From Purpureocillium takamizusanense (Eukaryota > Ascomycota > Sordariomycetes > Hypocreales > Ophiocordycipitaceae): a DNA stretch of 64,000 nucleotides. The notes under the pieces are model-generated. The model saw nothing but the letters and a program-made list of their open reading frames with translations. It was not told the origin of the DNA and made no database searches. Position numbers and translations under genes: made by a program. How positions within the stretch are numbered: the first letter of the stretch is position 1; each line of letters opens with the position of its first letter. Positions 1 through 64,000 of the stretch are shown here, in pieces. The DNA is taken from assembly GCF_022605165.1 (NCBI RefSeq), contig NC_063078.1:1-64000 (forward strand). Reading direction: 5' to 3'.

Positions 1-10
1 ATAAATATTT

Positions 11-93
11 AAATAATTTTATTTAAAGTAAGTTTAATATTTATTATAGATTTACTTTAGTAATTATTAAACTTACTTTAAATAAAATTATTT
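11..93. repeat. palindromic AT repeat, copy 1 (longest)
   Basis: A perfect 29-nt inverted repeat, 11-39 against 65-93, with a 25-nt spacer. The stem core is TAAAGTAAGTTTAATA and its complement. The same core recurs in five further palindromes, all inside the two AT-rich blocks. Confidence 0.8.
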
Positions 94-166
94 AACTATT
101 ATATTTATTTTTTATATTATCTATAGATTATTCTTAGGCTATATAAATAATCCTTTAAATATTTAT

Positions 167-222
167 AACTTAAGTTTAATAATTATTAAGGGCAATACTT
201 AATAATTATTAAACTTAGTTTA
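167..222. repeat. palindromic AT repeat, copy 2
   Basis: Inverted arms at about 167-190 and 198-222 around a GGCAATA-type loop. They share the AAGTTTAATAATTATTAAG arm with copies 3 and 6, with one or two mismatches. Confidence 0.7.
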
Positions 223-819
223 TAAAATACTCTTTTAAATATTTATATTATTTATATATTAATATATTATTATTTAAAGGCTAGAAATAATATATTTATA
301 TTAATAATGTAATAAATAATAAAATTAATTAATAAGTTAATAATAATATACTTTTTAAATAATTTAACCTTTATTTATATATTAATATAAGTATTATATT
401 ATAAATAATATTATAATTATAATAATAATAATATAATTAATTTAGTTAAGTAAAAGAGATAATAGTTATATTAATTATTAAGCTATATTTATTATTATAA
501 ATATAAATTAAATTAAAGCTTAAAGATCTTAGATAATAAGATATAAGTAAGTTATATAAAAATATCCTTTATATATAGTAATTATATAACTATTAGTCTT
601 AGTTAATTAAGATCTTATAATTTTATAATTAATTTATATTAAAGAAGTATAAGTATAAATACTAAAGATTATAATAATAAAATAGGTTATAATATTAAGA
701 TAGGGTATAAAAGCTATATTACTATATAAGTATTTTACTATACTTTAATAATTTAATATTTTCCGAAATTAGAATGTTTAAAGACTTAAAAAGAACTTTT
801 GTTTAAAAGTACGAGATGC

Positions 820-2216
820 TTACTCCTCGTTTACCTTACGGTAAAACGCTATCGGCAGAGCCGGGTTACGTAAGGCATAACGCTCTCGACATATAATATA
901 TGCCAAGAGTATCCGATGTTGCCGCGTCAATAGGCCATAGTCCGCCTTATCCACCCAGTCCTTAAGGTCGTCGGCTAGCTTAGAGCTCTGGGCATTAGCC
1001 TCGAGAACGCGAGTAATCTCCTCGCGCGCCTTATTGCGCTCCTTTATAAAGTTACGACACACCACAGAGAGGTTCAGCCTAGTGGCACCCTCGAATGCCT
1101 CACCTAGGGGCGCCAAAAAGTCCATGTTAGGCTTGACGGAGGTGGTCGGGTCAAAGGTGGCACCCAGCTCGGCGGCCAAAAAGCAGTCGCTGAGCGGAAC
1201 GGGCTTGCCAGAGTATAGATGGGTGGCCCACTCGACGAGCACCTTCCAAGCCCGACACAAAACGTCCCGATCGACGGAGCTGCGCACGTTGGCCTCGGCC
1301 TCCGGCGCAAAGTCTACCGTGACAGTCGCCATGGGCTTGTGAAACAGCACACAATTGCCAAAGCGGAAGATGAGCCGCGAGTCAATGAGCATGCCACGAG
1401 AGTAGCCAATCATGGCGCCGTTCCTGACACCAAGATAGTCGCGGACGAGAGCGCGCGGCACGGCAATCTCGAACGCGGCCGTATTGGGTGGCTCGAAGAA
1501 CCCGGCGCAGTCAGCGGCGCACACGGACCAAAACCACTTGCGGCGCTCCTCGGCCTTATCCTTGCCCCGGGCGGTCAACTGGGCGTCGACCAGGGTGATG
1601 CGCTCCATCGATGCCGTTAAGAGCTCTATATCCAGAGCGTCTCTCAGGGCACCCGCCGCCTGTCGGTTGCGGACGAACCTGGCCTCCATCTCCCGCCGTC
1701 TGTCCTCGGTAAACTCGGTGGCCTCTGGGCGCATATACATGTCCCAACGCCACTGCTGGTATAGACTCGAGTAGCCGTGGTCGCGCGGGTGGAACAGGTA
1801 TTCGCCTGGGGGAGGGCTTGGGAACGGCCACTCGGGAGGATCCTCCACGCCTTGGACTATAAATGACTATTAGCCTACTATGCCGCGCAAATGAATGTGA
1901 AAATGTCAAGTAAGGCGTGGGTGCACTCACAGAACAGGTCCCAGAGCCTGCGTTCGGCTCGGTACCGCAGGTCCGCCGTGGAGATGCCCTTGTGTCTGTC
2001 CTCTCGGTACCATGAGAGGCAAGCAAAGATGTATGCATGCTCTTGCATCGTCGAAAACTCGAGAAAGTCACATTTGGGCTCTGCCCAGTGAAAAAACTTC
2101 ATGATGTGCGCTCCACGCTTCGCCGCATCGCGCCAGTCATCCAACATGAACTCATCCTCAAATCGCTCGCATGGCCTCTCGGGCGAGCAGTACTCGCGGT
2201 AGTTGACGGGAGGCAT
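820..2216 (-). CDS. two-exon protein of unknown function (island gene A)
   Basis: I do not recognise this 440-residue protein. Exon 1 (2216-1931) and exon 2 (1856-820) join across a 74-nt intron with donor GTGAGT, a GGCTAATAG branch-like site and acceptor TATAG; the phases match. I chose the ATG at 2216 because the preceding 150 nt are CA-rich like the other leaders in this island. The frame stays open up to an ATG at 2372, which would give 492 residues. The N-terminal part is rich in Tyr, Trp, Cys and acidic residues; the C-terminal part is helical with basic patches and no visible motif. The stop lies about 45 nt from the AT-rich block. It follows the zinc-knuckle gene on the same strand. 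It is the only island gene in which I can see an intron. Confidence 0.7.
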
Positions 2217-2428
2217 GTTGGCATTTATGATGGGGTTGGCGTCGCTGCTGTTGATGCTGTATCGTGGTCGAGGCACTTGGTCGTGGTGAAGCGCGTGGCG
2301 ATGAGCAGCATAGCAGCCGGAGCGTTCAGGAGTCACGTGAGGGCAGCAGGAAAGAAGAGAATAGAAGTCCATCGAACATATAACATGAAGTCCAAGGGGA
2401 TTTAACTATAGGAGCCATACGTAGGTAT

Positions 2429-3364
2429 CTACTCGGTGCCATCGGAATCCCACGCGTCACCCCTGGCCCTATAACGCGCATCGGCCGCGTCGACGGCCGC
2501 CGATGCCTCCGTAGCCACCCTCGCCGCCGCCGCAGCCCTGGCGGCGTAGACGGCCTCGATCTGCCGGTAGTGACCTATGGCGCGCCGGTCTTCCGGGAGT
2601 CGAGACGAATCCAGGTGCTCGTCGTAGTCGACAACTCTACGGCACCAGGCCTCGCAGTGCCGCCGCATATCCTCGCGCACCGACTCCGCCGACCAGGGAC
2701 AGCCGCGGACTATAATGCCCCTTTCGAGTGCGAGCCAGAAGAGCCTATCGGGCACGCTCTGGTCCACCATGGCGAGCGGCGGCAGCCTATCCCGCTCCGT
2801 GAACACCACGCGCACCTGGTTCGCCACGTCCATGCCCCTGAAGATCCGACACTCGTCGACAAAGTGCCGAGTGTCGTTGCAAATGCTGCACGCATCCAGC
2901 CAGCCCTTGCGCGGACACGCATGCATGCACTGCCGGGCAGTATGGTCCTCCCCCGGGCATACGGCGCATATGAACAGCGACCGAGGAGTCCCCTCTTCGC
3001 GCGCACCCACGGGCCGCTGGGCCCAAGTCGTAGTGTTTCCGAGGCCACGTGCGCCCGTCGCAGCCAGGCTCTGCTCGGCACTTGAAGCACCTGTATTGAC
3101 ACGAGCGGCATCGATACGTGCCGCCTCCCAACGCGACATGGAGGGCCCAGCCAGAGAGGCCGATGCAGCTAGTGCAAGGCCCCTTCTGGCGTCCTCCACG
3201 ACTATGGCCCGGGCACGCTCAGCAAGTGTTGGAGGACGAGATTCTGTAGAACTGCTGCCGCCCTGAAGTGTCATATTGCGAGGTCGTAGCGTGGTTGGTG
3301 TACTTGGCCGATTCTCCGTTGCGCGCGGGCTATCTAGAGTGTGATACTCGCGAGTGTTGGCCAT
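2429..3364 (-). CDS. double CCHC zinc-knuckle protein (island gene B)
   Basis: A 311-residue protein beginning MANTREYHTL. Two consecutive zinc knuckles of the exact form CX2CX4HX4C lie at about residues 131-145 (C-AV-C-PGED-H-TARQ-C) and 158-172 (C-SI-C-NDTR-H-FVDE-C). This is the retroviral-nucleocapsid/CCHC fold that binds single-stranded RNA or DNA. The N-terminus is Ser/Thr/Pro-rich and probably disordered; the C-terminus is Ala/Arg-rich and helical. No retrotransposon Gag, protease or reverse transcriptase surrounds it, so a Gag origin is not supported. It is divergent from the AT-hook gene, and its stop lies about 210 nt from the chosen start of gene A, a tight spacing that could allow read-through. 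Family assignment beyond zinc knuckle is not possible. Confidence 0.75.
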   Translation of the reverse strand: MANTREYHTLDSPRATENRPSTPTTLRPRNMTLQGGSSSTESRPPTLAERARAIVVEDARRGLALAASASLAGPSMSRWEAARIDAARVNTGASSAEQSLAATGARGLGNTTTWAQRPVGAREEGTPRSLFICAVCPGEDHTARQCMHACPRKGWLDACSICNDTRHFVDECRIFRGMDVANQVRVVFTERDRLPPLAMVDQSVPDRLFWLALERGIIVRGCPWSAESVREDMRRHCEAWCRRVVDYDEHLDSSRLPEDRRAIGHYRQIEAVYAARAAAAARVATEASAAVDAADARYRARGDAWDSDGTE

Positions 3365-3681
3365 GCCTAAAGGCCAGCCGGTGAATGCAAACGCAAAGAC
3401 AATCGCCCGCGTAGCAACGTACTAAGCCAGCGTCAGGCCTCTGTTCACTACCCGGCAACGACCGACGTAGAGCAGCCTTGGTTCTCAGGCGTCTACAGCG
3501 CAGAGCCCTGAACAGCTGCGCACAGTTGCTCCGCCCAGCCCTTGCCGCACCGTTCACGTCAAAACAAGGCAACGCAACAAGACTTGTGGCAACCCAACTC
3601 TCGACTCGACAACGACAGACTGTGACCAGAGGTCTACATCACCGCACAACGTCAACTACAGTCGTCTATACGTATTCATCG
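3365..3681. promoter_or_regulatory. divergent promoter of island genes B and C
   Basis: A 317-nt gap between head-to-head start codons. The side towards gene C is CA-rich and purine-poor, a typical fungal 5' leader. An open frame runs back through it to 3478 but has no ATG before 3682. No TATA box or known operator is evident. Confidence 0.4.
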
Positions 3682-6570
3682 ATGAGTTCCAGCTACGGAG
3701 CAGGACAAGGTGGGCGTGGTGGCCGCCGTGGCCGCCCCCCCACAAAGAAAGGAAAATTGACCGCCGGTCGTGCTGAAAAGCGACCCCGAGGGCGACCGCG
3801 CAAGGATCAGCAGGCCCACCCTCAGAGTTCGGTACAGGTCTCCCTGCCCGGCGTCATCGGCGCCGATGACTACGAGGCCATGGAGGATCAGCCCGATGAA
3901 GAGGAGCAGCAGCAGCAGCAGCCGCCGCAGCAGGAAGAGGCAGAGGAAGAGGAGGAAGATCAGGAGGCCCCTCCCCCGAAGCGTCGCCGTGGACGGCCAC
4001 GCAAGGAAGAGCAGTTACAGAGGGATTCAAGCCCCTCGATTGTATTTGCGCAGAGCGCCAACTCGGACGGGGAGGACGAAGAATTTCGAGAGGGCACCCT
4101 CGCCGGTAAACGTGCCAGCCGGGCCGCCCGACGCACCGCACAGCGTGAGGAAGAGATGGAAATTCCCGGAGCCGCCGTCGCCGCCCCCAGGATCGGCAGA
4201 TTCGAACGGATGATGCGAGAGAGCTGGGCCGGCGCTACCGACGACGGACTCGAAAGGGCGGTAGCCTACTACAAGAGGGCCAGGCCGTCGCTGGCGTTCC
4301 CCCGGAGGCAGCTTATCGACAGCATGATCGGTCCCAGTCAGCCCGCGATGCGCACAGGCTGGACCCAGGCCTTGGAGGACGAGATACAGGCGCAGTGGGA
4401 TGCGTCGGACGAGAAGAGGTCGCTGGAGGCGGCATCCTGGGTGGAGCGCGTCACCGCGTTGTGGAAGGCCAGCCTGCAGCTATTGCGCTGCTCGCCGGTG
4501 GCCATCGTGTCGCCGGCGTACAACCTGTGGGTGCAGGCCTCTAACCCGGGCGAGGTCTTCTGGACCGTAGCCTTTAGCGAGGCCTTGACCCTCCTGGTTG
4601 CCAATCCCGTCTGGCGCGGCAACAAGGCCCTGCTCAGGCGCGCCATCCAGCTCGCCGTCATCTGCCGCACCGACAACAGGGCCAGCTGGACCATGGAGCA
4701 GCCCGAGATGTGCGGCGTCATTGCCGCCATGGCACGTCTCTTCTCCGTGGGTAGCCGCCCGCATGCCCCAAAATACTGGATCGAAAAGGCCTTTGAGGAG
4801 CTTCCCGAGGGCAAGGTGGCATGCCCGGAAGCCTGCTTCCTGCGCCACCTCGCCGGCATTTGCACGCCCAAGCGGCCACAGAGTGCCGCGTCATCGCAGT
4901 TTGTCGTACAGAAGAAGGATCTAGTAAAGATCGCCGAGGCTATCGAGACATTCGGCGAGGGCTTCTATCCGTCAACGGGCAGCGTGTCGGCTATATACTA
5001 TGCCTACCTAGCTACCCGCTCGGGACTCACGGCTCCTATAGGAGAGGCCGAAACCAAGGCGTTTCACGAACAGGCTTGGAAGCACGAGATGCGCCGGGCC
5101 AAACGCCGACAGCTCGGTCTACGGTTCGACGACGCCGCTATGGCACATGCACGGGACGGCCCTATTCTCGTGGCCGACGACCCTTTGCCCGAGGCCAACG
5201 ACCCTTTGCCCGTGGCCGACGACTCCATGCCAGTGGCGGACCTTGACACCGGCGTGGTGATAACAGATGAGCCCATGCCCGACCTGCCAGTGCGGGAGCC
5301 GAAGCCCGCGCACGACATGGAAGAAGACTTGTACGGAGCATCGCCTTTGGTTTCCAAAGGCCAAGACTCAAGCGGTGCACCTCTGGTTTTCCCCGACATT
5401 CCGCCTCTGGACCTGGGCCATAGGGACGCCAGGTCCTGGCTGCCGTCTGGCCTGATGACCATGCAGGAGATTGACCAGGAGCTCGGCGGCGACGACGGAT
5501 ATCTCGGCGGCGGCGCGAGCAACGGCTCCTCGCCCGATAGAGAGCTAGGGGAAGAGCAGGCCGGAGCCGAGCAACAGCCGAGCCCCGAGATGGAAGTAGC
5601 AGAGACGCCTGGCCTGGATACCTGGGAGACCGTCGACGGCGACAACCACACCTCGCTGCTGGAGGCGAAGCATGACGGCGAGAGCACGGCAGATACACCC
5701 GGCGATACGGATCCGGACTCTGGCGATAAGCCAGTGCTCGACGAGTCGCGAGCGCCCAGCGTGCTCCTTGGCCAAATGTCTCCCACGCCTGCAGCCGCCG
5801 CCGCCGCCGCTGCCGCCGACGACGACAAAGACTGCGGCATGTTGCAAAGGGGCGACGAGTTCGTAGTTGCCTCGGAGGAAGATGCTGCCGCTGCTGGTAA
5901 TGGTGCCGGCGACGGCGACGACGACGCCAAAGACTGCGACATGTTACAGAGGGACGACGAGTTCGTGGTTGCCGCAGAGAAAGATGCCGCTGCCGCCGCC
6001 GCCGCCGCGACTCCCATGGGCCTCGTTGGCTATTCCGCAGGCCCGCGGGGTACGGAGACGACAGCGCCGCCGACCGGCCCTTCGACCCAACCGGGCGCTG
6101 CATGTGCGGTCGTGACGGAGTCTTCCTCGTCGGTGTCGGCCGAGCCCCAACAGGCCTCCGCGCGAATGGACATTCCCCGTCGCCCGCTGACCTTTGGTGC
6201 CAGGGAGGCCATAGCCACCGCCAACCCTCCCGGTGCCTCGTCTGGCTCGAGTCACTCGCAATCGTCGAGCGCAGCCGTGAGAGGCGCTCTGCCTCATCCC
6301 GGTCCGCCGCCACCCCGCCCTCCCCCTTCAGAGCACATGCAAGGCCAGAGCGGCGAGCTCTCCTTGCCCGTTGTCGTGACCGCGGCGTCAGAGGACCACG
6401 GAGACGGAGACGGAGTCTGGGTCAACGCGCTGGATCACTGGCGCCATAATAGGCCCGCACACGGTACAGAGGCGTATCGCTCCCTCCCGACCGAGGACTT
6501 GGAGCATGAACTCCTGGCCGAGTTGTTAGAGATGCCGCCCATTGGCCCCCTACAGTTTCAGCAGGAGTAG
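3682..6570 (+). CDS. AT-hook acidic protein (island gene C)
   Basis: A 962-residue protein from the ATG at 3682, the first ATG in its frame. Three AT-hook cores (RGRPP, RGRPRKD, RGRPRKE) lie within about the first 110 residues, mixed with poly-Gln/Glu tracts, suggesting minor-groove DNA binding and nuclear location. A folded central region (about residues 180-500, DNA 4220-5120) contains a segment with PVWRGN, AIQLAVICRT and a following Trp that is shared with island gene D. The C-terminal half is low-complexity and acidic with poly-Ala runs. It includes a duplicated unit (DNA about 5812-5890 and 5918-6000) with MLQR and DEFVVA repeated. No intron is needed. The function is unknown; a chromatin- or DNA-associated role is inferred only from the AT-hooks. 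Confidence 0.8.
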   Translation: MSSSYGAGQGGRGGRRGRPPTKKGKLTAGRAEKRPRGRPRKDQQAHPQSSVQVSLPGVIGADDYEAMEDQPDEEEQQQQQPPQQEEAEEEEEDQEAPPPKRRRGRPRKEEQLQRDSSPSIVFAQSANSDGEDEEFREGTLAGKRASRAARRTAQREEEMEIPGAAVAAPRIGRFERMMRESWAGATDDGLERAVAYYKRARPSLAFPRRQLIDSMIGPSQPAMRTGWTQALEDEIQAQWDASDEKRSLEAASWVERVTALWKASLQLLRCSPVAIVSPAYNLWVQASNPGEVFWTVAFSEALTLLVANPVWRGNKALLRRAIQLAVICRTDNRASWTMEQPEMCGVIAAMARLFSVGSRPHAPKYWIEKAFEELPEGKVACPEACFLRHLAGICTPKRPQSAASSQFVVQKKDLVKIAEAIETFGEGFYPSTGSVSAIYYAYLATRSGLTAPIGEAETKAFHEQAWKHEMRRAKRRQLGLRFDDAAMAHARDGPILVADDPLPEANDPLPVADDSMPVADLDTGVVITDEPMPDLPVREPKPAHDMEEDLYGASPLVSKGQDSSGAPLVFPDIPPLDLGHRDARSWLPSGLMTMQEIDQELGGDDGYLGGGASNGSSPDRELGEEQAGAEQQPSPEMEVAETPGLDTWETVDGDNHTSLLEAKHDGESTADTPGDTDPDSGDKPVLDESRAPSVLLGQMSPTPAAAAAAAAADDDKDCGMLQRGDEFVVASEEDAAAAGNGAGDGDDDAKDCDMLQRDDEFVVAAEKDAAAAAAAATPMGLVGYSAGPRGTETTAPPTGPSTQPGAACAVVTESSSSVSAEPQQASARMDIPRRPLTFGAREAIATANPPGASSGSSHSQSSSAAVRGALPHPGPPPPRPPPSEHMQGQSGELSLPVVVTAASEDHGDGDGVWVNALDHWRHNRPAHGTEAYRSLPTEDLEHELLAELLEMPPIGPLQFQQE

Positions 6571-7756
6571 GTAGTTGGTATATATCTATACATGTAAAGT
6601 GCTGGCCGCGTAAATACATGTACTCTGTCCACCCTAGGCACGTGCAATTATGTTGGGACCAGGGCACACTGTGGGTTTAACCGCCCCCCGAACAGTGATC
6701 GGGCCGCGGCCCGAGTTTTATTCCTTGTGTGTATGCCATGTAGCTAGATAGATTATCAACGGCGGCAGCACATGGACCGCTCCATAAATTGCGTGTTGTT
6801 CTAATGGTTGAAATAGAGCCGCATGGGTCGCTTATAATTAGATTAGACTATATCGGCGCCCCATACGCACGTGGCCCCGCGAAAGGCTAGCCCGGCCATC
6901 GTGGCCAACCACAGGCGCAGGACCAAAACACTCGCATCCGTGCAGTGTGAGTCGCACGCGCAGGCCAGCGCAATGCGGCATCCCTTTCACAGCCATAAGG
7001 CCTTCAGCAGGTCACGGAATCCACACAGCAAAATGCCCCCCGGTCGGCACTCTTTGGCACGGTCAGGGGCGTGAATGATCCTGGGGCAAGGTCCTGTAAA
7101 AGCCCTGTCAGTATCACTATCGGCGGCGCCAACTGATCCGATTTTGTACCGATGAGTACACGCTAAAATTCGACCCCGGCGCCTCACCTCATTGGTCTAC
7201 ATCCCTGCAAGTGACCAGCCGAAGGCCTTATGGCTGTCAAAGGGATTGGACTGCATCAGTGCTTTATTTGAGCGGCGGCGGCAGGTCAGTTTACAAGAGG
7301 GCCAGTTTGAGCCGATGCAGGAAGGCCAACCCGACTGTACGATTGACTGCTGGACTGACTGCTGGATTGACTGCTGGCTTAACTGCTAGCTTGACTAATT
7401 GCTAGATTGACTCTTAAATTGACTGCCTGCTAGATTGACTGCTGGACTGACTGTTGAATGACTACATGTATTGGATTGACTGCTGGATTAAACTGCCTGC
7501 TTCATTGACTGCCCGTTTGGACGACTCGTATGAAAGGGCCCAGTTCTCATTGCCAATAGCTCTTTTCGAGGGCGAAAGGAACTGGCACTAAACGTGTGGC
7601 ATCACGTGAGGTCTATTGTTCGCGTGAGTCGTCGCGTCTGGTGCAACAAGGCAAACGAACGGACGGTCCCAAGTCCAGGGCAGATTTTTCCTCCTGCAAC
7701 CCGACACGTTTCCTACCTACCCACCAGACACGCACTACATCGACACAGACACAGTC
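6571..7756. other. intergenic region between genes C and D
   Basis: No supportable gene. The frames at 6871-7405 are short and unlike their neighbours. The second half holds a degenerate minisatellite (7341-7520). The last 160 nt are CA-rich and look like the leader of gene D, with a palindromic E-box TCACGTGA at 7602-7609. The same E-box core occurs upstream of gene A at 2333-2340. Confidence 0.4.
7341..7520 (+). repeat. degenerate 12-bp minisatellite GATTGACTGCTG
   Basis: About 12-15 imperfect copies of GATTGACTGCTG, with variants such as GACTGACTGCTG, CTTGACTAATT and GATTGACTGCCTGC, run between genes C and D. Drift between copies indicates age. They lie about 240-400 nt before the start of gene D. 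Confidence 0.8.
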
Positions 7757-9157
7757 ATGGCACATCACTTGGAAAAGCGTGCGAGGATGGGCGAATGCGA
7801 GCAGGCCTCTCATGTAGACCTTGTCGGCCCCTATATCAACCACCTCCAAACGGCCCGGCCCCCGATCGCCGACGACGAGTACCTACTGGACCAGCTTGGA
7901 GTGGTGGACTTGCAGTTTGACGATGACTGGACCCAGGAGGAGGAGGACAGGGTCCTCTCGCAGTGGGTGGGGAGCGCGGACTCGGTCGCTCTAAAGGCAT
8001 ATGCACTTTGCAACCTAGGTAAGCCGATGAGCGACCTTTGGCGGATCACGGCACACGTCATGCGGCGCACGCCAGTCAACATCATATCGCCTGGCTTTGG
8101 GCTTCGTTACCTGGCCCCGCTCGGCAGAGGCGCCTGCTGGACTCCGAGCTTTTCGATCGCGCTGGGCAAGCTCGTTGTCCATCCCGTGTGGGAGTGCAAT
8201 TACGAGAACCTCGTGAGGGCCATCCAGTTTGCCGTGGCGTGCCGCACGCAAGAACGAGGATGTTGGAACTTCCTGCGGCATAGGTTTTGCCCGGTGCAAG
8301 AGGAAATGACGTACGTCTTCGCCGCCGGCAAGGCCGGGCGGACGCCCGAGGTAGTCTTGGAGATGTGCATCCGAGGACGGCAGGTCAGCGAGGACCTGGC
8401 CTTTCTCAGACACCTTGGCCCGTATGCCGTTTCCCGAGGCCATGGCCAGCTGGGCGCATCGTCTGCCTCGGCCGGCAACGAAACCGAGACCCGCACGTTG
8501 AGCGTACGCTTCAGTGACCTGGAGATCATCCTCGAGGCCCTCAACTCGTTCAAAGTCGTCGGAGTCCCCAGATATGCCCACTCGGATCTATACTACGCGG
8601 CGTACCTGCACGCCCCCAACATGCAGCCGCCCTTTTCCCGGGAACGAATCCTCGACATGTACGAGGCGGCGTGCCTGGACCAGCTACGGTTTGTCGCCAT
8701 GTGCAGCAAGGCCATGTCGGACAGCAGCTGTAACGTATCGGAACACGACAACCATTTTCTGCCGCAGGCTGCCGACCGAGACGTGACCCCGGCTATGGAG
8801 CGCCTGTTACTAGAGGCCACGGGTAACCCACAGCCCACGCAAGTTCCTCTTGGCGCGGATACCGTGTCGAGCCAAGCCTCTGATGTCCTCCCCGGCGCCA
8901 CACTTGAACTGAGCAGCATGTCCAGCGATGTCTCCGGAGAGTGCGGCGAGAGTGTAGGCTATCGTGAGCCGCTACCGGCTAGAGAGACGCTGGCGTCGCC
9001 CGCGCCTCCCACGGATGCTCCTGCTATCGGCATGACGGCGCCTGTCCCCGTGCAGGAGGACTCAAGCCAAGAACAGGGCGCCCGGCGTCCCGAGGGACTC
9101 ACCGACGAAATCCGCTTTCAGCGCAGAACCCGGGACCATTTGCTCAACTACTTGTAA
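7757..9157 (+). CDS. paralogue of the central domain of gene C (island gene D)
   Basis: A 466-residue protein from the ATG at 7757, with the CA-rich leader typical of this island. Residues of about 60-330 match the central region of gene C in order and spacing. Examples are WT.SFSIALGKLVVHPVW against WTVAFSEALTLLVANPVW, then RAIQFAVACRT against RAIQLAVICRT, then a Trp and later FLRHL and a YYAAYL/YYAYLA segment. It lacks the AT-hooks, the poly-Gln/Glu region and the long acidic tail. The C-terminal 130 residues are Ser/Pro-rich and probably disordered. No known enzymatic motif is visible. The pair suggests an ancient duplication within the island in which gene C gained, or gene D lost, the DNA-binding extension. 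Confidence 0.78.
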   Translation: MAHHLEKRARMGECEQASHVDLVGPYINHLQTARPPIADDEYLLDQLGVVDLQFDDDWTQEEEDRVLSQWVGSADSVALKAYALCNLGKPMSDLWRITAHVMRRTPVNIISPGFGLRYLAPLGRGACWTPSFSIALGKLVVHPVWECNYENLVRAIQFAVACRTQERGCWNFLRHRFCPVQEEMTYVFAAGKAGRTPEVVLEMCIRGRQVSEDLAFLRHLGPYAVSRGHGQLGASSASAGNETETRTLSVRFSDLEIILEALNSFKVVGVPRYAHSDLYYAAYLHAPNMQPPFSRERILDMYEAACLDQLRFVAMCSKAMSDSSCNVSEHDNHFLPQAADRDVTPAMERLLLEATGNPQPTQVPLGADTVSSQASDVLPGATLELSSMSSDVSGECGESVGYREPLPARETLASPAPPTDAPAIGMTAPVPVQEDSSQEQGARRPEGLTDEIRFQRRTRDHLLNYL

Positions 9158-9367
9158 GGGCTTCTATAGTCTAGGAGAGGCGTTTGAATATAATCAAGAG
9201 GCGAGGCGGCAAGAATTGGGTTCAAGCTTATATTCATATGTAAATTACATGTCCATCTACCAGTGACTGCCCTACGCCGTGTAGTAATATCTATATATGG
9301 CTATCCGGTGCTGTCTTATGCGTTCCTATCCGTCGCGTCTCGCTCCGCCACCCACCCACCCGGTTCA

Positions 9368-12300
9368 TTACACATTCCTGTAGTCGAACCTGGGTTGCCC
9401 GTCGTTATCGTCGTCGACGATCCGCACCAGCATGCAGTCGCTTAGTGCCGGGTGGCGTTGGCACTTTTCCCCGACGGCTATGCGGTGCCGCATTCGCACG
9501 GCGCCCTCGCGTTGGACGACGAGTCTGTGGCAGTAAAACGCACCTCGTTGCGCCGAGCCGGCAAAGGTGCGCAGGGCCGCGGCCATGTCCGCGGTGCCGC
9601 CTTGCAAGACGACCAGCTCTGCCGCGACGAGGTCGAGGTTAAACTCTCGCCGTGACTCTGGCACTACCTCGACATCCTTGAGGGCGCGAGACAGGTCCTG
9701 CAGACGCGATGCGAGGACCGGCACCTCTTCCTCGACCCGCTGTCTCTTTGGTGTAGACGCCGCCGCCGCCGAGTCGGAGGCCCGCTTCTGCGACGCGGCC
9801 TGGGCTTCGGGCGCCGCCTGCGCCATGCGCTGCCAGCCGTCTCGCTCCGAGGTCACCGTGGCGAGCTGGACCTCGAGCTTGCCGATTCGGCCCAGCTCCT
9901 TGTTTCGGGCGTCCCTTTCCTCCTGGAGCTGGTTTTGCAGGTCCGTGAGCTCCTTGTCATGGGCATCGTTGAGAGTTGCGGCTTCCCGGCGCCACGTCTC
10001 CCCGGCCACCTCGAGGGCGTCGGCTCGTCGCCGCTGCTCCTCGTAGTTCGCCTCCTCGGTGGTCAAATAGCCCTGCAACTGGTTGATGCGTTTGATATGC
10101 TCTGAGATCTGGCCATTGGCACTGTCGAGAGCCCCCTGCGTGTCTTCAAGGGTGGCTCTGAGCTTCTCCATCTCGAGGGGCTTCCCCAGCACCTGCTTGA
10201 CCTGCTCAAACTCGGCCGCAAGCTCCGAGACGGCACGGGAATCTCGGGCCTTGTCTTTGGCCACCGCCAACTCGCGTTGCAGGCGGCCGTTGGACTCCTT
10301 GAACTCCTCGCGCTGCGCGCGCAGGCTGTGCGCCCGGGACGACAGCTTGCGTTCGGCATCTTGTAGCTTGACAATCGTGGCGTTCTTGTCGGCGCAGCCG
10401 CGGCAGTCAAGGAGCTGCTCCTTCATCTGCTCGACGATCCTGTCGGCAGCCTCCAGCTGGCTGCTCTGGAACACGCTGAGCTGTTCCTTGGCCGCCTCGC
10501 TGCGCCCCTCGGCCTTGGCCTTGGCCTCCCCGGCGGCCTGCAGGTCGGATTTGAGCTGCTGGATCTCGGCCTCCTTGGCCTCCTTGACGGCCTGCAGCTC
10601 GGATCGGAGCTGCTTCGCCTCGGCGTCCTTGGCGTCCTTGGCCTCCCTGGCGGCCTTGAGCTCGGATTCGAGCTGCTCGACGTCGGCGTCAGTTGCCTCC
10701 ATCGACTCCAGCTTGCGCATGAGCGCCGTCTCCGACGTGGCAACCCTCGCCATCAACTGGCCGCCAGCGCTTCTCGCCTCCTCCCGGAACCTTTTGCCCA
10801 TGGACTCGAGGCCGGAGCGCATGTTCCTGTCGAGCGTCTCCTGCGACCTCGCCGTGGCCTTTTCGGACACGTCCTGGGCAAGACTGGACACGGCCTGCGA
10901 GATGGCCTCGAAGCCTTTGCCCGCTGCCTCCCCGTGCGCGTCGACGCGGTCTGCCATTGCCTTTGTCTGTCCGGCCGTCGCCAGCCCGTCCAGACCCTCG
11001 GACAGCTTGCCCAGGGTCAGGGCGCGCAGCTTGTCGGAGAGCAGACGGCCCACGTCGTCGGGCTTGGCGAGGCTGGACAGCGTCTGACGCACGTCTACGA
11101 CCTTGCTCGCGAGGCCGTCCTTGCCCCCCATCGCCTCCTCGAGGCTCTTGCAAGCCGCCTCTGCTTGTCGGCCCGTCGGCAGCTCCTTGACCGCCTCGTT
11201 CAGGCTGCCAATGGCCTTGAGGACGGCATCGGCACCCTTGGTCCGGCGCTCGTCGTCTTCGTCCAGCATCTTGCTGAGCGACTCGGCCGTCGGTAGGCTC
11301 GAGAGGCCTTGCATCACGGCTTCGTGAAGCTTTTGCGCCTGCTCCTGGGCCTTGGTGCTGCAGTCAGCCAGCTTCCCGTCCAGCGACTCCGCGGTCGGCA
11401 GGCCCGAAAGGCTCTGCAGCACCAGCTCGTGGCTGTCCTTGAGCGACTGCTCGGACGCCAGATCCGAGAGGCCATCGCCCAACTTCATTGCCGCCTCGGC
11501 CAGCGAGCGCACCCTCGTACTGAGCTTCCGGATGCCGTCCACCGCCTTGGCGCCGTCTTTGGCGACCTTGCGGATGTCGCCCGCTTGCTGGACAGCCGTC
11601 GAATCAAAGTGCGTCTTGGACACGAGGCCCCTTTGGTCCAGAATCAGGGAGCCCAATGACTTGGCCATCTCGTCGACCTTGACGTCTACCGCCCTCACCT
11701 TTCCCATGGCCTTTGCCTGGCCGTCGGAGATGGACTGGGCCGCCTTGATAAAGTGCGACCCGGACAACGTGTCCTGTTGGGCCTTCAACATGGCATTGAC
11801 CGCGCCGTCAACCTTGTCAGCCACTTGGCCAAGATCTGACGCCGTCACGGCATTCTTCTGGGCCTCCAAGACGGACTTGTGCGTCTCGTCCATTTTACTA
11901 GCCACCTTGACGATTCTCTCGTCAAAGTGCGACGCCGTCAAGGCGCCCTTGCCGACACCCAAGACGGACTTGTGCGTCTCGTCAATCTTACTAGCCACCT
12001 CGACGATACTGTCGTCGAGGTGCGACGCCGTCACGGCGTTCTTTTGGCCCTCCAAGACGGACTTGCGCGTCTCGTCCATTTTACTAGCCACCTTGTCCAT
12101 TATTTGGTCAAGCTGGGTCGCCGTCACGGCGTTCTTCTGGGCCTCGGAGACGCACTTGCCCGTCTCACGTGCGCTCTCGGTGAGCTTCGAGAGCTGCTGG
12201 TCAAAGTGCGCCGTCGACAAGACGGCCGTGTCGCCGCGGCACATGCCATCGAGCGCCTTGGCCGCCTCGTCCACCTGCTCGGCCATTTTGCCTTTTGAGG

Positions 12301-12700
12301 CGGACAGCTGCGTCAGTGACGCCATCACCTTGGACATTTGACCCTTGAGGCCGCCGGTGGCCGGGTCGGCCTCGTCCAAGGAGCTGCCCACGTCCTCGGC
12401 GAGCTTGTTCACCTTGCGCGTCAGCTCACCCAGATCCAGGCGAGTGACGTGCGCGAGAAGCTTCTCCTTGGCATTCTCGAATTCCTTTTCGGCACCGAGG
12501 GCCACCTTCTCGCGGAGCTGCACCAAGGCAGCCTCTTTCTCCTCTTTCTTCTTCACGTCCGCTAGGGCGGCCACTGCAGCCTGGCAGGTCGCCTCGAGTC
12601 TGCCGTGCACCCACCGCACGTGAGACCTGGTGCCGTCCTCGGCAAGGAGGCCACGGAGCGCCTCCAACTGTTTCATCATATCTTCAAGTTGAGTCGTCAT
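9368..12700 (-). CDS. 1110-residue coiled-coil protein with 31-residue repeats (island gene E)
   Basis: A single-exon protein starting MTTQLEDMMKQLEALRG. It is almost wholly helical with heptad-like Leu/Ala spacing. Residues of about 150-320 (DNA 12253-11743) contain four to six copies of a 31-residue unit with the signature VASKMDETHKSVLEAQKNAV; the QKNAV element recurs at 188, 219, 250 and 281. Central segments are Lys/Glu/Ala-rich coiled coil, like SMC- or myosin-type rods but without ATPase heads, so a 'chromosome segregation ATPase' label would be a low-complexity artefact. A basic TPKRQR segment near residue 970 is a plausible NLS. The last 60 residues form a small Cys/His-containing tail. 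It converges on gene D and diverges from gene F across the central AT-rich block. A scaffold or structural role is inferred. Confidence 0.75.
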   Translation of the reverse strand: MTTQLEDMMKQLEALRGLLAEDGTRSHVRWVHGRLEATCQAAVAALADVKKKEEKEAALVQLREKVALGAEKEFENAKEKLLAHVTRLDLGELTRKVNKLAEDVGSSLDEADPATGGLKGQMSKVMASLTQLSASKGKMAEQVDEAAKALDGMCRGDTAVLSTAHFDQQLSKLTESARETGKCVSEAQKNAVTATQLDQIMDKVASKMDETRKSVLEGQKNAVTASHLDDSIVEVASKIDETHKSVLGVGKGALTASHFDERIVKVASKMDETHKSVLEAQKNAVTASDLGQVADKVDGAVNAMLKAQQDTLSGSHFIKAAQSISDGQAKAMGKVRAVDVKVDEMAKSLGSLILDQRGLVSKTHFDSTAVQQAGDIRKVAKDGAKAVDGIRKLSTRVRSLAEAAMKLGDGLSDLASEQSLKDSHELVLQSLSGLPTAESLDGKLADCSTKAQEQAQKLHEAVMQGLSSLPTAESLSKMLDEDDERRTKGADAVLKAIGSLNEAVKELPTGRQAEAACKSLEEAMGGKDGLASKVVDVRQTLSSLAKPDDVGRLLSDKLRALTLGKLSEGLDGLATAGQTKAMADRVDAHGEAAGKGFEAISQAVSSLAQDVSEKATARSQETLDRNMRSGLESMGKRFREEARSAGGQLMARVATSETALMRKLESMEATDADVEQLESELKAAREAKDAKDAEAKQLRSELQAVKEAKEAEIQQLKSDLQAAGEAKAKAEGRSEAAKEQLSVFQSSQLEAADRIVEQMKEQLLDCRGCADKNATIVKLQDAERKLSSRAHSLRAQREEFKESNGRLQRELAVAKDKARDSRAVSELAAEFEQVKQVLGKPLEMEKLRATLEDTQGALDSANGQISEHIKRINQLQGYLTTEEANYEEQRRRADALEVAGETWRREAATLNDAHDKELTDLQNQLQEERDARNKELGRIGKLEVQLATVTSERDGWQRMAQAAPEAQAASQKRASDSAAAASTPKRQRVEEEVPVLASRLQDLSRALKDVEVVPESRREFNLDLVAAELVVLQGGTADMAAALRTFAGSAQRGAFYCHRLVVQREGAVRMRHRIAVGEKCQRHPALSDCMLVRIVDDDNDGQPRFDYRNV

Positions 12701-12989
12701 CGTGTCGTGTAACTGTGCAATTGTGCGCGGTTGGCGATGACTGGTGTGTTGGTGTTTGAGGAACGTAACATGGGGGGAGTCTGCGGGGGTGTGGGAAACT
12801 CTTAGTGGGCCCGCCTGCCAGCTGTCGCCAGCTGTGAGTTAACGGTAAAAGTAGCATAAAGGCGCGACTAAAGCGCCCCGCTTTTTTAAATAAGCCTAAT
12901 ATTAAATATAATAATTATAAGAGTATATAAATAAAATATTAATATAAAGTAATAATAGTCTATTTATTAATAAAGTTTCTTATATTATA

Positions 12990-13101
12990 ATTTATATTTA
13001 TATTATATTTATATTATATTTATATTATATTTATATTATATTTATATTATATTTATATTATATTTATATTATATTTATATTATATTTATATTATATTTAT
13101 T
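12990..13101 (+). repeat. 11-bp tandem repeat ATTATATTTAT
   Basis: About ten nearly perfect head-to-tail copies of ATTATATTTAT. The regularity contrasts with the surrounding RIP-like sequence, so the array probably expanded after the mutation. Confidence 0.8.
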
Positions 13102-13312
13102 TTATAATAATAAAATAGCTACTTAAATAATTTAAGTAGCTAATTAAATAATTAATATAAAGGGCATTAATAATTTTATTAATATAATATTATTTTAAAG
13201 ATTTAGCTTTTAATTATAAAATAGCTTATAATTATATTATATATTTTTCTTTATATTCTTATAAATATTATATTAATATATTAATTATAAATATAAATAA
13301 TATAATACTTTC

Positions 13313-13369
13313 TAAAGTAAGTTTAATAATTACTAAAGTACCTCCTTAATAATTATTAAACTTACTTTA
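13313..13369. repeat. palindromic AT repeat, copy 3
   Basis: Left arm TAAAGTAAGTTTAATAATTA and right arm TAATTATTAAACTTACTTTA around a short loop. The core matches copy 1. Confidence 0.75.
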
Positions 13370-13453
13370 TAAAAAAATAGTTTTGATTTTATATAGGCTA
13401 AAAATAATATCTTAATAATATTAAAAATATATTTATTATATATATAATATAAT

Positions 13454-13512
13454 ATAAAGTAAGTTTAATATTTATAAGGAAGGTACTTTAGTAATTATTA
13501 AACTTACTTTAA
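13454..13512. repeat. palindromic AT repeat, copy 4
   Basis: Arms ATAAAGTAAGTTTAATA and TATTAAACTTACTTTAA flank a spacer of about 25 nt containing GGAAGG. Confidence 0.75.
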
Positions 13513-14202
13513 AAAGTATTATATTATTTATATTAATAATTTCTTTAATTTAAGAATAATTTTAAAATAATATATAAAATAAAGATATTTATTTTCTTTT
13601 ATAAAGTATTAATTTATATATATTTATAAAACTTATTAATTTATTATTATTATATTAATTACTTATATATTATTTAGCTTTATATATTTTTAAATTTAAA
13701 TAAAGAGCTAGTTTTTTAAAGGTAATATATATTATATTAATAAAAGAAAGTATAAAAAGGATTATAATAAATAATAAAGAAAAAAAAAAATATTAAAAGT
13801 AAAAATAATTAAAAAAGAAATAATTAAAGGTAAAAAAGGTAATAAAAATAAATTTATAAAGATAACTATAAAAAAAGGACTTTTTTAGAAAATAAAATAT
13901 ATTATATTTCTTTAATTATAATTTTTATAATAACTTAAATAATTTATTTTAGCTTTATATATTCTTTAATAAAAGGCTAATTAATTTAATTATAAATTAT
14001 AAATTATTAATTTATTATAAACTATTTTTTTAAGGTACTTTAAATATTATAAAAGAGAGTTAAATATTTTTAATTAAGAATAATTAATAATTCTTAAAAA
14101 TATATTATATAAAAGGTTATAAATATAAATTATGTTTTTCTCTTATTATAAATAATACTTAATTTATATATAAATTAATATTTTATTTTATATATTTCTT
14201 TA

Positions 14203-14259
14203 TAAAGTAAGTTTAATATTTATTAAGGTTATCCTTTAGTAATTATTAAACTTAGTTTA
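14203..14259. repeat. palindromic AT repeat, copy 5
   Basis: The same family. The right arm carries one substitution (AAACTTAGTTTA), also present in copy 2. Confidence 0.7.
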
Positions 14260-14335
14260 TTTAATAATATATTAAAATATATTATTAATTTATATAATAT
14301 ATATATAAGTAGTAATATTAATTAATAATATTTTA

Positions 14336-14391
14336 TAAAGTAAGTTTAATAATTATATAGAGAAATCCTTAATAAATATTAAACTTACTTT
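14336..14391. repeat. palindromic AT repeat, copy 6
   Basis: Left arm TAAAGTAAGTTTAATAATTA and right arm AATATTAAACTTACTTTTA. The loop contains GAGAAATCC. Confidence 0.7.
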
Positions 14392-14897
14392 TAATAGCTT
14401 AGTTTTATAATTTATATAGCTTTAAAATACTTTTAATATATTATTAAAAATATACTTATATTTATTTAAATTATATTTAAAGAAAAATTTATATTTTAAA
14501 TTTATATTAAATATATTAAATACTTTATTTATATACTTTATATAATTATTAAATATAAAATAAAATTAACTTTATAATTAATTTTAATTTATTATTATAG
14601 CTTAATTATTAATAAATTTTATAAGTTAATAAAAATTAATATTATAATATATTTTAAATAAGAGTTATATTCTTATATAATATATAAAGTAATAAAAGTA
14701 TAATTTTAATAGGATTTTAATAGCTAGAACTAAACTTTTTAAACCTACTATAGTAATGTTTAGTGTTACTCTTTTTTAAACGCGAGTTAGCAAACGGTCT
14801 TAGAGGAAAACACGGCTCGGCAACACAACTATCTATGCAGACGCAACGCATTCAACGCACACTGACGAGCTCAACTCTACGACAAGACAGCAGCACC

Positions 14898-17204
14898 ATG
14901 GCATCGACATGCGGTGCCAGCCCTTCCTGGGCCGAGACGATCGACGAGGTAGCAGCGTGGGCTACAAACGTGGATGGCGGCGCCGAGAACCCGGGTTTTG
15001 CTCACCTCGGGGGCCTGCCTGCCACGCGCGAAAAGGCCTCTGTGCCGTTGCTTCTGTGGGAGCAAATCACGCAACGCCTGCCCGGGACTCTGGTGGTTTA
15101 CGCCGGCACGGAGCTCGACGCCAGCGTGGTGGCGGCGCATCGAGACGAGCAGGGGCATGGACGGCCGGCGGATGGAGGATATCGCCTGGCGGTCGGATGC
15201 TACACGACCATTGGCCGCATCGTGCGGCAACACATCAACAGGGACTTTCACGACCAATCGAGGCGGATGGACGGGCCCAAGGACTGGCGTACGCTGTACG
15301 ACGACGTGGTGTGTACCGAGCGCGTCGTCTTCGTCGTCGACGTCAACGATACCGGTGTCTCGGCAAGCCTCGCATTCTTGTTGTACGTCTTGACAAGCTG
15401 GTCGTACCGCACTCTGCCGCGCCCTACAGCGCCTCGAAGACTCATCCGAGTCTTGACGACGGCGGCTGGACCTGATATATTGAAGAGCACGGACGCCCTC
15501 ATTACTTTCGTGGGCAAAATTGTTGGCTGCGAGGCCGAAATGCGTTACTTCGACTTGCCGAAGTCTGCCGTGACCCATAGCGACACCAGACTCCGTCGCG
15601 TCACAGCTCTGGATGTGGACAAGGCATTGGCAGGAGACGGGGCACTCGAAGACGGCCATGCCACCATCGACTTCTCGGACTCGGCAAGGATCCGGGCCAT
15701 GTTCGGCGACGACCCGACGGCCATCATGCCAGAGTTTAGGACTCGGCGGCGACCCATGGTGCAGCCGGCCGGTCGGGACGAGATCGCGAGCTCCGACTTC
15801 CGACGACTGGAGGCGCACTTTGCGCGAGGATCCAAGTCGCGGGCGCTCTATCGCGTGTCGCCGACGTCGCCGCCCGTGCCTGGCAACCCGACAGGCTGGA
15901 CGGCGTGCCACATCGTGATCCCGGACAAGGCGCGGCAGGTGGTCCTGGACCATCGGGTTGGTTACCGTGTCGAGGTGGAGGCGTGGCTGACCCGGTTCGA
16001 GAGGGCGTACGCGGCTTCGTGGGCGAGGCAGGCGCAACTTTCCGGGCAGGCCGTTATGGTCTATCTGGTCACAGACGACGGCCGCGACGTGACCCTGGAC
16101 AGGTTCATCCGGGATGGCGTGGAGGAGTGGTCGACGAGCAGTGTTGCGGGACTCGACGCACCCGGATTCTTGGCGCTCATGGCCTATGTGTATCCGTGGG
16201 TGACATGTCCATCCCAGGGGATCCAAGTCCTCGTGCCACGGGAGACGGTCCATGCGGCCGTGGCAAGGCTTGAGCGGCAGGGAGTCTTGGAGTGGAACAT
16301 GGCCGAACTCAAGCCGCCAAAGTGGCGCATGAATGGGGACTTGTTCATCGACCAACTTGAGACGCTCGGCTGCGACACCGACCTGGCCGTGCTCGCTTGT
16401 CGGGGTGGCCCAAGTGGTCCTGCCGCGGGACTCCCGACGGCGCTCGCTGCTGTGCTGTCGGTGGGCATGAGGCGCTTGGGCGACTTTGGACTCGCAGCCT
16501 CCGCGGTTCCTTCTGCGGACTGGCCGGCGATGCTGCTGAGCAGAGTCGAGGAGGCGGCGTCGTCCACACAGCTGGGGCCGCTCGCCCTTTCCGGTACCCT
16601 GTGGCTGCACCTCGCGCTCGTGCAGGAGGCGATGGCGAAGGCTAGGGTGCTGGACGGCCTGGTCGACCAGGAAGACCAAGATGCAGAGACGCCCGTCTGG
16701 GTTGGGGACTCGGACCTGTCCGTGTCTCTACGCCTGTGTGCCGAGGTCGCCAACGTCATCAAGGCAATCCTCCGCGTCCGCTCCCACCACTCGATGGCCC
16801 TCTTTGCCAAGTTTCCCTCCATCGCCGTCACGGGGCCGGAGCGCCGGCACGTATGGAATACGCTCGCGCGCGTTTTCGCAGCGAACATAGTCTTTGTGTT
16901 GTCTCTTGAGGGTGGGTCCCTGCTAGCAACCGACATAGAGAATGATGTGGAGTGGGACTTTGCGGATGAGGCGCGGGCGGCATATTCCTTGGAGCCGTCA
17001 CCACCGGCCAATGCGGCCGAAGCTCCTGTGTTCGGAATTTGCCTGCGTCGCACGATGGTCGGAGGGAGGCGTCTCGTCCACGACTGGACCCGCATCCCGA
17101 GCGATATCGTGCAGGAGGTCCTTGGCCCGCACCTGCTGGAGGGCGACTCCAACTCGACACGGGCAGATGGGCAAGGGGCGGGGGACGGCATGGACGTGGA
17201 CTAG
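14898..17204 (+). CDS. helicase-like paralogue lacking the P-loop (island gene F)
   Basis: A 768-residue protein from the ATG at 14898 in a strong CACCATGG context. The frame is open back to 14763 with another ATG at 14835. It parallels gene G along its length: an N-terminal block (WAETIDEVAAWAT against WREVAAEVAGWTM), a TLVVYAGTELDAS strand (TLVLWAGEEVEAG in G), a hydrophobic strand ending in Asp (VVFVVDVNDTG against VMLVVDTQPEM), and a near-identical end (HDWTRIPSDIV against HDWTVIPVDVV). Where gene G has a Walker A motif, this protein has GGLPATREKA, so ATP binding by a canonical P-loop is unlikely. It is a single exon, just right of the AT-rich block and divergent from gene E. It is probably a non-catalytic partner of G; this is inference. 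Confidence 0.78.
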   Translation: MASTCGASPSWAETIDEVAAWATNVDGGAENPGFAHLGGLPATREKASVPLLLWEQITQRLPGTLVVYAGTELDASVVAAHRDEQGHGRPADGGYRLAVGCYTTIGRIVRQHINRDFHDQSRRMDGPKDWRTLYDDVVCTERVVFVVDVNDTGVSASLAFLLYVLTSWSYRTLPRPTAPRRLIRVLTTAAGPDILKSTDALITFVGKIVGCEAEMRYFDLPKSAVTHSDTRLRRVTALDVDKALAGDGALEDGHATIDFSDSARIRAMFGDDPTAIMPEFRTRRRPMVQPAGRDEIASSDFRRLEAHFARGSKSRALYRVSPTSPPVPGNPTGWTACHIVIPDKARQVVLDHRVGYRVEVEAWLTRFERAYAASWARQAQLSGQAVMVYLVTDDGRDVTLDRFIRDGVEEWSTSSVAGLDAPGFLALMAYVYPWVTCPSQGIQVLVPRETVHAAVARLERQGVLEWNMAELKPPKWRMNGDLFIDQLETLGCDTDLAVLACRGGPSGPAAGLPTALAAVLSVGMRRLGDFGLAASAVPSADWPAMLLSRVEEAASSTQLGPLALSGTLWLHLALVQEAMAKARVLDGLVDQEDQDAETPVWVGDSDLSVSLRLCAEVANVIKAILRVRSHHSMALFAKFPSIAVTGPERRHVWNTLARVFAANIVFVLSLEGGSLLATDIENDVEWDFADEARAAYSLEPSPPANAAEAPVFGICLRRTMVGGRRLVHDWTRIPSDIVQEVLGPHLLEGDSNSTRADGQGAGDGMDVD

Positions 17205-18514
17205 GTGAGCACGGAGGTAGTATAGATTAGTCTCAATGTACGTGTCTTGATGGTATGAACTACGAAGTGCACTTAAGCTCGTGACCGCTGCCATCCCGGT
17301 TCCCTGTATTCTCCACGTTCCCTGTATTCTCCGCGGCGGGACGCGACGACGTAGCCAATCGGCTCGAGACTGAGAGCCACGGGCGACCCACATGGCTCGG
17401 GAGGAACCTTGAATCTAAATACGGCCCTGGGTGTTGCTTGCCTTGGCCCTTGAGTCTTGGCCAGTCTTTGACCCGGTGAGCCACATTGCGATGCTCGAGC
17501 ATGCCGGCGTTGCCTGCCACGCCCACCCTCCTGACCATGAATGCAGGCGCAGACCCTAACTACGCCCTCGTCTCACCGCGCTGCAGCTTCCAAGGCTTTC
17601 GAAGCCGCCATTGCCGGTCTCGAGCCCAAGGTTCTCTCCGATCAGGGCGTGCTAGTCGGCTCTCAAATCTCATTCAAGGAGGCGCACGAGCGCCTCGAGG
17701 AATTTGATATCCTTATCATCCTTGGCGGCAACTCGCAGGAGGTGCTGGACAAGGAGCTCGAGCCTCTTGGCCTGATCAACGACTTTGCCGAGCTCCAGAA
17801 GAAGGACAGGGGCGCTGTCAGGCCTTGTGAAAACGGTCGGAAGCGTCTCGGTTCGGGCGGGCGGGCAATACGAGAGGTACATCTCCCTTTCCATGGTATA
17901 TACTAACACAGGCTCGCAGGGCGGGCGGGGAGGCTACACAGTACCGTGGGCCAAGCGGCGACGAGAGAGCTCAGCATCGGGAGAAGGCTGCAAGGGAGTG
18001 AACACGGACGGCAGGGACCAGCGTATCTCGTCATACAGATAGCGAAGGCGCCGGGCGAGGCAACGGTCGAGGCAACTGTGGAAGCGACCGGACGATCTGC
18101 GTGCTGGGCGAGGCAACGGCCAAAGCAGCTGTGGAAGCGATTGGATGGGTGAAGCGCCTGCAGAGAGACACCGCGTGAATTTTGGTCCTTGACTGCCCTT
18201 TGCATCTGCTGCCCTGTTGGCTCGACTGCCCGTTTGCTGGATGACTAAGTGTATAAAGTACGTACCTGGCAATGCACGTGGTACCTAAAGGAATAGCCTT
18301 TTGCGGAATAATGTCCTTCTCTCATTGGTCAGCGACGTCACAGTCTTGACCGCCACGGCAGGAAGGGTCTGGCATGGGCCCCCCGGTCCCCTGGACTTGG
18401 CGTTTCCCTTTGTCGATCCACATCCCCGTTTTCCTTGTCGATCCACACCTCACCCCAAACTCGACGTGCCCTCAAAGACTTCAACCAGTACGCTTCACGT
18501 TTACGACTTTTAAG
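17205..18514. other. intergenic region between genes F and G with gene debris
   Basis: About 1.3 kb holding a DJ-1/PfpI-like fragment (separate entry), a doublet of TTCCCTGTATTCTCC near 17300-17330, and an imperfect 52-nt tandem duplication at about 18053-18091 and 18105-18143 (GGGCGAGGCAACGG and TGTGGAAGCGA shared). The last 100 nt before the start of gene G are C-rich leader. Confidence 0.5.
17541..17820 (+). pseudogene. DJ-1/PfpI (class I glutamine amidotransferase-like) fragment
   Basis: The translated segment contains EEFDILIILGGNSQEVLDK followed by EPLGLINDFAELQKKD. This is the characteristic middle part of fungal DJ-1/PfpI family proteins, which normally continues into a nucleophilic-Cys elbow (a VCTG-type motif). 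Here the frame runs into unrelated residues and stops at 17906 without that elbow. The N-terminal part is degraded. The fragment is about 90 residues against a family length of about 230. It is probably a broken host-gene remnant lying between the two helicase-like genes. Confidence 0.6.
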
Positions 18515-20908
18515 ATGAGCGCACAGGGGGACCATGATGCGTGGAGAGAGGTGGCAGCTGAGGTGGCGGGGTGGACCATGACGGCGTGCGAGAGCACGCG
18601 TGGACTCGCAGAAGTGAGCATGGCCCAGGTGCGTGGCGAGTCGGGCTCCGGCAAGACGACATACCTGCCGTGGATGCTCTGGTCGGCGGTGACGGAGAAG
18701 GACCCGGACACTCTGGTGTTATGGGCGGGCGAGGAGGTCGAGGCCGGGCGCCTGCTGTGCCTCCGGGACGGCGAGACGGACCACGCGCGACGGCGGTGGC
18801 ACGGGGACGAGACGACCAGGGTGACCGGCCGAAGGGACAAGGCCAAGTTCCCGCTGGGCATCTCGTCGTTTAGCGCTGCGGGCCGCTTGTTCGCAGCTCA
18901 CGAGAAAGAGTACGTGCATACGAGCCGGACCAAGTGGGGGACGATCAGCGAGACGCAGCGACTGCCGGGGCGCGTGATGCTGGTGGTGGACACGCAGCCG
19001 GAAATGCCGGGCGACATGGTGTTCCTGCTCGTGGCGGCCCTGGCGTGGGCGCGGCCGGCGCGCGGAGGGACCAACGCCCGACGGCTCTCCATTGTGCTCG
19101 TGTCGTCCGAGTTCCTGCCGAGCAACGTGGAGGAGGTCGCCGCCCGCTACGAGGCTGCCACTCGTGCGCCGGTGCCGAGGCGGACGTTCGACTTGCCCGC
19201 TCGGCACGCGGGACACGTCAAGGTTCGACGCCTGCGCAGTAACGAGACGGCGAGGAGGGTCACGGATCTGTGCGCCGAGAGCCTTGCAGAAGGTCCCGTG
19301 GCCATCATCAACTTTACCGGCGAGAACTGGCTGTGCGACCGACTCAGGGCCTTCTCGCTGCCCGGGCTCAGCCGCGTGTCGGACGTGGCGCGGCCGATCG
19401 TTGAGGACGCCTCCGACGGCGCGGCGCGAGACGACCGGGCGAAGCAGGCGTGGAAGAACCTGGACGCGGCCATGACGGCCAAGGGCGAGTCGGGGTGCAC
19501 CCTCTTCCACTTGGACCCGACCTGGCGAGTGCCGGCGGCGTTGCGGGGATTCAGGGGCGTGCACGTCCTGGCGCCGCAGTCGGCGGCCCGCGTGATACGC
19601 GACGGCGTCTGGGCTCCCGAGGTCACGGCCGACATGTCTCTATACCGAGACGACAGGAAGTACGTGCTTTCTTGGGGGCGGAGGGCCTTTGGCCTTATGG
19701 GATCGGGCCTGCCGAATGTCACGGTTCACATCGTGACGACGGGCGACGAAGACACCGACGACCACGACGACGACCACGTGGAGGAGGTGCGCAAATACCT
19801 GGACGCCGCCACCGCTCGGAGGCGAGTTCATATACATGGCCCTTGGCTGGACGGTTTCATCGTTATGCTCGGCAGCCTCGGCGAGCGAATTTGGAACCCG
19901 GTGCACGTGGTGGCGGCACTGGCATATGCCAACGCCATGATCGACTCCGAGGAACGCCTGAAGCGCCTCTACGGAATACGGTGGAGGCGCGGCCAAGGCG
20001 GTTCGACGGCGGCCATTCCCGACGTCGACATGGGCCGGCACCAGGCCCATCTGTTGCGGGTCTGCCTCGTCCTGTTTCGATACGATATGCGCCTGGCGTG
20101 GCTGGTTGCCTCGGACCCCGTCACGCCTGACGTAGTAACGCTCAAGGCCATGATCGCGTGCATGGTCTCCTCGGGCCTGAAAGAGATGGTTCTCGTCCGC
20201 AACAGCCCGCAAGACCACAGGAATATGTTATGGACGGGGCTCGCGCGGGTGGGAGGTGAGCTAAGCGCCTGGGTCAACATGCCCTTTGCCGACCTGTGGG
20301 TTCGCCTGGCCTTTTGGCAACTGGGATCGGAGTGCGGCTATACGCACTCGGGCGCCGTGCCCGGCCACGCGCAGGCGATACAGCCTAAGTTCTTCCCGTC
20401 TGGAGGCAAGATGTTGGTGGGCCTCGGCATCGCCGCCTGCAAGCGCGCGGACCTGGCCCTGCAGGTGGTCCGCGCCCAGCTTCAGGACCGCGGCGTCGTC
20501 CTGCGACGCCCTCGGTGTCGTGGCGAGCCACTGCTCGTGGCGGCCCGGGACCTGGAGAGGCTGCAGGTTCAGCTGCTAGAGGCGTTTCCCTACCATATTT
20601 CGGCAGTGACCTCGAGGCAGCTTGCGGCTCGTGACGAAGACGTCAAGGGCCTCTGTTTCTCGACGAGGATTGAGACGTGGTTCCTTCCCGATGCGTTACC
20701 CGTGGCCAGGGCGTCGCAAGCGGACGCCGAGGCCAGCATCGGTCTCATCTTCTGCCACGAGCTATACAGGGATGCTACCGAGTGCTCCCTCGTTGCCCAC
20801 GACTGGACCGTAATCCCCGTCGACGTGGTCCGCAAGATGCTCCAGGCCCATGGAGCTTCCATGTCGTCGCTACCCGACCTAGTGCGCCGCAGGCCCAACA
20901 TATATTAA
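18515..20908 (+). CDS. DExH-helicase-like protein with intact P-loop (island gene G)
   Basis: A 797-residue protein from the ATG at 18515. An in-frame ATG at 18374 exists, but the stretch between looks like leader. Residues 41-48 form a Walker A motif, GESGSGKT, followed by TYLPW exactly as in DEAH/DExH RNA helicases. A TLVLWAGEEVEA strand resembles motif Ia. About 110 residues after the P-loop, VMLVVDTQPEM occupies the motif II position but lacks the usual D-E-x-H. A further 35 residues on, IVLVSSEF sits where motif III (S-A-T) belongs. The spacing therefore fits a superfamily 2 core, but the catalytic Glu/His are replaced, so it may bind NTP without normal hydrolysis. The C-terminal half has no recognised domain but matches gene F. 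Single exon. Confidence 0.78.
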   Translation: MSAQGDHDAWREVAAEVAGWTMTACESTRGLAEVSMAQVRGESGSGKTTYLPWMLWSAVTEKDPDTLVLWAGEEVEAGRLLCLRDGETDHARRRWHGDETTRVTGRRDKAKFPLGISSFSAAGRLFAAHEKEYVHTSRTKWGTISETQRLPGRVMLVVDTQPEMPGDMVFLLVAALAWARPARGGTNARRLSIVLVSSEFLPSNVEEVAARYEAATRAPVPRRTFDLPARHAGHVKVRRLRSNETARRVTDLCAESLAEGPVAIINFTGENWLCDRLRAFSLPGLSRVSDVARPIVEDASDGAARDDRAKQAWKNLDAAMTAKGESGCTLFHLDPTWRVPAALRGFRGVHVLAPQSAARVIRDGVWAPEVTADMSLYRDDRKYVLSWGRRAFGLMGSGLPNVTVHIVTTGDEDTDDHDDDHVEEVRKYLDAATARRRVHIHGPWLDGFIVMLGSLGERIWNPVHVVAALAYANAMIDSEERLKRLYGIRWRRGQGGSTAAIPDVDMGRHQAHLLRVCLVLFRYDMRLAWLVASDPVTPDVVTLKAMIACMVSSGLKEMVLVRNSPQDHRNMLWTGLARVGGELSAWVNMPFADLWVRLAFWQLGSECGYTHSGAVPGHAQAIQPKFFPSGGKMLVGLGIAACKRADLALQVVRAQLQDRGVVLRRPRCRGEPLLVAARDLERLQVQLLEAFPYHISAVTSRQLAARDEDVKGLCFSTRIETWFLPDALPVARASQADAEASIGLIFCHELYRDATECSLVAHDWTVIPVDVVRKMLQAHGASMSSLPDLVRRRPNIY

Positions 20909-21332
20909 ACTTGGGCAATGCAGATTGTGTGTACGTATATATAGATTCTAAATGAAGTGATTCCGCAACGTCCATGTACGCCTACCGTCTTGAAACTGTC
21001 TACTACATGTCTACGTCTGCCGAGCCCGTCAAGACTCCATCTACGGTATATAGCAATGACCATCCCCGCTACTGCACGTAGACCGCGGTGGCTTCCTAGC
21101 GCGTAACCTACTAGTCTTAATAACCGCGCACACGGTCGGCTGGGAACTGGGCCATCGGCGCACCAAGAACGGCTCGGGGGTAGCAAGCAGGGACGCATAC
21201 ACACTCGTTGACCAGACCGTGAAGCAAAAGGTGATGTAGGCGTTCTATATACTACTACATACTACTCAGGTCCTTGGCCTCTTCGAGGCTGGGCGCATAG
21301 TCGGCATGGACCTGTCCCGTGTCTGTCGTCGG
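20909..21332. other. convergent intergenic region, genes G and H
   Basis: About 420 nt between two stop codons. No gene is seen. It presumably contains both 3' untranslated regions. Confidence 0.4.
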
Positions 21333-24239
21333 CTAATTGCCGCCTGCATCTGCGTCTCCATCGTCCTCACCCGAGTCGCTTGCGTCTTGGTCCGATAGCG
21401 CCCACGGCTCAGCGCCCTGGAGCTGTCGGACTTCGTGGGCCACCTGTACAAGTTCTCTCACCCAGAGATGTCCTCGTGCGTAGGAAGTCACCTGCTCGAC
21501 GGCAGTCCGCATGAAAGCCGTGGCCCAATCCAGGCCATTGACCAGGTTGGTCGCCATGGCCAAGAGGGCCGTCACCTGTCTGGCCCATTCGACGTTGTGT
21601 GCCGCCAGCTGTGTCCTACCAGGCCATTCTTCACCATCGATGATGTTCATTGCCTCGAGGCCAGCGAGTCGTGCGGCTATCCGGGGGACCAGAGGCGCCA
21701 CCTGCCCGAGGGAGTGTCCTCCGTCGGCGTTGGCTGGGTCCGCGGCCGAGGACGCCATGCTGTCGAGTCGGTCGACGTCAAACTTGACCGCGTTAATGCA
21801 GCGCTTGATGGCTTGGCGGACGCTGCGCGTGTCCCAGTCGTCCGACTCTCCGCCTTCCAGGAGGCGGGACACGCGGTCGTAGAGGTCCTTATGCCCCGTG
21901 TGAACGGTGCCAAGGCGAGGAAGCAAGAGGTCGTGGATCTTTCGAAGTGTCTCCTTTGAGACGCGGGTCGCCACTAGTAGGGAAGCGGTCTGGGGTACTC
22001 GCCGCGATCTGGCCCACACATCGTGCTTGGCCTTGTCCTTCTCGGCGTCCGTCATGACGACCCATTTGCTGAAATCAGGGGCGCCCACAACGGTGAGGCC
22101 CAGGTTGCGGTCCGTTGTCAACAGGAGGTCCTGGCCCTCTGGGGTAAATAGGCCCATGTGGGCAAGCATGGGCTTGTTTCGATACGACGCCGACATCATG
22201 GCCGCCTTGACGTCGGGCGCGATGGTCCTGCTTATAGCGATGAAGCGTTGTCCCGACGAGTTCACCAGGATGACATCGTCCAGAGCACTGTCGTCGTCCG
22301 CATCCTCGTCGGTGGCGCTCAGGTCCGCAATTGCCTCGGTGGGTGAAAAGATGGCAGGCCAGACGGGCCCCGCGACGCGGCCAAACCGACCATAGATGGT
22401 CTTTGGGCCCGGGGTGGACTCGTCGTAGAGGCTGGCGGGGTCGTCCAGTAGCTCCTGGGGCACGTCGAGGACCTCGCCGCCAAAGAAACACGTCTCCACG
22501 ACAAGGGCGGGCAGGACGGTGCTCTGGAAGGCGCCGCCTTCGCCAGAGCCCATGGCGCAGCGGTATGTCGGCAGTCCGTACGGGGGGAAGTAGCCAACGC
22601 CCAGGACGGCATGGATCGTCGGCGTGGGCGCGGGGAGGCTGTACGAGCCGTTAAAGGTGGGCGACGCGATGTGGCCGAGCATGGTGCCAGGGAGGGCGGG
22701 GAAACGGTAGTCGGCGTCGATGGTGCGGTGCCTGGACCCGATTCCGGCCATGGCCTGGCGTACGGTCGCCTCGTTGAGCATGCCCTCCTTGACCTGGAAG
22801 AGTCGGCCGCGGCGCAAGTCTTTGAGGTAGGCATGGTGGCAGAAGCGGAAGAAGTGGGGGTACTCGACCCAGTCCATGTAGTCGCTCAGGGCAAGCCAGT
22901 GGGACATGTAGACTAGGCAGACCTCGAGGCTCGGGACCGGCACCTCCCAGGCGCGCGACTCGTTGGCGGCAGCATTCGTCCAGGCACCGGCCGTGGCCGC
23001 CTTGATCTTGCTCGCAAACGGCTCCCTGCCGTAGTCCGTGGTGGCGAGGAGGTCAAAGTAGAGAAACAGCGCCAGGACCATGTAGTTTGCGCTCAGGAGA
23101 TCGTGTGGATGGGCCCTGGCGACCTGGGCCAGCAGTCGCCGGAGAGTCCGGGGGATAATCAGGAGTGCGAGCGGGGGGAAGTAGTGTAGCGCGCCCATGG
23201 GTCGCTTCTCGCCACGGCATACGGCCACGTCGCCGCTGGGCCTGCGTGGATCCGGAGCCCGGTTTCCGGGACCCTCTGGTCGAGACATGTCTGGGCGGCG
23301 GGACGGGTCGGCGGCCTGCAGCTCATGCGCCTTTGCCGCTTGGATGAACGCCAGGGGCTTGGGCCTGTTGCCGAAGCGAAGGGCCATGACGGACTCGGCA
23401 GAGCGCTCGGTGATCTTGTCGCGGCCTTCCAGGTCGCTTCCCTCGAGTAGTTGATAGACTTGTTGTCTGGTCAGGGGCTCCGTGGGCGCGGACGGCGTGT
23501 CGGCTTGCTCATCCCCCTCGGCGTCTCCCGCGTCCTCCCCGTCGTTGGGCCGCGGGCGCCGCGGCGCCATGGCCTTGTGCGTCTCGCGGGCAAGCTTCTT
23601 GAGTCGGCCGACGTTTCCGGGGACGGCTATGTCGTTGTACATGAGGATGTTTTGTCCCGTCAGCTGGGCCGTGTAGGCCGTCCGTATGTCGATGGCCTTG
23701 AGGTAGTCGCTCTCGGCGTGACGTGAGTTTTTGCCGCAGGCCTTGTACGAGAGAACGGCTGGCTCAAACGTAAAGACGCTGTTGCCGGCGATGAAGTGGG
23801 TTGCCAGCGAGTCGCCTTCCGGGTTGTCCTCGTCCTCCGGGTCCGTCGGCCGGAACCTCATGCGCTGGTGGAGGTTCGGCACGCCACTGGAAGGCTTGTC
23901 CTTCTCACGGAACCTGGGAAACTCGTACATGTTGCAAGCCCGCTTCACAAGACTGACTTGCTTCCAGTCATTGCGGGGACCGTGGACCGTGACCTTGTCG
24001 CCGTTTGGAGTGGTCCATTCGACCTGGCCGAGCAGTTCCACGCCATGTGCGCTCGTCAGAGACTGCGTGATAAACAAGCCCGTCTGTCCTTCTGGGATGT
24101 TGGAAAAGTCCGTGAGGACGATGCGGTCCGGATCGCGCTCGATAACGGCTCGGAGACCGGCCAAGTCGTCGTCACTCAAAAGCCTCCTCCCCTCTGGCAG
24201 GCCCGGGGTCTCGGGTCCCCTTGCGAGTTTGGGGGGCAT
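21333..24239 (-). CDS. 968-residue protein of unknown function (island gene H)
   Basis: A single-exon protein starting MPPKLARGPETPG. I recognise no family. There appear to be two folded regions. The N-terminal about 220 residues are beta-rich with well-spaced Gly/Pro. A long region of about 370-960 contains a Trp/Tyr/His-rich stretch (SDYMDWVEYPHFFRFCHHAYL) and helical segments. They are separated by a charged linker rich in Arg, Asp and Pro (residues about 230-350), and the protein ends in an acidic tail. There is no signal peptide, membrane segment, nucleotide-binding loop or zinc motif. The size, linker arrangement and lack of enzymatic motifs are compatible with a large structural protein, but nothing in the sequence proves that. 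It is convergent with gene G and closes the island on the right. Confidence 0.75.
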   Translation of the reverse strand: MPPKLARGPETPGLPEGRRLLSDDDLAGLRAVIERDPDRIVLTDFSNIPEGQTGLFITQSLTSAHGVELLGQVEWTTPNGDKVTVHGPRNDWKQVSLVKRACNMYEFPRFREKDKPSSGVPNLHQRMRFRPTDPEDEDNPEGDSLATHFIAGNSVFTFEPAVLSYKACGKNSRHAESDYLKAIDIRTAYTAQLTGQNILMYNDIAVPGNVGRLKKLARETHKAMAPRRPRPNDGEDAGDAEGDEQADTPSAPTEPLTRQQVYQLLEGSDLEGRDKITERSAESVMALRFGNRPKPLAFIQAAKAHELQAADPSRRPDMSRPEGPGNRAPDPRRPSGDVAVCRGEKRPMGALHYFPPLALLIIPRTLRRLLAQVARAHPHDLLSANYMVLALFLYFDLLATTDYGREPFASKIKAATAGAWTNAAANESRAWEVPVPSLEVCLVYMSHWLALSDYMDWVEYPHFFRFCHHAYLKDLRRGRLFQVKEGMLNEATVRQAMAGIGSRHRTIDADYRFPALPGTMLGHIASPTFNGSYSLPAPTPTIHAVLGVGYFPPYGLPTYRCAMGSGEGGAFQSTVLPALVVETCFFGGEVLDVPQELLDDPASLYDESTPGPKTIYGRFGRVAGPVWPAIFSPTEAIADLSATDEDADDDSALDDVILVNSSGQRFIAISRTIAPDVKAAMMSASYRNKPMLAHMGLFTPEGQDLLLTTDRNLGLTVVGAPDFSKWVVMTDAEKDKAKHDVWARSRRVPQTASLLVATRVSKETLRKIHDLLLPRLGTVHTGHKDLYDRVSRLLEGGESDDWDTRSVRQAIKRCINAVKFDVDRLDSMASSAADPANADGGHSLGQVAPLVPRIAARLAGLEAMNIIDGEEWPGRTQLAAHNVEWARQVTALLAMATNLVNGLDWATAFMRTAVEQVTSYARGHLWVRELVQVAHEVRQLQGAEPWALSDQDASDSGEDDGDADAGGN

Positions 24240-24786
24240 GTCGAGCGGGGCGGAGAGTCTTGTAGAGCAAGGCCTTTTGCCTATGACAGACTGGTGGATC
24301 GACTAGCCTCTGAAACAGGTCAGTAATGCAGATCCGGGTGTATTTTGCAGGTCGTATTGCCGTACCCGTGTGACGTCGCGGTTGGGGTCGTAGTCTTCTA
24401 GCGTCGTGAAGGCGTCCTCGCGAGCCGGAACCGACTGCCAGTCCCGCATTAGTTTCGTACTGCGACATGCCTTGCTCTGCCCGTTCGTGAAAGGCTGGGA
24501 CACTTGCCGCTTCGTCGTCAATGCGTTTTGCTTTCGAGGCAAGGTATGGCCAAGGACTGGAGAGGGGAGAGGGCGCTACATTCACATCGGCTAGGAACGA
24601 GCAATGGGCTTGCCCATCGAGTGCATGCGAGACCATCGGTAGATGTAGGCGGGTGGGCTATGTTCGGCCATGAATTCACAGGGCGCTGCGTGAAGAACAT
24701 TCTGGCATTTACTTCCGTTTACATCCTGACCCGCTACCGCTAAAGACTCGTGCTGTGAGGAGCCCTACAGGGGGATCATTTCCGCA
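24240..24786. other. leader/promoter of gene H and spacer
   Basis: About 550 nt without a supportable gene. The first part is presumably the leader of gene H; the rest separates it from the Old Yellow Enzyme remnant. Confidence 0.35.
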
Positions 24787-25777
24787 GTGGACTTTGGCCC
24801 TAAAGCCGTGTGTGAACCACTGCGGCTTGAGTTTGGTGGCAAGGCTGCTAGAAGCCGCTTCTTGAAGGCCGCCATGGCCAAGAAACCGTCTACATGTTGG
24901 GACCCTACCATCTTAGAGACTCATGGTGTATCAACGAAGGGACTCGCAAATGCGTATCGCCGATGGGGCGAGGGCAGCATCGGTATCATCTGGACTGGTA
25001 ACACTATGATCAAGTATGATCACCTTGAAGCTGCCGGAAACCCCATTATAGCTGGCGACGTGCTATTTTCTGGCGAGCGTTTCGAAGCCTCGAAATAAAT
25101 GGCGGCTCGCTGGAGAGCCGTGCCAGGATCATCTTCGAGATCACCAATGCCATTCCAAAGCGCGTTCCGGACACGTCCTTTATCCTGTCAAGGTTAACAG
25201 CGTCGAGTTCCAGGAAGGCGGGCTCTCAACCGAAGAGTGCAAGATGTTGTGCACCAAACTGGAAGAACATGGCTTCGATTTCGTGGACCTGTCGGGTGGG
25301 ACATACCAGGAGCCGGCCATGCCTCACAGGCGAGAGTCGACCAAGACGGGGGAGGCTCTATTCCTGGACTTTGCGGAGAAGACTGTCCCCGCATTGAGCA
25401 AGACCAAGGGGTTCGTTGCTGGTGGCCTTCGCACGGTCCCTGCCATGGTCAGGGCGCTCGAGTCTGTTGATGGAATCGGGCTCGGACGGCCGTTGTGCAG
25501 CGAGTTCGACTTGGCCCAGAGGATAATCGATGGGAAGGCCAGTCGTGCCCTCTGCGGCTTGCTTGACGAGCAAGCCTACAACTTGACGAAGATGGCTAGA
25601 AAAGCTGGTGGACAACAGCGATGGCTCGAAGTTTGGGTTTGTGGACATACAAGGACTGACTCTCGAACCGTACGGATCTACCCACCCAGCCGTCGCATCA
25701 CTTGCTTGAAGAAACTCAGAGCCGGTCTGATATTGATCCTCAGATGCGTGCGGCCGGACCAAAGCCATTCGCCATGA
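24787..25777 (+). pseudogene. broken Old Yellow Enzyme (NADH:flavin oxidoreductase)
   Basis: Two blocks of a fungal OYE-type FMN enzyme are visible. The first (24787-25095) reads NRFLKAAM-like residues, WDP, AYRRWGEGSIGIIWTGN, YDHLEAAGNPII and SGERFEA. The second resumes at 25098 in another frame with NGGSLESRARIIFEITNA, changes frame again near 25190, and continues with VNSVEFQEGGLS, GFDFVDLSGGTYQEP, GGLRTV and VDGIGLGRPLC. About 100 residues expected between the blocks, including the active-site His/Asn region, are missing. The C-terminal end degenerates after about 25620. With two frame breaks, a stop and an internal deletion this is a dead gene. Intact relatives have about 400 residues. 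Confidence 0.8.
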
Positions 25778-25790
25778 CCCTAGCGCCTCA

Positions 25791-26948
25791 TCAAGGGGGG
25801 GGGGGGGGGTGTCGAGGCCAGGAATGTGAGGTCTTGCGTGTATCGGGAGGAAGCGAGATGCGTGACACAGGGCTCACCGCACAGAGAATCTGACAGCTCG
25901 TCTGTGTGTGATGAATGGTGATGATGCGGAAGAAGAGGCTAGGCTAGGCTAATCGCTCATAGTGTCGCAGGCATGCATGCTGCCCCACGTGACTCCCTGT
26001 GGGCCCCGACAAGGCAGGCCCGTGGGCCAGCGTCCACTTTCCGTGCGACGTCGTCTCCGCGCGACGTCGACCACCTATACGCTCGCGCGTTGACCAACGA
26101 CTCCCATACCTCCCATAATGAACACGGCATATACGGTATAGACTCAAAGGAACCGCCAAGACTTATATTGCAAGCATGAGCTCCTCTGGACCAAGTCAAG
26201 AGTACAACCCCGCAAGCGGTGGAGTCATCGACCCTTGGATGACGGCCATCTTACATGTAACGATGCTGCCTCAATTGTGCCGCCAGGCATGAGGCGGTGC
26301 TGGAGTTCGAGCAGCCGATACAGCAATCGAACCTCGCAACGAGTTAGAACCATTGGCTAAGGCTCTAGTCTCCACAGTTGAGACCGCAATTGTGATCGTA
26401 TACCACGCATCTACGGCATCCCGTAAGTCGGATATTGTATTACTCCGAGAGATATACTGCCGCAGCGCTCTCTACCGAACTCGGAGGCTCCGAGGCATTT
26501 CGTGAGGATGGATTTGCACGTAGTGGGTTTATTCTCACCGACTAAACGCCAGTCATTTGTAGCAGCTCGCCACGTGCATACATCGCCGTCTTCAATCAAT
26601 TTTGGGGCGCACAGTGGAACAATTGTGCAGGTCCTCTAATTTAGCTCTGCCGACCGATGGAACCGCGCCGATGACCAAAGGAGAAACGTCTTGCGCCTAC
26701 GCGCTTACGCCCGAGGGTGGGGAGGTAAGCGGCTGCACTCTGCTCTTTGGGATTGACCGCGGAGAGGGCTGACCGTATCACATCGATATAGACCAATTTT
26801 GGATTGCACAAAAACGCCTTGTAAGGAGATGGTAACGTGAAGCGCCACATCCTTCAAAATGTATAAGCGGGGAAATCAAGTCGACATTGGGGTCCTCGTC
26901 TGGTACGTTGAAGGGTGGAAACTTGAACGTGCCGTTGACGCTCTGGAA
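25791..26948. other. gene-free stretch with poly-G tract
   Basis: No supportable gene on either strand. A run of about 15 G lies at 25795-25809, and a short GGCTA repeat lies near 25935-25950. The right end is the promoter of the defensin-like gene. Confidence 0.4.
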
Positions 26949-26954
26949 TATAAA
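26949..26954 (+). promoter_or_regulatory. TATA box of the defensin-like gene
   Basis: TATAAA in the context GGAATATAAAGAG, 104 nt before the start codon and followed by a CA-rich leader. The position and match to consensus are good. Confidence 0.6.
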
Positions 26955-27052
26955 GAGCCTCGACTTGACGCCAACACTTGTCCAGACCGTGGTCTATACA
27001 GACACAGACACGACTTCGTCGCCACAACAATCTTGAGGAAACTCGTTTCAGT

Positions 27053-27502
27053 ATGAAGATCATTCTTGTCATCGGCACGTTGGTGGCCATGGCCTCGGCC
27101 GTGTGTCTTCCTTCATTTACCTGCAAAGGCAAGAGTGCAATCGACGACGGATTGTGCGATCTGGTATGCAAACGTCAAGGGAATCCGAAAGGTGGCCGCT
27201 GCGAAAAGAACGACGAATGCTGGCGTTGGACCAATTTTTACATCTGCGCATGCTATCCGATGAAACGGAGCGACACCGGGTTCATCGACGGAGACGCCAT
27301 TATTCGGGATCAAATCATCAACGCCCCTGCAAACACCACAAAGAACGAACTCATGGAAAGAACAACTCAACTAGTCGACAGAAGCTGGTGCTGCGGCATG
27401 AAGCCCCCGTTCGCCGGGCTATGCTGCGAGCTGCACTGCTCGAAAATCGGAAAACTAGGTGGTCAATGCTCCAAGGACGGTGTTTGTACATGTAACCACT
27501 AA
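27053..27502 (+). CDS. secreted two-domain defensin-like (CS-alpha-beta) protein
   Basis: A 149-residue protein from the ATG at 27053. A classical signal peptide (MKIILVIGTLVAMASA) is followed by 16 cysteines in two modules. Module 1 has C35-x3-C39, a Gly-x-Cys gamma-core ending at C50 (GGRC) and C65-x-C67, with C24 as the first Cys and C18/C56 extra. Module 2 has C125-x3-C129, GGQC at 139 and C145-x-C147, with C113/114 as first Cys and C124 extra. This is the exact Cx3C...GxC...CxC signature of CS-alpha-beta defensins, twice. A linker of about 45 residues with an N-glycosylation sequon (NTT) joins them. Intronless, with a TATA box upstream. The likely role is an extracellular antimicrobial or host-interaction peptide; the activity is inferred. 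Confidence 0.85.
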   Translation: MKIILVIGTLVAMASAVCLPSFTCKGKSAIDDGLCDLVCKRQGNPKGGRCEKNDECWRWTNFYICACYPMKRSDTGFIDGDAIIRDQIINAPANTTKNELMERTTQLVDRSWCCGMKPPFAGLCCELHCSKIGKLGGQCSKDGVCTCNH

Positions 27503-29238
27503 AGAGTCCTCACCTCGTCAAAGTTTGGGTGGCCCTTGACATTGGTTTTCCCGCGGGTACGTGACGGGTTTTCCCACTGTCTTCGACGCAAATGCGGAGG
27601 GCTGGTTGGGCGTCATTATATGTACATATGATCGATAGGACGGACCTAAATGAATAAGTCTGCCTGCAGTTTGCTTAACTCGTACGACGGTGAGACTGTC
27701 GGATTTCTGTTGTCGTTGTTGAGACCAAAAGTGCCAGTTGTCGGTCGTACACTCCTTGTCCTTAGCCAGCCTTACTCGCCGCTGCTGGTCATCATCTACA
27801 ACACAGTCATGGAAATACCTCTGGCGCTAGTTTCCCCATCATCAAATGCTGAGCCTCTGAACTTTGGCGTCTAATACCACGAGCCCAAGCTTGTGGGACT
27901 CTGCGTCTTACACCATCAGTTCCACATTCCGAAAGTGGAAGTCTAGCTAATAAGCGGTCGGCAAGTTCCGTCTCCCCTAGTGGAGCGAACAGATCTACAG
28001 CGCACAGCCTAATTCGATCGGGCCGTGTCTCTTATATGGATCGATTCTAGGCCATCCCAGGCACTGGCGTCGTTCTATTGGCGGGGCGACTTCGGGAAGG
28101 CGGCACGCACGCCTTCCCAATACATTACCGCAACGGCGCACGGTAGTAAGAGCGGCTCGTGGAAGTGTCTGGTTAGGGAACGATGATGATGTCGGGGTCA
28201 GCATCCGCGCATACGAGCCAGCCAGTGATAATTAGCCCACGTAGCGTGGTTGGAGGTATAATGGCTCCTGACAACAGATGTGAACGCCTGACGCAACGCC
28301 TCGTACTAGCACTAGGGCCAAAATCAACCGTCTCTTTTTATCAACTGCCGATCGCATGCTTACGACAGCCGGGCGGACGTCGCTGTGCAAGCTCTTTGTC
28401 AGCTGCATCGTATGCGTCGGCATCTGATGCTTCCACATTCTTGCCACGCGGACCGGCTACATGTGCCGACGGGGTTATTCCCAAGGTTTAAACATGGCCG
28501 GGTTTATGTTGGCAGATGAAACGAGGCGTCCTTTGAGTAATAGTTGCGTGTCACGCTGGTGTCAATATCCAGTTGGCGTTGCATCTGAGTGATAGGCTAG
28601 CCCCCTGCCCGCCATGCAGGCTTCCTCGCCGCAGCCATACTACAACATACTTTATGCAAATGCGGCAGAAAAACTCATGTGGCACTACTACTTGGTTGTA
28701 GTCTTTGTTGACGTCCGCAGCCACGTCCCGGGGGCTGTCGTCACGGGTGGCTTGCAGCTTGCAGCTGTTTCTGGCAGGGACTGATACAGACGGCCGAGGC
28801 ACCAGGGATGATGCGTCTCCGAACCCCCCAAGAAGCCCCTCTCTACCGCTTGCCGCCAAGGAACGAGGCAGCGGAGGTCTGGACGCGTATATCGATGCAG
28901 ACCCTGGAAATTCATCACAGTTTCACCTGGTTTAGTGTGCTTCCACTTCATGTTGCGGATCTGATGATGCTCGACACAGCACGTCCTCGAGGCGGACGAT
29001 GCGAGGCGCGGGTTCTCGACCGACTGGAGTTATTATTAGGACAGCAAGCTGCGCCGACTTGGTTGCTGCTTTCATGACTCGCTGCATGTATGTATGTTGA
29101 GAGCCGCTGCTCGCTTGGTAACTCGAAGCGGTCAGATGTCCTATGCAAGCGGGAGGACATAAAAGTTCGCTTCGTTCCTCCTCAGACCTGGCTGGTCTGC
29201 TGTCCGTCTCTGCATAATGCACCCTCCCGAGAAGTAAC
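27503..29238. other. intergenic region after the defensin-like gene
   Basis: About 1.7 kb. Short open frames (for example 27650-27874 and 28705-28935) lack recognisable similarity, splice context or a convincing leader. I see no gene. Confidence 0.4.
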
Positions 29239-30471
29239 ATGATGATTCTTCAGTGGCTGCTACCCCTTTCCCTTGATTCGGCGTCGTTCCGCTGGCGCAT
29301 CGCACGCCTTGTCTGCTGCATAGCCCACTTCCTCCTTGGATCCTTTTTATTTGACATTGTACACTGGCTAGCCCATAGATCACACAAATCGCAACGGCGA
29401 GCCCTTCGCTGGCTGGCCAAAGCTCACATGGTCCACCACCAATACTTTGACCGGACTCTTCGGTTCAACAACATGTACTGCGTACGGAACCTCCTCCTTC
29501 ACGCGCCGCTCGAGTTGCTCTGCCAGATGGTCGGCTGCACTCTAAGCTGGAAGCTCAGCCGACTCTTGATACCAGCAGCAAGGGAGCTAGGCTGCCGAGA
29601 CTTGGCAGTTGTATTAGTTGTTCAGATCGTCCGGTCCTGCGTGGTCGCAGCAAACGCCGGACGGGATTCCAACCATGTTCCATACTCGCGGCTGCCAAAG
29701 GATCCAAACATGCTGTACGTCGGCCCCCAGTACCATGCGATGCATCACCTTGACCCTCAAAACTATTTCGGCTCCACGCTGCGCTTGGTAGACTGGATCA
29801 TTGGCTCGGCCGTCAGCCTGCGTGGGAGGCGCGTGGCCATGACTGGCTCCAACGGAGCCCTCGGCCAAGCACTCACCCATCGACTCAACCTAGAGCATGT
29901 CAAATGTATCGAGTCTCTGCGGTTTGGAATCGAGTGGTCCTACGACACATATGCCGCGCTCGCACCGATCCTCGCCGACACCGACATCTTGATTCTCGCT
30001 CATGGATCCAAGGACTGCGAGGATCCAGTCCGGGCAAACTGCGAGTCTGCCGTGGCCATCATCGAGCTGTTCAGACGGATCCGTCCGCCGTCTCTCAAAC
30101 CCGAAGCCTTGCCCGAGGTGTGGTATGTCGGCAGCGAGGCCGAGCTCCACGGCGCATGGTCGCGACGCATGCAACCCTACACGGAAGCGAAGCGAGCCTT
30201 TGTCCCCTTTGCCCGGGCGTACTACGACAACAAAACCATCATATATCGTCACATCGTTCCTGCCGCTTTCCGCTCTAGTATGGGCCCTGCACTCGTTACG
30301 GCTCATTGGGCGGCCGCGGTGGCGCTTTGGTGGATTAAACGTGGAGCGAGATATGTCCCGGTGACATATACCGGCTTTGCCTACGCCAACTACTTCCGAT
30401 TCAAGTACCATGTCAAGCCTTTCGACGCGTCCATCGGCCATGTAGACTCTGTGAACCATAGCGATAGCTAA
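29239..30471 (+). CDS. fatty-acid/sterol hydroxylase fused to short-chain dehydrogenase
   Basis: A 410-residue single-exon membrane protein. The N-terminal half has the histidine boxes of the fatty acid hydroxylase/sterol desaturase superfamily: HWLAH (42-46), HMVHH (63-67) and HAMHH (166-170), which bind a di-iron centre. Hydrophobic segments surround them, consistent with ER location. The C-terminal half begins with a Rossmann motif TGSNGALG (202-209). It has a serine in YVGSEAE (299) and YTEAK (Y314, K318) as the YxxxK of short-chain dehydrogenases. This is the architecture annotated in bacteria, notably cyanobacteria, as bifunctional sterol desaturase/short chain dehydrogenase. It probably hydroxylates an acyl or isoprenoid chain and oxidises or reduces the product; the substrate is unknown. 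It stands alone between gene-poor stretches. Confidence 0.82.
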   Translation: MMILQWLLPLSLDSASFRWRIARLVCCIAHFLLGSFLFDIVHWLAHRSHKSQRRALRWLAKAHMVHHQYFDRTLRFNNMYCVRNLLLHAPLELLCQMVGCTLSWKLSRLLIPAARELGCRDLAVVLVVQIVRSCVVAANAGRDSNHVPYSRLPKDPNMLYVGPQYHAMHHLDPQNYFGSTLRLVDWIIGSAVSLRGRRVAMTGSNGALGQALTHRLNLEHVKCIESLRFGIEWSYDTYAALAPILADTDILILAHGSKDCEDPVRANCESAVAIIELFRRIRPPSLKPEALPEVWYVGSEAELHGAWSRRMQPYTEAKRAFVPFARAYYDNKTIIYRHIVPAAFRSSMGPALVTAHWAAAVALWWIKRGARYVPVTYTGFAYANYFRFKYHVKPFDASIGHVDSVNHSDS

Positions 30472-33359
30472 TAGAGAGCAACACCCAGCCAGTCCCACTG
30501 GTAATCAATGACACCGGCTGGAACGCGTGGCCCCAATTTGCCAAAAAAGCATGAGACGACAGCCGACAACGCATCAGACAGGTCGGTGATGCTGCAGCCC
30601 CCAGTCCTCACCCCCCGGGATGGCGTTTTTAGCCGATCTGAGGACGCCGCAAGTGGCTGACAGGAGCCAAGATGCCACAGGGTCTTCCTTGTTGAGATGG
30701 CACATGCGTCCGTGCCCTGCCTGTCAACAAGCTGCGCGGCTCGCTTCGACGTGCTACAATGGGCGATGTCTTGCTCGTGTCGAGTCAGGAACCTGGCCCT
30801 GCTGATCCGCGGTAGTATTTTAAGCTGCCGAGGCCCACATGGAAGCCTACGCTTTGCGCAAAGGCATGAAGCACTGCCTTCATTTTCACGTCGAGGCCTC
30901 TGCCGAGTCACCCAGACTTGGCCAGTGCTACGTAATTCAGCCTCTGAAGTCGTAGATAGCCGACGCTTGAGTCGTATCCATTTCGTTAATCAGGGCATGA
31001 GATGAGTGGACTCTCAACTCTCCTGCCCTTACGTATATATGGGCTGCAACCAATGCACTGCACCATACTGACACGCGGCAACACGAGGCCAAGGTTAAGA
31101 AACGCAGGCATGCTCGTCCACACGGCAGCGGCATAATCGCTACAACAGAAATGCACCCTTGGGTTGTTATTGTCCGACGGAGGATCCATTTATTCCAGGA
31201 CCCAACTCCGCACCGCGATCGGGCCGTCAACGGTCCATCGTGAACCTCGTGCTCTCGTGGGCATGGTCTTCGGTGCATATGATGCCAAGCAGCTGTTGTG
31301 GACTTGAATCTGCGGTATGCGATGCTCCATTCTGAATCCCAAGCTGGGACGGCCGTCGTCGTGCCGCATTTGCAACAGCATGAACGGCGCCCAGGCCCGT
31401 CTGTACTTCAGGGCAAGCAGCAAAGGCCAAGAATGCCAGGCAATTCCTAAGCCAAGGGATACCGTGTGGCGTGATAGGGTAATACGAGACGACCCTGCGG
31501 CCACGACGAAAGTTCTGCTGACGGCCGTGTCATGCTTTGCGGCCATGGCATCGTCAACGGCGGCTAGGGGTCCACTCCATCAACCCGCGGTCAACGGCTT
31601 GGCGACGAGGGGCAGGCTCGTCATCTTCAAGGAGAGACAAGGCATCCATGTTCGAGGCGAGGGTCAACGCATCGGCGTTGGGAGACGCATTCGGCGGATA
31701 TCCACGGGATAAAGCAGGATAGGGGCGGTGGACGCATTTGGCATCGAGGCAGAGCGGTGACTTTATCGACGCGTGAGGCGTGATGAGCGAGCTTACGCCA
31801 TGCTTAGACGATGCTGAACAGTTGCCAAGCCACGGCTGTCTCCCGCCCATACCAGTCCATCATACCACGGGGCACACATGGCCGGCAAGAATCAAACAAT
31901 CGTCGCCCCCACCATGAGTGAGCCATCTGGTATAGGGAAGCGCCGAACAGCCGGGTTGCCGGCCGGTCATCCGGCCTGCTGCGCCTGACGCTATTCACTG
32001 ACAATAACAGGCTTGATGACGCCATCGTGATCGCCTCGCATGGGTGTTGGCGTAGCTGTGGCCATGTTGTGCGTCATCCGGATCATTGCCCTCGGGGCCT
32101 TTCATCGCAACATCCGCACTCCACCTCGAAACTATAGCCCCGCCATGGTGGTAACAACGACAAGCGCGTTGACGACGCGGGCACGTCAAGTTCATCTGCC
32201 GCTGACGACCGTGTTGCACGCCCCGACGGCCTGCCACTGCACGATGGAGACATGAGTCTGGGCGACCACCGCGGCCCTTCGTGGCACGAGGGGGCAACAT
32301 GTTCAACACGGAGACGTTTTGCCGGTCGCCGACGCTCTGCTTTCCGCACGTCCCGAGCTACAGCGACATCGAGGGCGGCTACTTCTACAACTCGACGGGG
32401 GCCGGCGTGCCGGCACGTGGTGGCGACGGTGCGGACGGAGGATACGCGCGGGGAAGACGTGGTCCACGGCATCTGCGGACACGACGACGAACCCCTTTCT
32501 ATACTCGAGCTGTTGGCGAAAGAGCGGTTCGAGCTCTACGCGTACGAGATGCCGGTGGAGGCTCCGGTGCAGGAGGTGGTCGAGGCTATACGGTCGTCGC
32601 TCGCAGGTGACACACGATATAGTCGGCGGGCTAGCTAGCTAGCCGTGCTGGTCGATCATCAAGATCCACATTCGCCAAGCAAGCAGTCTCATGCACAAAA
32701 GGCCACTCCCGTACTGGTCGGTCGAGTGCACGATGCACATCGCGTCTGGGCGTCCTGCCAGCTCGTGGCCATGCTTGCGGCAGACAGCGCCGCCCGGGAA
32801 GGATTAGACCTCTCGCCTGGGCAGGCGTCTGCGCAGCCAGCACAGGTCCGAAACCATGCAGTCGCGTCGTGGGGATGTTGTGACGACCGTATATTAAGTG
32901 CGGCCGATATGCAGACGCATAGTGTGTCGGACCGCCCTAGTGAGCCTCCGGGAGACTTGCACGGCGTTGGGGAGACGCTTCCAGTCGGCGGTGACGCGTC
33001 AAGACTTCCGCTATAGGGTCCATAATTATAGATGTATAGCCAACCATCTATAGTTCGCACTTCGATCTATAAAGCGCGCCCATATACCACGGCCAGGCTA
33101 TAGCTGCTCGCAATAATCGTCGAGAGCCCCTGGCAGCTCGCCGTCCCTAGCGCTAGTAGCGCACGTAGATCCGGTGCTATAGGATCCATCCAATAGTTAT
33201 AGACGTATGGCTAAACCCGCACAGCGCCGGCCAGCGCAACACATTGGATACGTGACGGTGCGCACATGGCAGGCACAGCTGTACAATGACTGATACGATG
33301 GTGCTATACAATAATCCTACGCTGCATATACGCTCATACGCTGGGGACCGCTTGTTTGT
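30472..33359. other. gene-poor stretch with one broken frame
   Basis: About 2.9 kb. Apart from the fragment at 32299-32638, no frame is supportable. The segment 33010-33220 is enriched in CTATAG-type words (for example ATCTATAG, GCTATAGGATCCAT, AATAGTTATAGACGTATGGCTA), an imperfect repeat of about 180-nt spacing. Confidence 0.35.
32299..32638 (+). pseudogene. frame-broken fragment of an unrecognised protein
   Basis: From an ATG at 32299, one frame gives protein-like sequence ending SDIEGGYFYNSTGA. Downstream, the next frame looks coding instead (VVHGICGHDDEPLSILELL, then ERFELYAYEMPVEAPVQEV) to a stop at 32638. A frame change near 32400 would join them. No splice site pair fits well there. 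I do not recognise the family, so this is either a decayed gene or two exons of a poorly resolved small gene. Confidence 0.3.
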
Positions 33360-36064
33360 CTATTCCACGCGCAATATGACCCTCCATCCCAGGGCGCCGG
33401 CCTCGCGGATGGCGCAGGCCAGGCAGCCGCGCTTGCGGCGGCTGACGAGGGCGTTCCAGCCGCGCTGGGCGCACAGGGCGCGGACGAGCACCTCCATGTC
33501 GGAGCCAAAGTGGCGCTTGCGCGACTCGAGAAACATCTGGGCGGCCGCCGAGAAGCTACCTTTGCGGTGGCCGACGGGGGACCCGGACGGCGACGAGGCG
33601 ACGCGCTCGAGGGCGGGCGACTGGGGCACGTCGGCGAGGGCGGAGATGCAGTCGACGACGAGGACGCCGCCGGGGGCGCCGGGGGCCTTGCCGAGCGTGG
33701 GGTCGAGCAGAAACTCGGAGAGCGTGGTGCGCGGCTTCTGCAGCAGCTCCGAGACGTGTATGACGGTGAACTTGTAGTACTTGTGCAGGGGATGGCCTGG
33801 GGCTGTCAGTCGGGGGCCTTTGCCACGACGGGGCACTCACCCATCTTGTTCACGGAGCGGGAGCCCTGGAGCATGGCGGACCCGGAGACGTCTATTTTCT
33901 GAATCGTGGGGCTCGAGGGCGACTTGAGCATCCTGACGCGGTGCGAGGGCGCGCAGGGGTGGGCGGTGACGAAAGAGATGTCGTAGGTGAGCGGGTAGAC
34001 GAGCTCCTCGTCGTCGCGGCCGTCGACGGACACGGAGAAGCGCAGGCTGGCCGGGTACGAGAGCATCTCGGGGGGCTTGCCGGCGGGGGCGGCGGTCGAG
34101 GGCGTGGGGATGAGCTCGGTCAGGGGCGTGGCGGGGACGGAGGCGGCGGGCGCGGAGAGGTCGAGGGCGAGGAGCTCGACGTGGACGGAGGGCGGCGCGG
34201 CCGAGTAGCCCGTCTCGTGGGGGACGATGAAGTCGGCGGGCAGGACCGAGTCCTCCTTGGCGTCGCCGAGGATGCTGGACTCGCGCTCGAGGCGCTTCTT
34301 GCCCCAGATCCTGGCCCTTTTGCCGAGGTGGGCGAGGTCGTCGGCGACGTCCTCGGCCTCGATGCTGAGCCAGCCGTCGCCGCGGCCGTCGGGGACCACG
34401 TCGGTGGAGATCCAGCCCATGCACTCGGCGGCGCCCTGGCCGGCGGCGAGGACCCTGCCGACGATGCACGAGGTGCTCCAGAAGCTCTTGCCGGCGTAGA
34501 CGAAGCCGCCCGAGAGGTTGGCGCAGGGGCCGAGGCGGGCCATGGCCTCGCGGTCGTTTTCGAGCAGCGTCGCCATGAGGTAGTGGCAGAGCGTCTCGCC
34601 GGGCAGCACGAGGCCAAAGACGTACGACTTTGTGATCCAGCCCGACTCGTGCAGCGCGGCGGCCAGCTTGCGCCGCTGGGCGTGGGCGCGGGCCTTTGGC
34701 TTGCCGCGGTGGCAGGTGACGTCCCAGGCGCCAAAGTAGGAGGCGTCCGAGTCGACGGACGCGGCGGAGCTGGCGGGCGTGGCGCCGCCGGCCATCTGGG
34801 CGCGCTCCGAGATGCCGTACTCGTAGCGGTCGATGTCGGGCCACATGAGGTTCCGCGCAAAGTGGATGAGGCCGTCGACCTGGCGCTGGCTGTGGCGGCC
34901 GCGGATGGCGTAGCGACACGGCGTCGCGGGCGCGTGCTTGTGGTGGCGGTTGGAGACGCGGCTGACGAGCGAGGCGAGCCAGCTGCTCCCGCGGCGGGGC
35001 GGCGGCGGGCGCAGGAGCGGCGGCTGCGGGCCGGGCTCCTCGACAGGCTCCTTGACAATCTCGATATTCTCCAGCCAGCTGCGGGCGAGCAGCAGCGACC
35101 ACTTGACGGTCGGGGAGGCGCCGCGCTCAAAGTAGGCGACGTCGATGGCCTTGATGCCGCCGGAGCCAAACTCGACGCCCTCGGTGACGGCGTCGAGGCG
35201 CAGCAGCAGCTCCGAGGCGACGAGGATCTGCATGAGCAGCCAGTACTTTTCCTCGGCGCGCTCGGCGGCGGAGTCGGCGTCGTGGACGGCGGTGGCGTCG
35301 TCGAGGTCGTCGTCGCCCTTGTCGCCCCAGAGGACCTGGCCGAGGCGGATGCGCCACTCGACGCGCGACAGGTCGATCCAGACGTTGGCGGTGCCCATGC
35401 ACTTGAGGAGGGCGACGATCTGGTTGGGGAGGCTGTGGCGGTCGGTGCGGTCGATGACGGTGTTGCAGGGGCGCATGAGGGCGTGGAAGAGGTCGGCGTG
35501 GGTGTCGGCCGACTTGCGGTGGCGCAGGTCGTTGCGGCGGTAGAGGTCGGCGTTGCGGCGGAGGCGGTCGAGCAGGTCGGGCTCGGGCAGGCGGTGCAGC
35601 CAGCCCTGGGGGGCGAGGATGCGCTCGCGGGCGTCGACGATGGCGCGGGCCTTTGTGCCGACGCTCTCGAAGCCAAACTGCTCCTCCTCGAGGGAGTCGG
35701 CGGCGGACAGCTCGAGGGCGGCCTGGTAGCCCATGGTGCCCTTTTCGACGCCGTGCATGCTCAGCATGTTGGGGCGCTCGCGGCAGCGGACGTAAAAGTG
35801 CGCGCGGTGCTGCTCCTCGGCCTGGCGGCGGGCCGCGGCGTCGTGCTCCTGGTCGCGCGTGATGTGCGGCCAGGCCGTGACGCCGCTCCAGGCGCGGTCC
35901 TCGATCTGCACATGGTCCGTCAGGTCGCGGATCTCGAGCTCCTCGTCAAACGGAAAGGCCACGCTGGGGTGCGGCGCGCCGTGGTAGTGGCTCTCGGAGC
36001 GGGCAAAGTACTGGGGGGCCCCGGAGAAGAGCTTCTCGATGTCGTCTTCGCTGAGGGCCGCCAT
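33360..36064 (-). CDS. conserved-looking 886-residue protein of unknown function
   Basis: Two exons, 36064-33841 and 33796-33360, join across a 44-nt intron with donor GTGAGT, a GACTGAC branch site and acceptor CCCAG; the phases agree. The start ATG at 36064 lies in a perfect GCCACCATGG context; an open frame back to 36217 has no ATG. The protein starts MAALSEDDIEKLFSGAPQYF, has acidic and Arg-rich helical regions, a proline-rich linker (about residues 345-365), and ends in a compact Cys/Arg-rich segment (ALCAQRGWNALVSRRKRGC). There is no signal peptide or membrane segment. The composition is typical of a housekeeping fungal protein but I cannot name a domain. A long antisense frame (33941-36160) is a codon-bias shadow. 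Confidence 0.8.
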
Positions 36065-36831
36065 GGTGGCGTCATGGGCTGCTGCGGACCCGAAGCATTG
36101 GCCGGGCGGACGGGCGGCGGCCGTGGAGGGTGCGGCGACGGCGGGCGGGAGCCGTCGTAGAGCTGTCGTGGAGCCGTGGTGGATGTCGGGGGTGAGGTCG
36201 ACGACGAAGTTGAACAAGAGGTGAGGTCAATCAATCGCAGCTGCGGCAAGCGGGGCCGGCAGTGGCGGACGTCAAGGCGGGGTCGCCTGGATGCACCGGA
36301 TGCACTGGACAGCCCGAGATTGAGATCAATGGGTGATTACGTTCACCGATAGATGAAGATGGATGAAGCGATGGCGTCGAGATCTCGCACCTGCCCGGCC
36401 GCGGGGTCGATGCAGCGCTGAAGGTTGAGGCTTCTGGCAGCTCAGCAGGTGGCGTGACCCGAGCTGGAGGTGTCGCCTGATGTCTTGCGAGATCGGGAGC
36501 GGGCCGCCAGCTGCCGTCGCAGTCACTGCTGTATTCGGGCGGCGCTGCATGCGGACGAGCTGCAGGCCCACCTGCAGCTGCGAGCCGTTCCTGCAGCCAC
36601 GCCGACCGTTGCACAGCATGCTGCCGACAGAGCACGAGATCATGGTAATGACATTGTAGTCTGTACGCCGCTGGATCAATTCTATTACCTGGCCGTGCGA
36701 TACGCCGTAAATCAAGCCCGCAATGCGCCGTTGGCCGTAGCCGTACATGTTTTCATGCCTCATAACGCGGCCCCCACGTCGATAACCCCAACCACGGCGA
36801 CCGCTCATCGCCCTGACCTCCGACTGCATGA
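36065..36831. other. 5' region of the 886-residue protein gene
   Basis: About 770 nt between the start of the unknown gene and the 3' end of the RS-rich gene. The stretches nearest the start codon are probably leader. No gene is seen. Confidence 0.4.
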
Positions 36832-37811
36832 TCAACCGTCGTAATCCTCCGAAAAGAGCGTCGGCGGCTGCGTGTCACCTTCGTCCTTGCCTCGGTCCCA
36901 GTCCCGCTTCTCGCCCGCCTTGCCCCACACCACGTCCTTGTCCGTCTTCTCGCCCTGCGTCATCTTGCGGATCTGGTCCTCGGGGAACCCTGCGTCCCGC
37001 ATGCGCCGCTCCTGGTTCTGCTTGAGTTTCAGCCGGTCCCTATAGGCCTCTACCGTGTCATCCCAGTCGCCGCCGTCGCTTCCGGGGTCAACATCCATCT
37101 TGGGGTCGTACGACGAGCTGAAGCGCCGGTCAAGGTCTGCGGCGCCGCCAATCGTGCCTCGTCCTTTGAACGTGGGGGGCGGTGCCGGGCCAAAGTTTTC
37201 GTGGTCCGAGTCTGAGCTGGCCGCCGCGGGCTGGCGCGACGCGCGCTTGGATCGAGGTGAAGATGAACGGTCCCGGCGTCGTCTGCTTCGCTCTGGCGAG
37301 CGCGATCTGCGTCGTCTTGGAGATCTGGATCTGCTTCGGCGTGACGTTGTGTGGTGACAGGGTCGTTCCTCACCCGATATGTGGGTGTCGTGTCGGGAGC
37401 GTCGGCTGGTAAGTTCGTCGTCTCGAGATGGGTGCCTGTGCTCGATGAGCCGGTCGTGCCGTTTGGGGTGGTCGCCTCCACGCAAGATTGAACCACCGTG
37501 GCGCGTGGTCGAGTCGCCGCCTCGTCTCTCGCCATGGTGCCGGGAAGGAACCGGGTCTCTGGACGCACCGCCCAGAATGGCCCGTATGCCGTCCATCTGT
37601 CGCCTGCGCAGAGTAGGCTCGCCCGCCGCGCGGCTCGGTTTTCGCGTGGAACGGCTGGATTCGGCCCGCGTGGGCTGCGGCTCCTTCTCTTTGGCCCGCT
37701 CGGCATCTCTCTGGCCCGCTGCAGTCATTAGCACGGCACGCGCAACAGTCGACCCACTCCGCACATACCTCGAAGGATCTTCTTGAGAAACCTCACGTTG
37801 GGCCTGGGCAT
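36832..37811 (-). CDS. RS-rich nuclear protein, probable splicing-associated factor
   Basis: Exon 37811-37769 (MPRPNVRFLKKILR) joins exon 37718-36832 across a 50-nt intron with donor GTATGT, a GTGCTAATGAC branch site and acceptor CTGCAG, giving 309 residues. Features in order are a basic N-terminus, RRRQMDGIRAILGG, an Arg/Ser-dipeptide region (SRRSRSRSPRRRRSRSPERS), and a C-terminal block with FKGRGTIGG and a helical charged motif (EAYRDRLKLKQNQERRMRDAG). RS domains mark pre-mRNA splicing and nuclear-speckle proteins. Related fungal proteins are often labelled 'pre-mRNA-splicing factor 38B', a name I would not take literally. A further upstream exon (37960-37869, MADDFIPSDEH...) splices in frame through a 47-nt intron and would extend the protein to 343 residues. 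Confidence 0.75.
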
Positions 37812-37960
37812 GGTAGCCGGCCTACAAACCGTCAGCTTCGTGCGTTTGACATGCTGCGAGCGACTCACCTTTTCTCGCCCGAGGCCCCGGGCCCCCTCGT
37901 CGCCTCGTCGACCAGCAGGCGAGCGGCATGTTCGTCTGAAGGGATGAAGTCATCAGCCAT

Positions 37961-38308
37961 GGCGTCCACGCTGTCGAAAAGGGTGGCCGCACCTGGGGGA
38001 GATGATGCAAACGCGAGGTTGCGGCGGCGCTTGCATGGCCAAAGGCCCACTCGATAGCGTGGCAGCAGGTCCCTGCTGCCAGGTGCCCCTCCATCGATAA
38101 GATAAGGCTGGCACTAGCCCGATTGGGGCCAAGTAAACAGCGACTGCCGAGACGACGACGTCTCGTTGCTCGCAGCAGTCACCAGGCATCCTCAAACCGC
38201 CCGACACTCAACAGCTTGGAGTGTTAAAGCTTTGACACTCGACGGATAACGCTTGACACTCGCGAGCCTCGACGCTTTTTTGGCGGCATTCCGAGCACAT
38301 CCCTCAGC
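37961..38308. promoter_or_regulatory. divergent promoter of the RS-rich and Sos7 genes
   Basis: About 350 nt between head-to-head genes. Repeated TTGACACTCG-type words lie just before the Sos7 start (about 38216-38270: AACACTCAACAGC, TTTGACACTCGACG, CTTGACACTCGCG). No TATA box is seen. Confidence 0.4.
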
Positions 38309-39163
38309 ATGGCGACACGCGCAGACGAGGTCCTCGAGACCCTCCGACGGCTGCAGTCGAAACACGAGCTCTCCATTGTCCGCCTCAGCGAGCCCATCGC
38401 CAGCTCCGCGGCGCACCCGGAGCACGACACGCGACAGCGCGGGTCCGACGCGTCGAGCGCGCCGCTCGAGGGCCCGACGCCGGCCGGGCTCGAGGCGGAC
38501 CTGGCGCACTACACGGAGCTGTTCGCCAAGCTGCGCTTCTCGTACGTGGAGCAGGTGACCAAGGAAAAGTTCATACGGGCCATCGTGGGCGACCCGCCGC
38601 TCATCGTGACGATGCAGGAGAACCTGGACCTGGAGCGGGCCAACGGCGAGGCCAAGGCGCAGCTCAAGTCGCTCAAGCTCGAGGTGGCCGACATGGTGGA
38701 GGAGCTGGAGCGCCGGGGCCGGGAGCTGAGCGCGCGGTACGAGCGCGTGCGCGTCGAGACGGCGCGGCTGGACGAGCTGCCGGGGCGGATCCGCGAGCTG
38801 GAGACGCAGGTCGAGGAGCTGCGGGCGGCGCACGACGTGCCCGGGGCCGCGCCGGGGCTGAACCTGCCGCTGGCCAAGACGCTGGGGCTCGTGGCGAAGC
38901 GCAAGGCCGAGCAGCAGGAGCTGGCGCGGGAGCTGGAGGCGCTGCAGGCCAAGGCACCGCGCAAGAGGAAAGAGGCCGAGAGGCTGCGGGCGGAGCTGCA
39001 GCCGCTGGAGGCGAGGCTACACAACAGCGCGGCGGCCGCCCGCGAGGCGCAGAGGCGAAAGGATGCGGCGCTGGGGGGTGCGGCCGACGACCTCGAGCAG
39101 CGTGCGCGGTGGTGGCGGGCGAGCGAGGGCGTGCTGCGACAGGCGCTGGACGTGAAGGAGTGA
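38309..39163 (+). CDS. kinetochore protein Sos7-like
   Basis: A 284-residue single-exon protein from the ATG at 38309. An unstructured N-terminus is followed by the signature AHYTELFAKLRFSYVEQVTK and EKFIRAIVGDPP (about residues 66-100), which I recognise as the conserved head of the Sos7 family. In fission yeast Sos7 partners the Mis12/Spc7 (KNL1) network at kinetochores. The rest (about 100-280) is a long Lys/Glu/Leu/Arg-rich coiled coil, as expected; the length is also typical. It is divergent from the RS-rich gene. The assignment rests on motif recognition, not on a search. Confidence 0.75.
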   Translation: MATRADEVLETLRRLQSKHELSIVRLSEPIASSAAHPEHDTRQRGSDASSAPLEGPTPAGLEADLAHYTELFAKLRFSYVEQVTKEKFIRAIVGDPPLIVTMQENLDLERANGEAKAQLKSLKLEVADMVEELERRGRELSARYERVRVETARLDELPGRIRELETQVEELRAAHDVPGAAPGLNLPLAKTLGLVAKRKAEQQELARELEALQAKAPRKRKEAERLRAELQPLEARLHNSAAAAREAQRRKDAALGGAADDLEQRARWWRASEGVLRQALDVKE

Positions 39164-40360
39164 CGGGGTATCACGACATGGCATGCATGCGGATGAGTCG
39201 AGTATACCGCGGGCTGCGGCCTTGCTTCACATTGGGCTGGGATGATTTGGCGACACGGCGTTGTGGTGTTGGCGGAATGCCGCTGGGGATCATGTACATG
39301 GACAATCAACCTGGTCTTTACAAGCAGCTGTGGGCGTCATCATGGCAGTAGTCGACCGAGTCATTGGAAGCTGTCATGGAACTTTGACATGTCGAGCAGT
39401 CGCAGCGGTCACCCCATTGGCAGCATATATGACGCGTGCGGGCATGAGCAGCAATCGGCATAGGCCCGTAATAGCATACACGACATGTCCTGACGGCACA
39501 GATGTGTGCGACCCGTCTCCGCCTGGGCAGCTGGGTCATGGAGGCGCGAAAGCCAGCAAATCGTCATCCAGTCGTCGACGAGATGCGCCGTTGCTCAAGG
39601 CAGTCGTCGACAGAGACACCATGAGCAGCCGTGATGCGTTACACGAGGAGGATCCCGCCGCTCTGGTCCCGCAGCTTGGGATACGTCGACGCGTACGAGC
39701 AGTCCAAAGCATCAGCCAGATGCGAGCTTCCCGGCATCACCGTTCTCGGCCTCATGCCGCGCGCTCGTGTCCCACGTCGAGGCCTTCAGAACCTGCTTCA
39801 GGCCAGGCACTCGCTCCCGCAACCGCCCAGCCTCCGCTGTTCCGAGCCGGCTCGGCTCTCGCCAGCCGCTACCACGGAAAAACTCCCACTTCATGTCATA
39901 TCTTGACACCTCGCGCCGCAAGCCCGTGCCGCTATCCGCACGCTCGCCCACGCTCTCCCACGCACGCCCGCCGGCGCGGCGCCACCACGTTTGCTCGTGG
40001 ACCCCCGGCCCAGGTTCCGCCGGTTCGCGCGCTGCGGGCATGGCCTCATTCTCGGCCGCCTCGTTTCCATGGCGTCGCGCGGCGTGGCGGCTGACGGGGC
40101 CACGCACCCCGTCAGCGCTGGCCCGCATCCGGGCCTGTGCGTGCTGCCTTGTCGGCGCGGGCCCCCGGCGTCATTGACCGGCTAGCACAAGTCGGAGCCA
40201 GCCCTGATGGACCCCGTAGACCCTGGGGCTGCACAACGGCAAACGCGTCCATCAAGCGCCGGGCACGGCATGCGTCGCATTTATCCCGGCGTGAGAAGCC
40301 CGGTGAGGGCGGCGCCCTGCGCACGTATGTGTGGTGGGAAATAGGAAGCGGCGGCGCCGC

Positions 40361-40410
40361 GGCAGCACCAGGGGCAGCACCAGAGGCAGCACCAGAGGCA
40401 GCACCAGCAG
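40361..40410 (+). repeat. 12-bp tandem repeat GGCAGCACCAGA
   Basis: About four copies of GGCAGCACCAGA/GGGGCAGCACCA in the gene-free region. Confidence 0.7.
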
Positions 40411-43400
40411 GCTTGCAGTCAACAGGAGTTGCCCAGGCCAAGCCCGCCGAGATGGAGTATTTGTCAAGATGTGTGCGCGGTGGAGCTTTCGGCCCAGGTG
40501 GGCTGTGACTGGAGATGGGCGGCGCCGCGCCGATGGGATGGCTCGCTGGACGGGGTCCACGTCCGCTCAGGGATGCGTGTAAGCTGGGCTGTGTGTGCCT
40601 GGGCAGAAGGGATTATGATATCACGAGTTTGGCCCTGAGCCGCATCAGGGGAGGAAATTATGCATGTCCGTATACTCATTCGCACGACAACGACTCGTGC
40701 CTGCGCCACAGCCCGTAACCAGTTGTGCGATGCGAATGTACAGAGTCACAGGCCCTGTACCGATGGATGCGAAAGCGACTCGCATTGCCCGTATCGCGCA
40801 CTCGCGAACCACCCGCCAAGCTGCCCAGCAAACGCCACCCAGGACCCCTCGTCAAACGACCATAGTCTCGTTCTCTCGGCTTGGCCTGCGCTGCCACGCA
40901 CGCTTGGCTCGCATTCCTAGAGCGGGGTGTCACCAGACAGACGCTTTGCCGTGGCCGTCGTCTCGGTCCTGCTGCGCGGTTGGGCGGCTTGTCTCACGAC
41001 ATCCGGCTATTCTGCAAGCACACTGCAGAACAACAACAGGCGTCAGAAGAGGAGGGGGGGTTTTCCTCGTCGCAGGGCCCATGGCGGGTCGAGTTGCGGC
41101 GGCTGCATGCCACGCGAGGAGGCGTCAATTGGGGCGCCCTCAGCCCAGCCAGGCGAGGCGCCTCACGGGGTCTCGCTGCCGGGGGGGTCTGGGTCTCGCC
41201 CCGGGTCTCGACGACATGGCATGGACATTGCAGACAACGCAGCCCCAAGCACCAGAGAGACACTCGTCAGACGCCAGCGCTGACGGCGCCAGGGCGTGGC
41301 CGACGAGACACACGGCGGGAGGGGATGCGGGCAACAGCACCAGCAGCTTCGTGAAAGCAATGAATGATGACGCACAATGAGCCATGGACGTGACAAGTGA
41401 GACGAGACAAGACACCGTGTCCGTGCATCTCCGCACAAGTCCACCACCCCCGGACAGCCAGCGGACATTTTGCAGAGGCCGCGCCCCTCTTCCTCCCCTT
41501 CCTCCCCTTCCTCCTCCGCACCGAGGGCAGGGCATAAATCGCGACACCCAGCGAAAAATAAAGAAAAGTTATGCGCAGCCCTGTCAGCTTTCGGTCCATT
41601 CGACTCTTCGGGGCCGGAGGCGTGCACTCGCGCACACAATTCAGTGCACTCGGGCGGACACCAGACTCCTGTACGTGCCCGAGGCGGGCTGCAAGGGTCC
41701 CTGATGAGGGGCATCAGATGGACCCCCTGCTAACTTTCGTGACCGCTCTCTCCATCGTCGGGAGGCAGGGCGAGCCCGAACCCGGGCGGCGATCGCACAA
41801 TGTATACAAGGCGGGAAGCTGGGCTGGGTGGCAGTAGAAGGGGCGGTGGAAGGCCGCGCGCCGCGCCGCCGCCGATGCACGCACGCACGCACGCACTTCT
41901 GCTGCACCCGGTGAGTCAGGGGTGTCCAAGCCAGGAGTGACGCGAGTGCGAGCAAGGGGAGGGGGGGCCCCGGCCACTGGTGGAGCGAGATGACCTTTAA
42001 TGCAGAACGGGGCTCGCTGCTGACCTCGTTTCCCCAGTCAGGCTGTCGTTCTTCGCCCTGGCTGTCGCATTCCTCCATCGGTCGCCGGCTCGGCGGTCAC
42101 TTTACGTGTATGTACGTATGTGCAGCAGCAGCTGCTACGTGCAGCACGCCGCCAAGGACTGGCATCGCTCCCCGCTGCAGGCTGGCCTTGTTATGACAGC
42201 GGCGGGGATGGCCTGCTCGTCAACGCCTCTTGCGGGCATAAGGGCGCGAGAGCCCATGTCCATGCCAGTGCCTGATGCTACGCGCGTGCGGGCAGGCAGT
42301 TGAAGGCGACGACGACGACGACGGCCGATGGCTGGAGGGCCTGCGAGCTGAACGGCATGGCATGGTAGGGTAGGCTATGGGATGACGCACAGTACTCGCA
42401 GACGGCCTGATGGTAAACAAGCACTACGTCGTTGTATACTGTAGCATGTGCATGTGCGCCGTGCTGTTAACGGCCTGACGCCACGAGTGTATGACGACCG
42501 GACGCCGCATGCCGGGTATTTCAATGGAGTATTGCTATAACTAGCACCATGCTCGTCGACAAGTGCCCTCGTTGACCGCCAGGGTCCAGGTAGCTCTGCA
42601 CCGCGGACGAAGCCGCACAAACGCCTCACGCACCCCCACGCGCCCTGAACCTGGCCGGTCAACCTGAGCGACGACGTGCATCGGGCGCATCCAAGAACTC
42701 TGTAACGCAGACCACGCGCTGGCTGATCCTCGCATCGAAAGCAAAATGTCTTGTCCGCATGTGCGGAGGCAGAGTCGCCCGCAGATATATACGGACGGAC
42801 TGCATGCGGAGGAGGTGGATTTGGGCCCGTCACGCTCGCGCCCACGACAGCTCACGGACGTCGCAGCAATCTACGGAGTACTCGACAAGAGAGAACCAGA
42901 AAGCCCCCCGCAGATGCCTTCTTCACCCTGCCCTCAAAGCATGCCATGTAGAATCGCACCACGTCCATCGCTCGCCCGCCCCATGGTCTCGAGATGCCCC
43001 CTATTAATGGCCATTGCCCAATGCGGCAGTCAGATCATGGCCGCGGCGGCGCGTCGTCCCTGATTGGGCGGAAGCCGCAGCAGCAGCACACGCCGTGCCA
43101 GGCAAATAAACGCACGCCCTCCGTCCCCGCAGCGTTCCCTCCTCCAAGTACCAGGCCCGCGTTCCCGAGCAGTAGAGCTACCTACGTACACGTTCTCCCC
43201 CCGCCCCGCCCCTCCGAGCTCCAGCGACCGGGGGTTCCACACAGTGGCCCCACAAATCCCGGAGCTTGTCAAGAGCCCGAACGCCGGGAGTCGCTGCTTT
43301 TTTCTCTTCGCTAAAGTCGCCAGCTCGCTGTTTTTGTCCTCGATGTTGATGGTGTTCATGTTCGGCGTCTCGTGCCGTAACCGTGCGTCCAGTGGCATGG

Positions 43401-43826
43401 CTCGTTCGTCTCGCTTGGGGACGACACGCTCGACGGCCAATTGCCCAGCTGCCGTGCCGGTCAGCTCCGTTGGTCGTTGGTCGTGGGCGCGCGTGCCGTG
43501 CTCCCGCGTGACGGGCTGTGTATGTCGTCGTCGTCGTCATCGTCATTTCGTCGTTTTTTTCTATTGTTGGCGTGCGTCTGGGGTTCGGGCGCCATGCGTA
43601 GGCACTCCTCTCAAGTCGAATTACACCTGTCGTACGCGGGGGATACGGCACGCCTTGTCCGCACAAGAGCGTAAGCACCCGTACCCGGGCGAGGCCTCTC
43701 CGTATTCGCATGCCCACGCGTTCGTCCGCCCGGTGTATTCGTCACTCGCGCGCGCTACACCGCAGGCACTGCCCGGACAAGGGTGTCTGTCATCGCGCAC
43801 TGCCGTGGATTCAGGTACAGCACAGC

Positions 43827-43853
43827 GCAACACAACACAACACAACACAACAC
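43827..43853 (+). repeat. (CAACA)n microsatellite
   Basis: About five copies of the pentanucleotide ACACA/CAACA within the gene-free region downstream of the transcription factor. Confidence 0.7.
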
Positions 43854-45572
43854 GTCCCAAGCAGGGCGTTGGCCTCCTCCACCGCTGCGAGAAATGCCCT
43901 GTTCAGGTCTGTGCGGCTGCGGGGTGGACAAATATCGCGAATCAAGGCACCGGGTCCCCGAGTCCTTGGCGACGGGTTACAAGTGCCGTGAATACCTACA
44001 TGAAAAGGGCAGCTCAGCAAAGCAAGGGCTGGCTAGCTGTTTGTCTGTCTGTCTGGCTGCCCCCCCCCCCCCCTCCTTCGGCGCCGGCAAGGGGACCAGG
44101 CCCGAAGCAAGCTCGCTTCAATGGTGGGAGAGCGAGCAGCCACCATCACCACTAGCTGGCAGGTGGCAGAAACTCAGATGAGCTTGATTAATTTAGCTCG
44201 GTGCTGGGTTGCCGCCCCGTTGGGTTTTGGCTTGGCCTGGTGGCTGAGGGCGGGGCTGCCGAAGGATGAATGGATGATGTGGAGGGGATGGAGGTCTGGG
44301 ATGGGATGGATGACGATGCGACCTGTGATTTTAGCAGCAGCGAGTCGAGCAAGCTGCTGCTGAAAGCTTGCGCTCTCACCGTTTGTCTAGGAATTGGAGA
44401 ATTGCGTTTGAGCGACGCTCGCCGGCGCAGAGTCCAGCAAAGGCTCCCCTCCCTTGCCGGCCGTCTCATCGCCAAAGAGCCCGCCGATGGCCGTCGGGCC
44501 CGATACGTTCGGAAACGGACATGCTACGGATGGGGATGTTAGAATCGCGCATCAGCCTCACTCACTCATTCGCTCGCTCGCTCGCTCGTTCTCACCCATG
44601 AAACTACTACTCAAATCATCAAGGTGGATCTGCATCGGGCCAACCACCCCAACTTAATGCTGCTGCCAACGTGCTTGGCTTGGGTACACTTCACCCCGTC
44701 GCCAAAACCGCCCATCGCATTCTCGCATTGGCCATGGGCAGATCTGCACCGTCGCAGCCCTAGCGTGGACATGGTGATCCCCGGGGTCGCTCGTGCCCTG
44801 GTCCCGGTGAAAGCACCTTGTGGTCAAGGACGACACGCGGCGCATTCGAAGCCCAACTGGGCCACCGCCCGGGGCTGCCCAAGCAAAGCACCATCACCAA
44901 GGCCGGCCCGTCTGCCGACGATGCCCAGCGCCTTGTCCTGTAGTGTGCACGCGTGCCCAGTACTTGCCAATGTGCCGGCTCACCACCGGTCGGGTTTCCA
45001 CCGCAGGCGGAACCCCCGACCACGTCCCCGCATCACGCATCATTGACGCGGCAAAGTCACGTCACTGGTCGACAAATCATCGTGAACAAGTCAAAAATCG
45101 TCTCTTGATCAGTTTTGGACCTGCTCCGGCAGCTTCGTTCGTGCCTGCGCAAATGTGCCTTGTTGCTTCCCGTCTCTATCGCCTGCGTTGCCCCCCACCC
45201 TGTCCCGTGCCTGTCCAGGCCACGGGCAATTCCCTCTCTGCAAAACGCCTGGCCCTTTGGACATGGAAAAAAAAACCCATTCGTATGCCGCGCGTCATGT
45301 CCCAGTCCCTCAAGTAATCATGTGCCATGGATCGAGCTCCCGCCCACTGAAACGCCTCATGGCACAGCCCCCGGCCATGCCCGACCGAAGTTCCCAACCG
45401 GCCGCCGCCACCGTCGCGCGCGAAAAGAAACCCAAAAAAGGTGTAATACCAAGAGAAACCCCCGTTATTAGCCGCCTTGATGAGAGGGGGGCTTCACCAA
45501 AAGCCGTGTAGAAAAACCGTATGTGCACGAATCGAGTTATGTGACAAAGAGGGCGGCCGAACGCGCCACCGC

Positions 45573-46834
45573 TTACAACCGCATGGCCTCGCCGTCAAAG
45601 CCCGCGTAAATCATGGGGTCGTTGATGCCCATCATGACGTCCGGGTGGTTCTGCACCGACAGGATGTCCGGCTTGATGCCGTAGTCGCCGCCGTCCATGA
45701 GGCCCTCGTTCAGGACATTGAGGCCCTGTAGGTCGCCCTGGAAAAGGCCGAAGCTCAGGTCGCCGGGCTTGCTGCTGGGCGGCAGGCCGGACCAGCCCTG
45801 GAAACCTTGTTGTTGTTGTTGCTGTTGTTGCTGCTGCTGCTGCTGCGACGGGAAAAAGGCGCCCGAGTCAATGTCGGTCGTCGGGCTGAGCTCGTAGTCG
45901 GTGACCGTCGTGCCGGCCGAGTGCGGCGACATGGTGAGGCTGCTGCTGGCGCCGTGACGGCCAAACGCCTCGCTGCGGTAGTTTTGCGCGAGACCTCCGA
46001 AGCGGTACTCGTGTTCGCTGTCCGAGTGCTCAAACTCGGACGACGAGGCGCGGTCGTGGCGGTCCTGCTGCTGCTGCGAGGTGGCTTGCGGCGGCTGGCT
46101 CTGCTGCTGCTCCTCGAGCTGGCGGGCCAGCTCCACCATGCCGGCCTCGTCCTCGGGGAAGACGGAGTGCACCGGCAGGTCGATGTCGCTGTTGGGGCGG
46201 ATGCAGCCGAGCTTCTGGGCGATGTTGTGGATCACGGGCTGGCCGCGCTCGTTGAGCTCGGGCTCGCCCAGGGTCCAGGGCTGCGCGCTGCGGACCATGG
46301 AGTAGAGCTTGTGGACGGTGGCGATGAGGGCGAACTGCGTGTTTTCGAGCACCTCGGCGTAGCTGTGACCATGGTTGTCAACGAAAAAGCCCTCGTGGTC
46401 AAAGAGAGAAAAACATACCCCTTGGGCAATTGCTTGTACTCGACCTTTTTGCGGACACCCGCCGTGCAGACGACGCCGTCGTCCTTGCATCGCTTACACG
46501 GAAACTCGCCGTCGCACTGCCGGCCCTGTTAGCGACACACACACACCGACGCCGCCGTCTCCCCCGACTCTTGATAGCTGGTGCGTACCTTGGTCTTCTT
46601 CATTCTACACCGCTCGCAGGCCTTCCATACGCGCTTGTGTCGGCCGTCCATGCCGGCGGCGTGGGTGACGTGGTCGTGGTGGTGAGCGGCGGCGACGCCC
46701 GAGTTGGCGCGCTTGGAGGCCCGGTTGGACGGCTTGGTTTTGCTGCTGCTGCTGCTGCCGCCGGACGTTGACGAGCTCTTTCTGCTCTGCTTGCCCTCCT
46801 CCGCCGGCGGCGAAGGCAAATTATGTGATCCCAT
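45573..46834 (-). CDS. Zn(II)2Cys6 transcription factor
   Basis: Three exons (46834-46589, 46516-46419, 46362-45573) join across 72-nt and 56-nt introns (donors GTACGC and GTATGT; acceptors GGCAG and CACAG) to give 377 residues with matching phases. The first intron splits the zinc cluster. The spliced protein has C73-x2-C76-x6-C83-x5-C89-x2-C92-x6-C99, a perfect Gal4-type binuclear cluster preceded by HKRVWKACERCRMKKTK. It is followed by a conserved helical block (YAEVLENTQFALIATVHKLY, then QPVIHNIAQKLGCIRP and VHSVFPEDEAG). The C-terminus is acidic/Gln-rich with a run of 13 Gln, probably transactivating. There is no MHR domain. Relatives in Sordariomycetes are sometimes called fluconazole-resistance protein 1-like; I cannot confirm this. 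It is isolated by very long intergenic flanks. Confidence 0.85.
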
Positions 46835-47131
46835 GGCGGGTTGGGTTTGTGTGAGCGTGCGTGTACGATGTTGTTTCGGGGGGGAGGAGGAGTCGTGCGT
46901 CAGGGTACGGGCGTGCTGTGAGTGAGGGTGACACAGGATGACGACGGAAAGTGAGGTGACACTAGACGGTGTGGAGGCGTGTGAGTGCGTCGGGTCGTGG
47001 TGACTACGAGGTATGAGGCGTGTATGAGAAACCACGAGGCAAAGCACAGGCTGGTGTTGTCATGTATATGAATGACGCGGGATCAAAGGGCGGCGGCAGG
47101 GCACGCAAGAAGGTGGTGGCCCTGGCCCGGG

Positions 47132-47139
47132 ATATATAA
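47132..47139 (-). promoter_or_regulatory. possible TATA element of the transcription factor gene
   Basis: TATATAAA on the plus strand (TTTATATA on the gene's strand), about 300 nt upstream of the start codon. It is a weak call because of distance and orientation. Confidence 0.3.
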
Positions 47140-50100
47140 ACGAGCACACAGACGATAATGCGGGCCGGGCTTAGTTGGTAGGCAGGCAGGTAGTAGGTAG
47201 ACAAGTAGGCTTGGGCAGGGCAGGACAGGACAGGACAGGGTCGACAAATGACTCGACCCAGGCGTCGGGGAGCTTAATAATGGGAACGGGAGAGTGCCCA
47301 GGCGCCGAGGGGGATGGATGATGTGACAGTCTCGGAGCCTTTCCAAGGTTATTAATGTACTTTGCACCGAGGCCGGTTGCGGGTGCGGGTGCGGGTTCTG
47401 GCTTTTCGACGGGGCCCCCCCATCCCTCCATCTCTTCCTTGACTCCAACCATCCATGCCATCCATCTACGTATCGTATGTACCTATGATTATCCACCCCA
47501 TCGTCTTGTCGGTCCCCATCCATGCAATCCCACTCATTATTATCCAGCATGATCCCGCCAATGCACAGGCCAGGCCGAGCGTCTTGCAGCCTGTCGAGCC
47601 CGGGGCCGTGGCCGGGCGGCCGGCCGGGCGTGTAAGTTCCATCAGTGACGGATAGTGCTACTAGCGAACGAGGGCGGGAACCCGGACGAGTGCAGCGTAC
47701 CGGCCGGGCGGGCCACGCTGGGCTGCATCCACTGTAGGTAGCCACCTCAGTAAACTACAGTACTAACCTGCCGCCCGCCCAAGAATGGGGACCCGGCAAT
47801 TATTGGCTTCGGCGCGCAGGACGAAGCCGCGCCGCCGCCGCCAGCAACAGCAGCACCAGCACCAGCACCAGCACCAGCCTAGAAATCACAGCCCCGTGAG
47901 CGGCGGAACATTTGCTCAATCGCGAGCCAGCGGGCGAGAAAACGACGAGATGAACGGACGGGGGGGGCGCGCGCGCGCGGCGGCGAACAAGGGGAGGGGT
48001 GCAAGGGGGGCGTGGACTTAGCGGTCGGTCCAGAGTTTATGTCCGAACTGGCGAGAGAGGGGCGGACAGGGGTTCCGCTGCGAGGGTGGGCCCACGGCTT
48101 CTGTCTGCCCCCCATCTTCTTCCTCCAGTGCGAGCAACCTCGCACTGCGAAACGAACCGGTGCTGGGCTGGTTGGCAAGGTACTCGTTCTCGTCTCTGGA
48201 ACACGTCACAGCATCGCCAAAACGAGTCCAAGTGATCCCGTCGAGAGCCAGCTGCCGCCGTCGGTGCTGCGATACCCTTTCCGCATGGAGCGTGCTGCCA
48301 CCGCATGTACGTGCCATGTACGGGCATGGACAGTCTGCGCTGCAGCGTCCAGCGGCACCTCGAGCATCAGCACATCAGCACATCAGAGCATCCATCAGCA
48401 CATCAGCGCATTCCATGCCAGCGTTTGTTGGTGGGCGCCCACCTCCACCGCCACGCCACCACCACCACCACCAGCGCTGAAGTGCCCTGCTGCACAGGTG
48501 CGCTGCCCGGGTAGGTAGTCGTCTCACTCCACTGGCCTGGGCTCTTCCAGGGCCCAGCACAAAACCCGCCAACAACGTCACCTGCCAAGGAGCAACCAAC
48601 GCAGGCCGCACACACACACACAGGAGAGGGGAAAAAACTGCCCGAGGGGGCCCATGCATGTAGTTCCATTGGCCAGCCTCGCAAACTCCGCCGCGACGCC
48701 GCGGACTTGGACCTTGGGCCTTGGGGGGAATGCCGTACCGGGGCGGGTCGTCGCCCGCGGCCCGTCCGCTTATACAAGCGGAAGCAATAAGCCAGCAGGC
48801 AAGCAAGCAGGCAAAACAGCACGCTCTTCTTTTTTTTTCTTTCCGTGCACGCGGTTTATTTTCTGAATTGTGGGATTTCATCTCCTTTAGATGGTTGCTC
48901 GTCCATGTTCACGATAAACATGATGCCATGCCAGAGTGCACTGATGAACACCGGAAAGCACAAGGACCAAGTGTTCCACGGACACGGAGATTTCCACCCT
49001 CGTCCACCTCCACCTCCTCCACATCCCACCTCTCCTCCCCTCCCCTCGCTCGGGGCCACGGCAACCCCCCGGTCGAGGTGCAGGAGTCCTGGGCACGAGA
49101 CCACATGGCTGGTGTTTTTGTATGTATGTAGATTCGCGGCAAGCCGCCACTGCGATGCCTGGAAGCAACATGCAAAAAGGTGCCAGAATACCTGCCGCGA
49201 GACAGACGCCGACGAGACCTTTGGAGAGGGCGCTCGCGGGCCCGTCTGACTGGGCGCCCTGAGGTTTGGGTTTCGCGCCCGAGACTCCAGGCCCCAGCCA
49301 CCGGGGACTCGCTTCCAGTTGTCAATCATATCCGCCTGCAGCAAGAAGTGAGTTGCTGCTCTCTGCTCGCTCGCTTCAGCGCCGCGCGGGAGAGCAAGCG
49401 CCAGCCCTGGCAGGCAGGTAGGCTATCGGCACAGCAGCCCTGCACCATGGGTCAGCAGCCTGGATGTCATCAGCACGGGCATCAGCGCTCCATCAGCATC
49501 CCATCAGCAGCTGTCATCCGCCACCGCGAGCAGGCCTGCCAAGGTGCCACAGCCCCAGCCCTGGGAGCGGCGCGCTAGCGAAGGCCACCCCCCGCGCCTG
49601 CTCGAGCAGCAGCAGCACCTCCAGCGAACATGAACTGATGGTGACGCTTGGCTGCTGCTGGAATTGTCACCGCCAAGGGAGCTGGGGCATCGCTGGACGC
49701 ACCAGACTGCACCCGCTGGCGGGTCCGCCCTACAGCACGCAACCCAGCCCAGCCCAGTGGACCGAGCGAGACGCCGCCAGCGACGATGCAAACGGTGGTC
49801 GCTGTGGCTTTCGTCCCTTTTGCGCGTGAAGAATATTACCTTTTGACGCCTTACCACGATCGCCCTGGGCCCCCTTTGCGCCTCGAAATACTCATCAACG
49901 TGCTCGCCCATGACGTCCTGCGCTGGTCGGCCGCATCGCCGGCGCAGCTGCCCCATCGCACCGCATCGTCGCCCCATCTATAGCCGCTGCATCGAACCCC
50001 ATCCGCTACCTGTACATGCCTGTAGGAAAACCCTCGCGAGTCACAAGGGGGGACCGCCCCCGGGGCTTCATGACAATGACGCCGAAGCATAACGCGATAT

Positions 50101-50711
50101 GCCAGGAGCACATGCACGCACATCCAGGAGCACGCGCACAGTTGAGCCCAAGGGCCAAGGACGGACCGTTCTCCTAGCACCAAGCGTCAGCAGCAAGTGC
50201 TCGCCTTCGTACGTACAAGAGGCTCTGGTAGCTCGTGCTTAGACTCGCGGTGGCGCCCCACAGCTCACTGGAGCTGCCGCCACAGGCCAGCCGCCGTTGC
50301 GCTTGCAATGCTTGATTGATTGAACGATGGGCTGCGCAGCGCCGAGCGCAGTGTGTAACTGTAGGCATCGACAGATAAGACGAAGCGCTGCACCACGATC
50401 GCTCGTTCGCTGCAACGGCCATCAGAGTTTCCGCTACTGTTGCGCCTCGCGCGGCCGAAGAGGGGGGAGCTCGCCAAGCAGCCTTAGCAGAAGACAATAA
50501 TGTCGTTTCTGGCGCGCGCATGCTCGTTCGTGCGACGTCGCAATCAGCATGTGGTACAGGCCTGGTTGGTTCGATTAGACGTGCGATGCGTGTGCCCCGT
50601 CCCCTCTCCAGCGCTGGCGCCGTCTTGGTCAGCGGCGAGCTTCTTCCAGAGCCGCGGAGGATGGACCCTCCATCGATCGGCACGCTGGCGGCATGCAATC
50701 GCCCTGGAATC

Positions 50712-50812
50712 ATCGACGTGGGGAGCCATCTCATCAACATGGGGCGGCCGCATCTCATCGACGTGGGACCATCTCATCGACATGGACATGGGACATGGGG
50801 CCATCTCATCCC
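50712..50812 (+). repeat. imperfect 20-bp tandem repeat CATCTCATCGACATGGG
   Basis: About five degenerate units built on CATCTCATCGACATGGG/GTGGGACC, with shorter ACATGGG duplications, in the gene-free region. Confidence 0.65.
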
Positions 50813-51345
50813 GACCGGCGGTCCAGATCACCACGTCGCGACTCCATCCGACAAACGGGCTGCATTTCGTCGTTTGGCGATTCGGGCTTCCATCACGGGA
50901 CAATGCGGCCCCGTCATCGCCGTCGAGTTGGGTGAAATTCATCCGTCGAACCAGGGCCCTGGCCCGCCTGTCAGCACGGGTGGGTTGATGGACAGGCCGT
51001 AGTAGAGCGCTCCAGAGGTGGAATTCGAGGGGCCCGTGGACCGGCGTGATGGGCAGAGACAGGTAGACTGAGGTAGTACTGGACGACGCCAGAGACGAAG
51101 AGGGGTCAAAGTCAAAATCATACCCAAGCACAAAGGTAAGGACAAGCGCGCGGCTCAGAAGCCGTTTAAGCGTCGCCACATGCCATGCTGGTGCTCCCAC
51201 GCAATCAACAGGCTTCGTTTCCCACTCATGTGCTGCCGCAAAAAACTCGCCCGCCTCGACGGGAAACGGTCCGGACAAGGGGCCATGTTACGGGCGATTC
51301 GCAGGGGCCCTCTCTTCAGCCTCAAACCCAGTTTCCGTAGGGCGG

Positions 51346-51369
51346 CGACGACGACGACGACGACGACGT
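51346..51369 (+). repeat. (CGA)n microsatellite
   Basis: Eight consecutive CGA/ACG triplets in the gene-free region. Confidence 0.75.
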
Positions 51370-54300
51370 TCCCGGCAGGATACTGTAGCATCGGAGCTTC
51401 TTCTCACTCGGTCTCTGCATCAACTTATCCATTTGCCAACCAACCGCATCGCGCAACTGGGGATTTTGCGTCGCCGTCTGCCCCAGCTCGCTTGCGTGCT
51501 GGAACGCGGGACGCAGCACCCGCTGTCATCGAGCCACTTTGACTCCATGTTCTTTTGCGTTTGGTTCATGGCCCGAGGCAACACACTCAGAGCGTCCCAG
51601 AGGTGGTATGCAGCACATGTGTGTGCAGTTTTGGTTGTAGTCCCCTTTGCTTTGGATGTGTTCGAGGGGGCAGAAAGACTGACAGACTGACAGAAAGCGG
51701 ACAGGGATGCTGGTCATCTGGTCGGCGAGCCCTCGCAACTCGTTGCCCGTCTCGGATCTGTCCACGGACTCTGCCAAGTCTGCCCCTGCGCGGCGAGGTG
51801 ACACATCACGGCGGCGACCTGCTGCTGTGGAGTTCGCCCCCGGTGATTTGCTATGCCCAACTCCGACCGAGCTCCGCGGACGGTGCGTCTCGTCCGTCGT
51901 CCGTCTACCGCCCGCCTACGCGCGCTGCGCTGTGTGATGCTCGTCAGGTGACGTCGCAGTCGCCGTCTCCTGCCCCTCGCGGCACTCCTCGTCCAAGACT
52001 GTACCCGTCCAAGACATGCATGTACGTACAATGGCGTGAATGGTGTTGGGCCGCCGGCAGTCGAGATGCCGAACCCCGTCTTTGCAGCCCATGTCATCAG
52101 TCAACAAGGACGCCAGTCGGTCGTCAAAGGTCGTCCTCTGAGCCCCTCGAAGCCACGACAAAACGCTCCTGCGACTCGTTGGCCGCTGATGCCCAGGGCC
52201 CGTCCACCTCACCAGCTGGTAACCGGGCACCTCCAGCTCCACGTCCCCAGGACCTGTCATCCTGCCAATGTCAAGCCCTTGGCGCACCGCCCACCAACCA
52301 CACGAACCCGTCAAGGTTCCCAACTCTATCGCACGCCGCCATCAGTCCGTCGAAAACGCTACCTGCTACATCTACTACCGCCCTACCTACCTACCTTCCT
52401 GCGCGGCTCCAGCCCCAAAGGCTATCGACAGCCGAGCCCTGGCGGATCTAGACTTTCAGCCCCCGGATGGGCCCCAGATAAGGCACCAGCCACGGCCTCG
52501 AGGGGGCTAACCAAAGCTAAGGATGATATGTCGTGTGCGGGTTTGAAACTGTCTGGCTGGCGCACATACCGTGCAGACATGCATGATAGATGGATGGCAC
52601 GGCATCGCATGGCGGCCAGGCCGTCAATCACATCGCATCATGGCCGGCCCAAAGCATGCGCCACCGTCGCGCCCCCCAAGGTTTTCTGGCGTGATTGATT
52701 GTGAAATGATTACTGAGCCCCTTGGCGGCTCGGTTCCCCCTTGCCGGACGGCGCGTTCGTTTAGGCTTAGAGTCGCGGGGCTCGCTCACGGCGCCACTGC
52801 ACCTACCGTGCACTTGTCTGTCTTGCCTATAGATGGATGGGATGGCCCCCCAGTGCTGCTCGTGCTTCTCAACGGTGCCACGGTGCTACCTCAGCCAGCA
52901 GCCGCCAATGAGCGTCGGCATCGTCATCATCAGGTCAGCACCACGAAAGCACCAACCAGTCTCGATCCAGTCCATTCCCTTTCCCAATCTGACGCTGACG
53001 GGCGGCGGGCGGTGCACAGATGCATGCACGCACGTAGCTTGCAATGACAACAGCCGTTTCCCTGTGAGTGAGCCATGTTCATCATGTGCGTAAGCGACGA
53101 CGCTGTTGCAAGCCTTTTACCCAGGCGACGCGACGCGATGCGATGCTGACGGCGCTTTTCCCGGTGCATGGTGGTGGCCCGTTGCTTTCACGCACGTTTG
53201 ATGCTTGCATTGAATTTTCCGTGGATTCGCTGTCGCGGAACGAGACCGCGTCTCTCTCGTGGCGCCATGCATCCATCCATCCATCCACGGAAGACGAACG
53301 CATGCGGTCGTCACACGAGGGCGACCTGGAACCATGGATAGAACGGTGGCGCCTCCTCTCCCCCCGGCTTCGTTTCGTTCATTCTCACGCAGGACCCCTG
53401 GAGAGAAGAAGCATGTGCAAAACAGCACGCCCCTCCTCCATTCCCCCCTCTCCGCGGCTGGCTTGGCTGGCTGACGGCTGGGTGGCAGTCAATTATGATG
53501 GGTGTTGGTTGGCGTCAATGGACGGCACACGCATACAAGGGCGCGGCCGGCGGCTGAGTAATTGATTAGGCGACGCGGTTTTGGAGGGTCAAACCCTGAT
53601 CGGCAGCGGAAGCGGTGCCGAAGGGGGGCGGGTCCCCGGGAATGAGCGGGGCCGGCGCGGGAATAAGCGGCGCAGGGCTTGACGCTGGAGGTAATGACTG
53701 ATGAGTGATGATGGCCTCGGTGGTGATTACCCAGCGTCGTGTGAGCGACATGAGCGAAACCGTCGTGATGCGTGCCGGCATCTGTGCTCTGGAGCTCTCC
53801 GGCACTTGATGCTTGGCGATGATGACGGTGTCGATATGCACGACTGCTAATGCCAGGGTTTGCAAGTTATGACCTTGGCCGTCACGACTTACAGTATACC
53901 TTGTACAGGGCCGTGCGGCAGACGAACTGACTTGACGTGCATGCCAGCCAGCGACCGCGAGCATGTCCCCGACGTTTTCCACGCGCCGTCGCTGCTACTT
54001 CTGTTACTTCGACGCGACGCATGCGACGCCACACCTCATCCACCATGCGGGCAACGTCCCCTCCATCGCACGTCAGCCAGACGTGCATTGCAGCTCGGCA
54101 GTTGTTGGTTCCCCTCGTCTTCTGCGACTCGACAGCTGGTCCCACCCATGCAGACAATGCGGGCCAGCAAGTCGCCTCTGGCAGGGGTGATACAATTTTA
54201 GCCTTCTGAATTGTAATCTGCCGTCCGTTAGTGCCTGTTGCGCTCGCTTGCCGATTTCCCCCCTGTTGTTGCTAATGGTGGGAGGGACAGCAGTGACGAA

Positions 54301-57300
54301 TGACGGGCGGTGATGCCCTCGCCTCAGCCCGCGACTCGGCCCCAAGCCCAGCGGCCCGCGAGCGGTCTCGACTCCCTCCACAAAGAAGGGGGCGCCGAGA
54401 GGCGACGCGCGCGAGCGTCAAAGGCGGTGCCGCTCTGACGCACATCATCATCCCACCATCTCATTCGCTCGCCTCGCCCACAAAAGTGCTTCCACTCGAG
54501 AGTTGAACCGTTGGCCTGGGTTTCGCGCGCCGCCTCAACCTCAAACAGCACGACCTTGTCGCCCGCTACGTAAACAGCGCCGGGGGCTGCTTCTGCAGCG
54601 AGAGTCGAGCTCCGTGGACAAGACGTCTCACAAACCACCACTCGCACCGCCAGTCGAGGGCCGTCCACGGACGAATGTAGTAGACGAATGCCCCACTCAT
54701 CCGTCGCAAAAGGCCGAGGCACCGGGTGGGGCCTCGCCGCCTCCGTCCCGTCGCCGCACCAAATTGGGCACCGGTACTGACACGGCGAGCCCCAGCGGTA
54801 GGGCTACCTGAACGAGTGCCACTACGGCTGGCTGGCCGAGTTCGAGGAGTCCGCCACGAGGATGCAAGTGCCGTGACGCAGCACCGCGCGGTTGTCGCGA
54901 TTCATCCCAAGTTTCATGGCCGTTGCCTACCTCGACGAGGGCGCCAGTGGAAAATTCCTTTGTCGTCGGGACTCCCAACGACTTCGACGGACAAACAGAC
55001 AGCCCAGCGGTGTGGTGCACGCCCCCTCCCACTCTGCCATGATCCTGACCCTCGTCATGCGCACCCCTGACGTTGAATTTTTTTTTTCCCGCTCCCGTGT
55101 GTCAACGGTGTGTGGTTTTGATATCGTCATCCGCCTCCACTACCGTGCCCATGCACCCACCACGCCTGGCTGCCGGCCCGTGGAGACGCTACGACGCCGA
55201 GCGTGCTCCAGGCTCAGCCTGTTGGTGCAGCACCTGCCCGCGTATCTCCGGCGCCAGGCAGCTCCACCTCGCCCTGCCATCTGCCCTGTGGTGCAGCCAG
55301 CCCGTCCCCCCCCAAGTGCCGGGCTTCCATGCGGCATTCTGGAAGGAAGGCCGGAGCGAAGTGGGTGGAAGCGGGATACTGACGCGATGCCGAGCTTCGG
55401 CGTCGTTGTCGTCAACGGGGCGGTCGTCGCTCGGGACGTCAGCCCTGCGCTCTCGCAAGCGGTTGCCACCACCAGTATTCGTTTCCCGTGCTAGATGCCG
55501 TGGTTTGGCGCCTGGCTTTCCGATGCTGACACGTCCCGGACACGGCGCAAGTAGTGTTATCAGTGAGGCCGGATCTCAGTCCAGGACGCGGCACGGCGCA
55601 GGTGGCTTCGTAGCATCACCGCCATCGCGCTCCCGGCACTGGTAGCCCGATTGTCACGGTGATGCTGACGACAGTGACGATGATGGTCAAGACCAGACCC
55701 CCCAGCACTCTGTCCCCGTGATGCCTTGCAGGGCCCTTCTCCGCGGCGCGGGGCCGCTCCTTTTGCCCACACGTGTCGGCCACCCACGCTGCTGCATCTC
55801 GCGATCGCGTACGGAGTACTGTACGTACGTAGCAGCAACGGTGTCCTCCACCCCCTCGCCGACTGCCCCAAATCGAACCCCGGTTCTGCAATGGTCGCGG
55901 GGCGGCTTGCAGAGCTGCGATCGAGCCAAGGCGATGGGACGGGTGGACAGCGACACGGACTGGCGCCGCCGCTGTGGCTGGGGCCCCTGCCCTCCACCCC
56001 CACTGTCTCGCGTCTTCAACGGCGATTTCGGGTGCCGACCGGCATCTTCGCGCCGCCATCGCCCGCCCGTCTGCTCGCGCGCCCTGCCAGAGGCGCAACC
56101 ACTTGCTGGGTGCTGTTGCTGCTGCTGCTGCTGCTGCTGCCCAGGCCAATGCCGCGCGCAGTGCTGTGGTGCCTTACCAACTGTTCCCTAAGGTGCAGCG
56201 AAAGCGCCAATGGGCAGAGGGCGTGCCCGTCGTCGGGACAGGAAGGCTCGCGTTCACGTCGACTCATGCCGCACCTGCGCACCGCCGACAGCGGCCCTGT
56301 CGTGATAAACGCCGGCGCATGCTCCTTCTGGCCATCTGGCCACGACGAGAACAACTCGGGACGCGCTCAAATGCCTCACGTCTCCCGGGCGGCCATGCGC
56401 GCATGTAGTTCGTATGCGCGCTGTACTGCATTACTATGGGGGTCAGCATGCCCCAGACGCAAGGCACCTTGCGGGTCTGCATGTCTTTGCACGCACAGCG
56501 GGCGTTGCAAAAATCTCGATGGCTCCATCGTGCATCCACAATGGGACACCTTGGCTCGCTCGTTCCAGTCAACCGCTGGCGGCGTCGCGCATGCACATTG
56601 GACAATTGCCATGGCCAGCGCGCAGGGCGGCGGGAACACAGACACGCAGTCCGGGCCCGTCAAAGTCCGATGGCGCGTCTTGCCCCCTCCCAACCCCGTC
56701 AGCTCGGGAAGCTGTTCGGCAACTGGGGCGGTGGGTACCCGACCAGGGCGGGCAACCGGGTATGGCCGTGGGCGTGGGCGTGGATGGCTTCCAGAACGCC
56801 GACCCTGTTTCCCGAACCCGATTTTTTTTTTTTGCGCCCGCCGGGGTTGCTGCTGGGAGCATTGTGCGCATTCGTCTCGCCCTGGGCTGTCTCGTTCAAG
56901 GCTTGCTCCACGTCGTTGGTGACGGGGCTGCATAAGGGCCTGCATGTGTTGTGACTGTCCACGCTGCGAGGTACCGGTGCCATCGCATCATCGTCGTCCA
57001 GGCCGTGTGTGGTTCCTGACCCATTGTGACGTTGTCGTGCGATGCGACACAGGGCGCCATTGACACGTAATGGTTGGTTGTCCTGGGCCTCCCCTCCGAT
57101 TATTGCCGTCGTTGGATACCGTCGTCGCAGCATAGGGGATGCGTGTGCCCTCCCACCCCCAGCGTCTATCCATCATCAATTCAACGGTCAAGTGCTTTTC
57201 GGTGCCGTCCATCGTCACCATCCCCGTCTGGAGAGCGCCATCGCACCGGTCTTTGCCCCATCCCCGACCCCGATGCACAAAACCATCACGGCTCGTGCCC

Positions 57301-58933
57301 TCCCCTCGCCGCTACAGGGTGGGCCCGCGACAGGGGTTCTGCAGGGGGCGAACAAAACGTGGTGGTGGGTGCCATGGTCTCCGACAATGTCCATGGAGTT
57401 TTGCACCGCCGCCACTCGGCCGAGTCACCCCGTCTGAGGATTCCGTCCGCGGCCGTCTGCATTGCATTGCATTGGACAATGTACGACGGACGCGGGCGGC
57501 AACGTCCCGGCGCATCATGGTGCATCTTGACCCTTTCCGTGTGGTGCCCCGCTGGCGCGGTGTAAATGTCGTCGAACCCGGTCACTGTCGAATCGTCAAG
57601 CTCCACAACATCGACCGACGCCCAGGTACTCGCTGTGACATCATTTGAGTCTGCGCAGCCGCACCGCGGCGGTGATCCTCACCACGACCTGCGACGACCG
57701 ACGGCTCGCGATCTCGGCACTGCCCATGCCCACCTCCATGCACCCGAGAGACCACACGGCGCAAACCCGCGGGGCCTTTGCCGTCGCCGTCGCCGTCCGG
57801 CTTTCATCGTCCCATGAGTTGACATCGCGGCAGCCCTGACTCGATCAAACGCCGCCACAGGCACCCGCTCGACAGACCCCAACGCTTCAGCCACAGGTGG
57901 AAGCCAAGGCCGCCAAGGCTCGGCAGCCCTCCCGTCGCGCGCGTCCGTGGCGGGCGAACAAAAGAGGCAGCGGCAGAGTTCGCCGGCGTCATGGCCTGAC
58001 GCCTTGGTGTCGCTCTGCACGACGCGGGGGACCGACGACGAGGCGTGCCTTGCAGTGCCGAGGCTGCCCCGATACATTCATCGCGCCGTTGCTCGATGCC
58101 TAGTGATGAATTTTCGTCGTCGGGCCTCTTCACCTCTCCAGATGCTGTGTGCCACCCGCATCGGAGCCGACTCCGACCACCACACGGCGCAACGCCGACC
58201 GACGTTGAGACTTTGAGTGCAATCGTCGTGGCGCCGCGCTCCGGCACGTTGAACCGTTCGCTACCCGCTCGGGCAGGGGCCGCAACCCGCACGCCCAGGG
58301 CTTGAAGCCATCGCCAAAGCCTGATTTTGAGGAACCACTCGGCCATACGCCGATGCGTCGCAAGCCCGTCGAGCTGCCCCCCTTTCCGAGTCTTGCAGGA
58401 AAACCCTGCGCGCCGTCAACTATCGACGGTGAGGCCATGCCAAAGCCGGCTCTCCAGCGCCGCGCGACCCACCTACGAATTAGACGAACTTCCCGATCCG
58501 CTTCGGATGACACCGATCTACGTTCAGCAGCGTGCCGTGCTAGGAGGTAGTGGGTAGTCAATCGAGGCGACGAGGGGGCTAGGGGTGGTGATGCTTGGCT
58601 ATTCATGACCTACGCGCTTGCTGGCCGCGCAGGAATGGTTGACATCATCTCGTATCACCCAGGGTGGCGGCTGGCCTCCACAGAGGCAAGCGATCCAGAC
58701 GTTCGACAAGGTTTGCCCGCCAAACCATCTCCAAATGCCCCGGACTGCGCCTGCAGCCAATCAACGAGTCGGGGATACATCTAAACCAGGCCGCAGTCTA
58801 CCGTTCCACTTACACGAAGGGCCAGCGAAGGCGCTACCGCGAAATATCAGCCCATCAAGGGGGACGCACCACCGAGGCGAAATCGTGCCTCCAGCGGCTT
58901 CGACGACGAGGGCGTGCAGGACGGCACTTCCGC

Positions 58934-60195
58934 CTAGACGTCGTTGAAAAATAGCATCCGCGGTTCCTCGTCCTCGCACATCGACCACGCCCACGCCGCG
59001 CTCGGCCAATATCCCAGCAGCGCGGAGTTTTCGAGCCCATAGTTGGCCGGCTTGAAGAGTGTTGCGTCGCGCGCCCGGGTCTCGGCAACGGCGTCCGGCG
59101 TCGCCAGCGCGAGGAAGTGGCTCCTCCTCGATCCCTTCTCCAGCGATCTGGAACGTTACGTCGGTCAGCTCCGGACGGCTCATCGCGCGAGAGCCTCGCC
59201 TGCTTTCTCTTCGCCGTCGGACCATGGTCAGCTTGGACTTACAATGCGTTACCGAGCACGCCGTGGCAGAGGCTCGGCTCCTTCTTGAGCACGCCCTTGG
59301 CCCAGGTGACCTCACGGCCCTTGTGAATGGCCTTGTCGAACCGCTCGGCGAAGTCGGGGTAGTGAGGGCGCAGCGATTGCAGCGCAAAGACGAATCCCGG
59401 CGCGCCGTGGCAGAACTGCACCCGGACGGCAGCCTCGCCGGCTTCGAGGGCCTTGGCCGTGTGAATCCAGTTGCCCTCGTCGCTCTGGAGGTCCAGGAGC
59501 TCCTCGAGCAGGCCAGCGAGCTCAGGGGCGAGCGTCGGGACGCATAGCACAATCTGCGCCAGGGTGCCAATGTCGCCGTGGGGGGCTCCAAAGTATCGAT
59601 CGCCGTTCCACACCCAGTGGCCCTTGCCGTCGTCGTCCTTGTCCAAGATGCGGCGCGCCAGGCGGGCTATGGGCTCCTCGAGCAGGTCCGCGGAGTCGGG
59701 CACCCAGTGGCGCACCGCGCGCAGCATGTAGAGCATGCCCGCCCTGCCGTATATCATCTCGGCGGGAAACTTGTCGGCGCCCTCCCCCGACGCGGGCTCG
59801 AGCAGTCTCGGCATGTGCGCGAGCAGCGCCGTCACGCAGCGCCGGTCCTTGGTGACGCAGGCGCGCACGGCGTCGAGAGCGAGCACCTCGGCAACGAAGC
59901 CGCAGCACCCGTCCTGGAGAACGAGCGTCCCGCGGTCGCCCTCGACGTACTTGCCGGCCCAGTGCACAAGGTTGTGACCCTGGATGCGTAGGTCCGGGTG
60001 ACGGGCGGACAAGCAGAGGAGAGCGTAGGCGACGCCTGTCGGGCCCGCGATCAGCCCTATGCACGTCTCGGGGTCGTAGGATTCCTGCGGCGGGTGCGTC
60101 GTGACGAGCGTTTCCAGGCTTTCCCTCAGCAGGTCCGCCGGGGCCGCCCCGAGGGCCTGCTGCGGCATGGTGTTGTCGATGTAGAGCTGCTCCAT
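58934..60195 (-). CDS. LanC-like (lanthionine synthetase C-like) protein
   Basis: Exon 60195-59243 joins exon 59147-58934 across a 95-nt intron (donor GTAAGT, branch CTGAC, acceptor TTCCAG) to give 388 residues. Signature motifs are GAPHGDIG (H206, equivalent of the catalytic-site His), FCHGAPG (C262-H263) and LCHGVLG (C310-H311). The two Cys and the following His are the zinc ligands of LanC cyclases, in the alpha/alpha-barrel fold. The second exon restores the family's C-terminal end (YGLENSALLGYWPSAAWAW). Eukaryotic LanC-like proteins bind zinc and have been linked to glutathione addition to dehydroamino acids. No lantibiotic precursor or dehydratase is seen nearby, so peptide cyclisation is not implied. 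The protein is probably cytosolic. Confidence 0.87.
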
Positions 60196-61121
60196 GTTGG
60201 CGAATGCGATGGATTGGGAGAGAGGAACAGCTCATGAGCAGTTCGGGCAGTCCTTTTTGATCGGCAGGCCGGGCAGTGAGACACTGGCAACCCCGCGTCG
60301 GAAATGACCGTGCCGCGCCGACAGCCCGGACAACTCACAGCTGAAGCCTGGGACGGGGCCGTTGACAATCACATTCAGGGTTCATCCCGCTCGTGACGCT
60401 AGACGCACCGAATAGGCAGGCGGACATCGTCAATCGCCTACGCGAGGGCTAGTCCGAGACGGTGACTCAGGGACCGACGTGACTGCATTGTCTCCGCACA
60501 GCGTGAAGGCGATTCGGACGAGCAGCGTGGCTGACGGCTCTATTCGTGAGTAAACGTGGCATCTCGGCGAGTCGGACGTACCAGGTAGCTAGTTTGTACC
60601 ATTCGGGCAGGCGGGCGCGGGATGTTCCTGCGAGCTCGTCCACCGCTGATGCCAACGGGTTTCGTCAAAGGTGGTGCAGTGGCCAGGTGGCCGAAGAGCA
60701 TCCAGTATACGAAGTAGCGGGTGATGTCGAGCTGCTGAGTGTCTGCCAGTTGGAAGCAGCGTTGGCTGGTCCTTCCCTTTCATCGTCGCGCCACAGGCTG
60801 GTGGTCCACGGGCGTTCTGCCTGCGCCAACCCCACCGGAGCAAAAGCCCCTGGACGGCCTGCAGATGGCTGCAGATGGCTGGAGCGGCAACGATGACGAC
60901 ATCGCATCGAGCGGTTGACCTCGCCAAGGTCTCGCATGCCATGCGAACCCTCCTCCCTGCACCGAATTGACTACGCTCTCACGGCCGCAATTGACATCCT
61001 CCCAGCAACTGAGCCGCTTTCCGTGTCGCACCACGAGGTTGTCAAAACGACCCGCCCTTGAGCTTGCCAGCTAGCGATCGAGTCCTCGCAGTCATCACCC
61101 ACACGTACGCACATCGTCAGA
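60196..61121. promoter_or_regulatory. divergent promoter of the LanC-like and EI24-like genes
   Basis: About 930 nt between head-to-head start codons. No gene or clear element is seen. Confidence 0.4.
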
Positions 61122-62341
61122 ATGGCAGACTCCAAGGAGCAGGCCACGTCCGGTGGGCAGTCGGCGAGCCGTCGCGTCGCGGGCTCCGTCGGCGAAAAGG
61201 CGCAGCAAGTCCTGTAAGAGAAACCCCCCTTCAGATGAACGAAGCTGACCCGTTGTAGCAAGGAAGACTACGACAAGGCCAGGACCCTGGCGTTTGACGC
61301 GCTCAAGAGCAGGGCCTATCTCTACCCGATCAAGGTGCCTATCCTGGGACCAACTCGCGGGCCGGCGCTGACTCTCACAGGGCATATTCTACTTCCTCAC
61401 CCATCGCTCCTTGTGGAAGCCCTTTACCTCCCGCCTCGCCCCGTACATCGGGCTCTCCGTGTCCGTCATCGGCAGCATGTTTGCTTTTACCTACCTGCCG
61501 CAGCTTGCTGTCCTCGTCTTCGTCAACGGCCCGCTTGCCGTCTTCTCCACCGTGCTGGTCGTCCTCAACGAGTCCTCTACCATTGTGAACATCGTTGCCC
61601 GCAATTGGTTCCTGCAGGACGCGCTCCTCGACACCTTTGATGGCACCCTGATTGCTCGCAACAACACCGCCATCGTGAGCGAGGGCCGCGAGGTCAAGTC
61701 TGGCAGCGACCCCATGGCGCGCCTCGGGCGCATCCTCAAGAGCCCCTTTGACAAGTTTAGCATCACGGCGCTCGTCCGCTACATCATCCACCTGCCTCTC
61801 AACTTCATCCCGGTCGTGGGCACCGTCATCTTCATCGTTCTTCAGGGTGAGTGGGCTCAACTATTTGAAATGCGGATGTTGACACATTCGTAGGGCGGTC
61901 CCGCGGGCAGCGTGTTCATGGTAGAGTATGTCGATCGCCTGCCTCATACGTGGACCTCTGAGGCTGACAACCTGCAGTATTTTCAGCTGAAGAAGTGGTC
62001 GGCTCGCCAGCGCGAGGGCTGGCTCGAAAAGCACACTGGCCCGTATACGTCGTACGTCGGCATCTCCTTGAGCCGTGCCACCCGTGCGGCGCTTGCGCGG
62101 CTTGCTAACCTCGGCTGTCAGGTTTGGCCTCGTCGCGACGTTGCTCGAGATGGTTCCCGTCGTTTCCATCTTCTTCACATACACAAACACGGGTGAGTGG
62201 GCTCGTTGCCTGCGTGGGCGAGCTGAGCTGACACGCGCAGTTGGTGCCGCGCTGTGGGCCGCGGATATCGAGGCGATGAACACCTCCATGACCGACGAGA
62301 CGGCGCCCACGCTTCGGGAGGCGGCCAAGAAGGTCGAGTGA
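61122..62341 (+). CDS. EI24/Rrt8-like multi-pass membrane protein
   Basis: Seven exons: 61122-61213, 61259-61334, 61381-61846, 61894-61925, 61978-62051, 62122-62192 and 62241-62341. All have GT-AG junctions and compatible phases, giving 303 residues. The start MADSKEQATSGG is followed by a soluble helix. A large hydrophobic core has transmembrane hairpins (SVSVIGSMFAFTYLPQLAVL, then VFSTVLVVL, IIHLPLNFIPVVGTVIFIV and LLEMVPVVSIFFTYTNT), typical of the EI24 domain. The motif RYFQLKKWSARQRE and the end VGAALWAADIEAM match yeast Rrt8/Lds1-type proteins, which in yeast localise to lipid droplets and the spore wall. It probably acts in ER, lipid-droplet or spore-wall lipid metabolism. The tiny 32-nt fourth exon is required to keep the frame. 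Confidence 0.83.
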
Positions 62342-63586
62342 ACAATGTACGCTTCAGTGATCTAAGAGTGCTCAATCTCAACGTACCGAGACAAATAGAG
62401 CCAGGACTCGAAATGTAGAAAGCCGTTGTCTCGTCTACGTGAATGAGCCTGTCTCAAGTATCTGTGCTTGCATGCGCGAGAACCCCGACTCAAAGACTCG
62501 GTGCCACAGAGCCACGATGCAGGAACGGTGACACTGTCTGGCTCGCCGTGCAACATGGGAATCAGAATGGCTGGTTGCACAGGGCTGCCGAAGGCACCGG
62601 ATCTCGCGTTTCCCGACCGCGTACATGGGATGGTCGAGCGACAACCCGAGACACCAGCCCGGCCGCCTTGCACAGACTCAACCCGTTGTCGAGTCGGATC
62701 ATGGCAGCTGCTGTCAATGCTGGCTGGTTCGGCTTACAGCTCGCTTCGCACCCTGGCGACTTCCTCCTAGTCGACCTCGCTGGGAGAGTTAGCACAGGCA
62801 CCCCTAACCGTGGGACATCGCAGTCGTGTATACGACGGCTGAATAGGCGAGAGCAACACACTCAGCTCACCATGTCAATAATCAGCCGCAGCTCGAGCCG
62901 ACGAGTAGCGAGGTGGTCCAACTGATGAGCACCGAGCGAGAGGCCCGGCCTGGAATGTCGCCGAAGGGCCATCTCCTTCGCGAGCGTCGCCGGTTGGGGT
63001 GCAGCGTTGAGCGGATGCCGAGCAGACGTTCCAACAACCATGTGTAGCGAGCGGGGGCAGCAAACGGGAGACACGGCTGCGGGGTCGTAGACGGCATCCT
63101 GCCGTGAGCTGCGAAACATCGAGTTTGATGGAGACGACCGGATCGTGGACTCGCAGTTGACCGACGCCTGTGCGCGCATCGCCGGCCGCTCCTTCCCGCA
63201 TCGCCAACCGACACCACCCGTCTACGCAAGCTACTTTTCCTCGACCCGCCGCTCTCTTCTCTGCTCCGCCGCCTCGCCTCATTTTCCTCTGCTGCTCCCT
63301 CGAACTGCGTCGACTCGTCCCTCGTTGGTCATCTTTGGCCACCTCGCGTCTCTGCTCTTCTGCAGACCGTCTCGCTCCCTCTGGAAGGCTGAGAGCCACC
63401 GCTCGCTAGACGACTCTTTCTTGCCGCTCCCTTTCTTTGCCCGTCTGGACGCGCACATTCGTTACTTTGGGGCAGCTCTGGATATCTGATTCCCAATACC
63501 ATCTGTAGAGAGTAGGTAGGCTTCGTGTCCTCCGCAAGGGCCTAGCTCTGTCTGACGCAGAAGCAGCTCCATTACCGTTAGCCAAC
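62342..63586. other. intergenic region with pyrimidine-rich leader
   Basis: About 1.2 kb without a supportable gene. The segment 63230-63440 is strongly C/T-rich on the plus strand, as in promoters and leaders of well-expressed fungal genes, and precedes the secreted protein gene. Confidence 0.45.
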
Positions 63587-64000
63587 ATGCGGCTGTCGAT
63601 TGCCTCTGCTGGCTTCGTATCGGCCATTCTCCTATGCCTCCCCGGCTTGACCGCTGCTGTTCCGCGTGGACAGTGGCAGAAAGGCAGAGGCCGCCGCATG
63701 GAGGCTCGCGACTCGCCTCCTTCATACTATGACGACCCAGGCACCACCTATGGCCCTCCGCCCCCTTACTATGGCGATCCGGGCAATACCTATGGAAGTC
63801 CGCCTCCTTATGACTTTGGAACCTCTTCTCTGGCTACCCTCTCTTCGTCGGCAACCTGTAAGTCTTCGTCCATGTCGTCCGGCTCAGGAGCTGACCTTCC
63901 AGCCGGTACTCTCGGCCGGTCGTCGTACGAGAGCTTCGATCCTACTACGACGTGGCGGACGCTGACCAGTCCGGTGTATTCCTCCTCGCCGAGCTCTGTC
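63587..64000 (+). CDS. secreted Pro/Tyr/Gly-repeat protein, truncated by window end
   Basis: Exon 1 (63587-63857) starts MRLSIASAGFVSAILLCLPG, a signal peptide, followed by a short Gln/Arg-rich stretch (possible Kex2-type site at GRGRR). Two copies of a unit of about 14 residues, DDPGTTYGPPPPYY and GDPGNTYGSPPPYD, come next. A 45-nt intron (GTAAGT donor, GCTGAC branch, TTCCAG acceptor) leads to exon 2 from 63903, which is Ser/Thr-rich and open to the window edge. The composition suggests a cell-wall or extracellular structural protein or a repeat-containing effector. The C-terminus, including any GPI signal, is outside the window. Confidence 0.65.
   Translation, partial: MRLSIASAGFVSAILLCLPGLTAAVPRGQWQKGRGRRMEARDSPPSYYDDPGTTYGPPPPYYGDPGNTYGSPPPYDFGTSSLATLSSSATCKSSSMSSGSGADLPAGTLGRSSYESFDPTTTWRTLTSPVYSSSPSSV

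Follow-up and report, generated by a model that had tools for sequence, protein, structure and literature searches.

Starship elements have a captain, a DUF3435 tyrosine recombinase, at one end of the element. In the part of the Starship literature available, they share accessory genes and a patchy distribution with the locus described here, and differ from it in that the two contigs concerned have no DUF3435 match and that neither element ends nor a second copy of the locus was seen. In the part available of the article on Trichoderma reesei QM6a (PMC5496416), RIP-made AT-rich blocks are described as partitioning gene clusters in Hypocreales; like the blocks of the present island, they are at least 0.5 kb long, have a strong RIP signature and lie between small gene groups. 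In contrast to what that part describes, the island's blocks contain a near-private palindrome, and between them lie linked paralogues that belong to no known family. The window that we analysed comes from the insect-killing fungus Purpureocillium takamizusanense and covers the first 64,000 nucleotides of contig C11, at its left end. What is new here is that the island appears, from its sequence, to go on at the right end of contig C10, with a parallel block of genes and a common palindrome.

Gene content of the island

Between 0.8 and 24.3 kb lie eight large genes that belong to no recognised family, and 0 of the 8 proteins has a Pfam model at cut-off. P1 (820-2216, minus strand; 440 aa) is predicted from sequence to have two exons, 2216-1931 and 1856-820, around a 74-bp GT-AG intron (1930-1857); it belongs to no Pfam family, and its exon 2 has no paralogue. 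P3 (2429-3364, minus strand; 311 aa) has a double CX2CX4HX4C zinc knuckle at residues 133-172, and P4 (3682-6570, plus strand; 962 aa) combines three RGRP AT-hook cores in a basic setting, identified by pattern match, with a P5-family domain. P5 itself (7757-9157, plus strand; 466 aa) is a paralogue of the central domain of P4; a structure model of its family was unusable (mean pLDDT 33.6), and a search against the PDB gave no match. P6 (9368-12700, minus strand; 1,110 aa) is a coiled-coil protein with an internally repeated unit of 93 bp (31 aa) and a basic patch, KRQR, at residue 985. P7 (14835-17204, plus strand; 789 aa) is a paralogue of P8 that lacks its P-loop, which in P8 (18374-20908, plus strand; 844 aa as an ORF) reads GESGSGKT at residue 88; the database entry of P8 has 762 aa and starts at residue 83 of the ORF. 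P9 (21333-24239, minus strand; 968 aa as an ORF) corresponds to JDV02_009923, annotated with 1017 aa.

Two pairs of paralogues are real, P4/P5 at E = 3e-24 and P7/P8 at E = 2e-16, and the members of each are neighbours. These pairs had been described in an earlier note on this DNA, together with the eight large genes, the absence of any recognisable metabolic enzyme, the double CCHC knuckle (both units of which are perfect), the three AT-hooks and the coiled coil with a candidate nuclear localisation signal; all of these hold, the last as a basic patch, with the correction that the leftmost of the genes, mostly taken as single-exon, has two exons. An 11-mer, CGGGTAGTGAA, is common to both divergent promoters, and is weak as a shared promoter word, the chance of such a match being ~0.07. 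No RNA families were found in 1-25000.

Third-position GC of the eight genes is 69-83%, and their codon usage correlates at 0.60-0.94 with that of two other frames of the P. takamizusanense genome, pooled (P1 was measured on exon 2 in both cases). Two AT-rich, RIP-saturated blocks stand out from this DNA, one at the contig end (1-770; 10.5% GC), the other between the divergent P6 and P7 (12890-14750; 8.6% GC). Their composite RIP indices are 1.18 and 1.16, respectively, compared with -0.48 and -0.41 in gene DNA; with a third block included, RIP-derived AT blocks give 1.18, 1.16 and 1.10 vs. -0.41 to -0.67 in three non-AT stretches, and extreme indices are confined to the AT blocks. RIP-like blocks had been said to flank and interrupt the genes, which is correct for the left and the interrupting block; on the right no such block follows, GC being 51% or more in each 1-kb step between 15 and 64 kb. 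On this side the island has no sharp border: no Pfam family matches the nearest frame outside it (25244-25777), and recognised genes begin only at 29.2 kb. The right flank on C11 (29-60 kb) contains fatty acid hydroxylase, Sos7 and LANC-like genes, and the C10 flank contains glyoxalase and rhamnose mutarotase genes, a family having been assigned to 5 of the 10 frames given on the two sides.

A parallel block and a common palindrome at the end of C10

The last 8.6 kb of C10 form a parallel block with a CCHC gene, a P5 relative and a coiled-coil gene, order and orientation being kept. The linked relatives of P3 and P5 (C10:1322923-1325774) are arranged as P3 and P5 are, and the coiled-coil gene that follows has the strand of P6. 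The P5 relative is 44% identical to P5 over residues 2-323, and the CCHC copy has two perfect CX2CX4HX4C units. Homology between the C10 coiled coil and P6 was not detectable, and the fourth gene showed none to the island genes compared, so that the shared block is proven by two genes only. At 44% identity the relationship of the two P5-type genes is old, and their neighbours may have arisen independently. P3 has relatives at five other places in all, the C10 end and four dispersed sites without P5 neighbours. In its two perfect knuckles P3, like its C10 copy, resembles CCHC zinc-knuckle proteins, from which both differ in having no Pfam model over cut-off and in that no reverse-transcriptase family was found in the island proteins scanned.

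A 57-bp palindrome is common to the terminal AT block of C10 and the AT blocks of the window, with nine copies, of which two lie in the left block (24-80 and 166-222) and four in the inner block (13313-13369, 13455-13511, 14203-14259 and 14336-14392). It is near-confined to the two contig ends: genome-wide, with up to one mismatch, 12 of 15 matches to one arm fall in the right end of C10 and the left end of C11, as do all matches to a longer exact pattern (4/4); with stricter criteria only 4 of these 9 copies came up, together with one unrelated palindrome at the right end of C11. Folded as DNA, the six copies in the window score well (z = -4.4 to -9.4). As an RNA hairpin the palindrome was rejected: covariation is absent from the nine copies, half of the 24 pairs (12) are invariant, and pairing (89.4%) is no better than in shuffles (90.7%).

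The concentration of palindrome matches in the two ends suggests that C10-right and C11-left are probably one locus, divided by an assembly gap. The left edge of the window, which had been called open, is the end of the contig, and its continuation at the right end of C10 is probable. Telomere repeats are absent at both of these ends and present at the left end of C10; C10-right and C11-left do not overlap. Their AT blocks align at 64-70%, which is no better than the alignment of the AT ends of other contigs with each other (64-74%); C9 right, C11 right and C13 left also end in AT DNA.

The P-loop of P8

A P-loop helicase-like core had been noted among the proteins; in P8 the P-loop stands, the helicase part being confined to motif I (motifs are named here as in DEAH-box helicases). 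The stretch GESGSGKTTYLP has a DEAH-box motif I, which P7 lacks, with 9 of 17 residues identical to motif I of a host DEAH protein (BLASTP, E = 0.006). P8 differs from DEAH-box helicases in that motif II was not found by eye, VVDTQPE standing in its place, and in that no helicase profile matched. The best Pfam hints, nSTAND_NTPase5 (E = 0.016) and FtsK (E = 0.021), are below cut-off and belong to other P-loop families. We rejected P7 and P8 as degenerate DEAH helicases: hhalign gave a probability of 1.6 on motif I only, BLASTP coverage was likewise limited to motif I, shuffled global alignments gave z = 0.9 for P8, 0.2 for P8 without the P-loop and 2.0 for P7 (four controls, z = -1.8 to 0.8), searches of PDB sequences lent no support, and Foldseek returned 0 matches at E ≤ 0.001 with a poor query model (mean pLDDT 31.5). 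A degenerate DEAH-type core in P8 is possible but not significant. By eye, an alignment of the later motifs of P7 and P8 had seemed good, with equal spacing of motifs II and III.

Relatives of the island proteins

We searched a large protein set for the families of P9, P4/P5 and P7/P8, scoring for each ~8,000 candidates that shared most words. Entries of P. takamizusanense aside, one relative was found for P9, one for P4/P5 and none for P7/P8 among these candidates; misses are possible, because the P4/P5 search did not return P5's own entry, and P1, P3, P6 and the fourth C10 gene were outside the search. The P4 relative, PCL_06650 of Purpureocillium lilacinum, is an orthologue (67% identity over 356 aa) that also has three RGRP cores, and we found no literature on it. 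Orthologues of P5, P8 and P9 did not turn up in P. lilacinum among the scored candidates. The middle region of P9 is present twice in one Colletotrichum protein, and its C-terminal domain stands alone in one gene on C13. Restriction of the island to the lineage is thus supported for the three families searched. Within the P. takamizusanense genome, relatives of P3 and P5 adjoin at the C10 end, and CCHC relatives occur at four sites without P5. Inheritance as a unit is weakened by the dispersed CCHC genes, the lone P9 domain on C13 and the finding of only P4 in P. lilacinum.

Discussion

The reading that we consider moderately probable is that of a lineage-restricted island on C11-left and C10-right, grown by local duplication in RIP-eroded DNA and probably neither virus nor transposon. 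A mobile or virus-derived origin had been suggested, and is not supported: there was no DUF3435 match on C10 or C11, no viral relative in the scans made and no second copy of the set. In a PF11917 profile search of the assembled contigs, which leaves the gap DNA between them unseen, the eight matches in the genome (six over cut-off) were on C1, C2 and C13 only, and on the basis of this captain search we rejected a Starship identity. No captain, transposase, reverse transcriptase or polymerase family was over cut-off in Pfam for the island proteins scanned, in agreement with what had been noted before, nor was any capsid, packaging or integrase family; six scans of viral_contigs, with P6 outside them and distant relatives possibly missed, gave no relative, and NCBIfam and PHROGs gave only coiled-coil and weak matches. 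That the island is a decayed large element of this kind, its palindromes being remnants of its own repeats or ends, would fit the orphan proteins, the AT blocks, the near-confinement of the palindromes to the locus, the few and patchy relatives, the position on C13 of the lone P9-domain gene, with a broken, captain-like DUF3435 frame ~4.7 kb away, and the sub-threshold Pfam matches of P9 to Gag_p17 (E = 0.08) and of P7 to adenovirus E1B 19K (E = 0.12). Set against the absence of these gene families and of a second full copy of the gene set in the genome, and against the host-like codon usage, we regard it as improbable.

A rather unlikely alternative is that a centromere lies between C10-right and C11-left, flanked by pericentromeric genes that have no common purpose. 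In its favour, telomere repeats are lacking at both contig ends, which consist of RIP-saturated AT DNA, but the inner AT block measures only 1.9 kb, the palindrome is found at one locus where several chromosomes would be expected for a centromere repeat, and other contig ends (C9 right, C11 right and C13 left) are AT DNA too. A single nuclear complex, built from the island's products and binding its AT blocks and palindromes, is distinctly unlikely. It would be consistent with the gathering at one locus of P4 and its three AT-hook cores, P3 and its two CCHC knuckles, the coiled coil P6 with its basic patch, and P8 with its P-loop; the near-private palindromic AT sites and the RGRP cores conserved in the P. 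lilacinum orthologue fit as well. However, the four dispersed CCHC relatives have no P5-type gene beside them, covariation in the palindromes does not go beyond what conservation alone gives, and P4 lacks its P5, P8 and P9 companions among the P. lilacinum candidates scored. The further idea of a self-referring chromatin element, whose encoded complex of AT-hook, knuckle, coiled-coil and ATPase parts would bind its own near-private palindromic AT sites and maintain or spread the locus, strikes us as very improbable; if true, the island would resemble neither Starships nor viruses and would be a gene-borne element of heterochromatin or of segregation.

On the preferred reading, a small module of divergent CCHC and P5-type genes, followed by a convergent coiled-coil gene, would have been duplicated locally, and the DNA of the island was probably worn to AT by RIP. 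RIP would have destroyed long identical repeats at the locus but may have spared the gene copies, since their identity had by then fallen to 30-44%. Nucleic acid in the nucleus would be the target of the AT-hook, CCHC and coiled-coil products, and it is plausible that P4 would bind the AT blocks and palindromes, shaping local chromatin.

With the near-private palindrome one can ask whether proteins recognise the RIP-made AT DNA next to their own genes. Should such binding be real, the island would belong to a kind of gene-borne chromatin element that we did not find described in the parts of the literature searched; should it not, this is still a clear lineage-restricted gene island, probably divided by an assembly gap. 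The island is a bounded, testable case of large new gene families persisting in RIP-active genomes.

Gene content and composition of the island

Between positions 820 and 24239 of the window we identified eight large genes (P1 and P3 to P9, left to right), the number given in the earlier note, which had described them as mostly single-exon. The leftmost, P1, is predicted to have two exons (440 aa) instead of being a single open reading frame of 306 aa; its two open frames are joined across 74 bp, from a GTGAGT donor to an ATAG acceptor. Third-position GC was 68-83% in the nine window frames measured (the two exon frames of P1 and the other seven genes), and their codon usage correlated at 0.60-0.94 with a reference pooled from two other frames of the same genome.

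No Pfam family reached the cut-off for any of the eight proteins (0/8), in agreement with their description as unrecognised. Sub-threshold matches were COX17 for P3 (E 0.44), an adenovirus E1B family for P7 (E 0.12), Gag_p17 for P9 (E 0.08), and nSTAND_NTPase5 (E 0.016), FtsK (E 0.021) and NACHT (E 0.13) for P8. With the second exon of P1 and the other seven proteins as queries, matches in NCBIfam were limited to coiled-coil ones for P6 and a weak one for P4, while PHROGs gave a single weak match, for P1 exon 2. The motifs noted earlier were recovered: a double CCHC knuckle (two CX2CX4HX4C units in P3), three AT-hooks (three RGRP cores in P4), and a coiled coil with a basic patch (the NCBIfam matches and KRQR in P6). 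Of the proposed helicase-like core, the P-loop stands (GESGSGKT in P8, absent from its paralogue P7); a helicase relationship past the P-loop was unsupported by profile, sequence, global-alignment and structure-model searches. Both paralogue pairs proposed were found, P4/P5 (32% identity, E 3e-24) and P7/P8 (29%, E 2e-16).

The AT-rich blocks at 1-770 (GC 10.5%) and 12890-14750, between P6 and P7 (GC 8.6%), have strongly positive composite indices of repeat-induced point mutation (RIP), 1.18 and 1.16, compared with -0.48 and -0.41 in gene DNA, and are thus RIP-like, as described. Between 15 and 64 kb no 1-kb step falls below 51% GC; an AT block therefore borders the island only at the contig end, and one interrupts it inside, so that the flanking claimed for the right side does not hold. 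We drew the right border where the orphan genes end (24.2 kb); the frame beyond it, 25244-25777, lacks a Pfam match, and the first gene with a recognised family is at 29.2 kb. Within the inner block, an 11-bp tandem repeat (TTATATTTATA) at 12980-13106 (11.5 copies, 96% matches) is far more regular than the AT DNA around it. A 36-bp inverted repeat between P4 and P5 (6980-7246; 92% complementary, arms 195 bp apart) resembles a MITE footprint, with no target duplication obvious by eye; imperfect 12-bp tandem repeats (GATTGACTGCTG) lie upstream of P5 (7329-7523), and an open stretch between P7 and P8 (17571-17837) resembles, by eye, part of an ordinary enzyme gene and has no Pfam match.

A parallel gene block and a shared palindrome at a second contig end

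The window covers bases 1-64000 of contig C11 (1,096,568 bp), and the island lies at the left end of this contig, whose first bases are AT-rich DNA without telomere repeats. The assembly analysed (35.57 Mb, 14 contigs) matches the published announcement of the genome in size and number of pieces (35.6 Mb, 14 scaffolds; PMC9302088). Telomere arrays occur at 11 of the 20 contig ends examined, and 2 of the 20 begin in N; the arrays are present at the left end of contig C10 and absent from its right end and from both ends of C11. Two contigs start with N runs in the assembly (C7:1-3000 and C12:1-3000).

A whole-genome search with P5 identified a single further relative away from C11; it is located on C10, 7 kb before the right end, and shares 44% identity with P5 across residues 2-323. 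Its upstream neighbour is a P3 relative (38% over 128 aa), transcribed divergently from it, and its downstream neighbour, convergent and at the position of P6, is a coiled-coil protein, both orientations being as in the window; homology of the latter to P6 was undetectable. A fourth gene (C10:1329267-1330298), with no significant match among the island proteins compared, is followed by AT DNA up to the contig end. P3 relatives occur at five other genomic places, C10 among them; around the remaining four, no P5-type gene lies within ~10 kb on either side. The P3-P5 type linkage recurs on C10, but these four relatives weaken the proposal that the set is inherited as a unit. By our own arithmetic, the chance that the sole other P5 relative adjoins one of five P3-type genes is ~0.001, given 11,855 genes (PMC9302088). 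The 11-mer CGGGTAGTGAA occurs in both divergent promoters of the CCHC and P5-type genes (window 3365-3681 and C10:1324132-1324595), which is weak evidence.

Both C11 AT blocks and the AT DNA of the C10 end contain a 57-bp palindrome whose second arm begins exactly 29 bp after the first, and of its nine copies six are in the window and the other three at the C10 end, one of these with a weaker second arm. Successive copies within blocks are 142 bp apart in 3 of 6 steps, and otherwise 133, 294 and 748 bp. A 27-base consensus pattern matched every copy in the window (6 of 6), on both strands and with no more than 1 mismatch, partly by construction since it was derived from the same copies, and matched nothing in 100 whole-window shuffles; the arm occurred 4-8 times in the AT blocks vs. 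a mean of 0.06-0.09 (maximum 2) after letter shuffling. The independent test is the genome-wide search, in which all four matches to an exact 22-base pattern from the consensus lay at these two contig ends, as did 12 of the 15 matches to one arm with at most 1 mismatch (the remaining three are lone arms, on C2, C5 and C9); a reversed control matched nowhere in the genome. The arm was absent from six of seven further contig ends scanned, and the seventh, the left end of C13, had two weak unpaired arms. A stricter, sequence-blind palindrome scan recovered 4 of the 9 copies and one unrelated palindrome at the right end of C11. The arms are conserved in sequence without covariation, which points to a recent or maintained repeat rather than to an RNA structure.

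Judged from sequence, the island probably runs on at the right end of C10, which would form one locus with the left end of C11, and the palindrome is the strongest sign of this. Counting against it, the two ends show no overlap, and alignment of their AT blocks as a whole gives 64-70%, no better than for the AT ends of other contigs among themselves (64-74%).

Relatives and origin of the island

P. takamizusanense is a hypocrealean insect pathogen, and a protein search gave P9 as its entry JDV02_009923. The P. lilacinum orthologue of P4, PCL_06650 (67% identity across 356 aa), belongs to a nine-sequence cluster and itself carries three RGRP cores. The middle region of P9 occurs twice in a single Colletotrichum gloeosporioides protein (E 2e-7, database search), and its C-terminal domain stands alone on C13 (E 3e-16). 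A broken, captain-like DUF3435 (Starship captain family) frame lies ~4.7 kb from that lone-domain gene (C13:149086-149802 and 154539-155417). For P7/P8 only the P8 entry itself was found, among ~8,000 candidates scored. Island relatives thus appear few and patchy in searches (P9, P4/P5, P7/P8) that each scored only the ~8,000 candidates sharing most words, and they do not show the set travelling together. Both this limit and the absence of P5's own entry from the matches listed for P4/P5 mean that relatives may have been missed.

The earlier note had considered a mobile or virus-derived element, with no tyrosine-recombinase captain seen in the window. The latter is confirmed: the eight DUF3435 matches in the genome lie on C1, C2 and C13, with none on C10 or C11. 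Six scans of a viral collection with island proteins other than P6 found no relative, and no second full island copy was found in the genome (P4 and P7 being covered via their paralogues only). Recognised flanking genes are ordinary, glyoxalase and rhamnose mutarotase on C10, and fatty acid hydroxylase, Sos7 and LANC-like genes at 29-60 kb on C11; five of the ten frames compared with Pfam have a family. The gene for the kinetochore protein Sos7 (38228-39163; Pfam E 5e-31) lies 14 kb right of the island. Together, the lack of captain matches, viral relatives and a second full copy, and the ordinary flanking genes, speak against a mobile or viral element and make local duplication a likelier source of the island than acquisition.

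Such a setting has known counterparts: gene clusters of Trichoderma reesei are commonly divided by AT-rich RIP blocks, and its centromeres contain 37 putative genes as well as repeats (PMC5496416). AT-rich elements of Aspergillus flavus are likewise traced to transposition and RIP (PMC9910759). In the proposed scenario, long identical repeats would have been erased by RIP into AT blocks, and gene copies already diverged to 30-44% identity would have escaped it. AT-hooks bind the minor groove of AT-rich DNA, which makes P4 a natural candidate binder of the blocks and palindromes, with the knuckle, coiled-coil and P-loop proteins as its possible partners. Taken together, these findings indicate that the island is real and unusual, that it is most probably restricted to its lineage and of a generally known kind, and that its new feature is its nearly private palindromes.
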